This document shows, one piece after another, positions 1-64,000 of a stretch of 64,000 nt of DNA. The stretch is taken from positions 34,274-98,273 of the forward strand of contig NZ_NBYK01000003.1 of NCBI RefSeq assembly GCF_002197985.1. Reading direction: 5' to 3'. Made by a program: the position numbers and the translations under genes. The notes under the pieces were generated by a model. It was not told the origin of the DNA and did no database searches. It worked only from the letters and a program-made list of their open reading frames with translations. Source of the DNA: Halopseudomonas aestusnigri. Its GTDB lineage: Bacteria > Pseudomonadota > Gammaproteobacteria > Pseudomonadales > Pseudomonadaceae. Each line of letters opens with the position of its first letter. Within the stretch, counting starts at the first letter, position 1.

Positions 1-395
1 TTTGAGGCTCGCAGAGCCGAGTTCTGCCGATCCCCGCCAAGCCGAGCAACGCAGCGAACCCGAAGGGCCGCGTAGCCGGGTGCCCGGGGAGATCGCCAAG
101 GGGGGCTGGGCAAGCAGCCCCCCTTGGCTCGCCGTGAAGGCGAAAGGCGGATTTAGCTGCCGCGCGATGTCGAAAGCGTCCAACTGATTGTGTTCTTCTT
201 CACGTTGGCCCATCACAAAAACATCGAAAAGCGTCCTCCCTGAGTGTTCCTTTCAGGGATGCGTCTTTCGGTGCCCTCAACAAAGCATACTGCCAGGCTG
301 AAATATCGAGAAACCTGTTTGGTGGGAACCAATTTTTGCGCTTTTTATCTTATCCAGTCGATGGGATTATCTCGCCCATCGCAGGTGAGGTGACT
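1..395. other. Gene-free left edge with two hairpins
   Basis: I see no convincing gene here. The first 190 bases are very GC-rich and look unlike the neighbouring coding DNA; they could be the end of a dispersed repeat or of a gene beyond the window. Two inverted repeats stand out: 95-108 pairs perfectly with 115-128 (14 bp, 6-nt loop), and 237-243 pairs with 253-259 (7 bp). Neither has a clear T tract. The short open frame through 2-187 has no recognisable domain and I do not call it. The last 100 bases should hold the promoter of the cytochrome b561 gene. Confidence 0.5.
95..128. repeat. Perfect 14-bp inverted repeat
   Basis: The arms are 95-108 and 115-128, with a six-base loop. The arms contain runs of six G and six C, so the hairpin would be very stable. 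No T tract follows on either strand, so an intrinsic terminator is not obvious. It could be an arm of a REP-like palindromic element. Confidence 0.6.
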
Positions 396-971
396 ATGCA
401 GTGGCGTAACAGCAAGGACAGATTCGGCTGGCTGGCAACGAGCCTGCACTGGGTCATGTCGGTGATGGTCGTAGGGCTTGCAGCGGTTGGTCTGTGGATG
501 ACCAGCCTCAACTATTACAGCCCCTGGTATACCAGTGCGCCGTTCTGGCACAAAAGCGTAGGGCTGGTGTTTGCGGCTCTGTTGCTGGTTCGTCTGCTTT
601 GGCGCTGGTTGTCTCCGGCGCCGGCAGCGTTGCCCACTCACTCGCGCGTCGAGCGAATGGCAGCAGGCACTGCGCAGTGGCTGATGTACGCCGCTATGCT
701 GATCATTGTGATCAGCGGCTATCTGATTTCGACCGCCAAGGGTAGCGGCGTCAGCCTGTTTGGCTGGTTCGACGTGCCGGCGCTGATCAGCGGCTTGCCG
801 GAGCAGGCCGATCGGGCAGGTGCCGTGCACTACTGGCTGGCGCTCGGGTTGCTGGGGCTCGCCGGGCTGCATGCGCTGGGCGCGCTCAAGCATCACCTGA
901 TCGACAAGGACAATACTCTGCGGCGCATGCTCGGCATGCGGCTGCGCAACTCGACGGAGAATGGCAAATGA
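396..971 (+). CDS. Cytochrome b561 family protein
   Basis: A 191-residue four-helix membrane b-type cytochrome that should pass electrons between quinol and periplasmic partners. The expected haem histidines are visible: LHW near residue 17, FWHKS near 50, VHYW near 150 and a [11 protein letters not shown] stretch near the C-terminus. The ATG at 396 is preferred over the upstream TTG at 336 because AGGTGAGG lies just before it and family members start with a short tail such as [11 protein letters not shown]. Its stop overlaps the start of the YceI gene by 4 nt, a pairing common in proteobacteria that suggests joint function in periplasmic redox or isoprenoid handling. Confidence 0.9.
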
Positions 972-1543
972 AGAAACTGATGGTTGCAGCCACCCTCGGT
1001 GGTTTGATGATGGCAGGTGGCCTGGCGCAGGCCGCGGACTACCAGATCGACAAGCAGGGGCAGCACGCCTCGGTCAACTTCAAGATCAGCCACCTGGGCT
1101 ACAGCTGGATCTACGGCCGCTTCAACGACTTCGACGGCACCTTCAGCTGGGACGCTTCCAAGCCCGAGGCGAGCAGCGTCAACGTCACCCTGAGCACCGC
1201 CAGCGTCGACACCAACCACGCCGAGCGTGACAAGCATATCCGCAGCGCCGACTTCCTCAATGTCGAAGAACACGGCACTGCCACCTTTGCTTCCACCGGC
1301 ATCGAGATGACTGGCGAAAATACCGCCAAGGTCACCGGCGATCTGACCCTCAACGGTGTCACCAAACCGGTGGTGCTGGACGCGCGCTTCATCGGCGAAG
1401 GTGACGACCCGTGGGGCGGCTATCGCGCCGGCTTTGATGCGACCACCACACTGAAGCTGGCCGATTTCGGTATCACTTACAACCTCGGGCCGGCGTCTGA
1501 AACCGTCGACCTGATCATTACTGTCGAAGGTATTCGCCAGTAA
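968..1543 (+). CDS. YceI family periplasmic protein
   Basis: A 191-residue secreted protein. A Sec signal peptide ([17 protein letters not shown], cleavage after AQA) precedes a YceI lipocalin-like beta-barrel that begins [20 protein letters not shown]. Family members bind long isoprenoid chains such as polyprenyl pyrophosphate or ubiquinone; the ligand here is inferred from the family. It is translationally coupled to the cytochrome b561 gene (ATGA overlap), so the two are one operon, closed by a strong terminator 28 bp downstream. Length is normal for the family and there are no anomalies. Confidence 0.92.
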
Positions 1544-1570
1544 TCGCGGTAACTAGTTCATGTGTGCTTC

Positions 1571-1594
1571 AGGGGCCTTCGGGCCCCTTTTTTT
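1571..1594 (+). terminator. Intrinsic terminator after the YceI gene
   Basis: A 7-bp GC-rich stem (1571-1577 with 1582-1588) with a TTCG loop is followed by seven T. It ends the b561-YceI operon and lies directly against the first heptad-repeat element. Confidence 0.9.
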
Positions 1595-1733
1595 GAGCTT
1601 CAAGCTGCAAGCTGCAAGCAAAACCCGTGCGGGGTCCCATCGCGGGGGATTATTCAGGCGGAGGTAGCTGCTCGACGCTACGGACACTCTCAGGACGCCG
1701 CCGCCCATCCGGTTCTGCTTGCAGCTTGCCGCT
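1595..1733. repeat. Heptad-repeat element 1
   Basis: The left arm, 1595-1619, consists of CAAGCTG-type 7-bp units. The right arm, 1717-1733, has GCTTGCA-type units in inverted orientation. About 95 bp of unrelated GC-rich DNA lies between. It fills the gap between the convergent YceI and gcdR genes and ends 7 bp before the gcdR stop codon. Confidence 0.8.
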
Positions 1734-1739
1734 AACAAC

Positions 1740-2654
1740 TTACATCTTGAGGCTTGCCGCCTCCTTAACCCAGGCGTGCGCCTGCTGCAGAATCCAGTCG
1801 CGGAACGCCAGCAGCGCAGCCGATTCGGCCTTGCGCTCGGGGATCACCAGGTAGTAACCGTTGTCGGTTTCGAAGCTGCGTGGGCAGGGGCTGATCAGGC
1901 GGCCGTCTGCCAGTTCCTGGCGGATCAGAAATGGCGGGATCAGGGCGATACCCATGCCGTGCATCGCGGCTTGCGCGAGCATTGAGAACAGTTCCAGTCG
2001 GGTACCGTTGAGGTCGTGCTCGACGCGCATGTCGGCGGCGGCGAACCACTGGCGCCAGGCGTAGGGGCGGGTGGTCTGCTGCAGCAGTGGCAGTTGGGCG
2101 ATGTCCTCGGGCGTCAGCTCGCGGGCAGGAGCGATCAGCGCCGGGCTGCACACCGGAATTGGCGCCTCGGGCATCAGGTAGTGGGTTTGGGTGCCAGACC
2201 AGTCACCATCGCCGAAGTAGATCGCGGCATCGAATTCGGTATCGGCGAACAGGAACGGCCGCGTACGGTTGGTCATATTGACGGTGATCTGCGGATGCTG
2301 GCGCAGAAAGTGACTGAGCCGCGGCAGCAGCCACTGGGTACCGAAGGTGGGGACCAGGGCCAACTCCAGCGTGGCGGTGCCCTGATTACCCATCACCGAC
2401 AGGGTGTCGCGCTCGACAGCATCCAGCCGGCTGGCGATTCGACGGCTGTATATCTGTCCGGCGTCAGTCAGTTTCACACCGCGGCGGGTACGGCGAAACA
2501 GTTGAATATCAAGGAATGCTTCGAGGTTGGCGATCTGGCGACACACCGCGCTCTGGGTCAGCGAGAGTTCCTCGGCAGCCTTGGTGAAGCTCTCATGGCG
2601 AGCGGACGACTCGAAGCAGATCAGGGCCTGGGTCGGGGGGATCTTGCGGCGCAT
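1740..2654 (-). CDS. gcdR: LysR-family regulator, GcdR-type
   Basis: A 304-residue LysR-type regulator of the GcvA-like subgroup. The winged helix-turn-helix occupies residues 1-65 (FTKAAEELSLTQSAVCRQI recognition region) and a periplasmic-binding-like effector domain follows. I chose the ATG at 2654 because AAGGAG lies about 9 nt upstream; the longer frame from 2696 would start inside a repeat. It is divergent from gcdH. The same arrangement in P. putida and P. aeruginosa encodes GcdR, the glutarate-responsive activator of gcdHG, so the assignment rests on subgroup and context. A candidate operator lies at 2757-2776. Confidence 0.85.
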   Translation of the reverse strand: MRRKIPPTQALICFESSARHESFTKAAEELSLTQSAVCRQIANLEAFLDIQLFRRTRRGVKLTDAGQIYSRRIASRLDAVERDTLSVMGNQGTATLELALVPTFGTQWLLPRLSHFLRQHPQITVNMTNRTRPFLFADTEFDAAIYFGDGDWSGTQTHYLMPEAPIPVCSPALIAPARELTPEDIAQLPLLQQTTRPYAWRQWFAAADMRVEHDLNGTRLELFSMLAQAAMHGMGIALIPPFLIRQELADGRLISPCPRSFETDNGYYLVIPERKAESAALLAFRDWILQQAHAWVKEAASLKM

Positions 2655-2674
2655 GGGGCGGGCTCCTTCGGAGC

Positions 2675-2752
2675 AGCGATAAGCTATAAGTATCAAGCGG
2701 CAAGCTGTCCGTGCGCTGAGCCGGGGTTGCTTGCAGCTTGCGGCTTGTCGCT
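2675..2752. repeat. Heptad-repeat element 2
   Basis: Inverted arms 2675-2706 and 2729-2752 are built of CAAGCGG/GCTTGCA-like 7-bp units, with a 22-bp centre. It lies in the divergent gcdR-gcdH promoter region, starting 20 bp upstream of the gcdR start codon, so it should be part of the gcdR leader. Confidence 0.8.
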
Positions 2753-2756
2753 ATGC

Positions 2757-2776
2757 AATTGTTCGGAGTTCCAATT
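2757..2776. promoter_or_regulatory. Candidate GcdR (LysR-type) binding site
   Basis: AATTG-N10-CAATT is a dyad with the T-N11-A geometry favoured by LysR-type regulators. It lies between gcdR and gcdH, 120 bp before the gcdH start. Assignment to GcdR is inference from position. Confidence 0.45.
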
Positions 2777-2895
2777 TAGCACAGGTATCTGCATAAAAGA
2801 CGCTTGTTTGCTGGTTTCTCTGTGCGTAGAGTCACTGACACATTATGGTTCCCCAGTGGAACCCCATCACCCGTAAAACGAATATCGGAGAGCTC

Positions 2896-4080
2896 ATGGC
2901 CGCATCCAAGGCAAGTTTCAACTGGGAAGATCCGCTGCTGCTGGATCAGCAACTGACTGAAGAAGAGCGCATGGTGCGTGACAGTGCACGCCAGTACTGC
3001 CAGGACAAACTCATGCCGCGGGTGCTGAACTCGTTCCGTAACGAGCAGACCGACGTGGAAATTTTCCGCGAAATGGGCGAGCTGGGCCTGCTGGGCGCAA
3101 CCATTCCGACCGAGTACGGCGGAAGCGGCTTGAACTATGTCTGCTACGGTCTTATCGCCCGTGAAGTCGAGCGCGTTGATTCCGGTTACCGTTCGATGAT
3201 GAGCGTCCAGTCCTCGCTGGTGATGGTGCCGATCAACGAATTTGGCAGTGAAGAGCAGAAGCAGAAGTATCTACCCAAGCTGGCCAGTGGTGAGTTCATC
3301 GGCTGCTTCGGCCTGACCGAGCCGAACCACGGCTCCGATCCGGGCTCCATGGTCACCCGTGCACGCAAGACCGAGGGCGGTTACCTGCTCAAGGGTGCCA
3401 AGATGTGGATCACCAACAGCCCCATTGCTGACGTGTTCGTGGTCTGGGCAAAAACCGACGACGACGTCATCCGTGGCTTCATTCTGGAGAAGGGCTGGAA
3501 AGGTCTGAGCGCGCCGGCGATCAAGGGCAAGGTTGGCCTGCGTACCTCCATTACCGGTGAGATCGTGATGGAAGACGTGTTCGTTCCGGAAGAAAACATG
3601 CTGCCGCACGTGACCGGTCTGAAAGGTCCGTTCACCTGCCTGAACTCTGCCCGTTACGGCATCTCCTGGGGTGCGCTGGGTGCGGCCGAGTTCTGCTGGC
3701 ACACCGCTCGTCAGTACACCCTGGACCGTCTGCAGTTTGGTCGTCCGCTGGCGCAGACTCAGCTGGTACAGAAGAAGCTGGCTGACATGCAGACCGAAAT
3801 CACCCTGGCTCTGCAAGGCTGCCTGCGTCTGGGCCGCATGAAGGACGAAGGTACTGCCGCGGTGGAAATCACCTCGATCATGAAGCGCAACTCCTGCGGC
3901 AAGTCGCTGGACATCGCCCGCGTTGCCCGCGACATGCTGGGTGGCAACGGTATCTCCGACGAGTACGGTGTGATCCGTCACGTGGTCAACCTGGAAGTGG
4001 TCAACACCTACGAAGGTACCCACGACGTCCACGCGCTGATCCTCGGCCGTGCGCAGACCGGCCTTCAGGCGTTTTTCTAA
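2896..4080 (+). CDS. gcdH: Glutaryl-CoA dehydrogenase
   Basis: A 394-residue FAD enzyme of the acyl-CoA dehydrogenase family that oxidises and decarboxylates glutaryl-CoA to crotonyl-CoA in lysine/glutarate breakdown. The N-terminal helical domain, the middle flavin/substrate segment ([17 protein letters not shown]) and the C-terminal domain are present. The catalytic glutamate lies in [13 protein letters not shown], as in known GcdH. The ATG at 2896 gives the family's usual start ([13 protein letters not shown]) and follows CGGAGAG; the in-frame ATG at 2845 lacks support. It is divergent from gcdR and upstream of gcdG. Confidence 0.95.
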
Positions 4081-4090
4081 CGCCTGAAGG

Positions 4091-4247
4091 CAGCTGCAAG
4101 CTTTAAGCTGCAAGCGACAAGCCGTTCTGAGTTGGTTCGGCTTGTCGCGTTCTCCTCACGCTGCATTGGCGTACCGCTAGTACCCTTATCTTCGTATCCC
4201 GCACGGCCAGCTTGTGGCTTGAAGCTTGCCGCTTGAAGCTTGGAGCT
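4091..4247. repeat. Heptad-repeat element 3
   Basis: The left arm 4091-4124 and right arm 4209-4247 carry 7-bp CAAGCNN/NNGCTTG units. A nested perfect 11-bp hairpin pairs 4114-4124 with 4138-4148. The right arm runs into the gcdG start region, and its GGAG at 4242-4245 is the only plausible ribosome-binding site for gcdG. Confidence 0.8.
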
Positions 4248-4253
4248 AAAGAC

Positions 4254-5432
4254 ATGAGTGCATTATCCGGTTTGCGCGTCCTCGACCTGTCCCGCGTGCT
4301 GGCTGGCCCATGGGCCGGGCAGATGCTGGCGGATCTGGGCGCGGATGTGGTCAAGGTCGAAAGGCCGGGGGCGGGTGACGATACCCGTGCCTGGGGGCCG
4401 CCGTATCTGCGTGATGCCGATGGTCGCGATACCTCCGAGGCGGCGTACTTTCTGTCGGCCAACCGCAACAAGCGCTCGATTACCATCGACTTTACCCAGC
4501 CCGAGGGGCAGCAACGGGTGCGTGAGCTGGTGCAGCGCGCAGATGTGCTGATCGAGAACTTCAAGGTTGGCGGGCTGGCGGCCTATGGGCTGGATTACCA
4601 GAGCCTGCAGGCGCTCAATCCGCGCCTTATCTACTGCTCGGTGACCGGCTTCGGCCAGCAGGGTCCTTACGCCAAACGCGCAGGCTATGACTTCATGATT
4701 CAGGCCATGGGTGGCCTGATGAGCATCACCGGCAAGGCCGATGGGGAAGAGGGGGCAGGGCCGGTCAAGGTCGGCGTGGCGCTGACCGATATTCTCACCG
4801 GGCTCTACGCCAGCAATGCCATTCTCGCCGCACTGGCTGAGCGTGAGCGAAGCGGTCAGGGCCAGTACATCGATCTGGCGCTGCTGGATGTGCAAATCGC
4901 CTGTCTCGGCAATCAGGCGCTGAACTATCTCACCACGGGCGTGCCGCCCAAGCGGCTGGGCAACGCTCATCCGAACATCGTTCCGTATCAGGATTTCCCG
5001 ACCGCCGATGGTGATTTCATCCTGACGGTGGGTAACGACGGCCAGTTCCGCAAGTTCTGCGAGGTGGCGGGGCACCCGGAGTGGGCGACTGATCCGCGCT
5101 TTGTCAGCAACGCCTCACGGGTTGCCAACCGCGCCGAGCTGATTCCGTTGATCCGCCAGGTGACGGTATTTCGCACCACCGCCGAATGGATTGCAGCGCT
5201 GGAGCAGGCGGGTGTGCCCTGCGGGCCGATCAATGATCTGGCGCAGGTGTTTGCCGATCCGCAGGTGCAGGCGCGGGGTACGCGCATTCGCATGGCCCAC
5301 CCGCTGGCCGGTGAGGTGGACCTGGTCGCCAACCCGATCAGACTGTCGCGCACGCCGGTTGACTACCGGCGCCCGCCGCCGCTGCTGGGTGAGCACAACA
5401 GCGAGGTGTTCGCTGACTGGCTCAGCGACTGA
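4254..5432 (+). CDS. gcdG: Class III CoA-transferase (glutarate CoA-transferase)
   Basis: A 392-residue CaiB/BaiF (family III) CoA-transferase. The family opening (LSGLRVLDLSRVLAGPW) and the ADVLIENFKVGG and YCSVTGFGQ motifs are visible, and the catalytic Asp lies in the AGYDFMIQAMGG segment. Next to gcdH it most likely activates glutarate with succinyl-CoA, feeding glutaryl-CoA to GcdH. The start at 4254 is chosen by homology; its GGAG lies inside heptad-repeat element 3. The last 11 bp overlap the convergent lldR gene. Confidence 0.88.
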   Translation: MSALSGLRVLDLSRVLAGPWAGQMLADLGADVVKVERPGAGDDTRAWGPPYLRDADGRDTSEAAYFLSANRNKRSITIDFTQPEGQQRVRELVQRADVLIENFKVGGLAAYGLDYQSLQALNPRLIYCSVTGFGQQGPYAKRAGYDFMIQAMGGLMSITGKADGEEGAGPVKVGVALTDILTGLYASNAILAALAERERSGQGQYIDLALLDVQIACLGNQALNYLTTGVPPKRLGNAHPNIVPYQDFPTADGDFILTVGNDGQFRKFCEVAGHPEWATDPRFVSNASRVANRAELIPLIRQVTVFRTTAEWIAALEQAGVPCGPINDLAQVFADPQVQARGTRIRMAHPLAGEVDLVANPIRLSRTPVDYRRPPPLLGEHNSEVFADWLSD

Positions 5433-6198
5433 TCGGCCGCTCGCGTCTCTGCGCGCGGGCCAGCCGTCTGCTTTCCTCCTCCCGCTCTTCCAGCACGTCC
5501 TGCACGTAGCTGATGTGCTCGCCGGCGATGCGTCTGGCATCGTCGGCGCGGCCCTGCATGATGGCGTCGAACAGCGCCTGATGCTGCCCGACCAGCATCC
5601 GCCGGGTTTCGCTGCGCAGCGCATACATGCCGCCGATATTGGTTACCACATTGCGTTTGAGCAGGTCGAACAGGCCGCGAATGGTGTGCAGCAGCACCAG
5701 GTTGTGGCTGGCTTCGGCAATTGCCAGGTGAAAGCGCGCGTCGGCGGCGCCTTCCTCGGCGCGTGACGCCTTGCCCTCGCGGGCGTAGCAGGCCTGCAGG
5801 GCGTCAAAGGCGCTCTGCAGGTGCTGGCGGTCCAGATCGGTAGCGCGCAGCGCGGCGTAATAGGCGCAGTCGGCTTCCAGCGTGTGGCGGAACTCCAGCA
5901 GGTCTCGGTGCGCTTCCGGATGACCTTCGAGCAGGCTGAGCAGGGGATCGCTGAAGCTTGAACCGAGTGAATCGCTGACATAGTTGCCGCCGCCCTGGCG
6001 GCTGATCAGCAAGCCCTTGGCGACCAGTTTCTGTACTGCCTCGCGCAGCGACGGGCGGGACACGCCGAACTGCTCGGCCAGCGCGCGCTCGGCCGGCAGG
6101 CGCTGCCCCGGCTGCAGCGTGCCTTCAAGAATCATGGTTTCCAGTTGCTCAACGATGTTGTCCGACAGTCTGCGCTGTCGAATCTGACCTACTTCCAT
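5422..6198 (-). CDS. lldR: GntR/FadR-family lactate-responsive repressor
   Basis: A 258-residue regulator. An N-terminal GntR winged helix (PGQRLPAERALAEQFGVSRP, residues about 28-47) is followed by a FadR-type helical effector domain (FCD). AAGGAAC precedes the ATG at 6198. Divergent from lldP-lldD-dld, it matches LldR of Pseudomonas and E. coli, which represses the operon until lactate binds. A GntR palindrome lies 11 bp upstream of its own start, suggesting autorepression, and a second lies before lldP. Its 3' end overlaps gcdG by 11 bp. Confidence 0.93.
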   Translation of the reverse strand: MEVGQIRQRRLSDNIVEQLETMILEGTLQPGQRLPAERALAEQFGVSRPSLREAVQKLVAKGLLISRQGGGNYVSDSLGSSFSDPLLSLLEGHPEAHRDLLEFRHTLEADCAYYAALRATDLDRQHLQSAFDALQACYAREGKASRAEEGAADARFHLAIAEASHNLVLLHTIRGLFDLLKRNVVTNIGGMYALRSETRRMLVGQHQALFDAIMQGRADDARRIAGEHISYVQDVLEEREEESRRLARAQRRERPISR

Positions 6199-6208
6199 TG
6201 TTGTTCCT

Positions 6209-6221
6209 TTGGTCTGACCAA
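6209..6221. promoter_or_regulatory. LldR operator, lldR-proximal
   Basis: A 13-bp palindrome, TTGGTC-T-GACCAA, sits just upstream of the lldR start codon. It resembles the FadR-subfamily core TNGTNNNACNA, with a one-base centre between the GGTC/GACC arms. The position fits autoregulation. Confidence 0.65.
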
Positions 6222-6347
6222 TCGCCTGTAGAGGGTAACCAGCATGACCTTTACAGGCAACCCGTCAGGATTGATCTATACCAAAGTCTAGCGTTATGGG
6301 TTTGACATGGCTCTGGTGCTTTTTTAATCTGGTCATTCATTTTTGTA

Positions 6348-6364
6348 AATTGGTCTTACCAATT
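6348..6364. promoter_or_regulatory. LldR operator, lldP-proximal
   Basis: AATTGGT-CTT-ACCAATT is a perfect 7-bp inverted repeat that contains the TNGTNNNACNA core and closely resembles the E. coli lldPRD operator. It lies 38 bp before the lldP start codon, where bound repressor would block transcription. Confidence 0.85.
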
Positions 6365-6401
6365 GGTGCTCGACCGCCAATAACAACTACAGGAGCGCTC
6401 C

Positions 6402-8096
6402 ATGTCTTCCGGTTTCCTTGCCCTCATGGCTTTTGCCCCGATCCTGCTTGCAGGTGTATTGCTGATCGGTCTGCGCTGGCCGGCGCGTCGCGCCATGCCG
6501 CTGGTGTATCTGCTCAGCGCCGGGATCGCGCTGTTTGTCTGGGATATGAGTTTCAACCGGGTGCTGGCGTCGACCCTGCAGGGCCTGGTCGTCACCGTGG
6601 GGGTGCTGTGGATCATTTTTGGCGCGATACTGCTGCTGAACACCCTCAAGCATTCGGGCGGTATCACCGCGATTCGTGCCGGGTTTACCACCATCAGCCC
6701 TGACCGCCGCATTCAGGCGATTATCATCGCCTGGCTGTTTGGCTGCTTCATCGAAGGTGCGTCCGGTTTCGGCACCCCGGCGGCGATTGCCGCGCCGCTG
6801 CTGGTGGCGATCGGTTTCCCGGCGATGGCTGCGGTACTGATGGGCATGCTGGTGCAAAGCACGCCGGTGTCCTTTGGTGCGGTCGGTACGCCGATCATTG
6901 TCGGGGTCAACACCGGGCTGGATCACGCCGCGATCAGCGAGCAGCTGGCCGCTAACGGCTCAAGCTGGGACGCCTACCTGCAGCTGATCACCAGCCAGGT
7001 AGCCATCGTGCATGCGCTGGTCGGTACGGTCATGCCGCTGGTTATGGTCATCATGCTGGTGCGCTTCTTCGGCAAGGACAAGAGCTGGCGCGCGGTATTC
7101 GAGGTGCTGCCGTTTGCTCTGTTTGCCGGCCTGTCGATGACCATTCCCTATCTCATCAGCGGCCTGCTGCTCGGCCCCGAGTTCCCGTCGTTGATCGGTG
7201 GTCTGGTCGGTCTGGCAGTGGTGACCAGCGCCGCGCGTTTCGGTTTTCTGGTACCCAAGCGTCAGTGGGACTTTGCGCCCCGCGACAGCTGGCCGGAGGC
7301 CTGGATGGGTACCGTCGAGATGAAGCTGGAAGAGCTGACTGCGCGCCCCATGAGCAGCTTCCGTGCCTGGCTGCCCTACCTGCTGGTTGGTGTGCTGCTG
7401 GTGATCAGCCGGGTGTTCCCCGAGGTCAGCACCGCGTTCAAGTCGGTGGCCATCAACTTTACCGATATTCTTGGTGAGACCGGTGTCAGCGGTGGGGTTC
7501 AGCCGCTCTATCTGCCGGGCGGCATTCTGGTGATGGTGGTGATTGCGACCTTCTTCCTGCATCGCATGAAGGTCCGTGAGCTGGGCAAGGCGCTTGGCGA
7601 GTCCGGTGGGGTGCTGCTGAGTGCCGGCTTCGTATTGCTGTTTACCGTGCCAATGGTCCGCATCCTGATCAACTCCGGAGTGAACGCGGCAGACTTGCCA
7701 AGCATGCCGATTCTGATGGCCCGTTATGTAGCCGACAGCGTCGGTGGCATCTACCCGTTGCTGGCGCCGACCATCGGCGCACTGGGCGCGTTCCTCGCGG
7801 GCTCCAATACCGTCTCGAACATGATGTTCAGCCAGTTTCAGTTTGGCGTGGCCAGCAACCTTGGTCTGTCGACCGCGTTGATCGTGGCGGTGCAGGCCGT
7901 GGGGGCTGCTGCCGGCAACATGGTGGCGATCCACAACGTGGTGGCTGCCTCAGCAACTGTGGGGCTGCTCGGCCGTGAGGGGACCACCCTGCGCCGGACT
8001 GTCTGGCCGACTCTGTACTATGTGCTGATGACTGGTCTGATTGCGCTGTTTGCTGCCTATGTGCTGGGTGTCAGCGATCCGCTGATGGCTGGCTGA
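6402..8096 (+). CDS. lldP: L-lactate permease
   Basis: A 564-residue inner-membrane carrier with about 12-14 hydrophobic segments, of the LctP family, importing L- and D-lactate (and glycolate) with protons. The conserved [19 protein letters not shown] stretch (residues about 117-135) and the [14 protein letters not shown] stretch near residue 467 are typical. CAGGAG lies 8 nt before the ATG. It is the first gene of the lactate operon, directly behind the LldR palindrome. A hairpin lies between it and lldD. Confidence 0.95.
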
Positions 8097-8112
8097 TGTG
8101 TTGACTGCTCGC

Positions 8113-8135
8113 GCCCCGGCCCTGGCTGCCGGGGC
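8113..8135 (+). other. Intercistronic hairpin between lldP and lldD
   Basis: The 8-bp arms GCCCCGGC (8113-8120) and GCCGGGGC (8128-8135) have no T tract. Within an operon it could stabilise the 3' end of the lldP message or lower downstream expression. Confidence 0.5.
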
Positions 8136-8168
8136 GTTGCCCGTTGAAGAACCGATGAGAGTTTGCTG

Positions 8169-9323
8169 ATGATCATTTCTGCCTCGACCGATTACCGCGC
8201 CGCCGCCCAGCGCCGACTGCCTCCCTTTCTGTTTCACTATATCGACGGTGGGGCCTACGCCGAGCACACGTTGAAGAAGAACGTCGAGGATCTGGCCGGT
8301 ATTGCCCTGCGCCAGCGGGTGCTGAAGAACATGTCGGAGCTGAGCCTGGAAACCCGTCTGTTCGATGAAACCCTGAGCATGCCGGTAGCGCTGTCACCGG
8401 TTGGCCTGACCGGCATGTACGCCCGCCGCGGTGAAGTTCAGGCGGCGCGCGCAGCGGCTGACAAGGGCATTCCCTTTACCCTGTCGACCGTCTCGGTCTG
8501 TCCGATTGAAGAAGTCGCACCGGCGATCAGTCGCCCGATGTGGTTCCAGCTCTATGTGTTGAAGGATCGCGGATTCATGAAGAATGCGCTGGAGCGCGCC
8601 AAGGCCGCCGGCGTGACCACCCTGGTGTTCACCGTCGACATGCCGGTGCCCGGTGCGCGCTATCGTGACGCGCACTCGGGCATGAGCGGCCCGAACGCCG
8701 CGATGCGTCGTTACCTTCAAGCTGTGACCCATCCGCGCTGGGCCTTTGATGTGGGGCTGCTTGGCAAACCGCACGACCTGGGCAATATCTCCGCCTACCG
8801 AGGTAACCCGACAGGCCTGGAAGATTACATGGGGTGGTTGGGTGCCAACTTCGATGCGTCCATCTCCTGGAAAGATCTGCAGTGGATTCGTGACTTCTGG
8901 GACGGCCCGATGGTGATCAAGGGCATTCTCGATCCGGAAGACGCCCGCGATGCGCTGCGCTTTGGTGCCGACGGCATCGTGGTATCCAACCACGGCGGCC
9001 GTCAGCTCGATGGCGTACTGTCTAGCGCGCGCGCGTTGCCGGCGATTGCCGATGCGGTTAAAGGTGACCTGAAGATTCTGGTCGACTCGGGTATTCGCAC
9101 AGGTCTGGACGTCGTCCGTATGCTGGCGCTCGGCGCCGACTGCACCATGCTCGGCCGCGCCTTTATCTACGCGCTGGCGGCTGATGGTGAGGCGGGCGTG
9201 AGCAATCTGCTGGAGCTGATCGAAAAAGAGATGCGGGTGGCGATGGTACTGACCGGTGCCAAATCCATCAGTGAGATCAACGCCGATCTGCTGGTGCGTG
9301 AACTGCAGCATTTGAGCAAGTAA
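8169..9323 (+). CDS. lldD: L-lactate dehydrogenase (quinone), FMN-dependent
   Basis: A 384-residue FMN enzyme of the alpha-hydroxy-acid oxidase family. It oxidises L-lactate to pyruvate at the membrane and passes electrons to quinone. The N-terminus ([19 protein letters not shown]) matches E. coli LldD and fixes the ATG at 8169. The catalytic His lies in [13 protein letters not shown] (about residue 275), followed by the FMN-phosphate loop ([12 protein letters not shown]). It is the second gene of the operon, 12 bp before dld. Confidence 0.96.
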
Positions 9324-9335
9324 TACGGAGATAGC

Positions 9336-12143
9336 ATGAGCCTGCCTGCCGATTTTCTGACCGGCGCCCGTCGCCTGATTCCGCCCGAGCGGCTGTTCGA
9401 CGATCCGCTGTCGACTCTGGCGTTTGGCACCGACGCCAGCTTTTATCGGCTGATTCCCAAACTGGTGGTGCGGGTCGAGTCGGAGGCGGAGGTGGTGCGT
9501 CTGTTGCATCTGGCCACCCGGCATAAGGTGCCGGTCACTTTCCGTGCGGCCGGCACCAGTCTGTCCGGGCAGGCGATCAGTGACTCGGTACTGATCGTGC
9601 TGGGTGATTACTGGAACGGCCGCGAGATTCGCGACGGTGGTAATCAGATTCGCCTTCAGCCCGGCGTAATCGGCGCGCAGGCCAACGCGGTACTGGCGCC
9701 GCTGGGGCGCAAGATCGGGCCGGACCCGGCTTCGATCAACGCCTGCAAGATCGGCGGCATCGTCGCCAACAACGCCAGTGGCATGTGCTGCGGCACGGCG
9801 CAGAACAGCTACCAGACGCTGGCTGGTATGCGTCTGGTGCTGGCCGATGGCACCGTGCTGGACAGCGAAGACGAACGCGGTGTGGCGGCCTTCCGCCAAA
9901 GTCACGGCGCGCTGCTTGAGCAACTGGCCGAGCTGGGCCGCGAAACCCGCGCCAATACCGCGCTGGCCGAGCGGATTCGCCACAAGTATCGGCTGAAGAA
10001 CACCACCGGTTTGTCGCTTAACGCGCTGGTCGATTTTGACGATCCGCTGGATATCCTCACCCACCTGATGGTCGGCTCTGAAGGCACCCTCGGTTTTATC
10101 AGCTCGGTGACCTACAACACCGTGCCCGAATACCCGCACAAGGCCAGTGCGCTGATCGTGTTTCCGGATGTGGACACCTGCTGCCGCGCGGTACCGGTGC
10201 TCAAGCAGCAGCCGGTGGCTGCGGTGGAGCTGCTGGATCGCCGCAGTCTGCGCTCGGTGCAGAACCAGCCGGGCCTGCCGGACTGGGTCGCCGCGCTGTC
10301 GGACGGCGCCTGCGCGCTGCTGATCGAGTCGCGCGCCGCCAGCCAGTCGCTGCTGCACGAGCAACTGGCGCAGATCCGCGCGGCGCTGGCCCCGTTCCCG
10401 ATCGAGCAGCAGGTCGATTTCACCGAAGATCCGGCGGTCTCCGGCCAGCTGTGGGCGATCCGCAAGGGCACCTTCCCGGCGGTCGGTGCGGTGCGCGCGA
10501 CCGGGACCACCGTGATCATCGAAGACGTTACGTTCCCGGTGGAGCAATTGGCTGCGGGCGTGCACCGGTTGATCGCGCTGTTCGAGAAGCACGGCTACGA
10601 CGAGGCGATCATCTTTGGCCACGCGCTGGAGGGCAACCTGCACTTTGTGTTTACCCAAGGGTTCGAGGACCCGGCCCAAGTCGCCCGTTATGAAGCCTTC
10701 ATGGGCGATGTGGCCGAGCTGGTCGCGGTCGAATTCGGCGGCTCACTGAAGGCCGAGCATGGCACCGGCCGCAATATGGCACCGTTCGTCGAGCAGGAGT
10801 GGGGCAGCGACGCCTATCAGTTGATGTGGCGAATCAAGCGGCTGCTCGACCCGCAGGGCATTCTCAACCCGGACGTGGTGCTGTCCGATGACCCGCAGAT
10901 TCACCTGAAAAACCTCAAGCCGCTGCCGGCCGCGCACGACATCGTCGACAAGTGCATCGAGTGCGGGTTTTGTGAGCCAGTCTGCCCGAGCAATGGCCTG
11001 ACCCTGACGCCACGCCAGCGCATCGTCATCTGGCGCGACATACAGGCGAAAAAGCGCGCGGGTATCGATACCCGTGAGCTGGAAGCGGCTTACCAATACC
11101 AGGGCATCGACAGCTGCGCCGCGACCGGCCTGTGCGCCGAGCGCTGCCCGGTGGGCATTAACACCGGTGATCTGGTGCGCGAGCTGCGCGCCTCGCAGGC
11201 CAACCGCCCTGACAGCGCCGCGTGGCTGGCCAAACACTTTGCTGGCGCGCTCCGCGGTGTGCGCTTCACCTTGCGCGCTGCAGACCTGGCCCACCGTCTG
11301 CTCGGTGCGCCGCGTCTGCAGCGCTGGAGCGAGGGTGTGCGCAAGCTGTCTGGCGAGCGCCTGCCGAGCTGGACGCCGGCGCTGCCGCAGCCGGTCAAAC
11401 TGATTCCGCCGCTCGAGCAATGGCAAAGCGGCAAGCCGCGGGTGGTTTACCTGCCGGCCTGTATCTCGCGCAGCATGGGGCCGGCGCGCAGCGACAGCGA
11501 GCAGATGCCGCTTATCGACAAGACCCGGGCGCTGCTGGAAAAGGCGGGCTATGAAGTGGTACTGCCGGCGCAGCTCGATGGCTTGTGCTGCGGCCAGCCG
11601 TTTGCCTCCAAGGGCTATCCCGAGCAGGCCGAGGCCAAGCGCAACGAGCTGCTTGCAGCGCTGCGCGAGGCTAGCCGCAACGGTCAGGATCCGATCTACT
11701 GCGACACCAGCCCCTGTACGCTGAGTCTGATCAATGGCAAGGCCGATGGGTTGGATATCTTTGATCCGGTGCGCTTTATCCGAACCCATCTGTTCCAGCG
11801 ACTGGAGTTCACTCCCCAGGCCGGGGCGGTCGCGGTGCACGTAACCTGCAGTACCCAGCATCTGGGCGAGGGGCAGGCGCTGATCGAGATTGCCCGGCGC
11901 TGCAGTACCAACGTCGTGGTGCCGGAAGGGATTCACTGCTGCGGCTTTGCCGGCGACAAGGGCTTCAACCTGCCCGAGCTGAATGATCATGCACTGCGGA
12001 CGCTCAAGCCGGTGGTGCAGCATTGCAGCGAGGGGGTATCAACCAGCCGTACCTGCGAGATCGGGCTGTCCAGCCATAGCGGCGTGGACTATCACAGTCT
12101 GGTCTATCTGGTGGATCGGGTGACCAAGCCCGTCGCGCTCTAG
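9336..12143 (+). CDS. dld: FAD/4Fe-4S D-lactate dehydrogenase
   Basis: A 935-residue fusion. The N-terminal FAD-binding_4 domain (residues about 35-180, TFRAAGTSLSGQA) and the FAD-oxidase C-terminal domain (to about 470) are followed by two 4Fe-4S cysteine motifs (CIECGFCEPVCP near 537, CAATGLCAERCP near 592). Two CCG-type cysteine-rich repeats (LCCGQPF near 748, HCCGFAG near 866) close the protein. This architecture in lldPD operons of Pseudomonas is the NAD-independent D-lactate dehydrogenase, sometimes called lldE. It lets the cell use both lactate enantiomers under one regulator. Confidence 0.9.
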   Translation: MSLPADFLTGARRLIPPERLFDDPLSTLAFGTDASFYRLIPKLVVRVESEAEVVRLLHLATRHKVPVTFRAAGTSLSGQAISDSVLIVLGDYWNGREIRDGGNQIRLQPGVIGAQANAVLAPLGRKIGPDPASINACKIGGIVANNASGMCCGTAQNSYQTLAGMRLVLADGTVLDSEDERGVAAFRQSHGALLEQLAELGRETRANTALAERIRHKYRLKNTTGLSLNALVDFDDPLDILTHLMVGSEGTLGFISSVTYNTVPEYPHKASALIVFPDVDTCCRAVPVLKQQPVAAVELLDRRSLRSVQNQPGLPDWVAALSDGACALLIESRAASQSLLHEQLAQIRAALAPFPIEQQVDFTEDPAVSGQLWAIRKGTFPAVGAVRATGTTVIIEDVTFPVEQLAAGVHRLIALFEKHGYDEAIIFGHALEGNLHFVFTQGFEDPAQVARYEAFMGDVAELVAVEFGGSLKAEHGTGRNMAPFVEQEWGSDAYQLMWRIKRLLDPQGILNPDVVLSDDPQIHLKNLKPLPAAHDIVDKCIECGFCEPVCPSNGLTLTPRQRIVIWRDIQAKKRAGIDTRELEAAYQYQGIDSCAATGLCAERCPVGINTGDLVRELRASQANRPDSAAWLAKHFAGALRGVRFTLRAADLAHRLLGAPRLQRWSEGVRKLSGERLPSWTPALPQPVKLIPPLEQWQSGKPRVVYLPACISRSMGPARSDSEQMPLIDKTRALLEKAGYEVVLPAQLDGLCCGQPFASKGYPEQAEAKRNELLAALREASRNGQDPIYCDTSPCTLSLINGKADGLDIFDPVRFIRTHLFQRLEFTPQAGAVAVHVTCSTQHLGEGQALIEIARRCSTNVVVPEGIHCCGFAGDKGFNLPELNDHALRTLKPVVQHCSEGVSTSRTCEIGLSSHSGVDYHSLVYLVDRVTKPVAL

Positions 12144-12152
12144 CGGCTCACG

Positions 12153-12180
12153 GGTGGCAGGGCGGTGCGCCGCTGCCACC
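12153..12180. terminator. Hairpin between convergent dld and acyltransferase genes
   Basis: GGTGGCAG (12153-12160) pairs with CTGCCACC (12173-12180), and an inner GGCG/CGCC stem is offset by a one-base bulge. There is no T tract. It lies between two convergent 3' ends and may serve both, though termination is not certain. Confidence 0.5.
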
Positions 12181-12191
12181 GTGGACGCGGC

Positions 12192-12857
12192 TTACTCATC
12201 CTCCCAGCGCGCATCCCGTTTGGTGATGCACTGAGCCAGCAGGCCTTCCAGCGAGGTCTGCAAGTCCTGCATGAACGCGTTGCTGTCGTCACCCGGCAGC
12301 AGTGCTTCACCAATCACCACATCGGCGTTGAACGGCACGATCATCGAGCCGCCCTTGGGCAGTGCGCGCCCCAGGCCGTGCATGGCAATGGGGACGACCT
12401 GAGTGCCGGCGTGGCTGCGTGCCAGGTGGTAGACGCCCTTGCGCAGCGGCTGCAGCTGCTCCGGGTCGCCGCGGCTGCCCTCGGGGAACAGCAGCAGAAT
12501 CTGCCCATCGGCCAGCGCCTGCTGGCACTGCTCGAAGACCTGATCCTTGTCGACCTGGCCCTGCCGGTCGAGCGGGATGATGCCAATCAGATTCAGCGAC
12601 AGCCAACTGGTGAAGCGGTTGCGCAGGAAGTAATCCGCTGCCGCCACCGGGCGTACCCGGTGCAGCTCGCCGAGCGGATACAGGGCCATCAATACAAGGG
12701 TGTCCAGGTGGCTGTTGTGGTTGGCGGCCAGAATCGCCGGGCCGTGGCTGGGCAGGCGTTGCTTGTTGTAGATGTTCAGGCCAAGCAGCAGGTACACCAC
12801 CGGCTTGACGATCAGCAGAAAGAACAGCTGTTTGGGCAGGCGCTTGATCACGGACAT
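12192..12857 (-). CDS. PlsC-like lysophospholipid acyltransferase
   Basis: A 221-residue protein with a hydrophobic N-terminal segment and the acyltransferase signatures NHNSHLDT (HX4D catalytic motif, residues about 47-54) and FPEGSRGDPE (about 126-135). The family acylates the sn-2 position of lysophosphatidate or related acceptors. It is last in a four-gene minus-strand operon with CdsA-like and CDP-alcohol phosphatidyltransferase genes, 7 bp after the CdsA-like gene. Together they could make and modify a phospholipid; the acceptor is unknown. Confidence 0.85.
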   Translation of the reverse strand: MSVIKRLPKQLFFLLIVKPVVYLLLGLNIYNKQRLPSHGPAILAANHNSHLDTLVLMALYPLGELHRVRPVAAADYFLRNRFTSWLSLNLIGIIPLDRQGQVDKDQVFEQCQQALADGQILLLFPEGSRGDPEQLQPLRKGVYHLARSHAGTQVVPIAMHGLGRALPKGGSMIVPFNADVVIGEALLPGDDSNAFMQDLQTSLEGLLAQCITKRDARWEDE

Positions 12858-12864
12858 GGCGGCC

Positions 12865-13821
12865 TCAGTAGGTGGTGTAAACGAGGAAGTGGAAGAACAG
12901 CGGCGCGGTATACATCAGGCTGTCGATACGGTCGAGGATGCCGCCGTGGCCCGGAATCAGCTGGCTGGTGTCCTTGATGCGCAGGTCACGCTTGACCGCG
13001 GAAACGGTCAGATCGCCGATGAAGCCGGCCAGGCCGATCAGCAGGCCCGCGGCCAGACCGAGACCCCAGCCGAGCGGCGTCAGCCAGGGAGCCAGCACGG
13101 CGCCGAGCACGGTGGTGGTGGCGACGCCACCGAGAAAACCGGCCCAGGTCTTGTTCGGGCTGATTGCCGGGACAATCTTGCGGTTGCCGAACTTCTTGCC
13201 CCAGATGTACTGGGCCACGTCGTTGAACTGGGTCAGGAACACCAGATACAGCACCAGACCAACGCCGCCGCCCGCCGGGTTTTCATCGGCGGGCAGCATC
13301 AGCAGATAGGCGACGTGGCTGATGGCGAACACCGTGGTCATGGTTGCCCACTGATAGGAGCCGACCGCGCGAATGAAGCCCTTGGTTTCACCCAGCATCA
13401 AGAGGCCGAAGGGAATCAGCAGGAACAGGTAGACCGGAATGAAGACGATAAACATCCCGTACCAGCCCAGTCCAACCCAGTAGTACTGCAGCGGTACGGC
13501 CAGATACAGCGCGAGAATCAGCCGGCGGTCGGTCACGCGTACCGGCAGAATCGAGAAGAACTCACGTAGGGCGATAAAGCTCAGGATGGTGAAGAAGACC
13601 AGCGAGGCGGTGGGGCCAATCATCAGTGCGGTAAACACCACGCCGACCATTACCCACCAGGAGTTGATGCGCTGTTTCAGCTCCAGATAGCCGTCGTCGC
13701 TCAGGCGCGGGCGCAGGATCAGTTGGGTGATGCTGGCGATCACCAGCATGGCGACCACCACCATCATGGCGTTCAGCGTATTAGGTGTGAGGTCGAGCAT
13801 AAAGGGCAGGCCGATATCCAT
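12865..13821 (-). CDS. CdsA-like phosphatidate cytidylyltransferase
   Basis: A 318-residue polytopic membrane protein with about eight hydrophobic segments. The C-terminal cytidylyltransferase signature is present: SAVKRDLRIKDTSQLIPGHG followed by GILDRIDS. The enzyme makes CDP-diacylglycerol from phosphatidate and CTP. It shares one base with the CDP-alcohol phosphatidyltransferase gene, whose product would consume CDP-diacylglycerol. It is probably a paralogue of the essential CdsA, which normally sits in the rseP/dxr cluster, and resembles E. coli YnbB by context. Confidence 0.87.
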   Translation of the reverse strand: MDIGLPFMLDLTPNTLNAMMVVVAMLVIASITQLILRPRLSDDGYLELKQRINSWWVMVGVVFTALMIGPTASLVFFTILSFIALREFFSILPVRVTDRRLILALYLAVPLQYYWVGLGWYGMFIVFIPVYLFLLIPFGLLMLGETKGFIRAVGSYQWATMTTVFAISHVAYLLMLPADENPAGGGVGLVLYLVFLTQFNDVAQYIWGKKFGNRKIVPAISPNKTWAGFLGGVATTTVLGAVLAPWLTPLGWGLGLAAGLLIGLAGFIGDLTVSAVKRDLRIKDTSQLIPGHGGILDRIDSLMYTAPLFFHFLVYTTY

Positions 13822-14477
13822 TATTCAATCCCCCGGCGTTGCAGGCGCAGATAGGCGCCGATCAGACGGCGCAAAACCGTCAGGCCGCTGCCGACGGCGA
13901 TGATAATCAGGCTGACCCAAAGGATCAGCCCCGGGTGCTGCCAAAGCGGATCGAATACCGACAGTACGCAGGCGCCGGTCAGCAGGGCCATGCGTTGCTG
14001 CTTGGCCATCGGCCCGCGGAAGTCGGCTGGCAGCCCGAGCGAGACACCGAGTACGCGTACATAGGCGGTCATCACGGCCAGCAGTGCGCCGAGCCAGGCC
14101 AGCCACTGGGCCGACTCGAAACCGGGCAGGGCAAAGCCGCAGGCGACGATCAGCAGCGGATCGGCGATGCGATCCGGGACATCGTTGAACAGCTCGCCTG
14201 CCGGTGTCTGCTTGCCGCCCTCCATCGCCACCATGCCGTCGAACAGGTTGCATAACAGGCGCAGCTGAATGCACAGGGCGGCGACGATCAGCCAGATGGA
14301 GCGCTCGCCCCCCGCCTGCTGGCCGGACCAGACCAGCGCGGCCGCGCCGGCCAGTGCGCAGACCACGCTGAGTACGGAAATCTGATTGGGGGTAACGCTG
14401 CGCTGGCTGAGCCAGGCGGCGAAGCGGTTCATGATCCGCTGATCGCGGATCTTCAGTGGGCGGCGATTGCTGGTCAT
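13821..14477 (-). CDS. CDP-alcohol phosphatidyltransferase family protein, variant motif
   Basis: A 218-residue membrane protein starting at the ATG at 14477, which overlaps the upstream stop by 4 nt; a longer frame exists but lacks support. The family signature D-x2-DG-x2-AR-x8-G-x3-D-x3-D is present in altered form: CNLFDGMVAM and later GELFNDVPD. Asn replaces the first and third metal-binding Asp, and Met replaces the Arg. I recall the same Asn changes in E. coli YnbA, so this is probably a conserved subfamily rather than damage. The transferred alcohol is unknown. Confidence 0.82.
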   Translation of the reverse strand: MTSNRRPLKIRDQRIMNRFAAWLSQRSVTPNQISVLSVVCALAGAAALVWSGQQAGGERSIWLIVAALCIQLRLLCNLFDGMVAMEGGKQTPAGELFNDVPDRIADPLLIVACGFALPGFESAQWLAWLGALLAVMTAYVRVLGVSLGLPADFRGPMAKQQRMALLTGACVLSVFDPLWQHPGLILWVSLIIIAVGSGLTVLRRLIGAYLRLQRRGIE

Positions 14478-14905
14478 GGTGTCTCGTTGTTGAGGGTGAG
14501 GGTGAGGGCGCGGGCCTGGCGATGCAGGCGCACGCTCAGAAACAGGCAGTAGGCGAAGGCCATGCTGCTCGGAGGAATGATGGTCTGCCAGAGCGCGGGT
14601 GTCTGATGCCAGCTGTGCAGCAGGTAGAGCAGGGTGAAGCTGACGCCGACGATCAGTAGTGCCGGCAGCAGCATGCGCAGCGGGTTGTCCGGCAGGCGGC
14701 GAAACAGTGTGGTGACGGCCATGGCCATCAGCAGGGTGAGAACGGCGCTGAAGGTGCCTTGCAGCAGGCCGGCCATCAGCGCATGTGACGTATCGTTGTG
14801 CCAATTGGCAAACAGGGCCCATGCGCCCCAGATCAGGAAGGCGAGCAGCGCTGCGACCAGGCGGCCGCGCCAACTGTTGGCGTTATCCGGGGTTGTTGCA
14901 GACAT
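14474..14905 (-). CDS. Four-helix membrane protein of unknown function
   Basis: A 143-residue protein with four predicted membrane helices (residues about 14-30, 42-65, 76-95, 104-125) and a basic C-terminal tail. I do not recognise a named family. Its stop overlaps the start of the phosphatidyltransferase gene by 4 nt, so it heads the phospholipid operon and is translationally coupled to it. It may be an assembly or substrate-binding subunit, but that is only context. Confidence 0.7.
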   Translation of the reverse strand: MSATTPDNANSWRGRLVAALLAFLIWGAWALFANWHNDTSHALMAGLLQGTFSAVLTLLMAMAVTTLFRRLPDNPLRMLLPALLIVGVSFTLLYLLHSWHQTPALWQTIIPPSSMAFAYCLFLSVRLHRQARALTLTLNNETP

Positions 14906-15043
14906 GTACGCTCCCTGTCACTGCACGACGCCGGCACAGGCCGGGTGGGGGAGAATAACCCGATGACGTCAGGCAGGCGAGCCCTGCGCTGCACTGATGT
15001 GAAGCAGCGCAAGACTCTTTGTGGCGGGCACGGTTGACGCAGC

Positions 15044-15643
15044 TCAGTAGGGCGGGGCGTTGCCGCAATCGCTGGATTGCCAGCGGCTGATCTGCCGATG
15101 AGACAGGGTTACCTCGCCATCGCCGGGGTCGGCATCCGGGCCGAGTAAGCCGGCCGGCAGCGCATAGGCGCCCTGGCCATTGAAAGTAGAGCGCATTTCA
15201 GTGCTGGAGAGCATTTCAATTGTGCCGCTCATGTCGCCGGTGAACCCGTCAGGATCGTTGCAGCGACCGGTGAATTCCAGGGCGTCAGCGCTGGACTGGC
15301 TGATCTTGAAGTCGCATTTGGGCATGTTCTCCCGTGCATCGCGCAGCAGGGCTTGCGGGTCGGTCAGGGTTTTTGCAATGTCGGCTGTAATGCATTGGCG
15401 TTCCCCAACCTGTTCTTCAGTACCGAGCATTTCCTCGGCCATGGCCCGTTGCTCCGGAGGGAGGCTGTTGAGCATGTTGGTGCGCATTTCGCGCATACGC
15501 GCCTGCATATCGACACCGTTGATCAGGGTGGTACTTTCGCTGATCCACAGGCCCGGCTTTGGCGAGGTGTCGAGCTGCTGGGCGCAGAGCAGGGCAGGAG
15601 CAAAGGCGAGGGTGGAGAGCAGTGCAAGCCGTGGCAGAGTCAT
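15044..15643 (-). CDS. DUF3617 family exported protein
   Basis: A 199-residue protein with a signal peptide (TLPRLALLSTLAFAPALLCA) and a DUF3617 domain, shown by the opening PKPGLWISESTT, the paired Cys in ERQCITAD and MPKCDFKI, and RCNDPDGFTGDM. Family members are periplasmic or outer-membrane proteins of unknown role, often next to unrelated genes. It stands alone here, between the phospholipid operon and rhlE on the same strand. No partner can be named. Confidence 0.8.
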   Translation of the reverse strand: MTLPRLALLSTLAFAPALLCAQQLDTSPKPGLWISESTTLINGVDMQARMREMRTNMLNSLPPEQRAMAEEMLGTEEQVGERQCITADIAKTLTDPQALLRDARENMPKCDFKISQSSADALEFTGRCNDPDGFTGDMSGTIEMLSSTEMRSTFNGQGAYALPAGLLGPDADPGDGEVTLSHRQISRWQSSDCGNAPPY

Positions 15644-15740
15644 GAAACGGTCCTTGTGACGTAAATACCTTCAAGGACTATAGCCGCTGATGAAGCTGCT
15701 GTGCAGCGTTGATGATGCGGGGCGTGATCGTTGCACAAAA

Positions 15741-15765
15741 AAACGGGGGCGCATGGCCCCCGTTT
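15741..15765 (-). terminator. Intrinsic terminator after rhlE
   Basis: A stem pairs 15741-15750 with 15756-15765. Read on the minus strand, the stem is followed by a T run (15737-15743 as A on the plus strand). It lies 12 bp past the rhlE stop codon. Confidence 0.9.
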
Positions 15766-15776
15766 CGTTTTCGACC

Positions 15777-17420
15777 TCAGCGTGGGCCGAGCAATGCCGG
15801 CTTTTCGCGCTGCGGGCGGCCACCCGGTTTGCCTTTGGCCGGTTTACGCTCCTCGACCTCCGGCTCAATGCGGTTGCCGAGTGCCTGACGGCGGCGTTCA
15901 ATCGCAACCGGATCTTCCGGCGCGTGAATGCCGGGCATGACGCGTGGCTGGCCGGCTGCGCGCTGTCGTTGCTGATGCGGACGTTGCTCGCCGCGCTGGC
16001 GGTCGTCGCGACGCTGGCCGCGTGGCTGGCCGTTTCCGCCGTTACCCTTGCCGCCGTTGCCGGCATTCCCGCCGTTCGCGCGGGCGCCCTGGCCTTGGCC
16101 TTGGCCTTGCGATTGGCCTTGGCCTTGGCTGGTGCGTTTGGCGGCCTGGCCACCCTGGCCGCGGTTGTTGCGCGCACCGCCATTGCTGTTGCTGCGCGCG
16201 TTCTGGCCACGCGGGCGCTCGCTGCGTTCGCCACGCTCACGCTCCGGGCGATCACTGTTCAGCTCAGCCTGGGCGGGCGGCTCGAATCCTTCCAGTGTGC
16301 CTTCTTCAATACGTTGCCTGGTCATGCGCTCGATCGCGCGCAGCAGCTTGTCTTCGTCCGGGCTGACCAGCGACACCGCTTCGCCGCTGCGGCCGGCGCG
16401 GCCGGTGCGGCCGATGCGGTGGACGTAGTCTTCCGAGACGTTGGGCAGCTCGAAGTTGATCACGTGGGGCAGCTGATCAATGTCGAGGCCGCGGGCGGCG
16501 ATATCGGTAGCTACCAGAATGCGCAGGGTGTTGGCCTTGAAGTCGGCCAGTGCCTTGGTGCGTGCGCTCTGGCTCTTGTTGCCATGAATCGCCGCCGCCG
16601 GCAGACCGTTCTTGACCAGGTACTCGGCCAGACGGTTGGCTCCGTGTTTGGTGCGGGTAAAGATCAGCACCTGTTCCCAGGCGCCCTGGGTGATCAGATG
16701 GGCGACCAGCGCACGCTTGTGGCCGGCAGCAACGCGGTAGACCTTTTGATTGATGCGCTCGACGGTGGTATTCGGCGGCGTGACTTCGATACGCGCCGGG
16801 TTGTCGAGCAGCTTGTTGGCCAGATCGGTGATGTCTTTCGAGAAGGTCGCGGAGAACAGCAGGTTCTGACGCTTGGCCGGCAGCTTGGCGATGACCTTCT
16901 TCACGTCATGGACAAAGCCCATGTCGAGCATGCGGTCGGCTTCGTCCAGCACCAGTACCTCTACCTGCGACAGATCGACAGCCTTCTGACCGACCAGGTC
17001 AAGAAGGCGGCCCGGGCAGGCAACCAGAATATCGAGGCCGGGAGCGATGGCTTTCATCTGCGGGTTGGCGCCAACGCCACCAAAGATGCAGGTGGACTTG
17101 AGCGGCAGCTCGGTAGCATAGGCGCGAATGCTGTCGTGCACCTGAGCTGCCAGCTCGCGGGTCGGGGTAAGTACCAGCACGCGAACCTGTTTGGCGCCCG
17201 GGCGCTTGCCGGCGGGCTCGCCAGCGGGGAACAGACGTTCGATAACCGGAAGTGCAAAACCGGCGGTCTTGCCGGTGCCGGTCTGTGCCGCAACCATCAG
17301 GTCGCGGCCTTCGAGAACAGCCGGAATCGCTTGCAGCTGAACCGGGGTGGGCTTGGTGTAACCAGTGGCTGCCACGGCGCGTACCAACGCGTCCGACAGG
17401 CCCAAGGAGGCAAAGGACAT
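15777..17420 (-). CDS. rhlE: DEAD-box RNA helicase RhlE
   Basis: A 547-residue ATP-dependent RNA helicase. The Q motif ([12 protein letters not shown]), Walker A (AQTGTGKT, about residue 46), DEAD box ([13 protein letters not shown]), SAT motif (LFSATFS) and motif VI ([10 protein letters not shown]) are intact. After about residue 375 comes a long disordered Arg/Gly/Gln/Asn-rich tail with a [14 protein letters not shown] run, typical of RhlE proteins in ribosome assembly and RNA decay. The tail DNA contains hexanucleotide repeats at about 16089-16130. A leader of about 370 bases precedes it. Confidence 0.93.
16089..16130 (-). repeat. Hexanucleotide repeat in the rhlE tail
   Basis: CAAGGC-type six-base units, read on the minus strand, encode Gln-Gly pairs in the disordered C-terminal tail. 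Copy-number change would keep frame and only change tail length. Confidence 0.75.
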
Positions 17421-17841
17421 TCAGAATAACCCTGTGATGGCCGTTGCGAACGTGCAGAGGGCAGCGGGCAGGTGTCTGGCACCGTGCGGCTGCCGCGTGT
17501 CCGTGCGGCCTGGAATGAAAGAAAGCAGTGTGTGACGTCGCACGCGCGCTACCAGGGCTCAGCGACACCGGCGCTTGGCAATGGCGTACGGGAAATGCCC
17601 CGGACAGACCGTGCCGAACAGTCGATTGGTGCTTGAGCGCTCGCCCTGAGTGACTGTCGCGGTCAACCGCTCTCTGCGTGGCGGTGGTGCGACGGGTCCT
17701 GGCATGTCTTCGATAGTGCGCCTGATGCGCAGTTGATCGGAAGGCCAGAGAGCATGCGGAGTTGTTCAGTGCTTCCTGAAGCCCGGCGAGTATAACAGAA
17801 AGGGAGCCGCCGCATAGTGCCGACTGGCAGGCGCTGCCTGA
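17421..17841 (-). other. Gene-free stretch, probable rhlE leader
   Basis: A 421-bp region between rhlE and the upstream solute-binding protein gene, both on the minus strand. I see no gene. A TATACT hexamer on the minus strand near 17788-17793 could be a -10 box, giving rhlE a leader of roughly 360 nt. Long leaders are known for cold-shock and helicase genes, but no specific motif was recognised. Confidence 0.4.
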
Positions 17842-18579
17842 CTATTGCAGACCATAGCGATACAGCAGGTGCAGGTAGTCGTCCGACTGCTTGAATTGCT
17901 GCAATGCCTCGCTGAAGCGCTTTGCGAGGTCGGCCAGCGCCGGCGTTCGCGCGAATGCCAGGTAGAGCTCGCCGCTGCTCAGTTGAGTGTCATGGTGGGC
18001 GATCCGATCATTCAGTCCGAGTTGTCTGATGGTGTACAGGCCGACCCTGCGGTTGATCGGCAGCATGTCGACGCGACCATGCTCCAGCATCAGCAGACAG
18101 GCTTCGATTGCAGGACAGGGCCAGCGCTCGAAGTAGTTGGCGGCCTTGAACTCATCGTTTCCGTAACTGTAACCGGCAGAGATACCGATACGCAGACCGC
18201 GCAGGTCTTCGATTCGGGTGAACGGAAATGGCTGGCTCTTGCGATAGAACAGCACTGTCTCGCTGTGGGAAAGCGGCTCGCTGGGGTAGTGGTACGTCTG
18301 GCGGCGCTGGTCGTTGATGCCTATATCGAGAATGGCGTCGGCATTGCCCTCGCGCACCTCATGCTGGGCCCGCTTCCAGGGCATCATTCGCCATTTGGGG
18401 TCATAGCCCAGCTCACGCAGCAGCCTGTCGCTGACCTCGTAGTCGATGCCACGGATAGTGTTGTTCTCTTCAAATACGTAGGGTGGCCATGGCTCGCTGA
18501 CAATGGTCAGCTGTTCGGCTTTGAGTGGGCTGGCTGACAGTGCCAGGGCGACGGCCAGAAGGCCATGAAATCGGTTCAT
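17842..18579 (-). CDS. Family 3 extracellular solute-binding protein
   Basis: A 245-residue periplasmic protein. A signal peptide (NRFHGLLAVALALSASPLKA) precedes an SBP_bac_3 domain that opens LTIVSEPWPPYVFEENN and contains the KRAQHEVREGNADAI segment typical of amino-acid-binding-like proteins. No permease or ATPase gene is adjacent, so it is an orphan that may serve a remote transporter or act as a sensor. Ligand unknown. It reads toward rhlE but the 421-bp gap suggests separate transcription. Confidence 0.82.
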   Translation of the reverse strand: MNRFHGLLAVALALSASPLKAEQLTIVSEPWPPYVFEENNTIRGIDYEVSDRLLRELGYDPKWRMMPWKRAQHEVREGNADAILDIGINDQRRQTYHYPSEPLSHSETVLFYRKSQPFPFTRIEDLRGLRIGISAGYSYGNDEFKAANYFERWPCPAIEACLLMLEHGRVDMLPINRRVGLYTIRQLGLNDRIAHHDTQLSSGELYLAFARTPALADLAKRFSEALQQFKQSDDYLHLLYRYGLQ

Positions 18580-18650
18580 GGCCGCAGTCTAGCGTGCTTT
18601 TGCGGTGCTCGCATGTTCGGGCTGCCGGGGGCGCCGGTAGCCCGTCCGGC

Positions 18651-19496
18651 TCAGCGATCGCCCTGCAGATTGCGCACAACGGCAAGGCTGGGTTCGGCCT
18701 GGTTGAGGGTGTAAAAGTGCAGGCCGGGCGCACCGCCATCGAGCAGGCGCTCGCACAGCTGACTGATCACCTCGGTACCGAAGGCGCTGATGCTGTCGCT
18801 GTCGTCACCGTAGGCTTCCAGCTGCTTGCGGATCCAGCGCGGAATCTCGGCGCCGCAGGCGTCGGAGAAGCGTGCCAGCTTGGTGTAGTTGGTGATCGGC
18901 ATGATGCCTGGAATGATCGGGATGTCGATCCCTGCCTGGCGCACCCGGTCCACGAAGTGGAAGTAGCAGTCGGCGTTGAAGAAGTACTGGGTGATCGCGC
19001 TGTCGGCACCGGCGCGGGCCTTGCGGATGAAGTTCTGCAGATCGGTTTCAAAGTTTGGCGCCTGCGGGTGCGACTCCGGGTAGGCGGCGACCTCGATGGT
19101 GAAGTGATCGCCGGTCTCGGCGCGGATGAACTCGACCAGCTCGTTGGCGTAGCGCAGCTCGCCGCTGGCATGCCCCATACCGGAGGGCAGGTCGCCGCGC
19201 AGGGCGACGATGCGCTGGATGCCGTTGGCGCGGTAGTCGTTGATCAGGGAGCGCAGGTCGTCGCGCGAGTCGCCGACGCAGGACAGGTGCGGCGCGGTCG
19301 GAACCTTTACCTCGCCGTCCAGTTGCAGCACGGTGCGGCGGGTGCCGTCACGGGTGGAGCCGCCGGCACCGTAGGTGACGGAAAAGAATTCAGGGCCTGC
19401 CGCAGCCAGGGTCCGGGCAGTGGCGAGCAGTTTTTCGTGGCCGGCTTCGGTCTTGGTCGGGAAGAACTCGAAGCTGATGGGGGCGTTGGTCGTCAT
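18651..19496 (-). CDS. metF: 5,10-methylenetetrahydrofolate reductase
   Basis: A 281-residue FAD-dependent TIM-barrel enzyme that makes 5-methyl-THF for methionine synthase. The opening ISFEFFPTKTEAG carries the catalytic Glu, and VTYGAGGSTRDGT, VALRGDLP and PGIMPITNYT are family motifs. AGAGAG precedes the ATG. It lies downstream of ahcY on the same strand, with heptad-repeat element 4 in the 129-bp gap. If transcription continues from ahcY, metF would also respond to the SAH riboswitch. Confidence 0.96.
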   Translation of the reverse strand: MTTNAPISFEFFPTKTEAGHEKLLATARTLAAAGPEFFSVTYGAGGSTRDGTRRTVLQLDGEVKVPTAPHLSCVGDSRDDLRSLINDYRANGIQRIVALRGDLPSGMGHASGELRYANELVEFIRAETGDHFTIEVAAYPESHPQAPNFETDLQNFIRKARAGADSAITQYFFNADCYFHFVDRVRQAGIDIPIIPGIMPITNYTKLARFSDACGAEIPRWIRKQLEAYGDDSDSISAFGTEVISQLCERLLDGGAPGLHFYTLNQAEPSLAVVRNLQGDR

Positions 19497-19521
19497 TATC
19501 TCTCTACTCTTGGAAGGGCGT

Positions 19522-19624
19522 CAGCTTCAAGCCTCAAGCTACAAGCGGCAAGCAACCCCGGAAACCTTTGCCCGCCGGCGGGGCGGGCAGGGTTCTTGAG
19601 GCTTGCCGCTTGCGGCTGACAGCT
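19522..19624. repeat. Heptad-repeat element 4
   Basis: The left arm 19522-19553 and right arm 19595-19624 consist of CAAGCNN/NNGCTTG 7-bp units with a GC-rich centre. It fills the space between ahcY and metF, ends 1 bp from the ahcY stop codon and lies 25 bp upstream of the metF start. Confidence 0.8.
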
Positions 19625-19625
19625 A

Positions 19626-21029
19626 TCAGTAGCGATAGCTGTCGGGCTTGAACGGGCCTTCGACGGTAACGCCGATGTAGTCTGCCTGGGTCTTGGTCAG
19701 CTGGGTGACGACGCCACCGAAGCCCTTGACCATTTCCAGTGCGACCTCTTCGTCCAGCTTCTTCGGCAGTACCTCAACGGTCAGCGCAGCGGCTTTGCCT
19801 TCGGCAGACAGATCGGCGAACTTGCGCTCGAACAGGTGGATCTGGGCCAGCACCTGGTTGGCGAAGGAGCCGTCCATGATCCGCGAGGGGTGGCCGGTAG
19901 CGTTACCCAGGTTCACCAAGCGGCCTTCGGCCAGCAGGATCAGGTAGTCGTCATTGGTGGCGTCAATGATCTTGCCGGTGCGGTGGATCTTGTGCACCTG
20001 CGGCTTGACCTCTTCCCAGCCCCAGTTGGCGCGCATGAAGGCGGTATCGATCTCGTTGTCGAAGTGACCGATGTTGCAGACCACGGCGCGCTTTTTCAGG
20101 GCCTTGAGCATGCCGGCGTCACAGACGTTGGCGTTGCCGGTGGTGGTGACGATCAGGTCGATCTTGCCGAGCAGGGCCGCGTCGACGCAGGCGTCGGTGC
20201 CGTCGTTGATGCCGTTGTGGTACGGGGACACGACTTCGAAACCGTCCATGCAGGCCTGCATGGCGCAGATCGGGTCGATTTCGGTGACCTTGACGATCAT
20301 GCCTTCCTGACGCAGCGACTGTGCAGAGCCCTTGCCCACGTCACCGTAACCGATGACCAGCGCCTGCTTGCCGGACAGCAGGTGGTCGGTGCCGCGCTTG
20401 ATGGCGTCGTTCAGGCTGTGGCGGCAGCCGTACTTGTTGTCGTTCTTGCTCTTGGTGACCGAGTCGTTGACGTTGATCGCCGGGACTTTCAGGGTGCCCG
20501 CCTTGAGCATGTCGAGCAGGCGGTGTACGCCGGTGGTGGTCTCTTCGGTGATGCCGTGGATCTTGTCCAGCATCGCCGGGTATTTCTTGTGCAGGATTTC
20601 GGTCAGGTCGCCGCCGTCGTCCAGCACCATGTTGGCGTCCCAGGGCTGACCGTCCTTGAGGATGGTCTGCTCGATGCACCATTCGTACTCTTCTTCGGTC
20701 TCACCCTTCCAGGCAAATACCGGGATGCCGGCGGCAGCGATCGCAGCAGCGGCCTGATCCTGGGTTGAGAAGATGTTGCAGGAAGACCAGCGTACTTCGG
20801 CGCCCAGGGCAGTCAGGGTTTCGATCAGCACGGCAGTCTGGATGGTCATGTGGATACAGCCCAGAATCTTGGCACCCTTGAGCGGCTGCTCGCCGGCGTA
20901 CTTGCGGCGCAAGCCCATCAGCGCGGGCATTTCCGACTCGGCGATGATGATCTCGCGGCGGCCCCAGTCGGCCAGGCTGATGTCGGCGACCTTGTAGTCG
21001 GTAAAGGCGTTATTGATCACGGCACTCAT
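19626..21029 (-). CDS. ahcY: Adenosylhomocysteinase (SAH hydrolase)
   Basis: A 467-residue NAD-dependent enzyme that splits S-adenosylhomocysteine into adenosine and homocysteine. The NAD-binding [14 protein letters not shown] (about residue 250), [11 protein letters not shown], and the C-terminal KPDSYRY carrying the lysine and tyrosines that complete the neighbouring subunit's site are present. The insertion near residues 150-190 is typical of the longer bacterial form. The start is ATG 21029 behind GGAGA. An SAH riboswitch lies immediately upstream, so expression should rise when its substrate accumulates. Confidence 0.97.
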
Positions 21030-21080
21030 CTGATTTCTCCATTCGTGGTTGCGAATGGGCGCGGTTAAATGTCGCACGCC

Positions 21081-21132
21081 CCGGACGAGCCTGGCAGCGG
21101 CTGGAGCCGCTGCTGCAGCGCCCCTCGTCCGG
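21081..21132 (-). promoter_or_regulatory. SAH riboswitch upstream of ahcY
   Basis: Read on the minus strand, P1 is formed by CCGGACGAG (21124-21132) with CTCGTCCGG (21081-21089). P2 is a perfect 8-bp hairpin (21094-21101 with 21106-21113). The joining segments GAGGGGCGCTGCA and CCAGGCTCG match the conserved core of the S-adenosylhomocysteine riboswitch class. The aptamer ends 51 bp before the ahcY start codon. A further GGGCG/CGCCC hairpin between aptamer and gene (about 21056-21080) may be the expression platform. Confidence 0.88.
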
Positions 21133-21235
21133 AGCTGAAGTTACCCGGTCAGGCTGTTCGCACAGGAACACGCCTTGGCCGGAATCGGTTCAGAGGCGAT
21201 ACTGTCGCCCCTCCTGTATGTCGTCTGGATGAAAC

Positions 21236-21697
21236 ATGATCGCTGTTCCATACCGAAAACTCGTTGTCGCCCTGTTGCTCGGCGCGGCCCTGGCTGGCTG
21301 CAACAATGAACCTGACCCCAACTCGCACGAAGGCAAGCGCCAGGCGCTGTTCAAGCAGATGCTGCGCCAGACCGAGCCGATGAGCGGCATGCTGACCGGT
21401 CGCGTAACCCCCAGCATGGGCGAGTTCATGAACAAGGCCGATACCCTGGCCCAGCTCGCCGATCAGCCCTGGGAGCACTTCCCGACCCCGGGCGATGACC
21501 CTGAGCCGAACCGCACCAAGGACACCGTCTGGTCCGATCCCGAAGGCTTTGCCCTGGCCATTGATGACTTCAAGGCCAAGGTCGCCGACCTGCATGCCGT
21601 TACCTCTGTCGGCATCAAATCTCTGGACCAGGCAGCTGATGAGCTGCGTGCGGTCCAGCAGTCCTGCAAAAGCTGTCATGACAGCTATCGCCGCTGA
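21236..21697 (+). CDS. Cytochrome c'-like lipoprotein
   Basis: A 153-residue protein with a lipoprotein signal (lipobox LAGC, Cys about residue 21) and one haem-binding motif at the extreme C-terminus (SCKSCHDSYRR). The C-terminal CxxCH and helical body fit the cytochrome c' family, which binds NO or carries electrons. It is a plus-strand gene lodged between ahcY and metK with no obvious link to methionine metabolism. A perfect palindrome spans its stop codon, and a terminator-like hairpin lies 39 bp downstream. Confidence 0.82.
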   Translation: MIAVPYRKLVVALLLGAALAGCNNEPDPNSHEGKRQALFKQMLRQTEPMSGMLTGRVTPSMGEFMNKADTLAQLADQPWEHFPTPGDDPEPNRTKDTVWSDPEGFALAIDDFKAKVADLHAVTSVGIKSLDQAADELRAVQQSCKSCHDSYRR

Positions 21698-21710
21698 GCG
21701 GCGATAGCTG
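21682..21710. repeat. Perfect palindrome spanning a stop codon
   Basis: Arms 21682-21695 and 21697-21710 (14 bp each) surround a single central G at 21696. The TGA stop codon of the cytochrome gene (21695-21697) sits at the dyad centre. It abuts the left arm of heptad-repeat element 5. Confidence 0.75.
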
Positions 21711-21856
21711 CAGCTGCAAGCCTCAAGCTGCAAGTAAAACCCGCGCGGTTGCGAATCGTGCGGGTTTTCTTTTGGCTGAGAGAGTAACTGGATCTCAGCA
21801 GAAACACCTGGGGTCATCGCTCAACCGAGCCTGCTTGTAGCTTGTAGCTTGCCGCT
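21711..21856. repeat. Heptad-repeat element 5
   Basis: Left arm 21711-21734 and right arm 21833-21856 are made of CAAGCNN/NNGCTTG 7-bp units. The interior contains a terminator-like hairpin at 21736-21767. It lies between the convergent cytochrome and metK genes and ends 6 bp from the metK stop. Confidence 0.8.
21736..21772 (+). terminator. Terminator inside element 5
   Basis: AAAACCCGC pairs with GCGGGTTTT across a 14-nt partly paired loop, and further T-rich sequence follows (CTTTT). It should end the cytochrome transcript and, being A-rich on the other side, may also act for metK. Confidence 0.75.
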
Positions 21857-21862
21857 ACGCCG

Positions 21863-23047
21863 TCAGGCGTCCGCGCGCAGCGCGTCTGCCTTGTCTGTTT
21901 TCTCCCACGGGAAGGCCGTGAAGGTGTCACCCTTGACGGTCATCTCGAACGGGTTGCGGCCGAAGTGGCCGTACGCGGCGGTTGCGCGGTACATCGGGTG
22001 CAGCAGGTCGAGCATGCGGGTGATCGCGTACGGGCGCAGGTCGAAGTGCTGACGCACCAGCTGGATGATCTTTTCGTCGCTGATCTTGCCGGTGCCGAAG
22101 GTATTGATCGATACCGAGGTCGGCTGCGCCACGCCGATGGCGTAGGAAACCTGAATCTCGCACTTGTCGGCCAGGCCGGCAGCGACGATGTTCTTGGCGA
22201 CGTAGCGGCCGGCGTAGGCGGCGCTGCGGTCAACCTTGGACGGATCCTTGCCGGAGAACGCGCCGCCACCGTGGCGAGCCATGCCGCCGTAGGTGTCGAC
22301 GATGATCTTGCGACCGGTCAGACCGCAGTCGCCCACCGGGCCGCCGATGACGAACTTGCCGGTCGGGTTGATGTGGTACTGGGTGGCGGCGTGCAGCAGT
22401 TCGGCCGGGATCACCTTTTTGACGATCTCTTCCATCACCGCTTCGCGCAGGTCCGCCTGGCTGATGTCCGGGTTGTGCTGGGTCGACAGCACGATGGCGT
22501 CGATACCGGTGACGATGCCGTTCTCGTAGCGGCAGGTGACCTGCGACTTGGCGTCCGGGCGCAGCCAGCCGAGGCTGCCGTCCTTGCGCGCTTCAGCCTG
22601 ACGCTCGACCAGACGGTGAGCGAAGGTAATCGGGGCCGGCATCAGCACGTCGGTTTCGTTGCTGGCGTAGCCGAACATCAGGCCCTGGTCACCGGCGCCC
22701 TGATCTTCCGGCTTCTGGCGGTCAACGCCCTGGGCGATGTCCGGCGACTGCTTGCCGATGATGTTGATCACGCCGCAGGTGGCGCCGTCGTAGCCGACGT
22801 CCGAGGAGGTGTAGCCGATGTCGCAGATGACGCCGCGCACCAGGTCTTCGAGGTCGACCCAGGCGCTGGTGGTGATTTCACCGCCGACGATGGCAACACC
22901 GGTCTTGACCATGGTTTCACAGGCGACCCGGGCAAATTTGTCTTCGCTCAGGATGGCGTCCAGAACGGCGTCGGAAATCTGGTCAGCCAGTTTGTCCGGA
23001 TGGCCTTCGGACACGGATTCGGAGGTGAAAATCGAGTAATCGCTCAT
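21863..23047 (-). CDS. metK: S-adenosylmethionine synthetase
   Basis: A 394-residue enzyme that makes SAM from methionine and ATP. The start region ([20 protein letters not shown]), the ATP-site hexapeptide GAGDQG, and the [19 protein letters not shown] loop are intact. AGGAAA precedes the ATG. Its first codon overlaps the stop of the ArsR-methyltransferase gene by 4 nt, so the two are translationally coupled and transcribed from the palindrome-containing promoter near 24.1 kb. Confidence 0.97.
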
Positions 23048-24057
23048 GGGTCTTTCCTGTCCTCGGGAGAAGGGGATTCGGGTTTGGCCAGCTGCAGCAG
23101 TTGCAGCTGAAAGCCGTTACGCAGGCCGATGTACTGGCTGTTGCCCGGACGCAGTCCGGCAGCTTCGGCCCAGCGCGCAATATCATCCTGGTCAAAGCCT
23201 AGCCACAGATCGCCGCAGCTGTCGCGTACCCAGCTCTGGTCGTGGCTGCACAGCTCGGTCAGCACCAGGCTGCCACCGGGTTTGAGCAGTGCGGCAAAGC
23301 GCTTGAGCGCTTCAGCCGGCGCCGGCATGTGGTGCAGCACCATGTTGCAGACCACGCAGTCAGCCAGCGGCAATTGCTGCGGCAGCAGGGCGTCGGCGAG
23401 CAGGCAGTCCACGTTGTCGAGGCCCGCGTCCTGACACTGCTGGCGCGCGCGCTCAAGCATGGCCTCGGCGTTGTCGAGTCCGACCACGCGCTCGAAGCGG
23501 CTGGCCAGGCTGGGCAGAAAGCCGCCTTCGCCCGGACCAATCTCGATGGCCAGTTGCCGGGCCGGCAGCGGCAGGGCGTCGATCAGGGTCAGCAGCGGCT
23601 CGCGGTAGATGCCAAAGTGGGCGATCAGGTCCTGCTGCGCCGGGGTGCCATCGGCAAAACGGGCAAAGAACTGGCGTGACAGCTCGGCACGCTGGGCGTG
23701 CACTGCAGCAATGGCTTGCTGCAGTTGGGCGTCATCCGGCTGGCTGTCGAGTTCGTTCAGCAGTTGGCTGTGCAGCCGATGCCAGGGCTGTTCAGTGACC
23801 GGCAGGCTGCGACGGTAAAAGATCGAGTTGCCTTCGCGGCGCGTGCTCACCAGCCCTGCGTTTGCCAGCACCTTGAGGTGGTGGCTCATGCCGGACTGGC
23901 GCATGCCGAAGATCTGCGCCAGTTCCAGCACGCCGAACGAGTCGCTGCGCAGCACCCGCAGGATATCCAGCCGCAACACATCGCCAGCGGCCTTGCAAAA
24001 GGCGGCCAGGTCGTCGGTCTGACTGGGGGTGGCGGGAAGGTGCGCAATCTGGTTCAT
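23044..24057 (-). CDS. ArsR-type regulator fused to a SAM-dependent methyltransferase
   Basis: A 337-residue two-domain protein. Residues about 10-100 form an ArsR winged helix ([19 protein letters not shown] recognition region); residues about 150-320 form a class I methyltransferase with motif [12 protein letters not shown] and MVLHHMPAP. It is coupled to metK, and homologues lie at the same place in Pseudomonas. I infer control of the SAM cycle by SAM or SAH sensed in the methyltransferase fold, as for ArsR-family SahR regulators; whether it methylates anything is unknown. A perfect palindrome 39 bp upstream of its start is a likely autoregulatory operator. Confidence 0.88.
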
Positions 24058-24096
24058 GCGGCGCAGTTTAGTTTTGATCGGGCGTCGCCGCAACGG

Positions 24097-24120
24097 CTAT
24101 ATCAAAAAACTTTGATATAG
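24097..24120. promoter_or_regulatory. Perfect 10-bp palindrome, candidate ArsR-type operator
   Basis: CTATATCAAA-AAAC-TTTGATATAG lies between the divergent ArsR-methyltransferase/metK operon and tkt. It is AT-rich in a GC-rich setting and has the size of an ArsR-family operator. It could control metK and possibly tkt. Confidence 0.7.
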
Positions 24121-24276
24121 AGCCCTCCGTTCGTCCGGCGAGCGAACGATAACCGCACTCGGAACGGTGTTTTCATTGCCCGAAACGGCCGTTTGCGCGA
24201 AAATGCCCGCCTTCTTTTCCCGGCCAGCCGCGTGTTGCGGCAAACGCCCATGCCTTGCCAACCACAGGAGTTGTTC

Positions 24277-26277
24277 ATGCCCAGTCGTCGTGACCGTGCC
24301 AATGCCATTCGTGCCCTCAGCATGGATGCCGTGCAGAAAGCCAACAGCGGCCACCCCGGTGCGCCCATGGGTATGGCGGATATCGCCGAAGTGCTGTGGC
24401 GCGACTATCTGAAGCACAACCCGGCCAACCCGAATTTCGCCGACCGCGACCGCTTCGTGCTGTCCAACGGTCACGGCTCGATGCTGATCTACTCGCTGCT
24501 GCACCTGACTGGTTACGACGTCAGCATTGACGACATCAAGAACTTCCGTCAGCTGCACAGCAAAACGCCGGGCCACCCGGAATACGGCTACACCCCGGGC
24601 GTTGAAACCACCACCGGCCCGCTGGGGCAGGGCATTGCCAATGCCGTGGGCATGGCGATCGCCGAGAAGGTGCTGGCTGCGCAGTTCAACCGTGAAGGTC
24701 ACGAGGTTGTCGACCACAACACCTACGTGTTCCTCGGCGACGGCTGCATGATGGAAGGCATCTCCCACGAAGTCTGTTCACTGGCCGGCACCCTGGGTCT
24801 GGGCAAGCTGGTTGCCTTCTACGACGACAACGGCATCTCCATCGACGGTGAAGTCGAAGGCTGGTTTACCGACGACACGCCCAAGCGTTTCGAGGCTTAC
24901 GGCTGGCAGGTGATCCGCAATGTCGACGGCCACGATGCCGACGAGATCAAGACCGCCATTGAGACCGCACGCAAGAATACCGAGCAGCCGACCCTGATCT
25001 GCTGCAAGACCATCATCGGTTTCGGTTCGCCGAACAAGCAGGGCAAGGAAGAGTGCCACGGCGCAGCACTGGGCGAGGCGGAAATCGCTGCTACCCGTGA
25101 AGCGCTGAACTGGCCGCACGCCCCGTTCGAAATTCCGGCTGACATCAAGGCCGAGTGGGACGCCCACGAGGCCGGCGCCAAGGCCGAAGCCGCCTGGAAC
25201 GACAAGTTTGCCGCCTATCAGGCTGCCTTCCCGGAACTGGCTGCCGAGCTGCAGCGTCGTCTGGCTGGCGATCTGCCGGCTGACTTCAGCGCCAAGGCCG
25301 ATGCCTACATCGCCGAGGTGGTTGCCAAGGGTGAAACCATCGCCAGCCGCAAGGCCAGCCAGAACACCCTGAACGCCTTTGGCCCGCTGCTGCCGGAAAT
25401 GCTCGGTGGCTCCGCCGACCTGGCCGGCTCCAACCTGACTCTGTGGAAGGGCTGCAAGGGCGTGGAGTCTGCAGACGCGTCCGGCAACTACCTGTTCTAC
25501 GGTGTGCGCGAATTCGGCATGACCGCGATCATGAACGGTATCGCCCTGCACGGCGGCTTCGTGCCCTACGGCGCTACCTTCCTGATCTTCATGGAATACG
25601 CCCGCAACGCGGTGCGCATGTCGGCGCTGATGAAGCAGCGCGTGATCCACGTCTACACCCACGACTCCATCGGTCTGGGTGAAGACGGCCCGACCCACCA
25701 GCCGATCGAACAGCTGGCCAGCCTGCGCGGTACGCCGAATCTGGACACCTGGCGTCCGGCTGACGCGGTTGAGTCGGCGATTGCCTGGAAGTACGCGCTG
25801 GAGCGAGCTGACGGCCCGAGCGCGCTGATCTTCTCGCGTCAGAATCTGCCGCACCAGGAGCGCGATGCCGAGCAACTGGCCAACGTTACCCGCGGCGGTT
25901 ACGTACTGAAGGACTGCGACGGCGAGCCTGAACTGATCCTGATCTCGACCGGTTCCGAAGTCGGTCTGGCGGTCAACGCCTGGACCGCCTTGACCGAACA
26001 GGGCCGCAAGGTTCGCGTGGTGTCTATGCCGTCGACCAGCGTGTTCGACCAGCAGGACGCCGCCTACAAACAGTCGGTCCTGCCGCTGGAAGTGGGTGCT
26101 CGTATCGCCATCGAAGCCTCCCACGCCGACTTCTGGTACAAGTACGTCGGCCTCGACGGCCGCATCATCGGCATGCAGAGCTTCGGCGAATCCGCTCCGG
26201 CTGCGGCGCTGTTCGAGGAGTTCGGTTTCACCCTCGACAACGTGCTGGCAGCGGCTGAAGAGCTGTTGGAAGACTAA
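24277..26277 (+). CDS. tkt: Transketolase
   Basis: A 666-residue thiamine-diphosphate enzyme moving two-carbon units between pentose-phosphate and glycolytic sugars. The N-terminal TPP domain shows [12 protein letters not shown] and the [12 protein letters not shown] metal/TPP motif. The middle pyrimidine-binding domain has [11 protein letters not shown], where the catalytic Glu lies, and the C-terminal domain is complete. The ATG at 24277 follows CAGGAG and matches the family start ([16 protein letters not shown]); the in-frame ATG at 24193 is too far upstream. It heads the tkt-epd-pgk-fba series. Confidence 0.96.
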
Positions 26278-26280
26278 ACC

Positions 26281-26354
26281 AGCGGCAAGCCTCAAGCCTC
26301 AAGCTACAAGCGGCGCTCTGCCTGCTTGCAGCTTGCAGCTTGCAGCTTGCAGCC
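26281..26354. repeat. Heptad-repeat element 6
   Basis: This is the cleanest copy. The left arm 26281-26314 carries CAAGCCT/CAAGCTA units. The right arm 26324-26354 has four uninterrupted GCTTGCA 7-mers. The spacer is only 9 bp, so the RNA would form one long imperfect hairpin between tkt and epd. Confidence 0.85.
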
Positions 26355-26371
26355 AGGCGGAGCCTGCTGTT

Positions 26372-27409
26372 ATGTCCCACCCGCGTCCCTATAAAATTGC
26401 CCTGAACGGCTACGGCCGGATCGGTCGCTGCGTGCTGCGCGCGTTGCACGAGCGTGGTGATCTGGACGTGCGGGTGGTGGCGCTGAATGATCTGGCCGAC
26501 CGCGACAGTATTGAATACCTGACCCGTTTTGACTCCACGCACGGCCGCTTTCCGGGCGAGGTGCGGGTCAGCGGTGACTGCTTGCAGATCAACGGGCAGG
26601 CGATTCAGGTATTGCGCGAGGCGGAGCCGGAAGGGGTTGACTGGCGCGGGCTGGATATCGATCTGCTGCTGGAGTGTTCCGGCCAGTACACCACCCGTGA
26701 TCAGGGGTTGCGCTTTGTTCACGCCGGGGTGCCGCGGGTGCTGTTTTCGCAGCCGATGGCAAGCGAAGAGGCGGTGGATGCAACGCTGGTGTATGGCGTC
26801 AATCACGCCAGCCTGCCGCGCGACGCCCGTCTGGTGTCCAACGCCTCCTGCACCACCAATTGCAGCGTGCCGCTGCTCAAGTTGCTGAACGAAGTGATCG
26901 GGCTGGAGTACGTTTCCATCACCACCATTCATTCGGCAATGAACGATCAGCCGGTGATCGACGCTTACCATCACGCTGACCTGCGCCGCACCCGTTCGGC
27001 ATTCCAGTCGGTGATTCCGGTCTCGACCGGTTTGGCACGCGGCATCGAGCGGCTGCTGCCGGAGCTGGCCGGGCGCATCCAGGCCAAGGCGATTCGGGTA
27101 CCGACGGTAAATGTGTCGGCGCTGGATATCACCCTGCAGACCGCGCGCGACACCAGCGCTGCTGAAGTCAATGCGCTGCTGCGCGCGGCGGCGGAAGGTG
27201 ACTATGCGGGGCTGCTCGATTATACCGAGCTGCCCCACGCCAGCTGCGACTTCAACCACGACCCGCACTCGGCGATTGTCGATGGCAGCCAGACCCGCGT
27301 CTCCGGCCCGCGGTTGGTGAATCTGCTGGTCTGGTTTGATAACGAATGGGGTTTTGCCAACCGCATGCTGGATGTTGCCCAGTACTGGCTGGCGCAACCT
27401 GTCGAATGA
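26372..27409 (+). CDS. epd: D-erythrose-4-phosphate dehydrogenase
   Basis: A 345-residue GAPDH-family enzyme. NAD binding is shown by LNGYGRIGRCVLRAL at the N-terminus, and the catalytic Cys lies in SNASCTTNCSVPLL (about residue 155) with a downstream His in ISITTIHSAMND-like context. Position between tkt and pgk is the standard epd location in Pseudomonas; the product, erythronate-4-phosphate, leads to pyridoxal phosphate. ATG 26372 is taken because the long upstream extension crosses tkt and element 6. A GAPDH role cannot be fully excluded. Confidence 0.88.
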   Translation: MSHPRPYKIALNGYGRIGRCVLRALHERGDLDVRVVALNDLADRDSIEYLTRFDSTHGRFPGEVRVSGDCLQINGQAIQVLREAEPEGVDWRGLDIDLLLECSGQYTTRDQGLRFVHAGVPRVLFSQPMASEEAVDATLVYGVNHASLPRDARLVSNASCTTNCSVPLLKLLNEVIGLEYVSITTIHSAMNDQPVIDAYHHADLRRTRSAFQSVIPVSTGLARGIERLLPELAGRIQAKAIRVPTVNVSALDITLQTARDTSAAEVNALLRAAAEGDYAGLLDYTELPHASCDFNHDPHSAIVDGSQTRVSGPRLVNLLVWFDNEWGFANRMLDVAQYWLAQPVE

Positions 27410-27468
27410 CTTGAGCGCGGCCAACGGCGGCGCAACTGATTAACCCTTATTGAACGAAGGAGCGGGCT

Positions 27469-28629
27469 ATGACCGTACTGACCATGAATGAGCTGGACCT
27501 GAACGGCCAGCGTGTACTGATTCGTGAAGACCTCAACGTGCCGGTCAAGAACGGCAAGGTCGCCAGCGATGCGCGCATTGTTGCCTCGCTGCCCACCATC
27601 AAGCTGGCGCTGGAGAAGGGTGCTGCGGTCATGGTTTGCTCGCATCTGGGCCGTCCGGAAGAGGGCGTGTTCAGCGAAGAGAACAGCCTGGCACCGGTCG
27701 CCGCTTACCTGAGCGAAGCGCTGGGCCGTGAAGTGCCGCTGGTGCGCGACTATCTCGGCGGTGTCGAGGTCAAGCCGGGCGAGCTGGTGCTGCTGGAAAA
27801 CGTCCGCTTCAACAAGGGCGAGAAGAAGAACACCGACGAGCTGGCCCAGCAGTACGCGGCGCTGTGCGATGTGTTCGTGATGGACGCCTTCGGTACCGCC
27901 CACCGCGCCCAGGGTTCGACCCACGGTGTTGCCAAGTTTGCCAAGATCGCCTGCGCCGGTCCGCTGCTGGCCGCCGAGCTGGACGCGCTGGCCAAGGCGC
28001 TGGACAAGCCGGCCCGCCCGATGGTGGCGATTGTTGCCGGCTCCAAGGTTTCGACCAAACTGGATGTGCTCACCGCGCTGTCGGACAAGTGCGACCAGCT
28101 GATCGTTGGCGGCGGCATCGCCAACACCTTCCTCGCGGCCGCCGGTTACAAGGTTGGCAAGTCGCTGTACGAAGCCGACCTCGTTGATACCGCCAAGTCC
28201 ATTGCCGCCAAGGTCAGTGTGCCGCTGCCGGTTGACGTGGTGGTTGCCAAGGAATTTGCCGAGTCCGCCACTGCCACTGTCAAGGCCGTCGCTGACGTGG
28301 CTGACGATGACATGATTCTCGACATCGGCCCGCAGACTGCAGCGCAGTTTGGCGAGATGCTCAAAGCCTCCGGCACCATCCTCTGGAACGGCCCGGTTGG
28401 TGTCTTCGAGTTCGACCAGTTCGGCGAAGGCACCAAGGCGCTGGCGCATGCCATCGCTGCCAGTGAGGGCTTCTCGATCGCCGGTGGTGGTGACACCCTG
28501 GCTGCCATCGACAAGTACGGTGTTGCCGAACAGATTTCCTACATCTCCACCGGTGGTGGCGCCTTCCTCGAGTTCGTCGAGGGCAAGGTACTGCCGGCTG
28601 TCGAGATTCTGGAGCAGCGTGCGCGCTAA
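27469..28629 (+). CDS. pgk: Phosphoglycerate kinase
   Basis: A 386-residue glycolytic enzyme transferring phosphate from 1,3-bisphosphoglycerate to ADP. N-domain [15 protein letters not shown], the [10 protein letters not shown] loop and the C-terminal nucleotide site ([24 protein letters not shown]) are intact. AAGGAG lies 7 nt before the ATG. It is 59 bp after epd and 135 bp before fba, the latter gap holding heptad-repeat element 7. Confidence 0.97.
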
Positions 28630-28633
28630 GCAT

Positions 28634-28736
28634 AGCTGCAAGCCTCAAGCTGCAAGGGGTGACCAGCCTCAGGTCAGGCGGGTAGACTGTCGGGATCGCC
28701 CGGACAGCTTGCCGCTTGGGGCTTGTCGCTTGCCGC
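28634..28736. repeat. Heptad-repeat element 7
   Basis: Left arm 28634-28656 and right arm 28706-28736 consist of CAAGCNN/NNGCTTG 7-bp units. It lies between pgk and fba, starts 5 bp after the pgk stop, and is the last copy I could find in the window. Confidence 0.8.
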
Positions 28737-28764
28737 AACGACTTTTTTAACGGAGAGATTGATT

Positions 28765-29829
28765 ATGGCTCTTATCAGCCTGCGCCAGATGCTCGACCAC
28801 GCCGCCGAATACGGTTACGGCGTGCCCGCTTTCAACGTCAACAACCTGGAGCAGATGCGCGCCATTATGGAAGCGGCCGACAAGACCGATTCCCCGGTGA
28901 TCGTGCAGGCCTCTGCCGGCGCCCGCAAGTACGCTGGTGCGCCCTTCCTGCGTCACCTGATCCTGGCTGCCATCGAGGAGTTTCCGCATATTCCGGTGTG
29001 CATGCACCAGGATCACGGTACCAGCCCGGACGTGTGCCAGCGCTCGATTCAACTGGGCTTCAGCTCGGTGATGATGGACGGCTCGCTGAAGGAAGACGGC
29101 AAGACCCCGGCCGACTACGACTACAACGTCCGCGTGACCCAGCAGACCGTGGCGTTCGCCCACGCCTGCGGTGTGTCCGTGGAAGGCGAGCTGGGTTGCC
29201 TGGGCAGTCTGGAAACCGGCATGGCGGGTGAGGAAGACGGCGTTGGCGCCGAGGGCGTGCTGGATCACAGCCAGCTGCTGACCGACCCGGAAGAAGCCGC
29301 GGCCTTCGTCAAGGCCACTCAGGTTGATGCGCTGGCGATCGCCATCGGCACCAGCCACGGCGCCTACAAGTTCACCAAGCCGCCGACGGGCGATGTGCTG
29401 TCAATCGAGCGCATCAAGGAAATCCACAAGCGCATTCCCAACACCCACCTGGTGATGCACGGCTCCTCCTCGGTTCCGCAGGAGTGGCTGAAGGTGATCA
29501 ACGAGTTCGGCGGCGACATCAAGGAAACCTATGGTGTGCCGGTCGAGGAAATCGTCGAGGGCATCAAGCACGGTGTACGCAAGGTCAACATCGACACCGA
29601 CCTGCGTCTGGCGTCTACTGGTGCCATGCGCCGCATGATGGCCGAGCACCCGAGCGAGTTCGACCCGCGCAAGTTCTTCGCCAAGACCATCGACGCCATG
29701 CGCGACATCTGTATCGCCCGCTACGAAGCCTTTGGCACCGCCGGTAACGCCTCGAAGATCAAGCCGATCTCCCTGGAAGGCATGTTCCAGCGTTACGCCA
29801 GTGGCGAGCTGGAAGCCAAGGTTAACTGA
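28765..29829 (+). CDS. fba: Class II fructose-bisphosphate aldolase
   Basis: A 354-residue zinc-dependent aldolase. Zinc and substrate motifs are visible: [11 protein letters not shown] (about residue 80), [23 protein letters not shown] and [11 protein letters not shown]. Length matches the class IIB form used in Pseudomonas for gluconeogenic flow. The ATG at 28765 follows CGGAGAG; the in-frame upstream ATG at 28723 lies in the repeat element. A rho-independent terminator follows directly. Confidence 0.96.
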
Positions 29830-29835
29830 GCACTG

Positions 29836-29861
29836 AAGGGGCGGCGCAAGCCGCCCTTTTT
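29836..29861 (+). terminator. Intrinsic terminator after fba
   Basis: GGGCGGC (29839-29845) pairs with GCCGCCC (29850-29856), GCAA loop, followed by five T. It closes the glycolytic gene series 6 bp after the fba stop. Confidence 0.92.
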
Positions 29862-29877
29862 GCAACAGGACAGAGAT

Positions 29878-30162
29878 ATGAGCAATCAGGACGAACAGGA
29901 CGACGAGTCCTTCGCCGAGGCCCGCCTGATAGAAGCGATCGAGAATCAGCTGGCTGCCGGTGAGCCACCTGCTGCGCAGGCGACCATGAACAAGCTGACG
30001 CTGGTCGGTTATGCGCGCGAGGATATTCTCGAGCTGATGGCGCAGGTTCTGGCCCACAGCATCAACCAGATGCTGGAGCAGGACGCTGCCTTTGATACTC
30101 CCGCCTACGAGCAGGCCTTGCGCAATCTGCCGACCCTGCCCGATGGTACTGACGCGAGCTGA
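29878..30162 (+). CDS. Small acidic protein of unknown function
   Basis: A 94-residue, strongly acidic, probably all-helical soluble protein with no signal or membrane segment. The body (LTLVGYAREDILELMAQVLAHSI) looks like a compact helical domain. I do not recognise a named domain, but a small hypothetical gene at this place near fda is present in P. aeruginosa (PA0553/PA0554 region, by memory), so it is likely conserved. ATG 29878 follows AGGA. It lies just behind the fba terminator. Confidence 0.75.
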   Translation: MSNQDEQDDESFAEARLIEAIENQLAAGEPPAAQATMNKLTLVGYAREDILELMAQVLAHSINQMLEQDAAFDTPAYEQALRNLPTLPDGTDAS

Positions 30163-30192
30163 GTGCTCGCACTGCGTAACAGGATAACGACA

Positions 30193-30666
30193 ATGAAATT
30201 GATGACCGTACTGCGGATCGTCTTCCTCTATCTGCTGGCCGTGCTGGTGGCGACCCTGCTGGGCTCGCTGGTCCAGACCCAGTTCAATCTGGCCGCACTG
30301 CAGGCCATGGACGTGCCGGTTGATCTGGCGACCCGTGCGCAGAGCAGTCTGCATGACCTGCTGACCTTTACCCCGATTTTCGTCGTCATGGTTGCGGCGA
30401 CCCTGCTGCTGGCGCTGCCGCTGGCCGAGGCACTGGGGCGCATCTTCAAGCCTTGGCGCTGGCTGCTGTATTTTCTGGGTGGGTTTGTCGGCATCTGGGC
30501 GGCCTTCACCCTGGCAAACACGCTGCTGCCGATGCCGACCTTTATCGCGGCGACTCGCGAAACATCCGGCCTGTTGAGCATGATGGCGGCAGTCGGTCTG
30601 GGCAGTGCGCTGTTCGGCCGTTTGACCAAACCCAAGGCGCGGCGCGGGCTGCGTGTGCTCGGTTAA
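30193..30666 (+). CDS. Small membrane protein of unknown function
   Basis: A 157-residue protein with about four membrane helices (residues about 6-28, 56-75, 89-112, 128-145). It starts at ATG 30193 behind AGGA. No domain recognised. It follows the small acidic protein gene by 30 bp and precedes the aldose dehydrogenase by 19 bp, so the three could be one operon. Confidence 0.75.
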   Translation: MKLMTVLRIVFLYLLAVLVATLLGSLVQTQFNLAALQAMDVPVDLATRAQSSLHDLLTFTPIFVVMVAATLLLALPLAEALGRIFKPWRWLLYFLGGFVGIWAAFTLANTLLPMPTFIAATRETSGLLSMMAAVGLGSALFGRLTKPKARRGLRVLG

Positions 30667-30685
30667 TCCTGCAAGGAGACAGTTA

Positions 30686-31780
30686 ATGAACAGGTTCACT
30701 CTGGTCGGCGCCGCCCTGGCGCTCTGTGCAGGCCCGGTTGCGGCGGCGGGCTATCAGATCGAAACGGTCGCCGAGGGACTGAGCAATCCGTGGTCACTGG
30801 CGTTTCTGCCGGATGGCGGCATGCTGGTCACCGAGCGTGCCGGCCACCTGCGCCTGATTGGCGCTGACGGCACGCTGCGTGCCGAACCGGTAGCCGGTGT
30901 GCCCGAGGCCTTCGTCAACAGTCAGGCGGGTCTGATGGATGTGGCGCTGGCGCCTGATTTCGCTGAATCTGGCGAGCTGTTCCTCAGCTACAGCTGCGGC
31001 ACGCTGGAAGCCAACCATACCTGTCTGGCGGCGGCGACCTTCAATGGTACGGCGCTGGAGAATACCCACGAGATCTTTCGTGTTCAGCCAGCCAAGCGCG
31101 GCAGCGCGCATTATGGTGGTCGCATCGCCTTTCTGCCGGACAATACCCTGCTGCTGACGCTTGGGGACGGCTTTGATTACCGCGAGCAGGCGCAGAACAC
31201 CGGCAATCACCTGGGTAGCATCGTGCGCCTCAATCGTGATGGCTCGGCGCCGGCTGACAATCCCTTTGTGGCGCAGCAGGGTACATTGCCCGAGCTGTAC
31301 AGTATCGGCCACCGCAATGTGCAGGGGATCGTAGTGGACGGCGAAGGTCGCGTGTTCAGCCACGAACACGGCCCGCGCGGCGGTGATGAGCTGAACCTGA
31401 TTCGGGCCGGTCACAACTACGGTTGGCCGAAGATCACCTACGGTGTCGACTACAACGGCTCGCAGATCTCGCCCTACACCGAATTGCCCGGGCTGGAGCA
31501 GCCGCTGACCTACTGGGTACCGTCGATTGCGCCGTCCGGGATGGCGCTGTATCAGGGGGATCTGTTCCCTGAATGGCAGGGCAACCTGCTGATCTCGGCG
31601 CTGGCGGGCAGGGAAGTCCGCCGGGTGGTGCTGGATGGCGATACGGTCAGCGCGCAGGAGTCCCTGTTCACCGAGTTGGGCCAGCGCTTTCGTGATGTGC
31701 GCAGCGGTCCGGACGGTGCTGTCTATCTGCTGACCGACAGCCCCGCTGGCAAGGTGCTGCGGGTAGTGCCGGCCAACTGA
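30686..31780 (+). CDS. PQQ-dependent aldose sugar dehydrogenase (YliI-like)
   Basis: A 364-residue periplasmic enzyme. The signal peptide ends at AAA-GY, and a six-bladed GDH/sorbosone beta-propeller follows (opening VAEGLSNPWSLAFLPDGG; HRNVQGIVVDGEGRVFSHEHGPRGGDELN carries typical PQQ and calcium residues, near residue 215). E. coli YliI oxidises aldoses such as glucose with PQQ. AAGGAG lies 8 nt upstream of the ATG. No pqq genes are in the window, so the cofactor must come from elsewhere or outside. Confidence 0.88.
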   Translation: MNRFTLVGAALALCAGPVAAAGYQIETVAEGLSNPWSLAFLPDGGMLVTERAGHLRLIGADGTLRAEPVAGVPEAFVNSQAGLMDVALAPDFAESGELFLSYSCGTLEANHTCLAAATFNGTALENTHEIFRVQPAKRGSAHYGGRIAFLPDNTLLLTLGDGFDYREQAQNTGNHLGSIVRLNRDGSAPADNPFVAQQGTLPELYSIGHRNVQGIVVDGEGRVFSHEHGPRGGDELNLIRAGHNYGWPKITYGVDYNGSQISPYTELPGLEQPLTYWVPSIAPSGMALYQGDLFPEWQGNLLISALAGREVRRVVLDGDTVSAQESLFTELGQRFRDVRSGPDGAVYLLTDSPAGKVLRVVPAN

Positions 31781-31784
31781 CGCC

Positions 31785-32813
31785 CTAGCGGGTTGCCTGG
31801 CTGTGCTGCCGGTAGGCGCGCGGCGGGCAACCCAGCCAGCGCCGGAAGGTGCGGCTGAAATTGCTGGTGTCCTGATAGCCGAGCCGCTCGGCAATCAGCT
31901 CCACGCTCAAGTCCGTGTGTTCCAGCAGCCAGCAGGCCTGCTCGCTGCGTACCTCATCCAATAGTTGCTGATAACGCACGCCCTCGTTGCCCAGGTGGCG
32001 AATCAGGGTGCGCGCAGTCATATGCTCCTGCGCAGCCATTTGGGCCAGGGTTGGGTAGTGGTACTCGCAACCGAGCAGGCGTTTCTTGATCCTCTCACTC
32101 AGGTCGCCGCCCCGGAGCTGATGCTGCAGTTGGTGTTCGCAGTCGCGCAGAGCCTGACGATGGGCATCCGGATCGGCTCCAAGGCACGCCTGGGCAAACA
32201 ATCCTGCCGGCAGATGGAGGCGCAACGCATCGCTGCCGAATATCCATTTCCCGGCATGGCCGGCCACCTGATCGGCCCAGTCCGGCCGCGGTAGCGGCCA
32301 TTCAAGGGTAACCTCCTGCTGCAGTGGCAAGCCGCTGACCGTTTCCAGCAGTCGCAGCATGCCGGTAGCAAAGTGCCCCAGCAGGTATTCGCGAACCTGC
32401 GACGGGGTCTGCTCTTCATCCAGGCGCAGCACCGGCGGCTCGACCTGTTCGATGACGAAATGGCCCAGATGCTGACGCAGGCTGGAGTAGTGTTCAACCA
32501 CTTCGACGGCGGCCCTGATGGTTGGTGCGGTGACGGCGGCATAGCCACCGGGACCATGGGCCGAGACGTCGGTGTGCATGCCGACCGCGAATCCCAGGCC
32601 GGGATGGCCGGTCAGGGCGATGGCGCTATCAAGCAGTTTGGTCAGGGTTTCCAGACTGAGGAACTGACTGTCCTGCTGGAGGATGTCCCAGTCGACGTCG
32701 CTGGCACTGCGAATGGCGTCGGGGCTGAAGCCGAGGCGGCGCAGCTCGGCATGGACCAGACGGGCGTAGACGGTATGTGCAGCTGGACTCAGCCAGGACT
32801 GATCGGGGGGCAT
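31785..32813 (-). CDS. AraC-family transcriptional regulator
   Basis: A 342-residue regulator with an N-terminal Arabinose_bd-type domain (residues about 15-195) and a C-terminal double helix-turn-helix (about 235-335: MTARTLIRHLGNEG, then VELIAERLGYQDTSNFSRTFRRWLG). I chose ATG 32813 (AAGG 8 nt upstream) over a TTG at 32852. It is divergent from alkB-rubredoxin and is the obvious candidate to control alkane use, though the inducer is not known. It ends 4 bp from the dehydrogenase stop. Confidence 0.87.
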   Translation of the reverse strand: MPPDQSWLSPAAHTVYARLVHAELRRLGFSPDAIRSASDVDWDILQQDSQFLSLETLTKLLDSAIALTGHPGLGFAVGMHTDVSAHGPGGYAAVTAPTIRAAVEVVEHYSSLRQHLGHFVIEQVEPPVLRLDEEQTPSQVREYLLGHFATGMLRLLETVSGLPLQQEVTLEWPLPRPDWADQVAGHAGKWIFGSDALRLHLPAGLFAQACLGADPDAHRQALRDCEHQLQHQLRGGDLSERIKKRLLGCEYHYPTLAQMAAQEHMTARTLIRHLGNEGVRYQQLLDEVRSEQACWLLEHTDLSVELIAERLGYQDTSNFSRTFRRWLGCPPRAYRQHSQATR

Positions 32814-32857
32814 GGTCGGCCTTGCTGTTGTTGTTGGTAGGGTCGCGTCCAATGGCT

Positions 32858-32870
32858 GTCACAATATGAC
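32858..32870. promoter_or_regulatory. Candidate operator between AraC gene and alkB
   Basis: GTCA-CAATA-TGAC is a short perfect dyad in the 198-bp divergent region. AraC proteins usually bind direct repeats, so the link is weak; it could belong to another factor. Confidence 0.3.
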
Positions 32871-33011
32871 GGTTTATTGCCGCTTGCAACGGGTGGCCGT
32901 CGATGACCGCAGGCGCATGATGTGTCGAGGCATTTGCCGGCTGCTGTTGCCTGTGCCGCAATCCATGCCGGTGCCGTATCCCTGAGAACACAACAACAAG
33001 AGGGTAAAAGC

Positions 33012-34217
33012 ATGACGTCTACCGCTTCTGCTCCAAGCGGCCTGGCTGGCTATGTTGATCGCAAGCGCCGGCTCTGGCTGTTTTCCCTGGGCGTGCCGAT
33101 GCTGGCACTCGTTGGGCCGCTGCTTTATGTGCTGGTTTCGCCGCAGGTCATCTGGCTGTGGGTTTCGACCATCTTTGCCTACATTGTCATTCCCGCGCTG
33201 GACGCTGTGCTCGGTGAAGACCTGAGCAATCCGCCGGAAGAGGCGGTACCCGCACTGGAAGCTGACCCCTACTACCGTTACGTAACCTATGCGCTGGTGC
33301 CAATTCTGTGGGTCAGCTTTCTGGTCAATATTATCTTCCTCGGCTACTACGACTTGCCCTGGTACGGCACCCTGGCGGTGATCATTTCAACCGGCGGCAG
33401 TCTGGGGTTCGGCCTTAATCTGGGCCATGAAATGGGTCACAAGAAGACCGAGCTGGAGCGCTGGCTGGCCAAGATCACCCTGGCCCTGGGCTTTTACGGT
33501 CACTTCTTTGTCGAGCACAACCGCGGCCACCACCGTGACGTGGCAACCCCGGAAGATCCTGCGTCATCGCGCATGGGGGAGAGCATCTACCGGTTTGTAT
33601 TCCGCGAGATGCCCGGCGCCTTCTTCCGCGCCTGGGATCTGGAGGCGCAGCGCCTTGAACGCTGCGGCAAGTCGGTCTGGAGTCTGGATAACGAGGTGCT
33701 GCAACCGGCGCTGATCAGCGCGGTGCTGTATGGCGGCCTGATTGCCTGGCTGGGTATCGAGATCCTGCCGGTGATGTTGCTGATTGCCTTCTGGGGCGCG
33801 TTCCAGCTGACGCTCGCCAATTACATCGAGCATTACGGCTTGCTGCGGCGCAAGGAACCAAGTGGGCGTTACGAGCGCTGCCAGCCGCATCATTCATGGA
33901 ACAGCAATCATCTGTTCTCGAACTGGGCGCTGTTCCATTTGCAGCGTCACTCTGATCACCACGCCCATCCGACTCGGCGCTATCAGTCGCTGCGGGACTT
34001 TCCGGATCTGCCGCGGCTGCCAAGCGGCTACTTCGGCATGTATCTGCTGACCTACTTCCCGCCGCTGTGGTTCAAGGTGATGGACAAGCGCCTGCTGGAT
34101 GCAGTCGGCCGTGACCCGTCGCGCATCAACTTTCTGCCGGCCAAGCGCGAGCTGCTGATGCGTCGTTACGGGCTGGTCGATGCGGCAGCGCCGGAGGGTG
34201 GGGAGGTGGCCGCATGA
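33012..34217 (+). CDS. alkB: Alkane 1-monooxygenase
   Basis: A 401-residue integral-membrane diiron enzyme that hydroxylates medium-chain n-alkanes at the end carbon. Four N-terminal helices precede the histidine motifs LGHEMGHKK (about residue 137), EHNRGHHRDVATPED (about 167) and LQRHSDHHAHPTRRYQ (about 309); the AlkB signature NYIEHYGLLR (about 271) is present. It starts at ATG 33012. The stop overlaps the rubredoxin start by 4 nt, so the electron carrier is translationally coupled. The rubredoxin reductase must be encoded elsewhere. Confidence 0.95.
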   Translation: MTSTASAPSGLAGYVDRKRRLWLFSLGVPMLALVGPLLYVLVSPQVIWLWVSTIFAYIVIPALDAVLGEDLSNPPEEAVPALEADPYYRYVTYALVPILWVSFLVNIIFLGYYDLPWYGTLAVIISTGGSLGFGLNLGHEMGHKKTELERWLAKITLALGFYGHFFVEHNRGHHRDVATPEDPASSRMGESIYRFVFREMPGAFFRAWDLEAQRLERCGKSVWSLDNEVLQPALISAVLYGGLIAWLGIEILPVMLLIAFWGAFQLTLANYIEHYGLLRRKEPSGRYERCQPHHSWNSNHLFSNWALFHLQRHSDHHAHPTRRYQSLRDFPDLPRLPSGYFGMYLLTYFPPLWFKVMDKRLLDAVGRDPSRINFLPAKRELLMRRYGLVDAAAPEGGEVAA

Positions 34218-34381
34218 GTCGCTATCAATGCCCCGAGTGTGGCTATGAGTATGACGAGGCGGCGGGTGACCCGCATCAGGGTTATCCGGCCGGCACGCGC
34301 TGGGAGGCGTTGCCGGACAGTTTTACCTGCCCGGATTGTGCCGTGCGTTACAAGGAAGACTTCAAGCCGGTTGAAGAGTGA
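34214..34381 (+). CDS. Rubredoxin, AlkG1-like
   Basis: A 55-residue one-iron protein coupled to alkB by an ATGA overlap. The two Cys pairs are CPECGYEYDE (residues 6-9) and CPDCAVRYKEDF (about 39-42). Compared with electron-transferring AlkG2-type rubredoxins (CPDCG-V-G-K), the second motif has Ala for Gly and one extra residue including Arg, the feature described for AlkG1-type rubredoxins that do not replace AlkG in alkane hydroxylation. Its electron-transfer partner is therefore uncertain. Confidence 0.9.
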   Translation: MSRYQCPECGYEYDEAAGDPHQGYPAGTRWEALPDSFTCPDCAVRYKEDFKPVEE

Positions 34382-34393
34382 TGACGTGGCCGC

Positions 34394-36250
34394 CTACAGC
34401 GGCCATACCCACAGCAGCATGGGAATGCCGATGGCGACTACCAGCAGTTCCATCGGCAGCCCCAGGCGCCAGTAATCGCCAAAGCGGAAGCCGCCGGGGC
34501 CAAGAATCAGAGTGTTGTTCTGATGACCGATCGGTGTCAGGAAGGCGCAGGAGGCGCCGATGGCGACCGCCATCAGAAAGCTGTCCGGATTGACCCCCAG
34601 CTGACTGGCAATGCTCAGTGCAATCGGACACATCACCGCCGCGGTGGCGGCGTTGTTCATGAAGTCGGACAGCGTCATGGTGACCACCAGCATCAACGTC
34701 AGCGCAATGACCGGATTGCCCTGGGCAACATGCTCCAGCAGGGTGCGCGCCAGTACGTCGGCGGCGCCGGTCTCGGCCATCGCCGCCGCCAGCGGCATCA
34801 ACGCGCCGAGCAGAATGATGATGGGCCAGTCGATCGCCTCGTAGATGCGCCGCAGCGGAATCACGCGGGTCAGCATGTAACCCAGTACGCCGGCGGTGAA
34901 TGCCACGGCGGCGGGCAGCACGCCGAACGCGGCGAGTGCCACGGCGGCAATCATGATCGCGACGGCGGTGATCGCTCGGCGACGGTCGGGAATCAGGATG
35001 CTGCGCTGGGCCAGCGGCACGCAACCGTACTCGGCGGCAAAGCCGGCGATGGATTCGGCGTCGCCCTGCATCAGCAGCACGTCGCCGGCTTCGATTTCGG
35101 TCCAGCGCAGGCGGCGAATGGAGCGGTGGCCCTGGCGCGAAATCGCCAGCAGGTTGATGCCGAAGCGGGTGCGCAGGGCAATGTCCGATGCACTGCGCCC
35201 GAGAATCGCGGCGCCGGGCTGGGCGACCAGTTCCTGCAGGGCGATATCGTCGCTGTGGCGGGCGGCCGGTTTTTCCTGCTCCTGCTCGGACGGCGCCGCG
35301 ACTTCGGCGGCGCTGTCCGACTCGGATTCGTCTGCTTCATCCTTGCTGCCCTTGTCCGGCTCGACCGCTTCTTCCAGTTTCAGCCCCAGGCGGGTCAGCG
35401 AGGTGCCCAGCGCGTCGGGATCGGCCTCGATGACCAGTATGTCGCCGGCGTGCAGCCTGCGGCCGGGTTGCGGCGCGATGACGCGAAAATCGTTGCGGAC
35501 CATGCCAACAATCTGGGCGTCGCCGTCGTCCAGCATTTGTTCGACTTCGCGCAGCTGTTTGCCGTCGGCCTTGCTGTCGGCATCAATGTGGACCTCGGTC
35601 AGATAGGTGCCGGTGTCGAAGTTGCTGGCATCCGTCTGCGGGCGGTTCGGCACCAGCCAGCGCCCGGCGATGACCGCAAGCAGCACGCCACCGATGGCGA
35701 CAGCGAGGCCAACCGGCGTGAAGTCGAACATGCCGTAGGCGCCCAGCTCGGTCTGCGCGCGGAAGCCGGAGACGATCAGGTTGGGCGGCGTACCGATCAG
35801 CGTGGTCATGCCGCCAAGAATGGTGCCGAAGGCCAGCGGCATGAGCACCTTGCCGGGCGGGATATTGTTACGACTGGCCAGCTGCAGGGCGATCGGCATC
35901 AGCAGTGCCATGGCGCCCACGTTGTTCATAAAGGCGGAGAGGGTGGCGCCCAGCAGGGTCAGCACGCCGAGGCCGAGCAACATGCCGCCGCGCTGGGGCA
36001 GCGCGCGCTGTGCCAGCGCTTCGACGGCGCCGGTGGTCTGCAGCCCCTTGCTGAGGATCAGTACCGCGGCCACGGTGATGACCGCCGGGTGACCGAAACC
36101 GACAAAGGCCTCGGTGGTCGGTGTCAGGCCGGACACGACGCAGGCCATCAGCGCCGCCAGCGCGACCACATCGTGGCGCCGGCGGCCCCAGAGGAACAGC
36201 CCGACGGTACAGGCGAGGATCAGCAGAATCAGTTGCTGGCTGGCGTCCAT
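34394..36250 (-). CDS. SLC13-family permease with TrkA-C domains
   Basis: A 618-residue transporter of the divalent anion:Na+ symporter/ArsB-like superfamily. Membrane halves at about residues 1-195 and 400-618 (each with an NNVGAMALLMP or NNAATAAVMCP motif typical of SLC13) flank two cytoplasmic RCK-C/TrkA-C domains (about 215-285 and 330-395). An Asp/Glu/Ser-rich linker between them (about 290-325) is longer and more acidic than I would expect. Substrate is unknown (sulfate, dicarboxylate or similar). It stands alone between rubredoxin and dbpA. Confidence 0.87.
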   Translation of the reverse strand: MDASQQLILLILACTVGLFLWGRRRHDVVALAALMACVVSGLTPTTEAFVGFGHPAVITVAAVLILSKGLQTTGAVEALAQRALPQRGGMLLGLGVLTLLGATLSAFMNNVGAMALLMPIALQLASRNNIPPGKVLMPLAFGTILGGMTTLIGTPPNLIVSGFRAQTELGAYGMFDFTPVGLAVAIGGVLLAVIAGRWLVPNRPQTDASNFDTGTYLTEVHIDADSKADGKQLREVEQMLDDGDAQIVGMVRNDFRVIAPQPGRRLHAGDILVIEADPDALGTSLTRLGLKLEEAVEPDKGSKDEADESESDSAAEVAAPSEQEQEKPAARHSDDIALQELVAQPGAAILGRSASDIALRTRFGINLLAISRQGHRSIRRLRWTEIEAGDVLLMQGDAESIAGFAAEYGCVPLAQRSILIPDRRRAITAVAIMIAAVALAAFGVLPAAVAFTAGVLGYMLTRVIPLRRIYEAIDWPIIILLGALMPLAAAMAETGAADVLARTLLEHVAQGNPVIALTLMLVVTMTLSDFMNNAATAAVMCPIALSIASQLGVNPDSFLMAVAIGASCAFLTPIGHQNNTLILGPGGFRFGDYWRLGLPMELLVVAIGIPMLLWVWPL

Positions 36251-36278
36251 GCGTGGGCGGGCCTCTCGGTTTGGTTGT

Positions 36279-37655
36279 TCAGATCAGCCGCACCTTGAAG
36301 CGGCGCCCCTTGATCTTGCCGTCTTCCAGGCGCTGCAGTGCCAGTTTGGCCTGATCACGGCGGATGGCGACGAGGGCCTGATAGTCGCTGATGCTGATCT
36401 TGCCGATCGCATCACCAGTCAGGCCGGCCTCGCCGGTCAGGGCGCCGAGCAGATCGCCGGGGCGCAGTTTGTCCTTGCGGCCACCGGCTACTGCCAGTGT
36501 ACGCATGGGGGCAATCAGCGGCCGGTCCGGGCGCTCCGGCAGGCGTTCGATGTCCTGCCAGTTTAGCTCGCCGCAGGCTTCCTCAATCGGCTTCAGACGC
36601 TTGAGTTCGCGCGGGGCGACCAGACTCAACGCCAGACCGGATTGGCCGGCACGACCGCTGCGACCGATGCGGTGAACATGGGCGGCCGGGTCGGCAGCCA
36701 GCTCGACATTGATGACTGCCGCGACGCCGGCGATGTCGATGCCGCGTGCGGCGACGTCGGTGGCGGTCAGCACGCTGCAGCTCTGGTTGGCGAACAGCGC
36801 CAGTACCTGATCGCGCTCGCGCTGCTCCATGTCGCCGTGCAGGGCCTGGGCGCTGATACCTTCCTTGTTCAGATAATCGGCCAGTTCCTGACACTGCTGG
36901 CGCGTATGACAGAAGGCGATGCAGGGTTGCGGGCGGTTGGCTGCGAGCAGGCGCAAGACTGATGCGAAGCGCTGCTCCGGCTGAATTTCATAGAAGCGCT
37001 GTTCGATCGGGTTTTCCGGCGCGGACTGCTCAATCCGCACCTGCGCCGGATTGCGCTGAAACTCGCCGGTCAACTGCTCCAGACTCTCGGGGTAGGTAGC
37101 CGAAAACAGCAGGGTCTGGCGGCGGCTCGGGGTCTGCTGGATGATCTCGCGAATGGCATCGACAAAGCCCATGTCGAGCATGCGGTCGGCCTCATCAAGC
37201 ACCAGGCAGTTCAGCTTGTCGAGGCTCAGGGTGCCACGTTTGAGGTGGTCCTGCACGCGCCCCGGCGTGCCGACGATGACGTGGGCGCCCTGTTCCAGTG
37301 ACGCTGCCTGCGGGCCGAAGGGAACGCCACCGCTGAGTGTCACGATCTTGATATTGCCCATGCCGCGGGCCAGCTTGCGCAGCTCATCGGTGATCTGGCC
37401 CGCCAGTTCGCGGGTCGGGCTGAGTACCAGTGCCTGACACCCGAAAAAGCGCGGGTTCAGCGGCGTCAGCAGGCCGATGCCGAACGCAGCAGTTTTGCCG
37501 CTGCCGGTGGGCGACTGGGCGATCAGGTCCTGACCGGCCAGAATGGGTGGCAGTGCCTGTGCCTGAATCGGCGTCATGCGCTCGTAGCCAAGCTGGGTAA
37601 GTGTCGCCAGCATGCTTTGCGGCAGTGGCAGGGTATTGAACTGATCGGAAGTCAC
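36279..37655 (-). CDS. dbpA: ATP-dependent RNA helicase DbpA
   Basis: A 458-residue DEAD-box protein. Q motif, Walker A (SPTGSGKT), DEAD ([14 protein letters not shown]), SAT and HRIGRSGRAG motifs are intact. The C-terminal DbpA RNA-binding domain (about 385-458, ending GRRFKVRLI) recognises 23S rRNA hairpin 92 during 50S assembly. It has a GTG start at 37655 with AAGGG upstream. DbpA and RhlE are the two helicases in the window, of different subfamilies. Confidence 0.93.
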   Translation of the reverse strand: MTSDQFNTLPLPQSMLATLTQLGYERMTPIQAQALPPILAGQDLIAQSPTGSGKTAAFGIGLLTPLNPRFFGCQALVLSPTRELAGQITDELRKLARGMGNIKIVTLSGGVPFGPQAASLEQGAHVIVGTPGRVQDHLKRGTLSLDKLNCLVLDEADRMLDMGFVDAIREIIQQTPSRRQTLLFSATYPESLEQLTGEFQRNPAQVRIEQSAPENPIEQRFYEIQPEQRFASVLRLLAANRPQPCIAFCHTRQQCQELADYLNKEGISAQALHGDMEQRERDQVLALFANQSCSVLTATDVAARGIDIAGVAAVINVELAADPAAHVHRIGRSGRAGQSGLALSLVAPRELKRLKPIEEACGELNWQDIERLPERPDRPLIAPMRTLAVAGGRKDKLRPGDLLGALTGEAGLTGDAIGKISISDYQALVAIRRDQAKLALQRLEDGKIKGRRFKVRLI

Positions 37656-37706
37656 GGCAGGCGCCCTTTGGACCGGGCGCTGCAGTGTAGCAGAGATGAC
37701 TGGTAC

Positions 37707-37871
37707 TCAGCGACGGATGCGGGTCTTGCGAAAGCCGCCGTGGCTGGGAAAGGTGCCGGTGTCGCCGGTCAGCCAGAATCGCGTCGCCCGGTAGGCCGCT
37801 TGCAGTTTGCCGGTGTGATAGCTGCGGGCCTTGGCATAGGCCCAGCGCCAGCCGCGTTTTCGATCTTCCAT
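37707..37871 (-). CDS. Possible small basic protein
   Basis: An open frame of 54 codons with an ATG start, opening MEDRKRGWRWAYAKARSYHT and ending KTRIRR. It is rich in Arg, Lys and Trp, and lies 51 bp upstream of dbpA on the same strand. No clear ribosome-binding site or family is recognised. The amino-acid make-up looks protein-like, and it fills an otherwise empty gap. Confidence 0.45.
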   Translation of the reverse strand: MEDRKRGWRWAYAKARSYHTGKLQAAYRATRFWLTGDTGTFPSHGGFRKTRIRR

Positions 37872-38015
37872 GGTCGTTGGCCAGTATCGTACTGTGCAAA
37901 ACGGAACTGTTTTGCAGGATTAATGGTAATCAGGCCCGGCTCTGTCATGCCTAGGCTGCCGGAGAATAACGGTATTTTGATATCACTGACAACCGCTGTT
38001 GTCAGTCATTGGCTG

Positions 38016-38975
38016 CTATGCCTGAGGAGCCAGTGTGACCCGGTTTCGCCCTTGCTCCTTGGAGGCATACAGCGCCTTGTCGGCACGTTCCAGCAGCACC
38101 TGGTAGTTGGGCATGTCATCACCGATGGTAGCGACACCGAGGCTGATGGTGTAGCTCAGCGGTGAGCCCTGATAGTCGAGTACCTGCTGCTCAACCGCCT
38201 GACGCAAGCGTTCGGCGAACTGGGCTGCGCCTTCCAGATGGGTGCCCGGCAGCAAGACGACAAACTCCTCGCCGCCGTAGCGTCCGGCGAAGTCGGTTTC
38301 GCGGGCCAGCCGGGAAGTGATTTCGGCCACCGAGCGGATGACTTCGTCGCCGGTCTGATGGCCATAGGTATCGTTGACCCGTTTGAAGTGATCGATATCG
38401 AAGATGACCAGGCTCACCGGGTTGTCGTAACGCTGGTGACGGGCGAACTCCCGCTCCAGGCAGCTCTCCCAGTAGCGTCGGTTGAGCAGTCCGGTCAGTC
38501 CGTCGCGCAACGCCAGCTCCTGCAGCTTGGTATTGGCGGACTCGAGCTGGCGCTTGTTTACGGCAACGCCGGTCACATCGTAGATGATCAGACAGACATG
38601 GTCGGTTTTGCCGGTGGCACTGCGCAGTGGCAGGATGGTGACGTTCTGGTACATTTCATCGGCCAGGCCGGTAATCGGCTGGTAGCTCTTGAAATGCACC
38701 AGACTGGGGCGTTGCTCCCAGATGGTAAAGGCGCGAGTGCCGAGCATCACGGCCGTTTCAACCTTGTGGGTGAACCAGCTCTGGTCGATCTCCGGAAACA
38801 ACTCGAACAGCGAGTGGCGCGAAGCCTGCTCGGCGCTGACACCGGAGTGGTTCTCCATAAAGCTGTTCCAGACTTCGACGTTGTAGTCGCGGTCGAGTAC
38901 GACCACGCCGACGTCGATGCTCTGGACGATATCGAGCAGCCAGTGAAGTTCATTGATATCGAAAGTGTCGGCCAT
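38016..38975 (-). CDS. PAS-GGDEF diguanylate cyclase
   Basis: A 319-residue cytoplasmic protein with an N-terminal PAS sensor (residues about 10-130) and a C-terminal GGDEF domain (about 155-319). The active-site loop GGEEF is intact, and an inhibitory RxxD site (RETD) lies five residues before it, so it should make c-di-GMP with product inhibition. It lies 21 bp downstream of the receiver-CheC gene and is probably cotranscribed. That suggests the receiver protein's state affects its activity. Confidence 0.93.
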   Translation of the reverse strand: MADTFDINELHWLLDIVQSIDVGVVVLDRDYNVEVWNSFMENHSGVSAEQASRHSLFELFPEIDQSWFTHKVETAVMLGTRAFTIWEQRPSLVHFKSYQPITGLADEMYQNVTILPLRSATGKTDHVCLIIYDVTGVAVNKRQLESANTKLQELALRDGLTGLLNRRYWESCLEREFARHQRYDNPVSLVIFDIDHFKRVNDTYGHQTGDEVIRSVAEITSRLARETDFAGRYGGEEFVVLLPGTHLEGAAQFAERLRQAVEQQVLDYQGSPLSYTISLGVATIGDDMPNYQVLLERADKALYASKEQGRNRVTLAPQA

Positions 38976-38996
38976 GTGCTGCGTCTTCTTCCTTGA

Positions 38997-40001
38997 TCAG
39001 TCGATCATGTAGTCGAGCCGCTCCCGCAACTTGGGTACCGAATCTTCGGTAAACAGCAGCAGCAGATCGAAATGAATGTCCAGGTTCTCGAGACCGTAGC
39101 TGATTTCGACAGCCAGCGTGCGTTTCCAGCGGCGCTGATTGATACGAATCAGGTCTTCGATCGGGCAGTGCTGGCCGAGCACCAGTGGATGCCCCTGCGA
39201 CAGCGTAATGTTGAGCTGTTCGGACAGACCGTTGAGGCAGGCGCCGATGATGATACTGGCCAGGTCCAGCAGCATTTCAAGCTGGGCACCCTCATCGCGC
39301 TGGGTGTTCAGCAGTCGGGCAACATCATCGATCTCCGAGTCGTGGAAGATCAGCAGTGCCTCGCCGGCAATACCTCCACCAATATAGCCTTGGCAGATGG
39401 CGGACAGGCGGGCGTCGCGCTGGGCGTCTGCCAGGGCCATGTGCAACTCGCCCACCTCGAGAATGTTGACGTTGGGGATCGGCAGTTTGATGAAGACACC
39501 CAGCACGCGTGCGAGCAACTCGGCGGCGCGGCCCATGGCGACGTTGGATACCTCGCGGAAGGCGTCGCGGAACGAGACATTGGGCAGCGTGCGGTAGACA
39601 TCTTCTTCTGTCGTCGGTGCTGTCGCCATGGGGACGTCAACGCCGAGTGTGTTCAGTGCCTCAGCCAGTTGCATCGGGTCAGCAGGCTTTTTGATGAAGG
39701 CGCGTGCACCGAGTGCCTTGGCCCGGCGTACTGCTTCATCCTGTACGTCGCCGGAAACTACGATGACTTCAGGCGTCAGGCCTTCCTCGCGTAATGCCGC
39801 CAGCACGCCAAAGCCATCCAGCTCCGGCATGGTCAGGTCAAGCAGTACGATCTGTCCATTGCCCTGGCGGATAGCCTCAAGCCCCTCGACCCCGTTGGCG
39901 GCCTGGCTGATGCGGAACGGCCAGTTGGCCGGCAGCGCACGGATGAGCTGCTTCCGAGCCATGTTCGAGTCGTCGCATACAAGCAGAGGAATGGCACTCA
40001 C
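38997..40001 (-). CDS. Response regulator with CheC-like phosphatase domain
   Basis: A 334-residue protein. The receiver domain (residues 1-120) has acidic residues D10/D11, phospho-acceptor D55 and the K104/K105 pair. A CheC-like domain follows (about 140-330). The first CheC phosphatase motif, E-x2-N, is kept (REVSNVAMG, E150 and N153); the second copy is changed (LDLASIIIGA, Ser for Asn). A receiver fused to its own phosphatase type suggests fast self-reset or action on CheY. It heads the operon with the diguanylate cyclase. Confidence 0.87.
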   Translation of the reverse strand: MSAIPLLVCDDSNMARKQLIRALPANWPFRISQAANGVEGLEAIRQGNGQIVLLDLTMPELDGFGVLAALREEGLTPEVIVVSGDVQDEAVRRAKALGARAFIKKPADPMQLAEALNTLGVDVPMATAPTTEEDVYRTLPNVSFRDAFREVSNVAMGRAAELLARVLGVFIKLPIPNVNILEVGELHMALADAQRDARLSAICQGYIGGGIAGEALLIFHDSEIDDVARLLNTQRDEGAQLEMLLDLASIIIGACLNGLSEQLNITLSQGHPLVLGQHCPIEDLIRINQRRWKRTLAVEISYGLENLDIHFDLLLLFTEDSVPKLRERLDYMID

Positions 40002-40052
40002 GGCATGATCCTTGTTGCTAAGCTGTCCGGCAGAGTTCAGTTGAGGGCAGGG

Positions 40053-40095
40053 TGGCCGATAGAAGGCAGATAGCCATCAATAAGTCTATCGGCCA
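40053..40095. promoter_or_regulatory. 11-bp inverted repeat upstream of the receiver-CheC gene
   Basis: TGGCCGATAGA (40053-40063) is repeated inverted as TCTATCGGCCA (40085-40095) with a 21-bp spacer, 52 bp upstream of the receiver-CheC start. It could be an operator or a leader hairpin. The other side of the region leads to the membrane diguanylate cyclase. Confidence 0.55.
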
Positions 40096-40262
40096 AGCAT
40101 GACAACTTATTGACCTGTTGAGAAGGGATATCAGGGTATATGTTTCGGGTTTTTCCGCGAGAATTCGGGTATTTTGCTGACCATGTCCGGCAAACAGGGA
40201 TTACAGGATGATCCGCTACCTGGAGTGGTCCGTTGGCTGTGGTGTTCAAACGGTGATCTGGC

Positions 40263-41333
40263 ATGACTGACAGTCTCGAGCGCAATCTGCAGCATCGGCG
40301 GCGGGTGCTGCGGGCGCTGTTGTGGATGACCCTGATCGCGGGGGCCAGCTTTGCCCTGATCAACATCAAGCGCGAGCTTTATCTGCTGGCGTCGCTGGAG
40401 CTGATCTACGCCGCCTTCGCCGCTTTCATGCTGCGCTTTGTTGATACGACACCCCATCTCAAAGCCTGGACCCTCGCTTTTCTTGTGCCGTTTTTCTGCA
40501 TCATGGTAACTGCCCTGCTGTTGCCGCAGAGCTCGTATACGATCTTTGCCTGGATTCAGTCCATCCCGATCATTTCCTACCTGCTGCTGGGCAAGCGCGG
40601 AGGCTTCTGGATGGCGCTGATCTTCATCAGCCTTGGTGTGCTGGCCTTCAACGTGCGCTATGTGACCGAGTTGAGCCTGGTAAATCTGGCGGTGATGGCG
40701 AACGTGGGCTTCAGTGCTCTGGCGGTGATGCTGTTTTCGCATATCTACGAGCGCAGCCGTGACGATAACGAGCAGCGGCTGATCGAACTGGCCGGCACGG
40801 ACAGCCTGACCGGGCTGGCCAATCGCATGCGCTTGTCGGAGGCCTTTCGTGCGATGCGCAGTCAGGCGGACCGAAGCAATACCCCGTTGTCGCTGGTGGT
40901 GCTGGATCTGGACCATTTCAAGCAGGTCAATGACCGCTATGGTCATGAGGTTGGCGATAGCGTCTTGCTGCACACCGCGCAGTTGCTCAAGCGCCGGCTG
41001 CGAGACTCTGATCTGCCCTGTCGGCTGGGGGGAGAGGAGTTCGCCATGCTGCTGCCGGGTGCAACGCTGGAGCAGGCCGCTGATCTGGCCGACGCTGTCC
41101 GTGTGCTGCTGGCTCAGAGCCCGGTTACAGTCGGCCGGGAAAGACTGAATGTAACCTTCAGTGCCGGGGTTGCCACCCTTGGTGAGGACGGAGACAGCCT
41201 GAGCGAGCTGCTCAGGATCGCTGACCGACGAATGTACGAGGCCAAGGGCGGTGGACGTAATCAGGTGGTTGCCGCCGGGCAGCGCTATGCGCTGGCAAAG
41301 CCGGACTGCACCTCTGATACGTGTTCTGAATAA
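40263..41333 (+). CDS. Membrane-bound diguanylate cyclase
   Basis: A 356-residue protein with about six N-terminal membrane helices (residues about 18-160) followed by a GGDEF domain (about 175-335). The GGEEF loop is intact and the RxxD inhibitory site (RDSD) lies five residues before it. The sensory membrane region is not a family I can name. It is divergent from the receiver-CheC/PAS-GGDEF operon, so three signalling genes sit together. Confidence 0.92.
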   Translation: MTDSLERNLQHRRRVLRALLWMTLIAGASFALINIKRELYLLASLELIYAAFAAFMLRFVDTTPHLKAWTLAFLVPFFCIMVTALLLPQSSYTIFAWIQSIPIISYLLLGKRGGFWMALIFISLGVLAFNVRYVTELSLVNLAVMANVGFSALAVMLFSHIYERSRDDNEQRLIELAGTDSLTGLANRMRLSEAFRAMRSQADRSNTPLSLVVLDLDHFKQVNDRYGHEVGDSVLLHTAQLLKRRLRDSDLPCRLGGEEFAMLLPGATLEQAADLADAVRVLLAQSPVTVGRERLNVTFSAGVATLGEDGDSLSELLRIADRRMYEAKGGGRNQVVAAGQRYALAKPDCTSDTCSE

Positions 41334-41419
41334 AGAACAAATCGTTCAGATTAATTGCCGATGACGTGGGCTCTTCTACACTGTTCACAGAGGTTGATTA
41401 ACGGACGGGAGAGCGAGCC

Positions 41420-42541
41420 ATGCGTATCGGCGTACCACGAGAAATCAAGAATCATGAATACCGGGTCGGACTGACTCCTGCATCGGTGCAGGAGCTGGTC
41501 GGTCACGGACACGTGGTGCTGGTCGAGTCAGGTGCCGGTGACGCGATTGGCTACGATGACGCGTCATACCGGCAGGCTGGCGCCCAGCTGGTTGCCTGTG
41601 AGCAGGTTTTCAGTGACAGCGACCTGATCGTCAAGGTCAAGGAGCCGCAGGCCGAGGAGCGGCAACGCCTGCGTCCAGGGCAGACGCTGTTTACCTATCT
41701 GCATCTGGCGCCGGATCCGGCGCAGACCCGGGACCTGCTTGCATCCGGGGCAACCTGCATTGCCTATGAAACCGTGACGGATGCGGCCGGCCGTTTGCCG
41801 CTGCTGGCGCCCATGTCTGAGGTTGCCGGCCGTATGGCCATTCAGGCCGGTGCCAGCTGCCTGGAAAAGGCCCATGGCGGCCGCGGCGTTCTGCTGGGTG
41901 GCGTTCCGGGCGTGCCACAGGGGCGAGTAGTCATCCTCGGAGGTGGTGTTGTTGGCAGTAATGCGCTGGCGATGGCGGTCGGACTGGGGGCGCAGGTCCA
42001 GGTTCTCGACAAGAGTGCCGACGTGCTGCGTCGTCTTGATGACCGGTATGGCAACCGGATTCAAACCTTGTATGCGACCAATAGCGCAATCGAGGAAGCA
42101 TTGTTGCAAGCCGATCTGGTGGTGGGGGCGGTGCTGGTACCGGGTGCGGCTGCGCCAAAGCTGATCACTGCCGAGATGGTTGCCAGGATGCCGTCGGGCA
42201 GTGTGCTGGTGGATGTTGCCATCGATCAGGGCGGCTGCGCCGAGACCTCTCATGCCACGACCCATGCAGATCCGACCTATATTGTTGATGGCGTGGTGCA
42301 CTACTGCGTTGCCAACATGCCGGGCGCGGTCGCCCGCACGGCGACGCAGGCGCTGAATAATGCGACATTGCCCTTTGTGCTGGCACTGGCGGAGCAGGGT
42401 GTGGCGGCTGCGTTGCGCTCCAATCAGCACCTGGCCAACGGCCTGAATGTCAGTCGGGGGGCGTTGTGCAATCGCGAAGTCGGTGCGGCGCTCGGCTTGC
42501 CGGTGCAGTCTCTGCAGGAGGCCTTGAGCGCGATGGCCTAG
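41420..42541 (+). CDS. ald: Alanine dehydrogenase
   Basis: A 373-residue NAD-dependent enzyme interconverting L-alanine and pyruvate plus ammonia. The start [18 protein letters not shown], the catalytic HLAPDPAQT segment (about residue 95), the NAD site [17 protein letters not shown] (about 170) and the conserved [15 protein letters not shown] are present. GGGAG lies 10 nt before the ATG. It stands alone and is probably induced by alanine; I saw no clear regulator gene next to it. Confidence 0.95.
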
Positions 42542-42603
42542 CATGGCTGGCCAGCCAAGGGGTAACGACAACAACGCTTGTAAACCGATGGGGGCTCTAT
42601 AAC

Positions 42604-42924
42604 GTGGACAACCAGACTGCCGCGGCAAACCTGCGGACCCTGTACGACGAATATGCCCGGCGCCTTGATGCGCTGGAGCGCGACCTGCGTAGCAGCCATT
42701 CCACCGACTGGGCCGAGCAGGCCCAGGAGCGCGAGAATGACGATGTGATGCGGGGGCTCAAGCTGGAGGCCGAAGCGGCGCTGCGCGAGGTGGAAGCAGC
42801 GCTGCAACGTCTGCGTGAAGGGTATTACGGGCAATGTCAGCGCTGTGGTGAGCAGATCGCGCCCGCGCGTCTTGAAGCCTTGCCAGCGACGCCCTGGTGT
42901 GCCGGCTGCGCCGATCAGGTCTGA
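42604..42924 (+). CDS. TraR/DksA-type zinc-finger protein
   Basis: A 106-residue protein with an N-terminal coiled-coil helix pair (residues about 5-75) and a four-Cys zinc finger (CQRCGEQIAPARLEALPATP then WCAGC). It is shorter than DksA and closer to TraR/YbiI-like proteins that bind the RNA polymerase secondary channel. The DksA coiled-coil-tip Asp pair cannot be confirmed by eye. The GTG start is inferred, because no ATG lies in frame near it. It overlaps the convergent acyltransferase by 10 bp. Confidence 0.82.
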   Translation: MDNQTAAANLRTLYDEYARRLDALERDLRSSHSTDWAEQAQERENDDVMRGLKLEAEAALREVEAALQRLREGYYGQCQRCGEQIAPARLEALPATPWCAGCADQV

Positions 42925-43808
42925 TCGGTCTCGCTGCGCAACTGGTCGATACGCTGATCCTTGCGTTGCCACAGATCTGAGACCCAGCGCTGAAAGTGCT
43001 CCCGGTAGTGCGGATCGCCGCTGTAGTCGCCCTCTAGCAGGGCCTCTGGCAGCTCGCATTCGTGAATGTCGACGATCACATGCGGGACCTGACCGCTGAC
43101 CAGCGCCCAGAATCCCGGAGGTCGTGCACCGGGGTAGACGATGGTGACATCCAGAACGGTGTGCATCTGTTTGCCCAGCGCGGCGATGACGAAGGCAATA
43201 CCACCGGATTTGGGTTTCAGCAGGTTACGGTAGGGCGACTGCTGCTGAGCGTGTTTGGCCGGGGTGAAGCGCGTGCCTTCCAGATAGTTGACCACGGTCA
43301 CCGGCAGCCCCTGAAACTTCTCGCAGGCACGTTGGGTTATTTCCAGGTCCTTGCCCTGATCCTCCGGATGTTTCGCCAGGTGGGCCTTGCTGTAGCGCTT
43401 CATGAAGGGGTAGTCGAGCGCCCAGAAGGCGAGGCCGAGAAACGGCACCCAGATCAGCTCGCGTTTGAGGAAAAACTTGAAGTAGGGGGTCTTGCGGTTG
43501 AAGGCCTTGACCAGCGCCGGGATGTCGACCCAGGACTGATGATTGCTGATAACCAGATAGGAGTGCTGCTGGCTGAGATTGGCATCGCAACGGATGTCCC
43601 AACGGGTCGGCGTCAGCAGTGCGAAGATCGCCTTGTTGCCCTCTGCCCAGGTTTCGGCGATCCACATGACGGCGGCGGAGCAGAGCCGTTGCAACGGTGG
43701 CCATGGCAGCAGCTTGACTATGCCGATCAGCAGCATCGGGCCGATTCCTGTCAGCGTGTTGAGCAATATGAGCAGGCAGGTAAGGATACCTGTGATCCAG
43801 TGCGGCAT
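42915..43808 (-). CDS. YihG-like phospholipid acyltransferase
   Basis: A 297-residue protein with an N-terminal membrane anchor (MPHWITGILTCLLILLNTL) and an acyltransferase fold: SNHQSWVDI (HX4D, about residue 85) and the NYLEGTRFTPAK glutamate motif (about 175). It resembles E. coli YihG, a 1-acylglycerol-3-phosphate acyltransferase that prefers longer unsaturated chains. ATG 43808 follows AAGGGA. It is the second acyltransferase of this superfamily in the window. Confidence 0.88.
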   Translation of the reverse strand: MPHWITGILTCLLILLNTLTGIGPMLLIGIVKLLPWPPLQRLCSAAVMWIAETWAEGNKAIFALLTPTRWDIRCDANLSQQHSYLVISNHQSWVDIPALVKAFNRKTPYFKFFLKRELIWVPFLGLAFWALDYPFMKRYSKAHLAKHPEDQGKDLEITQRACEKFQGLPVTVVNYLEGTRFTPAKHAQQQSPYRNLLKPKSGGIAFVIAALGKQMHTVLDVTIVYPGARPPGFWALVSGQVPHVIVDIHECELPEALLEGDYSGDPHYREHFQRWVSDLWQRKDQRIDQLRSETDQT

Positions 43809-43959
43809 GGCATGTCCCTTGGGTAATTCAGCTCCAAGCATAGCGAGTTTTCTGCGGCCGCGACCAGTCCATGTTCACCCGTAAGGGTGATGTGCAGGCG
43901 CCCGGGGCGCTTCTATCGTCGGGGGCCTGACGGGGTTACGTTGCAGCCTGGGAGTGGGC

Positions 43960-45606
43960 ATGGGTTCTGCCGGCAAGCTGGATATCTGTTTTCTCTACCG
44001 TCGGGCAGCGGGGGTGCCGATAGTGCGTCGACGTGGTCAGCAGGTTTTGCTTGCCATGCTGTCCGGCGTACTGCTGTGCCTGCCCTGGGTCGATGGCAGT
44101 CTCTACTGGACCGCCTGGTTTGGCTGGCTTCCGCTGCTCTGTGCCCTGCAGGGCGTGTCGCCGCTTCGTGCGGCGCTGCTGGGATGGCTGACCGGCAGCC
44201 TGTTCTATCTGGGCACAGCCTATTGGATGGTCCACTTTGCCATTCACCTCAAGGGCTTGTCACTGCCGCTCAGCGTGCTTCTGGCAGCGCTGTTCTGGAT
44301 CTATTGCGGGGCTGCCATCGGCCTCGGTTGCCTGCTCTATCGCTGGTTGGCTCGGCGTCTGCCGCAACTGGTATTGCTTAGCTTTCCGCTGTCCATCGTC
44401 GGCGTCTGCGCCCTGTTTCCCGGGTTGTTCGATATCCGTTTCAGTGAGACTCAGGCAGCGTTCCTGATCGCGATTCAGGGTGCTGATGTGGTCGGCGCTC
44501 AGGGCATGGATTTGCTGATCCTGCTGGTCAATGGACTGCTGTTTCAGCTGCTTGCGGGTGTGCGCGGTCGGGTGGCGTCGGCACTGGCGGCAACGGGCGC
44601 GGTGCTTGTGCTGGTCTGGTTTGTTTACGGTTGGCAGGCGCTGGCCCACTGGGATGCCGAGGTTGCCAACTGGCAGCGTATGCGTGTCGGGCTGGTGCAG
44701 CCCAATGACGCGCCAACTCGGCGGATCCCCGCGCCGCCCGCGGGATATTCCCGGCAATATCCCGAGGAGATGGAAGCGAGCCGTCGCCTGGCCGCGGCCG
44801 GCGCGCGCTGGGTTGTCTGGCCGGAGGCCCGTTACAAGGGTTACTTTGATCACCAGAGTGTCCGTCAGGCCTACGCCGACCAGGTGCTGGCGATGGGCGC
44901 CGATCTGTTATTCCATGATGTGGAGACCCGCAATCGCCACGCCGAGCCGATCAGCTACAACACGATGGGCTGGCTGCGCCGCGACGGCGAGCTGGCAGAG
45001 CGATACCGCAAGATGCTGCGCGTGCCCTTTGGTGAGTACCTGCCGGCGTTCTGGCAACTGCCCGGCATCAGCACCCTGACCCACGCCGTGCTGGGGGACT
45101 ATCTCCGGCCCGTAGGGGCGGGGGACGCGCATACCCGTTTTGCGATCGACGGGATGCAGGTGGTACCGAAAATTTGCTACGAGACGGCCTTCCCCGAGTT
45201 TATTGCCGACGCGATCGGGGATGAGGTGAGCGGTGCTGTGCTGCTGTTTGTCTCCCAGGACAACTGGTTTGGCGAGACCTCGCAACCCTTTCAGCACCGG
45301 GCCATATCGATCATGCGAGCGGTTGAAAATCGGGTTCCCATGGTGCACCTGATCAACAATGGCCCTTCGGTTGTGGCGGCACCCAGTGGTCGGCCGCTGG
45401 CTGGCACGCCGGCCTTTTCGCGGGCCGAGTTGCTGGTTGATCTGCCCTATTCCGTCAGTGCGCAGGCCAGCTTCTATGGCCGTCATGCACATTTGCTGGG
45501 GTGGCTGTGGCTGGCGATGCTGGCAGCGCTGATACTGCTGGCAATCCTGCTGGTCCGGCGGCAGGAGCGTGACGCCGGCACTGCAGAGGTTCACGGCACT
45601 CGCTAA
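43960..45606 (+). CDS. Apolipoprotein N-acyltransferase-like protein
   Basis: A 548-residue membrane protein. About six hydrophobic helices (to residue about 220) precede a nitrilase-type domain, and a final helix lies near residue 515. The Lnt triad is visible: Glu in WPEARYKG (about 283), Lys in YRKMLRVPFGEYLP (about 350) and Cys in KICYETAFPE (about 402). It therefore looks active. It lacks the usual ybeX/ybeY neighbours, so it may be a second Lnt or a relative with another acceptor. ATG 43960 follows GGGAG. Confidence 0.82.
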   Translation: MGSAGKLDICFLYRRAAGVPIVRRRGQQVLLAMLSGVLLCLPWVDGSLYWTAWFGWLPLLCALQGVSPLRAALLGWLTGSLFYLGTAYWMVHFAIHLKGLSLPLSVLLAALFWIYCGAAIGLGCLLYRWLARRLPQLVLLSFPLSIVGVCALFPGLFDIRFSETQAAFLIAIQGADVVGAQGMDLLILLVNGLLFQLLAGVRGRVASALAATGAVLVLVWFVYGWQALAHWDAEVANWQRMRVGLVQPNDAPTRRIPAPPAGYSRQYPEEMEASRRLAAAGARWVVWPEARYKGYFDHQSVRQAYADQVLAMGADLLFHDVETRNRHAEPISYNTMGWLRRDGELAERYRKMLRVPFGEYLPAFWQLPGISTLTHAVLGDYLRPVGAGDAHTRFAIDGMQVVPKICYETAFPEFIADAIGDEVSGAVLLFVSQDNWFGETSQPFQHRAISIMRAVENRVPMVHLINNGPSVVAAPSGRPLAGTPAFSRAELLVDLPYSVSAQASFYGRHAHLLGWLWLAMLAALILLAILLVRRQERDAGTAEVHGTR

Positions 45607-45635
45607 CCTGCACGCGGCGTATGCAGCTCAGCGCG

Positions 45636-47369
45636 TCAGCTACCTGGCAGCTTCTCGCTGCGGTAGAGGGGTTGTCCTTCCTTAATGGTCTCCAGCACCC
45701 GGAGCGAGAGCAGGTCTTCTTTAGCCACGGTGGTCGGGTCACGATCCAGGATGATCAGGTCTGCCAGCTTGCCGCTGCTGATCGAGCCCTTGCTGTCCCC
45801 TTCAGAATGCTGCCAGGCGGGCCAGAGGGTCATTGCCTTGAGGGCAGTTTCCACATCCAGCCGCTGGTCCGGGCCAAGCACATAGCCGCTGCGGGTAACG
45901 CGGTTGACCGCGCTGTGCAGCAAACGCATCGAGTCGGGGAAGATAACCGGCGCATCGGAGTGGATGCTGAAGGTCATTCCAGCCTGCTGAACCGCGCGGG
46001 TGGGAGAGATGAAAGCGGCCCGCTCCGGTCCGGCAACCGAGGTGCGGTGCCAGTCGCCCCAGTAGAATGTATGCATCGGATACAGTGAGGGGAAGATACC
46101 CAGCGCCTTGAGCTGCGGTATCTGGTCGGCTCGCAGATACTGTCCGTGGATCATCACCGTATGCGGTCCGGACGAGGGCGGGTTGCCGGGCTGAGCCATG
46201 CGAACCAGCCGGATCATCTGATCGATGGCGGCGTCACCGTTGGTGTGAATCAGTACCTGCCAGCCGTGGGCGTAGGCCTTGCGCATCATCGCCAGCGGTA
46301 CGGCGTCGTCGGCAAAGATCGGACGGCCGCGGTAACCGGCCTGTTCATGTTCAGGGGGCTGGACATAGGGCTGGGTGAACCAGGCAGTCTTGCCCTGCGG
46401 AGAGCCGTCAAAGGTGAGCTTTACACCGCCCAGACGCAGGTGACTCCGGTAGTCGTGCGACATCAGCGGGCCGGTGAGTACCGGGCTGTCGAGGGTTTGC
46501 TCCAGGTCCGGATAGATCACCAGGTCCAGCTTGAGCAGACCGGTCTCGGCGGCCTGTTGCATGCCGACCACGGTATCGGCGGAGGCGCGGCCTTCCTGCA
46601 CGGTAGTGAAGCCGTTGGCCAGATAAATCTGTTGGGCCCGGTTGAGCATGTCGGCGTGCTGAGCCGCAGTGAAACGGGGTATCAGCCTGATCAGGGTGGC
46701 GATATGCGCGTTCTCTTCCATGACGCCATTGGGCGTGACACCGTCCGCCTCCCGGATAATGACGCCGCCTTCGGGATTGACGGTGGTCGCATCGATACCG
46801 GCCTGCTTCAGCGCCAGGCTGTTGTAGACCCCCAGGTGCCCCGACTGGTGGATGGCAACAATCGGAATGTCGGTGGCAACTGCATCGAGCTCCTGGCGAG
46901 TTGGATGGCGTTTTTCCGCCAGTTGCGAGTTGTCGTAATTGAAGCCGATCAACAGGTTCATCTCGCGGACCTCGGGATGGGCTGCGAGGTGCTCCCGAAG
47001 CGCAGTCTGCAGCTCGGCGATTGAGCTTCCCGGACCATCGGGCGGCGGCAGCAGGTTGGCCGAGATGGCCTGCAGGCCAACCATGCTGAAATGGCTGTGC
47101 GCATCGAAGAACGCGGGCAGCAACGCGTGACCTTGCAGGTCATGCAGTGCAGTCTGTGCCGCCCGGTGGGCACGTTCGATCTCGGCACGCGCGCCGACGC
47201 CGATAATTTTTCCATCGGTAACGGCAACCGCTTCGGCGCGCGGCTGCTGGTCATCCATGGTCAGAATCGGACCGCCCAGGTAAATGCTGTCGGCGACTTG
47301 CCCAGTGGCAGCGGTTGTCGGGATGCTGGCAAAAAGCGCCAGGGCAAGGGCTGTGTAACGTGTGCTCAT
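45636..47369 (-). CDS. Exported YtcJ-type amidohydrolase
   Basis: A 577-residue metal-dependent hydrolase with a signal peptide (about residues 1-20) and an amidohydrolase_3 domain. The FFDAHSHF metal motif (about 88-95) and later HSDAP and HTNGDAA stretches are present. Substrates of such proteins are usually unknown amides or N-acyl compounds. It stands alone on the minus strand, convergent with the Lnt-like gene. I saw nothing unusual in length or sequence. Confidence 0.85.
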   Translation of the reverse strand: MSTRYTALALALFASIPTTAATGQVADSIYLGGPILTMDDQQPRAEAVAVTDGKIIGVGARAEIERAHRAAQTALHDLQGHALLPAFFDAHSHFSMVGLQAISANLLPPPDGPGSSIAELQTALREHLAAHPEVREMNLLIGFNYDNSQLAEKRHPTRQELDAVATDIPIVAIHQSGHLGVYNSLALKQAGIDATTVNPEGGVIIREADGVTPNGVMEENAHIATLIRLIPRFTAAQHADMLNRAQQIYLANGFTTVQEGRASADTVVGMQQAAETGLLKLDLVIYPDLEQTLDSPVLTGPLMSHDYRSHLRLGGVKLTFDGSPQGKTAWFTQPYVQPPEHEQAGYRGRPIFADDAVPLAMMRKAYAHGWQVLIHTNGDAAIDQMIRLVRMAQPGNPPSSGPHTVMIHGQYLRADQIPQLKALGIFPSLYPMHTFYWGDWHRTSVAGPERAAFISPTRAVQQAGMTFSIHSDAPVIFPDSMRLLHSAVNRVTRSGYVLGPDQRLDVETALKAMTLWPAWQHSEGDSKGSISSGKLADLIILDRDPTTVAKEDLLSLRVLETIKEGQPLYRSEKLPGS

Positions 47370-47503
47370 GGCGTGTCTCGCTCCGTTTGGTTGGCCGTCT
47401 CAATAGGGCAGCACCGAGGGTGATCAGTTGGAGTGTAGACGGCTCTGCGGCAAGGATACCGGGACGGGTTATGTTTGCCGTCGCCCCTGGGCCATGGATC
47501 GAT

Positions 47504-48718
47504 TCAGGCGAATTGGCCCGCGGTGTAGCCGGATGACCAGGCCCACTGGAAGTTGAAGCCGCCGAGATGGCCGCTGACGTCGAGCACCTCGCCTATGAAG
47601 AACAGCCCGGGACAGTGTTTGGCTTCCATGGTCTTGGAGCTGACGTCGTCGGTGCTGACGCCACCGAGGGTAACCTCGGCGGTGCGATAGCCTTCTGTGC
47701 CGGAGGGCTTGAGCTGCCAGCTGTTGAGCTGCGCCCCGATCTCGCGCAGCTGTCGATCCGGCATTTCGGCCAGCGCTGTATCGTCGTCGGCCGACCACCA
47801 GAGCGCCTGCAATTCGGCTACCAGCGACTTGGCCAGATGGATGGTCAGGCGGGTTTTCAGCCGGCTGCGCGGTTGCTGCTGTTTTTCCTCGAGCAGCCAG
47901 GCTGTGGCATCGAGGCCGGGCAGCAGGTCGATGCTGAGGGTGTCGCCCGCCTGCCAGTAGTTGGATATCTGCAGCATGGCCGGGCCACTCAGGCCGCGAT
48001 GGGTAAACAGCATGGCTTCGCTGAAGTGCTGGCCGTTGCAGCTGACCTCGACATCCAGCGCCAGCCCGGCCAAGCGCTCGCAGATCGGCTTGAGCTGATC
48101 GCTGAAGGTGAAGGGCACCAGCCCGGCGTGGCGCGGGACCAGTTTGAGGCCGAACTGCTCGGCCAGCTGATAGCCAATGCCGCTGCCGCCGAGCGTCGGG
48201 ATCGACAGGCCACCGGTGGCCACCACCAGCGACTGGCAGCGCAGTGTGCCGGGGCGGCCCTGCTGTTCGACGCTGAGGACGAAGCCGCCATCCTCTGCCC
48301 GGGCTACGGTGCTCAACTCGCAGTGGGTACGAATTTCCACGCCGGCCTGCAGACACTCGTTTTCCAGCATGTCGAGAATCGGCTTGGCCGAGTCGCGGCA
48401 GAACAGCTGCTGGTGTTTGCGTTCTTCATAGTCGATGGCGTAGCGGCCGACCATCGAGATGAAGTCCCACTGGTTGTAGCGCTTGAGGGCCGACTTGCAG
48501 AAGTGCGGGTTGGCGGAGATGAAGTTGTCCGCCTCGACACTGTAGTTGGTGAAGTTGCAGCGCCCGCCACCGGACATCAGGATTTTCTTGCCGATGCGGT
48601 TGGCGCGCTCGATTACCAGCACCCGGCGGCCACGCTGGCCGGCGGTGGCGGCGCACATCAGGCCCGAGGCACCGGCGCCGAGTACGATTACGTCAAAGTC
48701 GAAAGCGGGCTGGGGCAC
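47504..48718 (-). CDS. HI0933/YhiN-type flavoprotein
   Basis: A 404-residue NAD(P)/FAD-dependent oxidoreductase. The dinucleotide fold opens VIVLGAGASGLMCAATAG, and MSGGGRCNFTN and GEVLDVSGHLGGFN near the C-terminus are family hallmarks. The function of the family is not settled. It has a GTG start at 48718. It is divergent from the VF530-type gene, with 114 bp between. Confidence 0.88.
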   Translation of the reverse strand: MPQPAFDFDVIVLGAGASGLMCAATAGQRGRRVLVIERANRIGKKILMSGGGRCNFTNYSVEADNFISANPHFCKSALKRYNQWDFISMVGRYAIDYEERKHQQLFCRDSAKPILDMLENECLQAGVEIRTHCELSTVARAEDGGFVLSVEQQGRPGTLRCQSLVVATGGLSIPTLGGSGIGYQLAEQFGLKLVPRHAGLVPFTFSDQLKPICERLAGLALDVEVSCNGQHFSEAMLFTHRGLSGPAMLQISNYWQAGDTLSIDLLPGLDATAWLLEEKQQQPRSRLKTRLTIHLAKSLVAELQALWWSADDDTALAEMPDRQLREIGAQLNSWQLKPSGTEGYRTAEVTLGGVSTDDVSSKTMEAKHCPGLFFIGEVLDVSGHLGGFNFQWAWSSGYTAGQFA

Positions 48719-48832
48719 GTTGAACTATCCGCAAGGGCAGTGTGGCTGGAAACGGCGAATTCTAGCATTGTTGGGGTGTCTGCGCCGGGCTGGCGTAGAA
48801 TGGCGGTTTATCCCGTTATCGAGGCTTGTCGC

Positions 48833-49078
48833 ATGTCTTCCAGTGTCCCGCCGGACCACCGCAATGCTGATCCGCTGCACGGCGTTACCCTCAAGGTGCT
48901 GCTGCAGTGGCTGGTTGATCGCTATGGCTGGGACGAGTTGGGGCGGCGGATACCGATCAACTGCTTTGTGCACGAGCCCAGTCTGAACTCCAGTCTGAAA
49001 TTTCTGCGGCGTACCCCATGGGCGCGCGAGAAGGTGGAGGCGCTGTATATTGCTAGTCTGCCAGCCAGCCGAGGGTAA
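48833..49078 (+). CDS. VF530 (DUF2132) family protein
   Basis: An 81-residue protein. The family opening HRNADPLHGVTLKVLLQWLV and the downstream VDRYGWDELGRRIPINCF and PSLNSSLKFLRRTPWAR segments match VF530, a small fold described as DNA-binding in Vibrio fischeri. ATG 48833 follows GAGG. Its 3' end overlaps the convergent YqaA-type gene by 26 bp. A longer in-frame extension upstream is a shadow of the flavoprotein gene. Confidence 0.87.
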   Translation: MSSSVPPDHRNADPLHGVTLKVLLQWLVDRYGWDELGRRIPINCFVHEPSLNSSLKFLRRTPWAREKVEALYIASLPASRG

Positions 49079-49496
49079 CGCCTGCCAGAATCAGGTAACG
49101 CCCGCCCTTGGCGACCAGTACGATAAGGGTGAAGCGCCAGAGCGGTTCGCGCATGACCCCGGCGACGATGGTCAAGGGGTCGCCGATGAAGGGCGCCCAG
49201 CTCAGCAGCAGTGACCAGAAGCCCCAGCGATGATAGGCCTGCTGGGTGCGATGCAGACGCTCGGGTGTCAGCGGGAACCAGCGCCGTTTCTGGAAGTGTT
49301 CGATATAACGCCCCAGCCACCAGTTGATCATGGCGCCCAGCAGATTGCCGGCGGTCGCCACCATCAGCGTCAGGGTCAGGTCGTAGCGCTCGGTCAGCAG
49401 CATGCCGACCAGCACCACCTCGGACTGCAACGGCAGCAGGGTGGCGGCACCCAGTGCAGCCAGGAATAGCCCTGCATACCCGCTAAGTTCCCACAT
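49053..49496 (-). CDS. YqaA-like (DedA-related) membrane protein
   Basis: A 147-residue inner-membrane protein related to DedA/SNARE-associated proteins. About four hydrophobic segments are visible, with the GAATLLPLQSEVVLVG loop near the N-terminus and SWAPFIGDPLTIVAG in the middle, both typical of YqaA. DedA-family proteins support membrane potential or undecaprenyl/phospholipid flipping; YqaA's own role is not known. It converges on the VF530 gene. Confidence 0.87.
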   Translation of the reverse strand: MWELSGYAGLFLAALGAATLLPLQSEVVLVGMLLTERYDLTLTLMVATAGNLLGAMINWWLGRYIEHFQKRRWFPLTPERLHRTQQAYHRWGFWSLLLSWAPFIGDPLTIVAGVMREPLWRFTLIVLVAKGGRYLILAGVTLGWLAD

Positions 49497-49675
49497 CTAT
49501 TCGTCTCGACTGCGGTGTTGGCCTGCATGATAACCCGCGTAGCCGATATTGCTTGAGTTGACCTGAATTTCAGCGCTTTGTTCTGAATTTCCAGAAAAGC
49601 CGAAGTATGCCTTCACGCGCCTGGGCAAAACGTGAATAATTCCCCGCCCCGATCGTCTGCCGTGCTGGAGTTTCC

Positions 49676-50902
49676 TTGTCAGAGCTGTCTGCCGACCTGT
49701 CGTCGGCGTCTTCAGATACCCCCCATCGCCCCCTTTCCTGGCTGGTACTGCTTGCCCTGGCTGTCGGAGGCTTCGGTATTGGTACCGGTGAATTTGTGAT
49801 CATGGGCCTGATGCCGACCATGGCCGCGGATCTGGGTGTCAGCGAGCCGCAGGTCGGGCACGTCATCAGTGCCTACGCTCTGGGCGTGGTCGTCGGTGCA
49901 CCTATTCTGGCGGTGCTGGGTGCTCGCCTGTACCGGCGACACCTGCTTTTGCTGCTCATGGGGTTCTTTGCCCTCGGTAATGCCGCGACGGCGCTGGCGC
50001 CGGGGTATCACTCGCTGATACTTGCCCGTTTCGTTACCGGCCTTCCGCACGGCGCCTATTTCGGAGTCGCGGCGCTGGTGGCCGCGTCAATGGTGCCATC
50101 GCACAAGCGTGCGGCGGCGGTCAGCCAGGTAATGCTCGGGCTGACCATCGCGATTCTGATCGGCAATCCTCTGGCAACTCTGATGGGCCAGTCGATTGAC
50201 TGGCGTTATGCCTTTGTCGCTGTGGCGCTCATTGCGCTGCTGACCATGCTGCTGGTTGCCTGGGTTCTGCCGCTGGATCGCAGCGAACATCGCAGCAACC
50301 CATTGACCGAGCTGCAGGCGTTTCGGCGCATTCAGGTCTGGTACGCGCTGGGTATCGGTGCAATCGGTTTTGCCGGCATGTTCTGCGTATTCAGTTATCT
50401 TGCGGTAACCCTGCTGGAGGTCACTCGGGTATCGCCGCTGGTGGTACCGGTAGCGGTGGCGACCTTCGGTGCTGGCACCCTGGCCGGCAATCTGCTGGGC
50501 GGCTGGCTGTTCGAGCGTCTTCAGTTTGGCGCTGTAGGCGTTGTGCTGATCTGGAGTGTGCTGGTGCTGCTGTTCTTTCCGTTCGCTGTACAGACGCTCT
50601 GGAGCGCGCTGCTGGCGGCCTTTCTGGTCGGCACCATGGTCGCCCTGTCGCCGCCCCTGCAGACTCGGTTGATGGATGTGGCGGCCGATGCCCAGACCCT
50701 GGCAGCGGCCTCTCACCATGCGGCGTTCAATGTGGCCAATGCCCTTGGCCCCTGGCTGGGTGGCGTGGCGATCAGCGCCGGTCTGGGCTGGACGGTGACC
50801 GGTTATGTCGGTGCCGTGACGGCAGCGCTGGGCATGCTGCTGTTTCTGCTTGCCTGGCGGCACCAGCGCCAGCACCCGGAGGACATGCGTCCCGGGAGCT
50901 GA
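49676..50902 (+). CDS. MFS transporter, AraJ/arabinose-efflux type
   Basis: A 408-residue transporter with 12 predicted helices. GFGIGTGEFVIMGLMP (about residue 30) and the GARLYRRH loop between helices 2 and 3 are hallmarks of the drug/sugar efflux (DHA1) subgroup with AraJ and NepI. A TTG start at 49676 has GGAG 6 nt upstream, and no in-frame ATG precedes the first helix. Substrate unknown. No regulator gene is adjacent. Confidence 0.85.
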   Translation: MSELSADLSSASSDTPHRPLSWLVLLALAVGGFGIGTGEFVIMGLMPTMAADLGVSEPQVGHVISAYALGVVVGAPILAVLGARLYRRHLLLLLMGFFALGNAATALAPGYHSLILARFVTGLPHGAYFGVAALVAASMVPSHKRAAAVSQVMLGLTIAILIGNPLATLMGQSIDWRYAFVAVALIALLTMLLVAWVLPLDRSEHRSNPLTELQAFRRIQVWYALGIGAIGFAGMFCVFSYLAVTLLEVTRVSPLVVPVAVATFGAGTLAGNLLGGWLFERLQFGAVGVVLIWSVLVLLFFPFAVQTLWSALLAAFLVGTMVALSPPLQTRLMDVAADAQTLAAASHHAAFNVANALGPWLGGVAISAGLGWTVTGYVGAVTAALGMLLFLLAWRHQRQHPEDMRPGS

Positions 50903-50904
50903 TC

Positions 50905-51525
50905 TCAGGCCTCGCCGATGTTTGCGTCGTTGAAGGCGTTGGCGCGCTCTGCTGCCGGTCGCGCAAAGGCGGCGGCAACGTAGTCGGCAAAGCCGGGGCG
51001 TTCGGGGACGATCCCCTCCTGCATGGCCCAGCCCAGCTGGGATGACAGATACAGATCGGCGGCGGTGAAGTTGTCGCCGCACAGCCAGGGGCCGCCGAGC
51101 ATCGCCTGTTGCAGGGTATCGAGGGTGTCTTCGAAGCTGCCGAAGCCGACCATGCGCGCGCGCTCCGGTGGAACTTCCCAACCCAGCTTGCGGGCGGTAA
51201 TGGCCTGTTCCAGCGGGCCGGCTGCAAAAAAGAACCAGCGCAGGTAGGCGGCACGGCGCGGATCGTCAACCGGCGGCGCCAGCCGGTGCCGCGGGAAACG
51301 GTCGGCAAGGTAGGCGCAAATAGCCGGGCACTCGGTAATCAGCAGGTCGCCGTGCATTAGGGCGGGTACCTTGCCCATCGGGTTAATCAAGCGATAGGCG
51401 TCGCCTTTCATCTCGTTGCCGTAGCGAATCCAGACCGTTTCGTAGGACACCTGCAGCTCCTCGAGCATCCAGTGCACCATCCGGCCGCGTGACTGCGGAT
51501 TGCTGTAAAGGGTGAGTCCATGCAT
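50905..51525 (-). CDS. Glutathione S-transferase family protein
   Basis: A 206-residue protein. The N-terminal thioredoxin-like domain (LTLYSNPQSRGRMVHWML; INPMGKVPALMHGDLLITEC binds glutathione) and the all-helical C-terminal domain (about 90-200) are present. ATG 51525 follows GGAGA. It is convergent with the MFS gene (2-bp gap) and upstream of no obvious operon. The precise GST class and substrate are not known. Confidence 0.9.
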   Translation of the reverse strand: MHGLTLYSNPQSRGRMVHWMLEELQVSYETVWIRYGNEMKGDAYRLINPMGKVPALMHGDLLITECPAICAYLADRFPRHRLAPPVDDPRRAAYLRWFFFAAGPLEQAITARKLGWEVPPERARMVGFGSFEDTLDTLQQAMLGGPWLCGDNFTAADLYLSSQLGWAMQEGIVPERPGFADYVAAAFARPAAERANAFNDANIGEA

Positions 51526-51584
51526 GGGTATTTCTCCATTACCGCTCATTCAGTGTCTTGCAAGCATAGTCGCTGTTTGACGGG

Positions 51585-52358
51585 TCACCAGTCCAGCAGA
51601 ACCTTGAGCAGGCCGATGCTGCTGACGGCCAGCAGGGTCAGGCCCAGTACGCGGAAGAAGCGGCCGCTGCTGTCTGCCAGCATGCGGTTGTGGAAACGCA
51701 GACCAATCAGGTGGCCGACAGTTACACAGGGCAGCAGCCAGAGATGATGAGTCAGTTGCAGATCTACCCCGGCCCAGACGAAGGCGGCCATCTTGATGGC
51801 GACCAGTACGAACCAGAGTACGAACAGGGTGTCGCGCAGCTTTTCCCGGGCAACATGCTGCGCCGCAACGGCGATGATCAGGGGCGCGCCGATCAGCGAT
51901 GTGCCGCTGATATAGCCACCCAGCATCAGAAACAGAGTGTCAACCAACCGGCTGTTACTGCGAAACGGCCGGTTAAAAATGTAGGAGATCGCGTAGCCGG
52001 AGACGATGACGAAGATGATCATGCTCATCACGTCGGCCGGCAGGGTCAGCAGGCCGAACACGCCGATCAGCTTGGGCACCATCATCACTGCCAGCATGTG
52101 GCCGAGATAGCGCCAGTCGACCGTGCCGCCGCCAGCCGGGCGCGACGCCGCGCGGTTGTTGAGAAAGACCGTGAGCGATGAGAACAGCAGCAGATGTGCG
52201 GCGATCAGCGGCAGGAATACCAGCGGATCGTCGTGTACCAGCAGCAGAAACGGCAGTGACAGTACGGCCCCGCCGAAGCCCAGCCCTGACCGGACAAAGC
52301 CACTCCAGACAAAGATCAGGCCGATCAGCAGATACTGCGTCAGGGTCAGATCGGTCAT
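51585..52358 (-). CDS. TauE/SafE-family permease
   Basis: A 257-residue membrane protein with about eight hydrophobic segments and a TauE/SafE pattern (opening helix LIGLIFVWSGFVRSGLGFGG, and a repeated GGYISGTSLIGAPL in the second half). Members export sulfite, sulfoacetate or other small anions. It is 59 bp from the metallophosphoesterase gene on the same strand. Substrate unknown. Confidence 0.87.
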   Translation of the reverse strand: MTDLTLTQYLLIGLIFVWSGFVRSGLGFGGAVLSLPFLLLVHDDPLVFLPLIAAHLLLFSSLTVFLNNRAASRPAGGGTVDWRYLGHMLAVMMVPKLIGVFGLLTLPADVMSMIIFVIVSGYAISYIFNRPFRSNSRLVDTLFLMLGGYISGTSLIGAPLIIAVAAQHVAREKLRDTLFVLWFVLVAIKMAAFVWAGVDLQLTHHLWLLPCVTVGHLIGLRFHNRMLADSSGRFFRVLGLTLLAVSSIGLLKVLLDW

Positions 52359-52417
52359 GGCAGCGTCTCCGGGTCAGTGTGGCGCGTTAGTGTACCCGAG
52401 CGCGCTGGCGCGGTGGT

Positions 52418-53221
52418 TCAGGGATTGCGGTCGAGCGTCAGATCGGTGTGGCTGTAGAGGCGAAAATCGCGGCTGGTCTCGGCATAGTCCCAGCGTTCGA
52501 CGGCGCAGCGGTGAAACAGGCCGTCAGTACTGTATTCGATCAGGTTGACCGAGTTGGGTATGTTGCCCCGCACCCGGGACGATAGGGCGGTGCCGGCCTG
52601 GGCGGTCCAGGCCTGCCGCTGACCATGACCGTTCAGTGGGCGCACATAGGGCAGGTGAATGTGGCCGGCCAGGAGCAGGTCCATCCCGGCATCAATCCAG
52701 CGCGGAACGATCCGCTCGTGATTGATCAGCAGATTGGCCTTGTCCGACGCTTCAATGGCTCGTACCGGATGGTGCTGGATAACGATGCGCAACTGGTCGC
52801 TGCGCGCACTTCGCAGCAGGCGTGAGACCCGCTCGATCTGACGGTCGCTGAGTTCACCGTTCTTGTGGCGCTGCGGGCGGGTGGAGTTGACGCCGATGAC
52901 CAGCAGTCGACTGCTCTCGTACACCGGCTCCAGTTCATTGCTGATATGGGTGCGGTAGTGACCGTAGGGGTTGAACAGTCGGCCAACCAGATTGAACAGC
53001 GGCAGATCATGGTTGCCCGGCACCGATAGCACCGGGGCCGGCAGTTGATCGGCAAAGGCGCGGGCGCGGCGGAACTGATCGGCGCGCGCGCGCTGGGTGA
53101 TGTCGCCGGTCAGCAGTGTCAGGTCCGGCCGGCGTTCTGCCGCGAAGGCGAGCAGGGCGGCCATGACCTCTGGCTGCTCGGTGCCGAAATGCGGGTCGGA
53201 CAGGTGCAGTAACCGGATCAT
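52418..53221 (-). CDS. Calcineurin-like metallophosphoesterase
   Basis: A 267-residue phosphoesterase with a dimetal site: LHLSDPHFG (residues 6-13), LLTGDITQRA (about 37), VPGNHDLPLF (about 68), VIQHHPVRA and LLAGHIHLPY. It resembles the CpdA/Icc and YvnB-like group, so cyclic-nucleotide or phosphodiester substrates are possible. Its start overlaps the lipid kinase stop by 4 nt, showing translational coupling; the pair may act on related lipids. Confidence 0.88.
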   Translation of the reverse strand: MIRLLHLSDPHFGTEQPEVMAALLAFAAERRPDLTLLTGDITQRARADQFRRARAFADQLPAPVLSVPGNHDLPLFNLVGRLFNPYGHYRTHISNELEPVYESSRLLVIGVNSTRPQRHKNGELSDRQIERVSRLLRSARSDQLRIVIQHHPVRAIEASDKANLLINHERIVPRWIDAGMDLLLAGHIHLPYVRPLNGHGQRQAWTAQAGTALSSRVRGNIPNSVNLIEYSTDGLFHRCAVERWDYAETSRDFRLYSHTDLTLDRNP

Positions 53222-54180
53222 GCGTACTCCCGCAGATGCTGATCGCGGGGCACCAGCAGCGGCAGTCGATGGCCTGCTACCTGGAATAACAGCGGCGAAT
53301 GCATCCAGCTGATCTCGCCGTCCATGGCTACCTTGACCCGACGACCCCGCTTACCAAGGCGCACGCGCATCTGCCGGAAGCCGAAGCTGCTGACTTGCTC
53401 TGCATCACCGAGCCGGCTGAGCAGACCACGCAACAGCAGGCCGTAAAGCGCCGGCGTCCCCATTGGTCTGGCGGTCATGGCGACCAGATTGCCGTTGTCG
53501 AGCGCTTCACGCTGGGCAATGCCGACGTGCTCAAGCTGCAGCGCGTTGTTGCCGACCACGATGGTCTGGGTGCGGAAGCGTTTCAGCTGGCCCGCGGTCT
53601 CCAGTTGTACGCTGAACTGGCGATGAGCCCTGAGCAGGGTTGCCAGAGCGGACCAGAATGCGACCAGGCGGCTGCGACCGTAGCGTTGCTTCCAGGCCTC
53701 GCGATCCTCGAGTAATGCGGGGTAGAGGCCAAGGCTGGCATTGACCAAAAATACCTGGCCGTTGAGCAGGCCGACCTGGACCGGCTCGATTATCGCGTCC
53801 AGCAGGCAGCGGCAGGCCTGCTCGGTATTCTGTGGAATGCCATAGCGGCGACCGAAGTAGTTGAATGTGCCTTGCGGCAGGATGCCGAACGGGACATCGC
53901 TGCCCAGCACCGCGTTGCTGACGGCGTTGAGCGTGCCATCGCCTCCTGCTGCGATCACCGCGCCCTGGTGTCGGCGTGCCTGTTCCAGTGCGATTCGGGT
54001 CTTGTCGGCCAGCTCGCTGCCTTTGCCTGCCTCGAACAGGGTAAAGGTGCGGCCTGCCTGAGTAAGGACGCGTTCTATGGTCTGACGCACGGTCTCGCCG
54101 TCGTGGCGACCGGAACTGGCGTTGAGCACGATGAACAGCGGCGCTTCGGCGGGCAGGGGCTGTCCGGCGGATAGGGGCAT
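53218..54180 (-). CDS. Diacylglycerol kinase-type lipid kinase (YegS/BmrU-like)
   Basis: A 320-residue DAGK-catalytic protein. LFIVLNASSGRHDGE at the start, the nucleotide loop VIAAGGDGTLNAVSNAVLGSD (about 78-98) and LGILPQGTFNYFGR-like sequence are present. Members phosphorylate diacylglycerol or sphingoid lipids. It is coupled to the metallophosphoesterase gene and divergent from a cytochrome b561 gene whose promoter region carries a candidate PmrA-like box. Confidence 0.9.
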   Translation of the reverse strand: MPLSAGQPLPAEAPLFIVLNASSGRHDGETVRQTIERVLTQAGRTFTLFEAGKGSELADKTRIALEQARRHQGAVIAAGGDGTLNAVSNAVLGSDVPFGILPQGTFNYFGRRYGIPQNTEQACRCLLDAIIEPVQVGLLNGQVFLVNASLGLYPALLEDREAWKQRYGRSRLVAFWSALATLLRAHRQFSVQLETAGQLKRFRTQTIVVGNNALQLEHVGIAQREALDNGNLVAMTARPMGTPALYGLLLRGLLSRLGDAEQVSSFGFRQMRVRLGKRGRRVKVAMDGEISWMHSPLLFQVAGHRLPLLVPRDQHLREYA

Positions 54181-54308
54181 GCGGTACCTCGCGGCTGCGT
54201 GTGTATCGGATACAGGTTACGCAGATCCTGGCTGGTTTCGGTTTTAGTCAGGCGGTTGTCGCCGAAGGTTCCATCCGTGTTGATCGCACCGTGCGCTGGG
54301 TCGCTGTT

Positions 54309-54325
54309 CTTAAGGCTGGATTAAG
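54309..54325 (+). promoter_or_regulatory. PmrA-like box upstream of cytochrome b561
   Basis: CTTAAG-GCTGG-ATTAAG has the form of the PmrA/BasR site (YTTAAK-N5-YTTAAK), with one mismatch in the second half. The two TTAAG units are 11 bp apart, as expected for OmpR-family regulators. It lies 54 bp before the b561 start. Confidence 0.45.
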
Positions 54326-54378
54326 ACTTGCTGCATAAACTGTAACTACTCTCCATTCTTGCTCAGGGATTTGTGATC

Positions 54379-54927
54379 ATGTCGGCGTCTACCCAGCGGT
54401 ACCACTCACTCAACGTATCATTGCACTGGCTCATGCTGCTGCTGATTGCAGCGGTGTATGCATGCATTGAACTTCGTACCAATTTTCCCAAGGGCAGCGA
54501 TCCGCGCGAGCTGCTCAAGCACTGGCACTTCGCCCTCGGCATGGCGGTGTTTGTGCTGGTCTGGTTGCGCCTGATCGGGCGGTGGCTGTTTCCTGCCCCG
54601 ACCATTACGCCAACGCCTCCGGCCTGGCAGCGTGCGCTGGCGAGTGCCATGCACTGGGCGTTGTACGGTTTGATGATCGGCCTGCCGTTGATTGGCTGGC
54701 TTATTCTCAGTGCCGGCGACAAGACCCAGATTTTCAGCTGGTTGACCTTGCCGTCACTGGTCGCGCCTGACCGTGCGCTGGCAGGGCAGCTGAAGGAGGT
54801 GCATGAATGGCTGGGCGTCGCCGGCTACTGGCTGATCGGTCTGCACGCCGCCGCTGGGATTGCCCATCACTACGTGCTGCGCGACAACACGCTGGTGCGC
54901 ATGCTGCCGGGGCGCCGCGCCAACTGA
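54379..54927 (+). CDS. Cytochrome b561 family protein (second copy)
   Basis: A 182-residue four-helix b-type cytochrome with conserved His: VSLHWLMLL (about residue 17), KHWHFALG (about 53), KEVHEWLG (about 142) and GLHAAAGIAHHY (about 155). It starts at ATG 54379 behind CAGGGA. Unlike the first copy it has no YceI partner. Candidate control by an OmpR-type regulator is suggested by the 54309 repeat. It converges on the PAP2 gene. Confidence 0.9.
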   Translation: MSASTQRYHSLNVSLHWLMLLLIAAVYACIELRTNFPKGSDPRELLKHWHFALGMAVFVLVWLRLIGRWLFPAPTITPTPPAWQRALASAMHWALYGLMIGLPLIGWLILSAGDKTQIFSWLTLPSLVAPDRALAGQLKEVHEWLGVAGYWLIGLHAAAGIAHHYVLRDNTLVRMLPGRRAN

Positions 54928-54959
54928 GTGCCGCAACTGGTTGTTGAAAGGGTGTCAGG

Positions 54960-54983
54960 CGCCGGGGCTCGCGAGCCCCGGCG
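54960..54983. terminator. 24-bp perfect palindrome between convergent genes
   Basis: CGCCGGGGCTCG and its exact reverse complement meet without a spacer between the b561 and PAP2 stop codons. There is no T tract. It is probably a bidirectional hairpin that shields or ends both transcripts. Confidence 0.6.
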
Positions 54984-54990
54984 TCGGTGT

Positions 54991-55686
54991 TCACGCCGGC
55001 TGGCGACAGCCTGGCAGCCGGCTCAACAGCAGCGGTAACGCCAGCCCTGCGCAGGCTCCGGCCAAGACATCGCTTGGCCAGTGCACGCCCAGGGTCAGCC
55101 GCGAAAACCCGACCAGCAGCAGCCAGCTCAGGCCGAGCGTCACCCATAGCTGGCGCTGTCGGGGGTGCCGGCGAGTCAGCACAATGACCAGCGCGCCGGC
55201 GCAGGCGGCGGTGCCCAGTGTGTGGCCGCTGGGAAAGCTGTAGGTGCTTAATGCCGCGGTGTCCCACAGCTCCGGCCGCGGGCGGGCAATCAGCAGTTTG
55301 CTGATGACCACCAGCAGGGCGCCGCCCAGTCCGGACAGCGCCAGCAGCAGGGCATTGTCAAGGTCGCGCCGGACCAGCATGCCGATCACCCAGCAGCTGA
55401 TCAGTACCGTCAGGAACGGTGCCGAACCGGTGTGCGTTGCAAACGCCAGCAACTGCGACAGCGCGGAGGGAGTGTGTTGACCTACCTGAAGCAGCAGGGC
55501 CCGGTCGGCACCTGCTGTTGCGTCGCAGCTCACCAGAGCGGTCAGCGTGGCTGCAATCATCAACAGGGCGAGCGGGCCCAGCAGCAGGTGGCGTGGCGGT
55601 GGAGCGCTGGCCGTCGACATCCGGCTGGCGTACAGCAAGCCGAGCGCGACTGTGGTGCTCAACAAAAGCAGCGGCAGCGGCTGCAT
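54991..55686 (-). CDS. PAP2-family phosphatase
   Basis: A 231-residue membrane phosphatase with about six helices and the complete three-part signature: KLLIARPRP (about residue 132), PSGHT (about 155) and SRLTLGVHWPSDV (about 198). Family members hydrolyse phosphatidate, undecaprenyl pyrophosphate or similar lipid phosphates. It is 10 bp after the lipoprotein gene on the same strand. The nearby lipid kinase suggests lipid-phosphate turnover, by context only. Confidence 0.9.
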   Translation of the reverse strand: MQPLPLLLLSTTVALGLLYASRMSTASAPPPRHLLLGPLALLMIAATLTALVSCDATAGADRALLLQVGQHTPSALSQLLAFATHTGSAPFLTVLISCWVIGMLVRRDLDNALLLALSGLGGALLVVISKLLIARPRPELWDTAALSTYSFPSGHTLGTAACAGALVIVLTRRHPRQRQLWVTLGLSWLLLVGFSRLTLGVHWPSDVLAGACAGLALPLLLSRLPGCRQPA

Positions 55687-55696
55687 GGCAGCGTCC

Positions 55697-56530
55697 TCAG
55701 AACGTATAAGTGCCGGGCTGCGGCTCCAGGGCCGGCGGTACCGGCGGCTTGACTGTCGGTTCCGGTACGGGGCTGGGGGCGGGTGGTGTCAGCGGCCTGG
55801 GAGCCTCGACCTTGACGTGCTCGGCCAGCGTTGCCTGCCAAAGGGTCTCAAACTTGCCGACAAAGTCTCTGAAGCTGTTGCGCTCTGCCAGCTGGCGAGC
55901 GTTATCGATAGCCGCCTCGGAGTTCCACATGCTGGCGCGTTGGGACTCGCGCGCAGTGGATTCGGCGGTGCCGTAGATGAAGCCGGTTCTCACATCAACC
56001 AGCAGTGCGGACGTGGTTGCACTGACGAACGCTTCCTTGTTCGGCAGAAAACCCAGGGTCACCGCCGACAGCGGACCGAGCGAGGTGCTTTCGACGTTGA
56101 AGCGTGTATCCAGGGTGTAGATCAGCAACATATCGGCCTTCAGACGGGCAGCCCCCAAGCGCAGATCCTTGATGGTATTGAGCTCCTGCGGCAGGATCAG
56201 GCGGGTGATTGGCGCCACTGCGGCAACATTGTCCAGGGCGGCGATGCGCTGCACATCTTCTTCGCTCTCGACGTCGCGGGTGGTCACCACACTGAAGCTG
56301 CCGGTGCCGTAGCTGTCGGCGGTCAGCGAGCGGTAGCCGGAAGACTGCACGCGGACCATGGCCAGTCGTGCGGGGAATTGCGCTGCGGGCTCCAGCGCCA
56401 TCAGCTCGACGATATCGTCATCGCCCAGCGTAGACATGTTTACCCCGGCCGCCGGTGTGGTGTAGGTGGCGCAGCCTTGCACAATGGCAAGGCCAAGGGC
56501 GAGCAGGGACACAAGAATACGTCGATTCAT
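55697..56530 (-). CDS. Lipoprotein of unknown function
   Basis: A 277-residue protein with a lipoprotein signal (lipobox VQGC, Cys about residue 20). The body has alternating beta/alpha character, and the last 35 residues are Pro-rich, a likely periplasmic linker. I recognise no named domain. It lies 10 bp upstream of the PAP2 gene and is probably cotranscribed. Confidence 0.75.
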   Translation of the reverse strand: MNRRILVSLLALGLAIVQGCATYTTPAAGVNMSTLGDDDIVELMALEPAAQFPARLAMVRVQSSGYRSLTADSYGTGSFSVVTTRDVESEEDVQRIAALDNVAAVAPITRLILPQELNTIKDLRLGAARLKADMLLIYTLDTRFNVESTSLGPLSAVTLGFLPNKEAFVSATTSALLVDVRTGFIYGTAESTARESQRASMWNSEAAIDNARQLAERNSFRDFVGKFETLWQATLAEHVKVEAPRPLTPPAPSPVPEPTVKPPVPPALEPQPGTYTF

Positions 56531-56736
56531 CGGCGTAGCGGTTCCTCGGAATAAGGGTGGGCGGTCCCGCGCGGCAGCCTTTTGGCAGCGGGGCCTGCGA
56601 ACCGCGCATGGTATCGCGTTGAGCGCAGGGCAACAATCGGCGACAGAATCTTTCTCGGCTTTGCGGCCGCCTGCTGCGCGATGCCGGGTCGAGCACGTAC
56701 ACTGTGGGTCTTTGCATGCATCAGGGGTGGTAACCA

Positions 56737-57276
56737 GTGAGCGAGCTTTTTCGTATCGAACAGCGTGATCCAGAGACCTTCAGAAGGCAGACCCGACGCA
56801 GCACGCTGATTGTCGTGGCGCTCTTTGCTCTGCTCGGCATGGCACTCCCGGCGCTGCTGATTGGCCTGTTCGGCAGCGCCGATGGCAGCAACTTTGGGCT
56901 GAATCTGGCCGGTGTGCTGCTGGCGGCAGCGATCACCGCGACCCTGGTCCGTACCGTGTTTCTCAAACAATCCTGGATGGACGCTGCGGCTTACGGCTGG
57001 CGCCTGAAGCGCGCACTGATGCGGGTAACCAACCAGATGCATCAGGTCAAGGACGCGGTGAAGGCGGGTGACGAGCAGGCGATGCTGCTGCTGCGCTTCT
57101 ACCACCTTGGTCTGCAGGAGATGCACCACCTTGATGGCAACACCAGCGACATGCTGGAGCTGGTGGCCGAGCGCGAGCAATTGCGTGAGGCGCTGGTCGA
57201 GCGTGGCCTCGCGGAGGATCAGATGGTGCTGCGCAGTGAATGGCTGGAGCATCTTGCCGGCGGCGCCAAGGGCTAG
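56737..57276 (+). CDS. DUF3087 family membrane protein
   Basis: A 179-residue protein with two N-terminal membrane helices (residues about 24-45 and 53-73) and a cytoplasmic helical domain whose pattern (KQSWMDAAAYGWRLKRAL, then FYHLGLQEMHHLDGN) fits DUF3087. The GTG start at 56737 has AGGGG nearby. Function unknown. The stop overlaps the convergent monooxygenase-like gene by 4 nt. Confidence 0.8.
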   Translation: MSELFRIEQRDPETFRRQTRRSTLIVVALFALLGMALPALLIGLFGSADGSNFGLNLAGVLLAAAITATLVRTVFLKQSWMDAAAYGWRLKRALMRVTNQMHQVKDAVKAGDEQAMLLLRFYHLGLQEMHHLDGNTSDMLELVAEREQLREALVERGLAEDQMVLRSEWLEHLAGGAKG

Positions 57277-57590
57277 CCTGCTTTCGGCGGTATAACTACC
57301 CATTCGGGTTCGTCAAACTCCCCGACGAAACGAATCTCGCAGCAGTGTGCAGCGCTGCGGATAATCTCCGCGACGGCCGGGTTAGGCGTGCCTTCCATCG
57401 CATCCCGCGCGGCCTTGCTCTCCCAGTGGGCTATGGCAATCAGCTTGGCCGGGTCGCTCAGGCTGCGATGCAGTTCGGTGCCCAGGGCGCCGGGAGCCTG
57501 CTGAATCAGGTTGCTGGCGCGCACCCAGGCATCGGCGTAGTCCTCGGGCTGAAAGCCCGGCTTTATCGTCACCTCGAAGATGTATTTCAT
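57273..57590 (-). CDS. Antibiotic biosynthesis monooxygenase-like (ABM) protein
   Basis: A 105-residue small ferredoxin-like fold protein (KYIFEVTIKPG at the start; PGALGTELHRSLSDPAKLIAI and HWESKAARDAM typical of ABM/YgiN-type proteins). Such proteins may be quinol or flavin-independent monooxygenases, but many have no known substrate. It lies 15 bp from the DUF2845 gene on the same strand. Confidence 0.82.
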   Translation of the reverse strand: MKYIFEVTIKPGFQPEDYADAWVRASNLIQQAPGALGTELHRSLSDPAKLIAIAHWESKAARDAMEGTPNPAVAEIIRSAAHCCEIRFVGEFDEPEWVVIPPKAG

Positions 57591-57605
57591 CGCTGGCTCC
57601 CGGAG

Positions 57606-57911
57606 TCAGTGCCGGCTGCTGTCGATATTCACCAGCCGTTTATCAATAAAACGCAGACGTCGCACCATGCCGTTGTCAGGGCCGTAGGTCCAGATGTCTA
57701 CCGTGACGCTGCCTTCGGCCGGATAGCCATCCGGATCGATCAGGCGGGGTGTGTGCTCGCGTTGATCGGGCGCGCCGCACAGATTCAATACGTCGTCCTG
57801 CGAGTCACCGGTCTCGACGATGCCCTTATCGCAGCGCAGTGAGGCGGCCTGTGCGGTGGAGGTGGCGCTGACCACGGTCAGCAGGGTCAGTAGTAGCAGT
57901 CGGCCGTGCAT
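57606..57911 (-). CDS. DUF2845 family exported protein
   Basis: A 101-residue periplasmic protein with a signal peptide (cleavage near AQA-AS). The mature part opens LRCDKGIVETGDSQDDVLNL and has the paired Cys (RCDKG, NLCGAP) and WTYGPDNGMVRRL of DUF2845. Function unknown. It precedes the ABM-like gene. Confidence 0.82.
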   Translation of the reverse strand: MHGRLLLLTLLTVVSATSTAQAASLRCDKGIVETGDSQDDVLNLCGAPDQREHTPRLIDPDGYPAEGSVTVDIWTYGPDNGMVRRLRFIDKRLVNIDSSRH

Positions 57912-57993
57912 TGGTAGCCCTCCCTTGGAGCAGGACGCTTGATGTTTCCATCATGCCTGTGTCATTTGCACAGGTCGAACGTCAGGCACAAAA

Positions 57994-58017
57994 AAGCCCG
58001 GCGCGATGGCCGGGCTT
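57994..58017 (-). terminator. Intrinsic terminator after glcB
   Basis: A 9-bp stem pairs 57994-58002 with 58009-58017. Read on the minus strand, T residues follow. It lies 18 bp beyond the glcB stop. Confidence 0.9.
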
Positions 58018-58034
58018 CTTGCTTGCTGCGGGTC

Positions 58035-60212
58035 TTACAGGCCGAACTTGGCCTTGAACTCACGGCGACGGCGGTGCAGGACCGGCTCGGTGTAGCCGTT
58101 CGGCTGCTTGGTGCCTTCAACGCACAGTTCAACGGCGGCCTGGAAGGCAACGCTGTCGTCAAAGTTCGGCGCCATCGGCTTGTAGGCCGGGTCGCTTTCG
58201 TTCTGACGGTCAACCACTGCAGCCATGCGCTTCATGGTTTCCATGACCTGCTCTTCGGTGCAGATGCCGTGGCGCAGCCAGTTGGCGATGTGCTGGCTGG
58301 AGATACGCAGGGTTGCGCGGTCTTCCATCAGGCCCACGTCGTTGATGTCCGGTACCTTGGAGCAGCCGACGCCCTGATCGATCCAGCGTACAACGTAGCC
58401 GAGGATGCCCTGGGCGTTGTTGTCCAGTTCCTGCTGGATTTCCTCGGCGGACCAGTTGGTGTTCGGCGCCAGCGGAATGGTCAGAATGTCGTCAACGGAG
58501 GCCGGAGTGCGCTTGGCCAGCTCTTCCTGGCGCTCGGCGACGTTCACCTTGTGGTAGTGCAGGGCATGCAGGGTAGCGGCGGTCGGGGACGGAACCCAGG
58601 CGGTGTTGGCGCCGGCCATCGGGTGACCGATCTTCTGCTCCAGCATGGCAGCCATCAGGTCGGGCATGGCCCACATGCCTTTACCGATCTGCGCACGACC
58701 TTTCAGGCCGGTGGCCAGACCGATATCGACGTTGTTGTTCTCGTAGGCACCGATCCAGACTGCGCCCTTGATTTCGCCCTTGCGGATGAACGCGCCGGCT
58801 TCCATGGAAGTGTGGATCTCGTCACCGGTGCGGTCGAGGAAGCCGGTGTTGATGAACACAACGCGCTCGCTGGCGGCCTTGATGCAGGCTTTCAGGTTGA
58901 CGGTAGTGCGACGCTCTTCGTCCATGATGCCGACTTTCAGGGTGTTGCGCGGCAGGCCCAGCATGTCTTCAACGCGGCCGAACAGCTCGGTGGTGAACGC
59001 CACCTCTTCCGGACCGTGCATCTTCGGCTTAACGATGTAGACCGAACCGGTGCGGGTGTTCTTGCGGCTGGTGTTGCCGTTCAGGTTGTGCATGGCGATC
59101 AGGCTGGTGACCGCTGCGTCCATGATGCCTTCCGGCACTTCGTTGCCGTCCTGGTCCAGGATCGCGTCGTTGGTCATCAGATGGCCGACGTTGCGAACGA
59201 ACAGCAGGGAGCGACCGTGCAGGGTCAGGGTGGAGCCGTCGGCCTTGGTGTATTCGCGGTCCGGGTTCATGGTGCGGGTGAAGGTGCTGCCGCCCTTGTT
59301 GACGGACTCGGCCAGGTCACCTTTCATCAGGCCCAGCCAGTTGCTGTAGACAACGGTCTTGTCGTCGGCATCAACGGCGGCGACGGAGTCTTCGCAGTCC
59401 ATGATGGTGGTCAGCGCGGACTCCATCAGCACGTCTTTGACGCCGGCGGCGTCGGTCTGGCCGATGTTGCTGGTCGCATCGATCTGGATTTCGAAGTGCA
59501 GGCCGTTGTGCTTGAGCAGGACCGCAGTCGGCGCCGCAGCGTCGCCCTGGAAGGCGATAAACTGAGCGGCGTCTTTCAGGCCGGTGGTGCTGCCGTCTTT
59601 CAGGCTAACGCTCAGTTGGCCGTCCTTGACGGTGTAGCTGGTGGAGTCAACGTGGGAACCATTGGCCAGCGGTGCTGCCTCATCAAGGAAGGCGCGGGCG
59701 AAGGCGATAACCTTGTTGCCGCGGATTTCGTTGTAACCCGGGCCCTTGGTGGCGCCGCCTTCTTCGGAGATCGCGTCGGTACCGTACAATGCATCGTACA
59801 GCGAGCCCCAGCGTGCGTTGGCAGCGTTCAGGGCGAAACGGGCGTTCATCACCGGCACAACCAGCTGCGGGCCGGCCATGGTGGCAATTTCCTCGTCAAC
59901 GTTCTGGGTGGTGGCCTGGAAGTCAGCGGGTTCGGGCAGCAGGTAGCCGATCTCCTGCAGGAAGGCTTTGTATTCGGCAGCATTGTGGGGCTGACCGGCG
60001 CGTGCCTGGTGCCATGCATCGATCTTCGCCTGGAAGTCGTCGCGCTTGGCCAGCAGTGCCTTGTTCTTGGGAGCCAGGTCCTTGATCAGCGCTTCGACAC
60101 CGGCCCAGAAGGCGTTGGCCTCGACACCGGTACCGGGAATGGCACGCTCGTTGATAAAGTCGTGGAGAACCTTGGCTACTTGCAAACTGCCAACTTGGAC
60201 GCGATCTGTCAT
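58035..60212 (-). CDS. glcB: Malate synthase G
   Basis: A 725-residue enzyme that joins glyoxylate and acetyl-CoA to make malate. The length and the long insertion typical of the G isoform, [35 protein letters not shown] (Arg and Glu of the active site), [17 protein letters not shown] and the C-terminal QASEDYL-like end [10 protein letters not shown] are consistent. Its own promoter region lies at 60213-60300. It supports growth on acetate, glycolate or, with the lactate and alkane genes here, on C2 units from fatty acids. Confidence 0.97.
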
Positions 60213-60394
60213 GTTACACCCTCACTGTGCTGACAACCTGCGCGCTACGCGCATCAGGACGTGGAAATTGGAGACGCGGTATGTTACACGATGATGTGTT
60301 GCAAAGCATGCCCGACAGGCGCAAATGTCCCGGGCCTGCGGCAGATCAGGGCGTGACCCGCGGGTCTGCTTCTCCCCAGCTGACTGGATACCGA

Positions 60395-61327
60395 ATGGAT
60401 CAGGCTTTTTTCTCATCCCTCGCTGAACGCCTCCCGGCACTTGACCCGGGGTTGGCGACGGACGAGGCGGCTCACCGTTACGCTGGCTATTACGGCATCG
60501 ATTTTCGTGATCGGGCCGAGCAACACCTTGGGCGAATCGATGTCGATGGCTTCAGCGTGGCCACTCAGATATGGAAGCCGCCTGTGGCGCGCGGCACCTT
60601 GCTGATCCTGCACGGCTACTACGATCACATGGGGCTTTACCGCCATCTGATCCAGTGGGCACTGGAGCAGCATTACGCGGTGCTGGCGTTCGATTTGCCA
60701 GGGCATGGCCTGTCCAGTGGCGAGCGGGCCAGTATCGACTGTTTTTTGCGTTACCAGAAAGTGCTTGATGGCGTACTGGAGCAGGCGCTGCGCTGGAAGC
60801 TGCCGGCGCCCTGGCACATGCTCGGGCAAAGCACCGGTGGCGCGATTCTGATCGACCGCCTGCTGCATGGACCGCTGCCGGCGGAGCTGGGGCAGACGGT
60901 GCTGATGGCGCCGCTGGTCCGTCCGAAACAGTGGGCCTTTTCACAAATGGGGTTGAAGCTGTTTGGCGGTTTTGTCCAGCAGCTCAGTCGGCGTTTCACC
61001 GACAACTCCACCGATCAGGCGTTTCTCGATTTCATTCGCAGCCAGGACCCGTTGCAGCCGCAGGTGTTGCCGGTGGCCTGGGTGCAGGCACTGGAGCGCT
61101 GGATTCCGCGCATCGAGTCAGCGGCCTCGGTCGCCCATCGGCCGCTGATCATTCAGGGCCAGGAAGACGGCACGGTCGACTGGCAGCACAATCTGCAGGT
61201 GCTGGAGAGCAAGTTCACCCGCCCGGACACCTTCTACTTGCCAACGGCGCGCCACCACCTGGCCAACGAACACCAGACGTTGCGCCAGCAGTATCTGGAC
61301 TGGCTGGCGCCGCGGCTGGCAGGTTAA
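60395..61327 (+). CDS. Alpha/beta-fold hydrolase (lysophospholipase-like)
   Basis: A 310-residue hydrolase. LLILHGYYDHMGLYRH (oxyanion-hole region), AFDLPGHGLSSGERA, and the nucleophile elbow GQSTGGA (about residue 148) are present, with a C-terminal Asp/His (QGQEDGTVD; ARHHLANE). It resembles serine aminopeptidase_S33/PldB-like proteins. Start at ATG 60395 is by family length; the upstream ATG at 60308 is possible but unsupported. Confidence 0.85.
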   Translation: MDQAFFSSLAERLPALDPGLATDEAAHRYAGYYGIDFRDRAEQHLGRIDVDGFSVATQIWKPPVARGTLLILHGYYDHMGLYRHLIQWALEQHYAVLAFDLPGHGLSSGERASIDCFLRYQKVLDGVLEQALRWKLPAPWHMLGQSTGGAILIDRLLHGPLPAELGQTVLMAPLVRPKQWAFSQMGLKLFGGFVQQLSRRFTDNSTDQAFLDFIRSQDPLQPQVLPVAWVQALERWIPRIESAASVAHRPLIIQGQEDGTVDWQHNLQVLESKFTRPDTFYLPTARHHLANEHQTLRQQYLDWLAPRLAG

Positions 61328-61337
61328 GTCGCCTGGC

Positions 61338-62084
61338 TTAGGGGTTCAGTGCATCGCGCGCGGCGGCGCTGGCGGCCTGAAAAAAGGCGTGGCCTGCATC
61401 GGACTCGCTCCAGTCGGCGTAGCGCCCCAGTTGCTGATCTGTCAGGTCACGGTAGACGTAGGCCAGGGTCTGCGGCAGGTTGGGTTCCATCTGGGCGCGT
61501 AGCGTGCCGCGGCGCTGGTTCGCCAGCCCGTCGGGAATGGTCAGCAGGCCGCCCAGCATATCGTTCGCACTTTGGGTCGCCAGACTGGCGAGCGCCAGCG
61601 ATACTTCCTCGCCCATGTCCAGTGCCGGAAGCTGTTTGCCAAGCCGATTCAGCAACGCTGCCCGCTGTGTGCCCGGATTCTGCGCAGGCAAGCCCGCTTG
61701 CATCCGGCTGACCTCGGCGGGGGAGGTGGCGCGGGTTTCGGCGGCAGTGATCAACCGGCCAAGATCGCTGCGGTAGAACCGCAGGGCTTCGCTCAGCTGC
61801 TGGTCTGACAGATTGACGGACAGGCTCGCCATGGCGCGCGCTTCCATGCGGTCCGGTGCAAAGCGTTCGCTGCTTTTGCGCATCAGGCTGTCGGCCAGTG
61901 CTGCGGGCAGCTGCGCAGCGTACCGGCTGCTGGCCTTGCTCAAGGCCTGCTGGAAGTGTTCCTGATGTGTTTTCATGCCGGAAGCCTGGTACAACTGGTG
62001 GGTCTCTGCCTGGGCCGAGAGGCCAAGGCAGACAAGTCCGGCGAAGAGTGCGCCCTGTGCGGCGCGGAGCAATGTTTGGGGCAT
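61338..62084 (-). CDS. DUF2059 family exported protein
   Basis: A 248-residue protein with a signal peptide (PQTLLRAAQGALFAGLVCLG, cleavage after AQA). It has helical pattern segments (LSDQQLSEALRFYRSDLGRLI and, near the end, LTDQQLGRYADWSESDAGHA), each typical of DUF2059. Function unknown. ATG 62084 is taken over a longer in-frame start at 62138 because it places the signal peptide at the N-terminus. Confidence 0.8.
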   Translation of the reverse strand: MPQTLLRAAQGALFAGLVCLGLSAQAETHQLYQASGMKTHQEHFQQALSKASSRYAAQLPAALADSLMRKSSERFAPDRMEARAMASLSVNLSDQQLSEALRFYRSDLGRLITAAETRATSPAEVSRMQAGLPAQNPGTQRAALLNRLGKQLPALDMGEEVSLALASLATQSANDMLGGLLTIPDGLANQRRGTLRAQMEPNLPQTLAYVYRDLTDQQLGRYADWSESDAGHAFFQAASAAARDALNP

Positions 62085-62250
62085 GATTTTCTCTGGATTG
62101 GCGGTGCGCAAAATTGCTTGCCTGTTGGGGGCGATCACCTAAAATGCGGGTCTCGTTGCTGCGCACGGTAGCAGATGTTCTTCTCCTGCCGCGTACCAGC
62201 CCTCCGCCAACAGCGACGAGTAGACGTCCCTCCCTTTGAGTAGTGTCACT

Positions 62251-62886
62251 ATGTCCGAGTTCCCGTTGGTACCGGCCTCACGTTATGCGTGCGTGGCTGA
62301 TGAGTTGGCCGAGCGTGGCTGGTCCGTACAGGAGCAGTTTCTGCCCGATTCGCTGGCGCAGGCGCTGGAGCGAGACTGCCGGAGTCTCTGGCAGCAGGAC
62401 GACCTCACGCCCGCAGCGATCGGCCGTGGCGACAGTCAGTTGGTCGCGCCCGGTATCCGCGGTGACTACACCCGCTGGCTGGATGAGTGCCCGCCAACGG
62501 CAGCCGGTCGAGCGTACATGGCACTGATGGACGGCTTGCGTGAAGCGCTTAACCGCAGCCTGTTCCTGGGGCTCGATACCTTTGAAACCCACTATGCGCT
62601 ATATCCGCCCGGTGCCGGCTATCAGCGCCATCTCGATCGTTTTCAGGACAGCCCGCTGCGCACCATATCGGTGGTAGCCTATCTGAACTCGGTATGGCAG
62701 CCGGGCGATGGCGGTGAGCTACGCCTGTTTCTGGCGGATGGCGAGCGCGATGTTGCCCCGCGGGCCGGCACCGTGGTGATTTTTACCAGTGCCGATGTTG
62801 AGCATGAGGTGCTGGCGTCGCGCTTTGAGCGCGCCAGCCTGACCGGCTGGTTCCGCCGTCGGCCGGATAACCCACTGCTGCGCTGA
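62251..62886 (+). CDS. 2OG-Fe(II) oxygenase family protein
   Basis: A 211-residue double-stranded beta-helix oxygenase with the iron triad: HLDRFQDSPLR (His-x-Asp, about residue 132), later VEHEVL (His about 188), and a following Arg for 2-oxoglutarate. It is close to the 2OG-Fe(II) proteins related to prolyl hydroxylase (YbiX/PiuC-like). Start at ATG 62251; a TTG at 62236 is the alternative. Substrate unknown. Confidence 0.85.
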   Translation: MSEFPLVPASRYACVADELAERGWSVQEQFLPDSLAQALERDCRSLWQQDDLTPAAIGRGDSQLVAPGIRGDYTRWLDECPPTAAGRAYMALMDGLREALNRSLFLGLDTFETHYALYPPGAGYQRHLDRFQDSPLRTISVVAYLNSVWQPGDGGELRLFLADGERDVAPRAGTVVIFTSADVEHEVLASRFERASLTGWFRRRPDNPLLR

Positions 62887-62919
62887 TTACGCCATCGCGT
62901 AGCCACTCTGGGAGTGCGC

Positions 62920-63399
62920 ATGGAGAAGATTCTGGTCAGTGCCTGCCTGCTGGGTCAGCGGGTACGTTATGACGGTGGCGGTTTTGATCCGCTGCAGCAA
63001 TTGCTGGAGTGGCAGGCGCAGGGGCGACTGGTCGTGGTGTGCCCGGAAGTCGCCGGAGGCCTGCCGACGCCGCGGGCGCCTGCCGAAATTCCCGGTGGGC
63101 AGGGCGCAGAGGTGCTGGCCGGACGGTTACCGGTGCATACCGATCAGGGCGAGGATGTCACCGCGCCCTTTGTTCGCGGCGCCGAGCAGGCGCTGGCGCT
63201 GGTGCGCAGGCACGGTATCCGTTACGCGCTGCTCAAGGCACGGAGCCCGTCCTGCGGTAATGTCGAAACCTATGATGGCAGCTTCAGCGGCGTGCGCGTG
63301 TCGGGTGAGGGCGTTGCCGCGGCGGCGTTGCGACAGGCGGGTGTGCGGGTTTTCAACGAAGAGCAGCTTGCTGATCTGGCTGCGCTGCTTCAGAGCTAG
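62920..63399 (+). CDS. DUF523 family protein
   Basis: A 159-residue protein with family motifs VSACLLGQRVRYDGG (residues 5-19), VCPEVAGGLPTPRAPAEI and LLKARSPSCGN; the Cys residues are consistent with a metal or thiol role. Often annotated as YbbK-like; function unknown. GGGAG lies 6 nt before the ATG. It is 34 bp downstream of the 2OG oxygenase gene and likely in the same operon. Confidence 0.85.
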   Translation: MEKILVSACLLGQRVRYDGGGFDPLQQLLEWQAQGRLVVVCPEVAGGLPTPRAPAEIPGGQGAEVLAGRLPVHTDQGEDVTAPFVRGAEQALALVRRHGIRYALLKARSPSCGNVETYDGSFSGVRVSGEGVAAAALRQAGVRVFNEEQLADLAALLQS

Positions 63400-63416
63400 A
63401 GGGCGCGCATAAAACG

Positions 63417-63446
63417 AAAAAGGCGCAACCGAGGTTGCGCCTTTTT
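63417..63446. terminator. Bidirectional intrinsic terminator
   Basis: A 14-bp stem pairs 63417-63430 with 63433-63446. A residues on the left and T residues on the right make it functional for both the DUF523 gene and the convergent serA gene. Confidence 0.92.
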
Positions 63447-63465
63447 GGCATTGCAGCGGGCTGTC

Positions 63466-64000
63466 TTAGAACAGCACGCGAACGCGGATGGTGCCCTTGA
63501 CCTGCTGGATCTTCTCAAGAGCCAGATCGGAGTACTCGGCATCGACGTCGATGACGACGTAGCCGACCTTCTCGTTGGTCTGCAGGAACTGACCGCAGAT
63601 GTTGATGCCGTTGGCAGCGAACACCTGGTTGATCTCGCTCATGACGCCCGGCACGTTCTCGTGGATGTGCAGCAGGCGGTGCTTGCCCGGGTGTGACGGC
63701 AGAGCGACTTCCGGGAAGTTGACCGAGGTGATGGAGGTACCGTTGTCGCTGTAGCGAACCAGCTTCTCTGCGACTTCCAGACCGATGTTGGCCTGAGCTT
63801 CCATGGTCGAGCCACCGATGTGCGGGGTCAGGATGCAGTTCTGGAACTCGCGCAGCGGGCTGACGAACTCTTCACCGTTGGCACGTGGCTCAACCGGGAA
63901 TACGTCGATGGCAGCGCCGTTCAGGTGCTTGTCGCGCAGCGCTGCAGCCAGTGCGTCGATATCGACCACGGTGCCGCGAGCGGCGTTGATCAGGATGCCG
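63466..64000 (-). CDS. serA: D-3-phosphoglycerate dehydrogenase, 3' part
   Basis: The C-terminal 178 codons are in the window; the gene continues past its right edge. The catalytic-domain end (INAARGTVVDIDAL; AAIDVFPVEPRANGEEFVSPL; LTPHIGGSTMEAQANI, where His of the catalytic dyad lies) and the C-terminal ACT domain (LLHIHENVPGVMSEIN) are clear. SerA starts serine synthesis and is inhibited by serine through the ACT domain. It stops with TAA 20 bp from a bidirectional terminator. Confidence 0.95.
   Translation of the reverse strand, partial: GILINAARGTVVDIDALAAALRDKHLNGAAIDVFPVEPRANGEEFVSPLREFQNCILTPHIGGSTMEAQANIGLEVAEKLVRYSDNGTSITSVNFPEVALPSHPGKHRLLHIHENVPGVMSEINQVFAANGINICGQFLQTNEKVGYVVIDVDAEYSDLALEKIQQVKGTIRVRVLF

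Follow-up and report, generated by a model that had tools for sequence, protein, structure and literature searches.

All seven intergenic repeats in the window, the whole 64-kb stretch of DNA analyzed here, are hairpins whose arms are built of 7-bp direct repeats and face inward, and we propose that they are probably the gene-less copies within a family of selfish hairpins in which a full member has a PF05635 gene between inward 7-bp-repeat arms. PF05635 is also called IVP, S23, or "four helix bundle protein" and is the 23S rRNA intervening-sequence protein. This partner gene, located outside the window and framed by the same kind of arms, is the new point here, and its link to the repeats is well supported; how the copies have spread, including their mobility, we infer from the comparisons below.

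Heptamer hairpins in the window

The seven elements, to which no strand is assigned, were all recovered where the first-pass annotation had placed them, strictly between genes as it had described, with Pfam matches for all 12 neighboring genes and no element past 28.8 kb of the 64-kb window. Element 1 (1595..1733; left arm 1595-1619, right arm 1717-1733) lies between convergent YceI-like and LysR genes, element 2 (2675..2752; left arm to 2705 with a degenerate outer part, right arm 2729-2752) between divergent LysR and acyl-CoA dehydrogenase genes, and element 3 (4091..4247; arms 4091-4122 and 4210-4247) upstream of a CoA-transferase ATG at 4254. Right arms can carry GGAG directly upstream of a start codon, and in element 3 this motif falls inside the last right-arm unit, immediately 5' of the CoA-transferase ATG. 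Element 4 (19522..19624; arms 19522-19553 and 19594-19624) separates MTHFR and AdoHcyase genes, and element 5 (21711..21856; arms 21711-21735 and 21833-21856) separates convergent cytochrome c' and metK genes. Element 6 (26281..26354; arms 26281-26311 and 26324-26354), between transketolase and GAPDH-family genes, has the four perfect GCTTGCA units reported earlier as its right arm, and element 7 (28634..28736; arms 28634-28657 and 28707-28736) lies between pgk and a class II aldolase gene. Distances to the flanking gene ends are 51/6, 20/92, 10/6, 25/1, 13/6, 3/17, and 4/28 bp for elements 1-7, respectively, correcting the earlier range of 1-36 bp to 1-92 bp, with 143 bp replacing 92 bp at element 2 if the gene starts at the later ATG at 2896.

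A hairpin fold was obtained for 7/7 elements on either strand (z -2.6 to -7.1), and a terminator-like stem-loop with a T-rich tail occurs on the + strand in the center of element 5 (21736..21768; one found, shuffle mean 0.2). With regard to the earlier suggestion of mRNA 3'-end hairpins, the folding is real, but element 2 sits between divergent genes, so the elements are not only 3'-end features. As copies can carry terminator-like stems and alter operon spacing, an effect on gene expression is also possible.

The arrays have a strong 7-bp period. The window holds 12 CAAGCNNCAAGC and 16 GCTTGNNGCTTG pairs, compared with 0-2 of each in 20 order-2 Markov simulations, and the whole genome has 199 three-unit CAAGCNN matches, with none for a reversed-pattern control; according to the first-pass annotation, arrays at chance frequency would undo the idea of a family, which these counts do not do. 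In a strict lag test on 340 kb of the window's contig, lag 7 scored in 11 test windows and lag 14 (2x7) in 9, as against 0-2 for lags 4-6 and 8-13; in a looser test lag 7 was again top with 16, and lags 6, 9, and 12 gave 9-11, as coding DNA would. Arms in these 340 kb form 14 inward and 0 outward pairs, with 6 single arms. Units vary freely within one genome, and as units were accepted by their core match, position counts showing a kept core and free NN are partly built in, making the comparison with a relative (G071) the fairer evidence.

IVP genes between heptamer arms

Within the genus, PF05635 matched 12 of 37 genomes, once per genome, and all 12 genes lie between cysD and cysN, enclosed by heptamer arms. 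The full element is a PF05635 gene between inverted repeats, sited between cysD and cysN. The cysD|cysN gap measures 453-534 bp in these 12 genomes versus 24-39 bp in 19 of the 20 IVP-less congeners read. Across Pseudomonadaceae, where PF05635 is present in 42 of 298 genomes, 36 IVP loci were read, every one at cysD|cysN; cysD or cysN peptides were found at 36/36, and heptamer arms at 35/36 by fixed lag or inverted tests. Against our explanation, an in-frame TAG stop interrupts the IVP gene of the source genome, and in G071 the match sets in no earlier than profile position 25.

Repeat number goes with presence of the gene. The median number of CAAGC matches per genome in the family is 60 with IVP versus 2 without (p 3.5e-15), and at least 100 matches occur in 16/42 genomes with the gene versus 0/256 without it, relatedness being addressed for these counts only by a within-genus test (p about 1e-4). 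Exceptions run both ways, with fewer than 20 matches in 10/42 genomes that have IVP and at least 30 in 10/256 that lack it, and heptamer arrays persist in IVP-less genomes; one genome (G024) has 280 AGCYT matches and no IVP match, although it is 91% complete and its cysN was also not found. The arm unit was, moreover, shown to track the IVP gene clade: placing the three arm-unit types on an IVP tree with weak support for the type groups (G group 69/3) takes 3 changes, as against a shuffled mean of 19.3, with 0/200 shuffles as low. On this tree the GCCT-type locus L120 does not group with the remaining GCCT rows, the GCCT label being based on a 4-base motif and the remaining labels on 5 bases. 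Genome-wide, units are mixed, two genomes with a GCTTC-type IVP (G019 and G021) having 164 and 121 CAAGC matches.

Outside Pseudomonadaceae the heptamer sequence changes, but IVP genes are again accompanied by arrays of 7-bp period in an inverted arrangement. Lag-7 arrays lie within 250 bp of the IVP gene at 48 of 80 named loci from many phyla, and arms are found by either of two tests (lag, inverted) at 68 of the 80. Array density at named loci is 2.1 per kb near IVP versus 0.17 farther away, and an inverted flank match of at least 10 bp is present at 54/80, compared with 13/80 direct matches and 2.7% between different loci. No lag-7 array was found near the gene at 32/80 named loci; lag 8 was seen in 10. 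By group, Pseudomonadota IVP loci have a lag-7 array within 250 bp in 23/30 cases and anywhere in 24/30, cyanobacterial plasmid loci are armed in 10/10, and viral contigs in 25/34. TAGGCAG arrays likewise adjoin IVP and recur elsewhere in the respective genomes. Together, heptamer arms and IVP genes in many bacterial groups point to an unrecognized class of selfish DNA.

RAYT loci served as a control and bear on the least credible of the alternatives, to which we give almost no weight, namely that the elements are REPINs moved by RAYT (PF01797). The general layout is similar and a search of the 37 genus genomes found PF01797 in 32, but heptamer core pairs were present at 0/20 RAYT loci, and one genome (G107) has 67 matches and no PF01797 match. 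With the cut locus L084 left out, lag-7 arrays within 250 bp were found at 0/19 of these loci and an inverted match at 1/19. RAYT was therefore rejected as the agent.

Presence, absence, and spread of copies

Orthologous gaps, including housekeeping ones, carry or lack elements depending on the congener, which is the presence/absence pattern whose lack among relatives, according to the first-pass annotation, would count against a family. Comparison by eye of the tkt|epd and cysD|cysN gaps with and without an element gave no clear target-site duplication; the outer units are degenerate. At the place of element 1, the relative G181 has a center with 87% identity over 85 bp to the element 5 center of the source genome and 72% identity over 58 bp to that of element 1, so a related center is present at two non-orthologous places. 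The center at pgk|fba has a native look that is not accounted for by simple insertion. A single center common to all elements was considered and rejected: among 33 elements (30 own and 3 from relatives), a center related to that of at least one other element was seen in 10 and of at least two in 8, and others are short loops.

Inverted arms, intergenic location, variable copy number, and related centers at several places would also be expected of MITEs mobilized by an ordinary, so far unrecognized transposase. We regard this as very unlikely, as genome-wide profile searches, which covered PF01797 and PF05635, found no transposase beyond PF01797, arm units are free to vary inside a single genome, and this reading leaves the association with IVP unexplained. 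Somewhat less improbable, though still quite unlikely, is a non-selfish host regulatory system in which IVP binds RNA hairpins at mRNA ends and the system spreads by selection and recombination. The elements do fold well, element 5 has its terminator-like center, and a GGAG just 5' of a start codon is possible in right arms, but copy number spans 0-383 in related genomes of the family, congeners differ in element presence at housekeeping gaps, and divergent genes flank one element.

The most serious rival, which we nonetheless consider improbable, is that slippage and template switching in hairpins made the arrays and that IVP genes merely lodge or survive within them. The arms of close relatives, G071 included, are longer or shorter by whole 7-bp units, neighboring units share NN in 68/243 cases versus an expected fraction of 0.14, as slippage would produce, and IVP-less genomes retain arrays. 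However, none of the 256 IVP-less genomes reaches 100 CAAGC matches, the unit type tracks the IVP clade, and many phyla have unrelated heptamers with this same 7-bp spacing and inverted arrangement.

We therefore favor the selfish hairpin family: given presence/absence, copy numbers of 0-383, a related center at two places, and an armed partner gene, the second of the three roles suggested earlier (mRNA 3'-end hairpins, small non-autonomous mobile units, or regulation of flanking genes) fits best, with mobility itself inferred. In this scheme, the full member would keep one home site in Pseudomonadaceae, cysD|cysN, and gene-less copies would retain both arms, with a short or exchanged center between them, and be placed between genes. 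IVP may bind the arms, folded as ssDNA or RNA, at a fixed step of 7 nt and may aid host replication, repair, or reverse transcriptase in copying the hairpin into new gaps, while slippage or unequal exchange by 7-bp steps would lengthen, shorten, and homogenize the arms. A solved Xanthomonas relative is described as a homopentamer of four-helix bundles (PMC4990558). Five units per arm, matching a pentamer, are not claimed, as the loose count has its mode at 5 (35/69) and the strict count gives 4 (29/69) and 5 (20/69); an array in genome G002 has about 93 units. Counting against our explanation, the IVS protein is seemingly not made in Coxiella (PMC4990558).

For a broader proposal our confidence is evenly balanced. 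PF05635 proteins would define a class of minimal selfish elements, found widely, in which a ring-forming protein without known catalytic domain is encoded between inverted 7-nt arrays, the repeat sequence being free and the 7-nt step fixed by the protein, and multiplies same-step hairpins genome-wide; 23S rRNA IVSs, the Xanthomonas and cyanobacterial heptamers, and the Pseudomonas intergenic elements would be its products.

Relation to known systems

According to PMC4990558, S23/IVP proteins are without known function, and for the intergenic heptamer repeats of several phyla no agent is known (PMC4679880, PMC4692102). A link between PF05635 and heptamer arrays was not found in the open literature passages covered, those of PMC4853749, PMC8700078, PMC10910872, PMC3936711, and PMC5041132 included, so an earlier report may exist. 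The link raises a concrete biochemical question, whether IVP binds its own heptamer arms, and so offers a testable role for an orphan protein; any genome can also be screened for such elements through their period rather than their sequence. If mobility is shown, they would form a bacterial class of selfish DNA whose helper is no recognized nuclease.

The closest precedent is the IVS of 23S rRNA, termed selfish, in which a PF05635-family S23p/IVP gene lies inside stem-forming inverted repeats and, in Coxiella for example, tandem GACAGAT heptamers stand directly upstream of the gene (PMC4990558). That IVS sits in 23S rRNA and is removed by RNase III, whereas the full element described here has protein genes (cysD and cysN) on either side and many copies are gene-less. 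The accessory protein Avd of diversity-generating retroelements is related to PF05635, resembling it in fold and sequence, according to PMC10053308; Avd (4DWL) was absent from our PDB profile matches. TAACTGA repeats of Beggiatoaceae, cyanobacteria, and Bacteroidetes are likewise numerous intergenic heptamers of patchy distribution with no known agent but are mainly direct and near start codons (PMC4679880); the terms IVP, S23, and "intervening" are absent from that text. GGGAATC in Xanthomonas and GGGGA(C/T)T in Nostoc likewise form intergenic heptamer arrays, with 186 and 183 in two Xanthomonas, four units commonest, and 70 and 75 convergent inverted pairs (PMC4692102); unlike here, no IVP link appears in the passages of that paper covered. 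The IVP loci of Xanthomonas codiaei and Pseudoxanthomonas have GGGGACC/GGTCCCC-type arms, units related but not identical to those repeats.

Finally, two systems share the general design. Eukaryotic foldback transposons have long inverted arms of short tandem repeats and variable centers; they resemble the elements in this design but are eukaryotic and larger. In REPIN/RAYT, a single-copy chromosomal gene adjoins its own repeats and many inverted copies are dispersed in extragenic DNA; the general way of working is the same, but the protein family is another, RAYT loci are without arms, and here a 7-bp step is combined with free sequence.

Heptamer elements in the window and in related genomes

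The first-pass annotation placed seven intergenic elements in the window (1595-1733, 2675-2752, 4091-4247, 19522-19624, 21711-21856, 26281-26354 and 28634-28736); all positions were confirmed, as was the lack of elements beyond 28.8 kb. Two-unit matches number 12 forward and 16 reverse in the 64 kb, compared with 0 to 2 each in simulations (n = 20), and genome-wide the arrays likewise exceed chance, with 199 three-unit matches vs 0 for the reversed control. Over 340 kb of the contig, a strict periodicity test found 11 windows at lag 7 and 0-2 at lags 4-6 and 8-13, while a looser test found 16 at lag 7 and 9-11 at lags 6, 9, and 12. Arms there form 14 inward pairs, 0 outward pairs, and 6 single arms. 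Each of the seven elements forms a hairpin on either strand (z between -2.6 and -7.1), all 12 adjoining genes have Pfam matches, and one element occupies a divergent gap.

The left arm is (CAAGCNN)n and the right (NNGCTTG)n, most commonly with four (29/69) or five (20/69) units by strict count and at most 12. Adjacent units share an identical NN in 68/243 cases vs 0.14 expected, the pattern that tandem duplication would give. Centres comprise short loops, terminator-like sequence (element 5), and native-looking promoter DNA (pgk|fba, the element 7 gap). Elsewhere in this genome, arms at C3:322080-322165 and C3:186390-186430 continue into CCCAAAA x8 and CGAAAAG x3, so the 7-bp spacing can persist where the CAAGC core is lost. 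In a relative, the AGCCTCC heptamer is repeated perfectly about 93 times (G002:C2:243463-244116), far exceeding any window arm. The outermost right-arm unit TTGGAGC sets GGAG a few bases 5' of an ATG (window 4233-4256; cysN starts in L112-L114) and possibly supplies the ribosome-binding site of the downstream gene.

The closest relative, G071 (95% identity in pgk), has the same elements, with arms that differ in their number of complete 7-bp units as well as in NN. The presence/absence pattern expected of a repeat family was borne out across four orthologous gaps in 20 congeners: among 77 readable gaps of 80, two-unit arms flank both sides in 24, one side in 11, and neither in 42. At one such gap the arm unit varies among species, and between aligned flanks tkt|epd (the element 6 gap) spans 20-23 bp in five congeners vs 95 bp here. 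At the site of element 1 (YceI-like|LysR), the centre in relative G181 aligns with that of our element 5 at 87% identity over 85 bp and with that of our element 1 at 72% over 58 bp. Gene content and neighbours suggest that this genome belongs to the Pseudomonadaceae, and copy number ranges from 0 to 383 across 298 genomes of that family, with at least one match in 212. Equivalent housekeeping gaps in other congeners (L033, L035, L036, L037, and L040) contain palindromes of GTAGGAGC type and CGTCATTGCGA type, which are different repeat families, so such gaps accumulate repeats generally.

An armed IVP gene at cysD|cysN

One widely spaced arm pair in this genome encloses a PF05635 gene, encoding a 23S rRNA intervening-sequence protein (IVP; related solved structures, 2gsc and 2rld), between genes that we named cysD and cysN from Pfam PAPS_reduct and GTP_EFTU matches. 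PF05635 occurs in 12/37 genus genomes, as a single match each, and all 12 genes lie at cysD|cysN within heptamer arms. Among the 25 genus genomes without it, 20 were read; this gap is 24-39 bp in 19, and 158 bp with a heptamer-like remnant at its end in G107. Two of the 12 genus copies look damaged: our own (C1:128226-128534), with an in-frame TAG, and that of G071 (L119), matching from profile position 25. Across the family, PF05635 occurs in 42/298 genomes (one match below cut-off), and we read 36 loci, 12 from the genus and 24 outside. All 24 non-genus loci include cysD or cysN peptides, and two-unit arm matches bracket the gene in 21 and stand on a single side in the other three; by two fixed tests, 35/36 family loci are armed.

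Copy number and arm unit track the IVP gene, with exceptions both ways. Family genomes with IVP have a median of 60 CAAGC matches vs 2 without (P = 3.5e-15, inflated by kinship; within-genus P about 1e-4), and at least 100 matches occur in 16/42 vs 0/256. Conversely, 10/42 IVP genomes have fewer than 20 matches, 10/256 without IVP have at least 30, and G024 combines 280 AGCYT matches with no PF05635 match. Three arm-unit types (GCTTG, GCTTC, GCCT) require 3 changes on the IVP tree, outgroup included, the minimum, vs 19.3 when shuffled; group support on this tree (34 family and 4 outgroup rows, two broken copies excluded) is weak. The four GCTTC-type genomes have 207, 134, 110, and 6 GCTTC matches, two of them with many CAAGC matches too; counts are 0-60 in five GCTTG-type and 3-60 in three GCCT-type genomes.

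IVP loci beyond the family

PF05635 was found in 62/398 genomes of the phylum, and 24 of 30 fetched loci have a lag-7 array, 23 within 250 bp of the gene. Named relatives number at least 583. In the best 80, picked by protein similarity only, lag-7 arrays lie no more than 250 bp from the gene at 48 loci and on both sides at 24, at a density of 2.1 per kb near IVP vs 0.17 further away. Of control lags 4-15 in these 80, lag 14 (2x7) gave 47 loci, lag 8 gave 10, and the others 0-5; the lag-8 loci (within L174-L253) are perhaps lineages with an 8-bp step. Flanks match in inverted orientation over at least 10 bp in 54 of the 80 (2.7% background between different loci) and directly in 13, and 68 are positive by the lag or inverted test. 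RAYT (PF01797) control loci gave lag-7 arrays in 0/19 and inverted matches in 1/19, and identity with REPINs was rejected.

Heptamer sequences diverge widely among lineages. Another family has TAGGCAG arrays adjoining IVP and recurring elsewhere in those genomes (array in 6/11 searched). Ten cyanobacterial plasmid loci, fetched from 41 matching records, all carry lag-7 arrays, nine on both sides; cas6 and cas4 flank IVP in L283 and L286, and PMC3936711 reports IVP genes within cas loci. Viral-collection contigs (L292-L325) hold 34 IVP relatives, 25 with adjoining lag-7 arrays, reflecting either carriage by phages or host sequence misassigned to the viral set.

Classification and known systems

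The window elements probably belong, as gene-less copies, to a family in which the full member carries IVP. That IVP moves the copies would be a step beyond linkage; since the IVP gene of this genome is interrupted by a TAG in frame, the copies found here may be remnants of an earlier active phase. We did not file them as MITEs: comparison of orthologous gaps by eye gave no clear target-site duplication, and the transposase search covered PF01797. Heptamer repeats and IVSs were already known separately, and the literature searched yielded no report linking PF05635 to heptamer arrays. What appears new is their connection, together with the armed gene in free-standing form and its gene-less copies.

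RAYT/REPIN systems pair a single chromosomal gene adjoining its own repeats with many dispersed copies, and the present family resembles them in working, with one IVP gene beside its repeats and many scattered copies. Identity with 23S rRNA IVSs was rejected on location outside rRNA, though these are the nearest kin: in the Coxiella IVS, as described in PMC4990558, a PF05635 gene lies within inverted repeats with tandem heptamers 5' of the gene. We treat the family as its own class, which probably includes the IVS as a relative.
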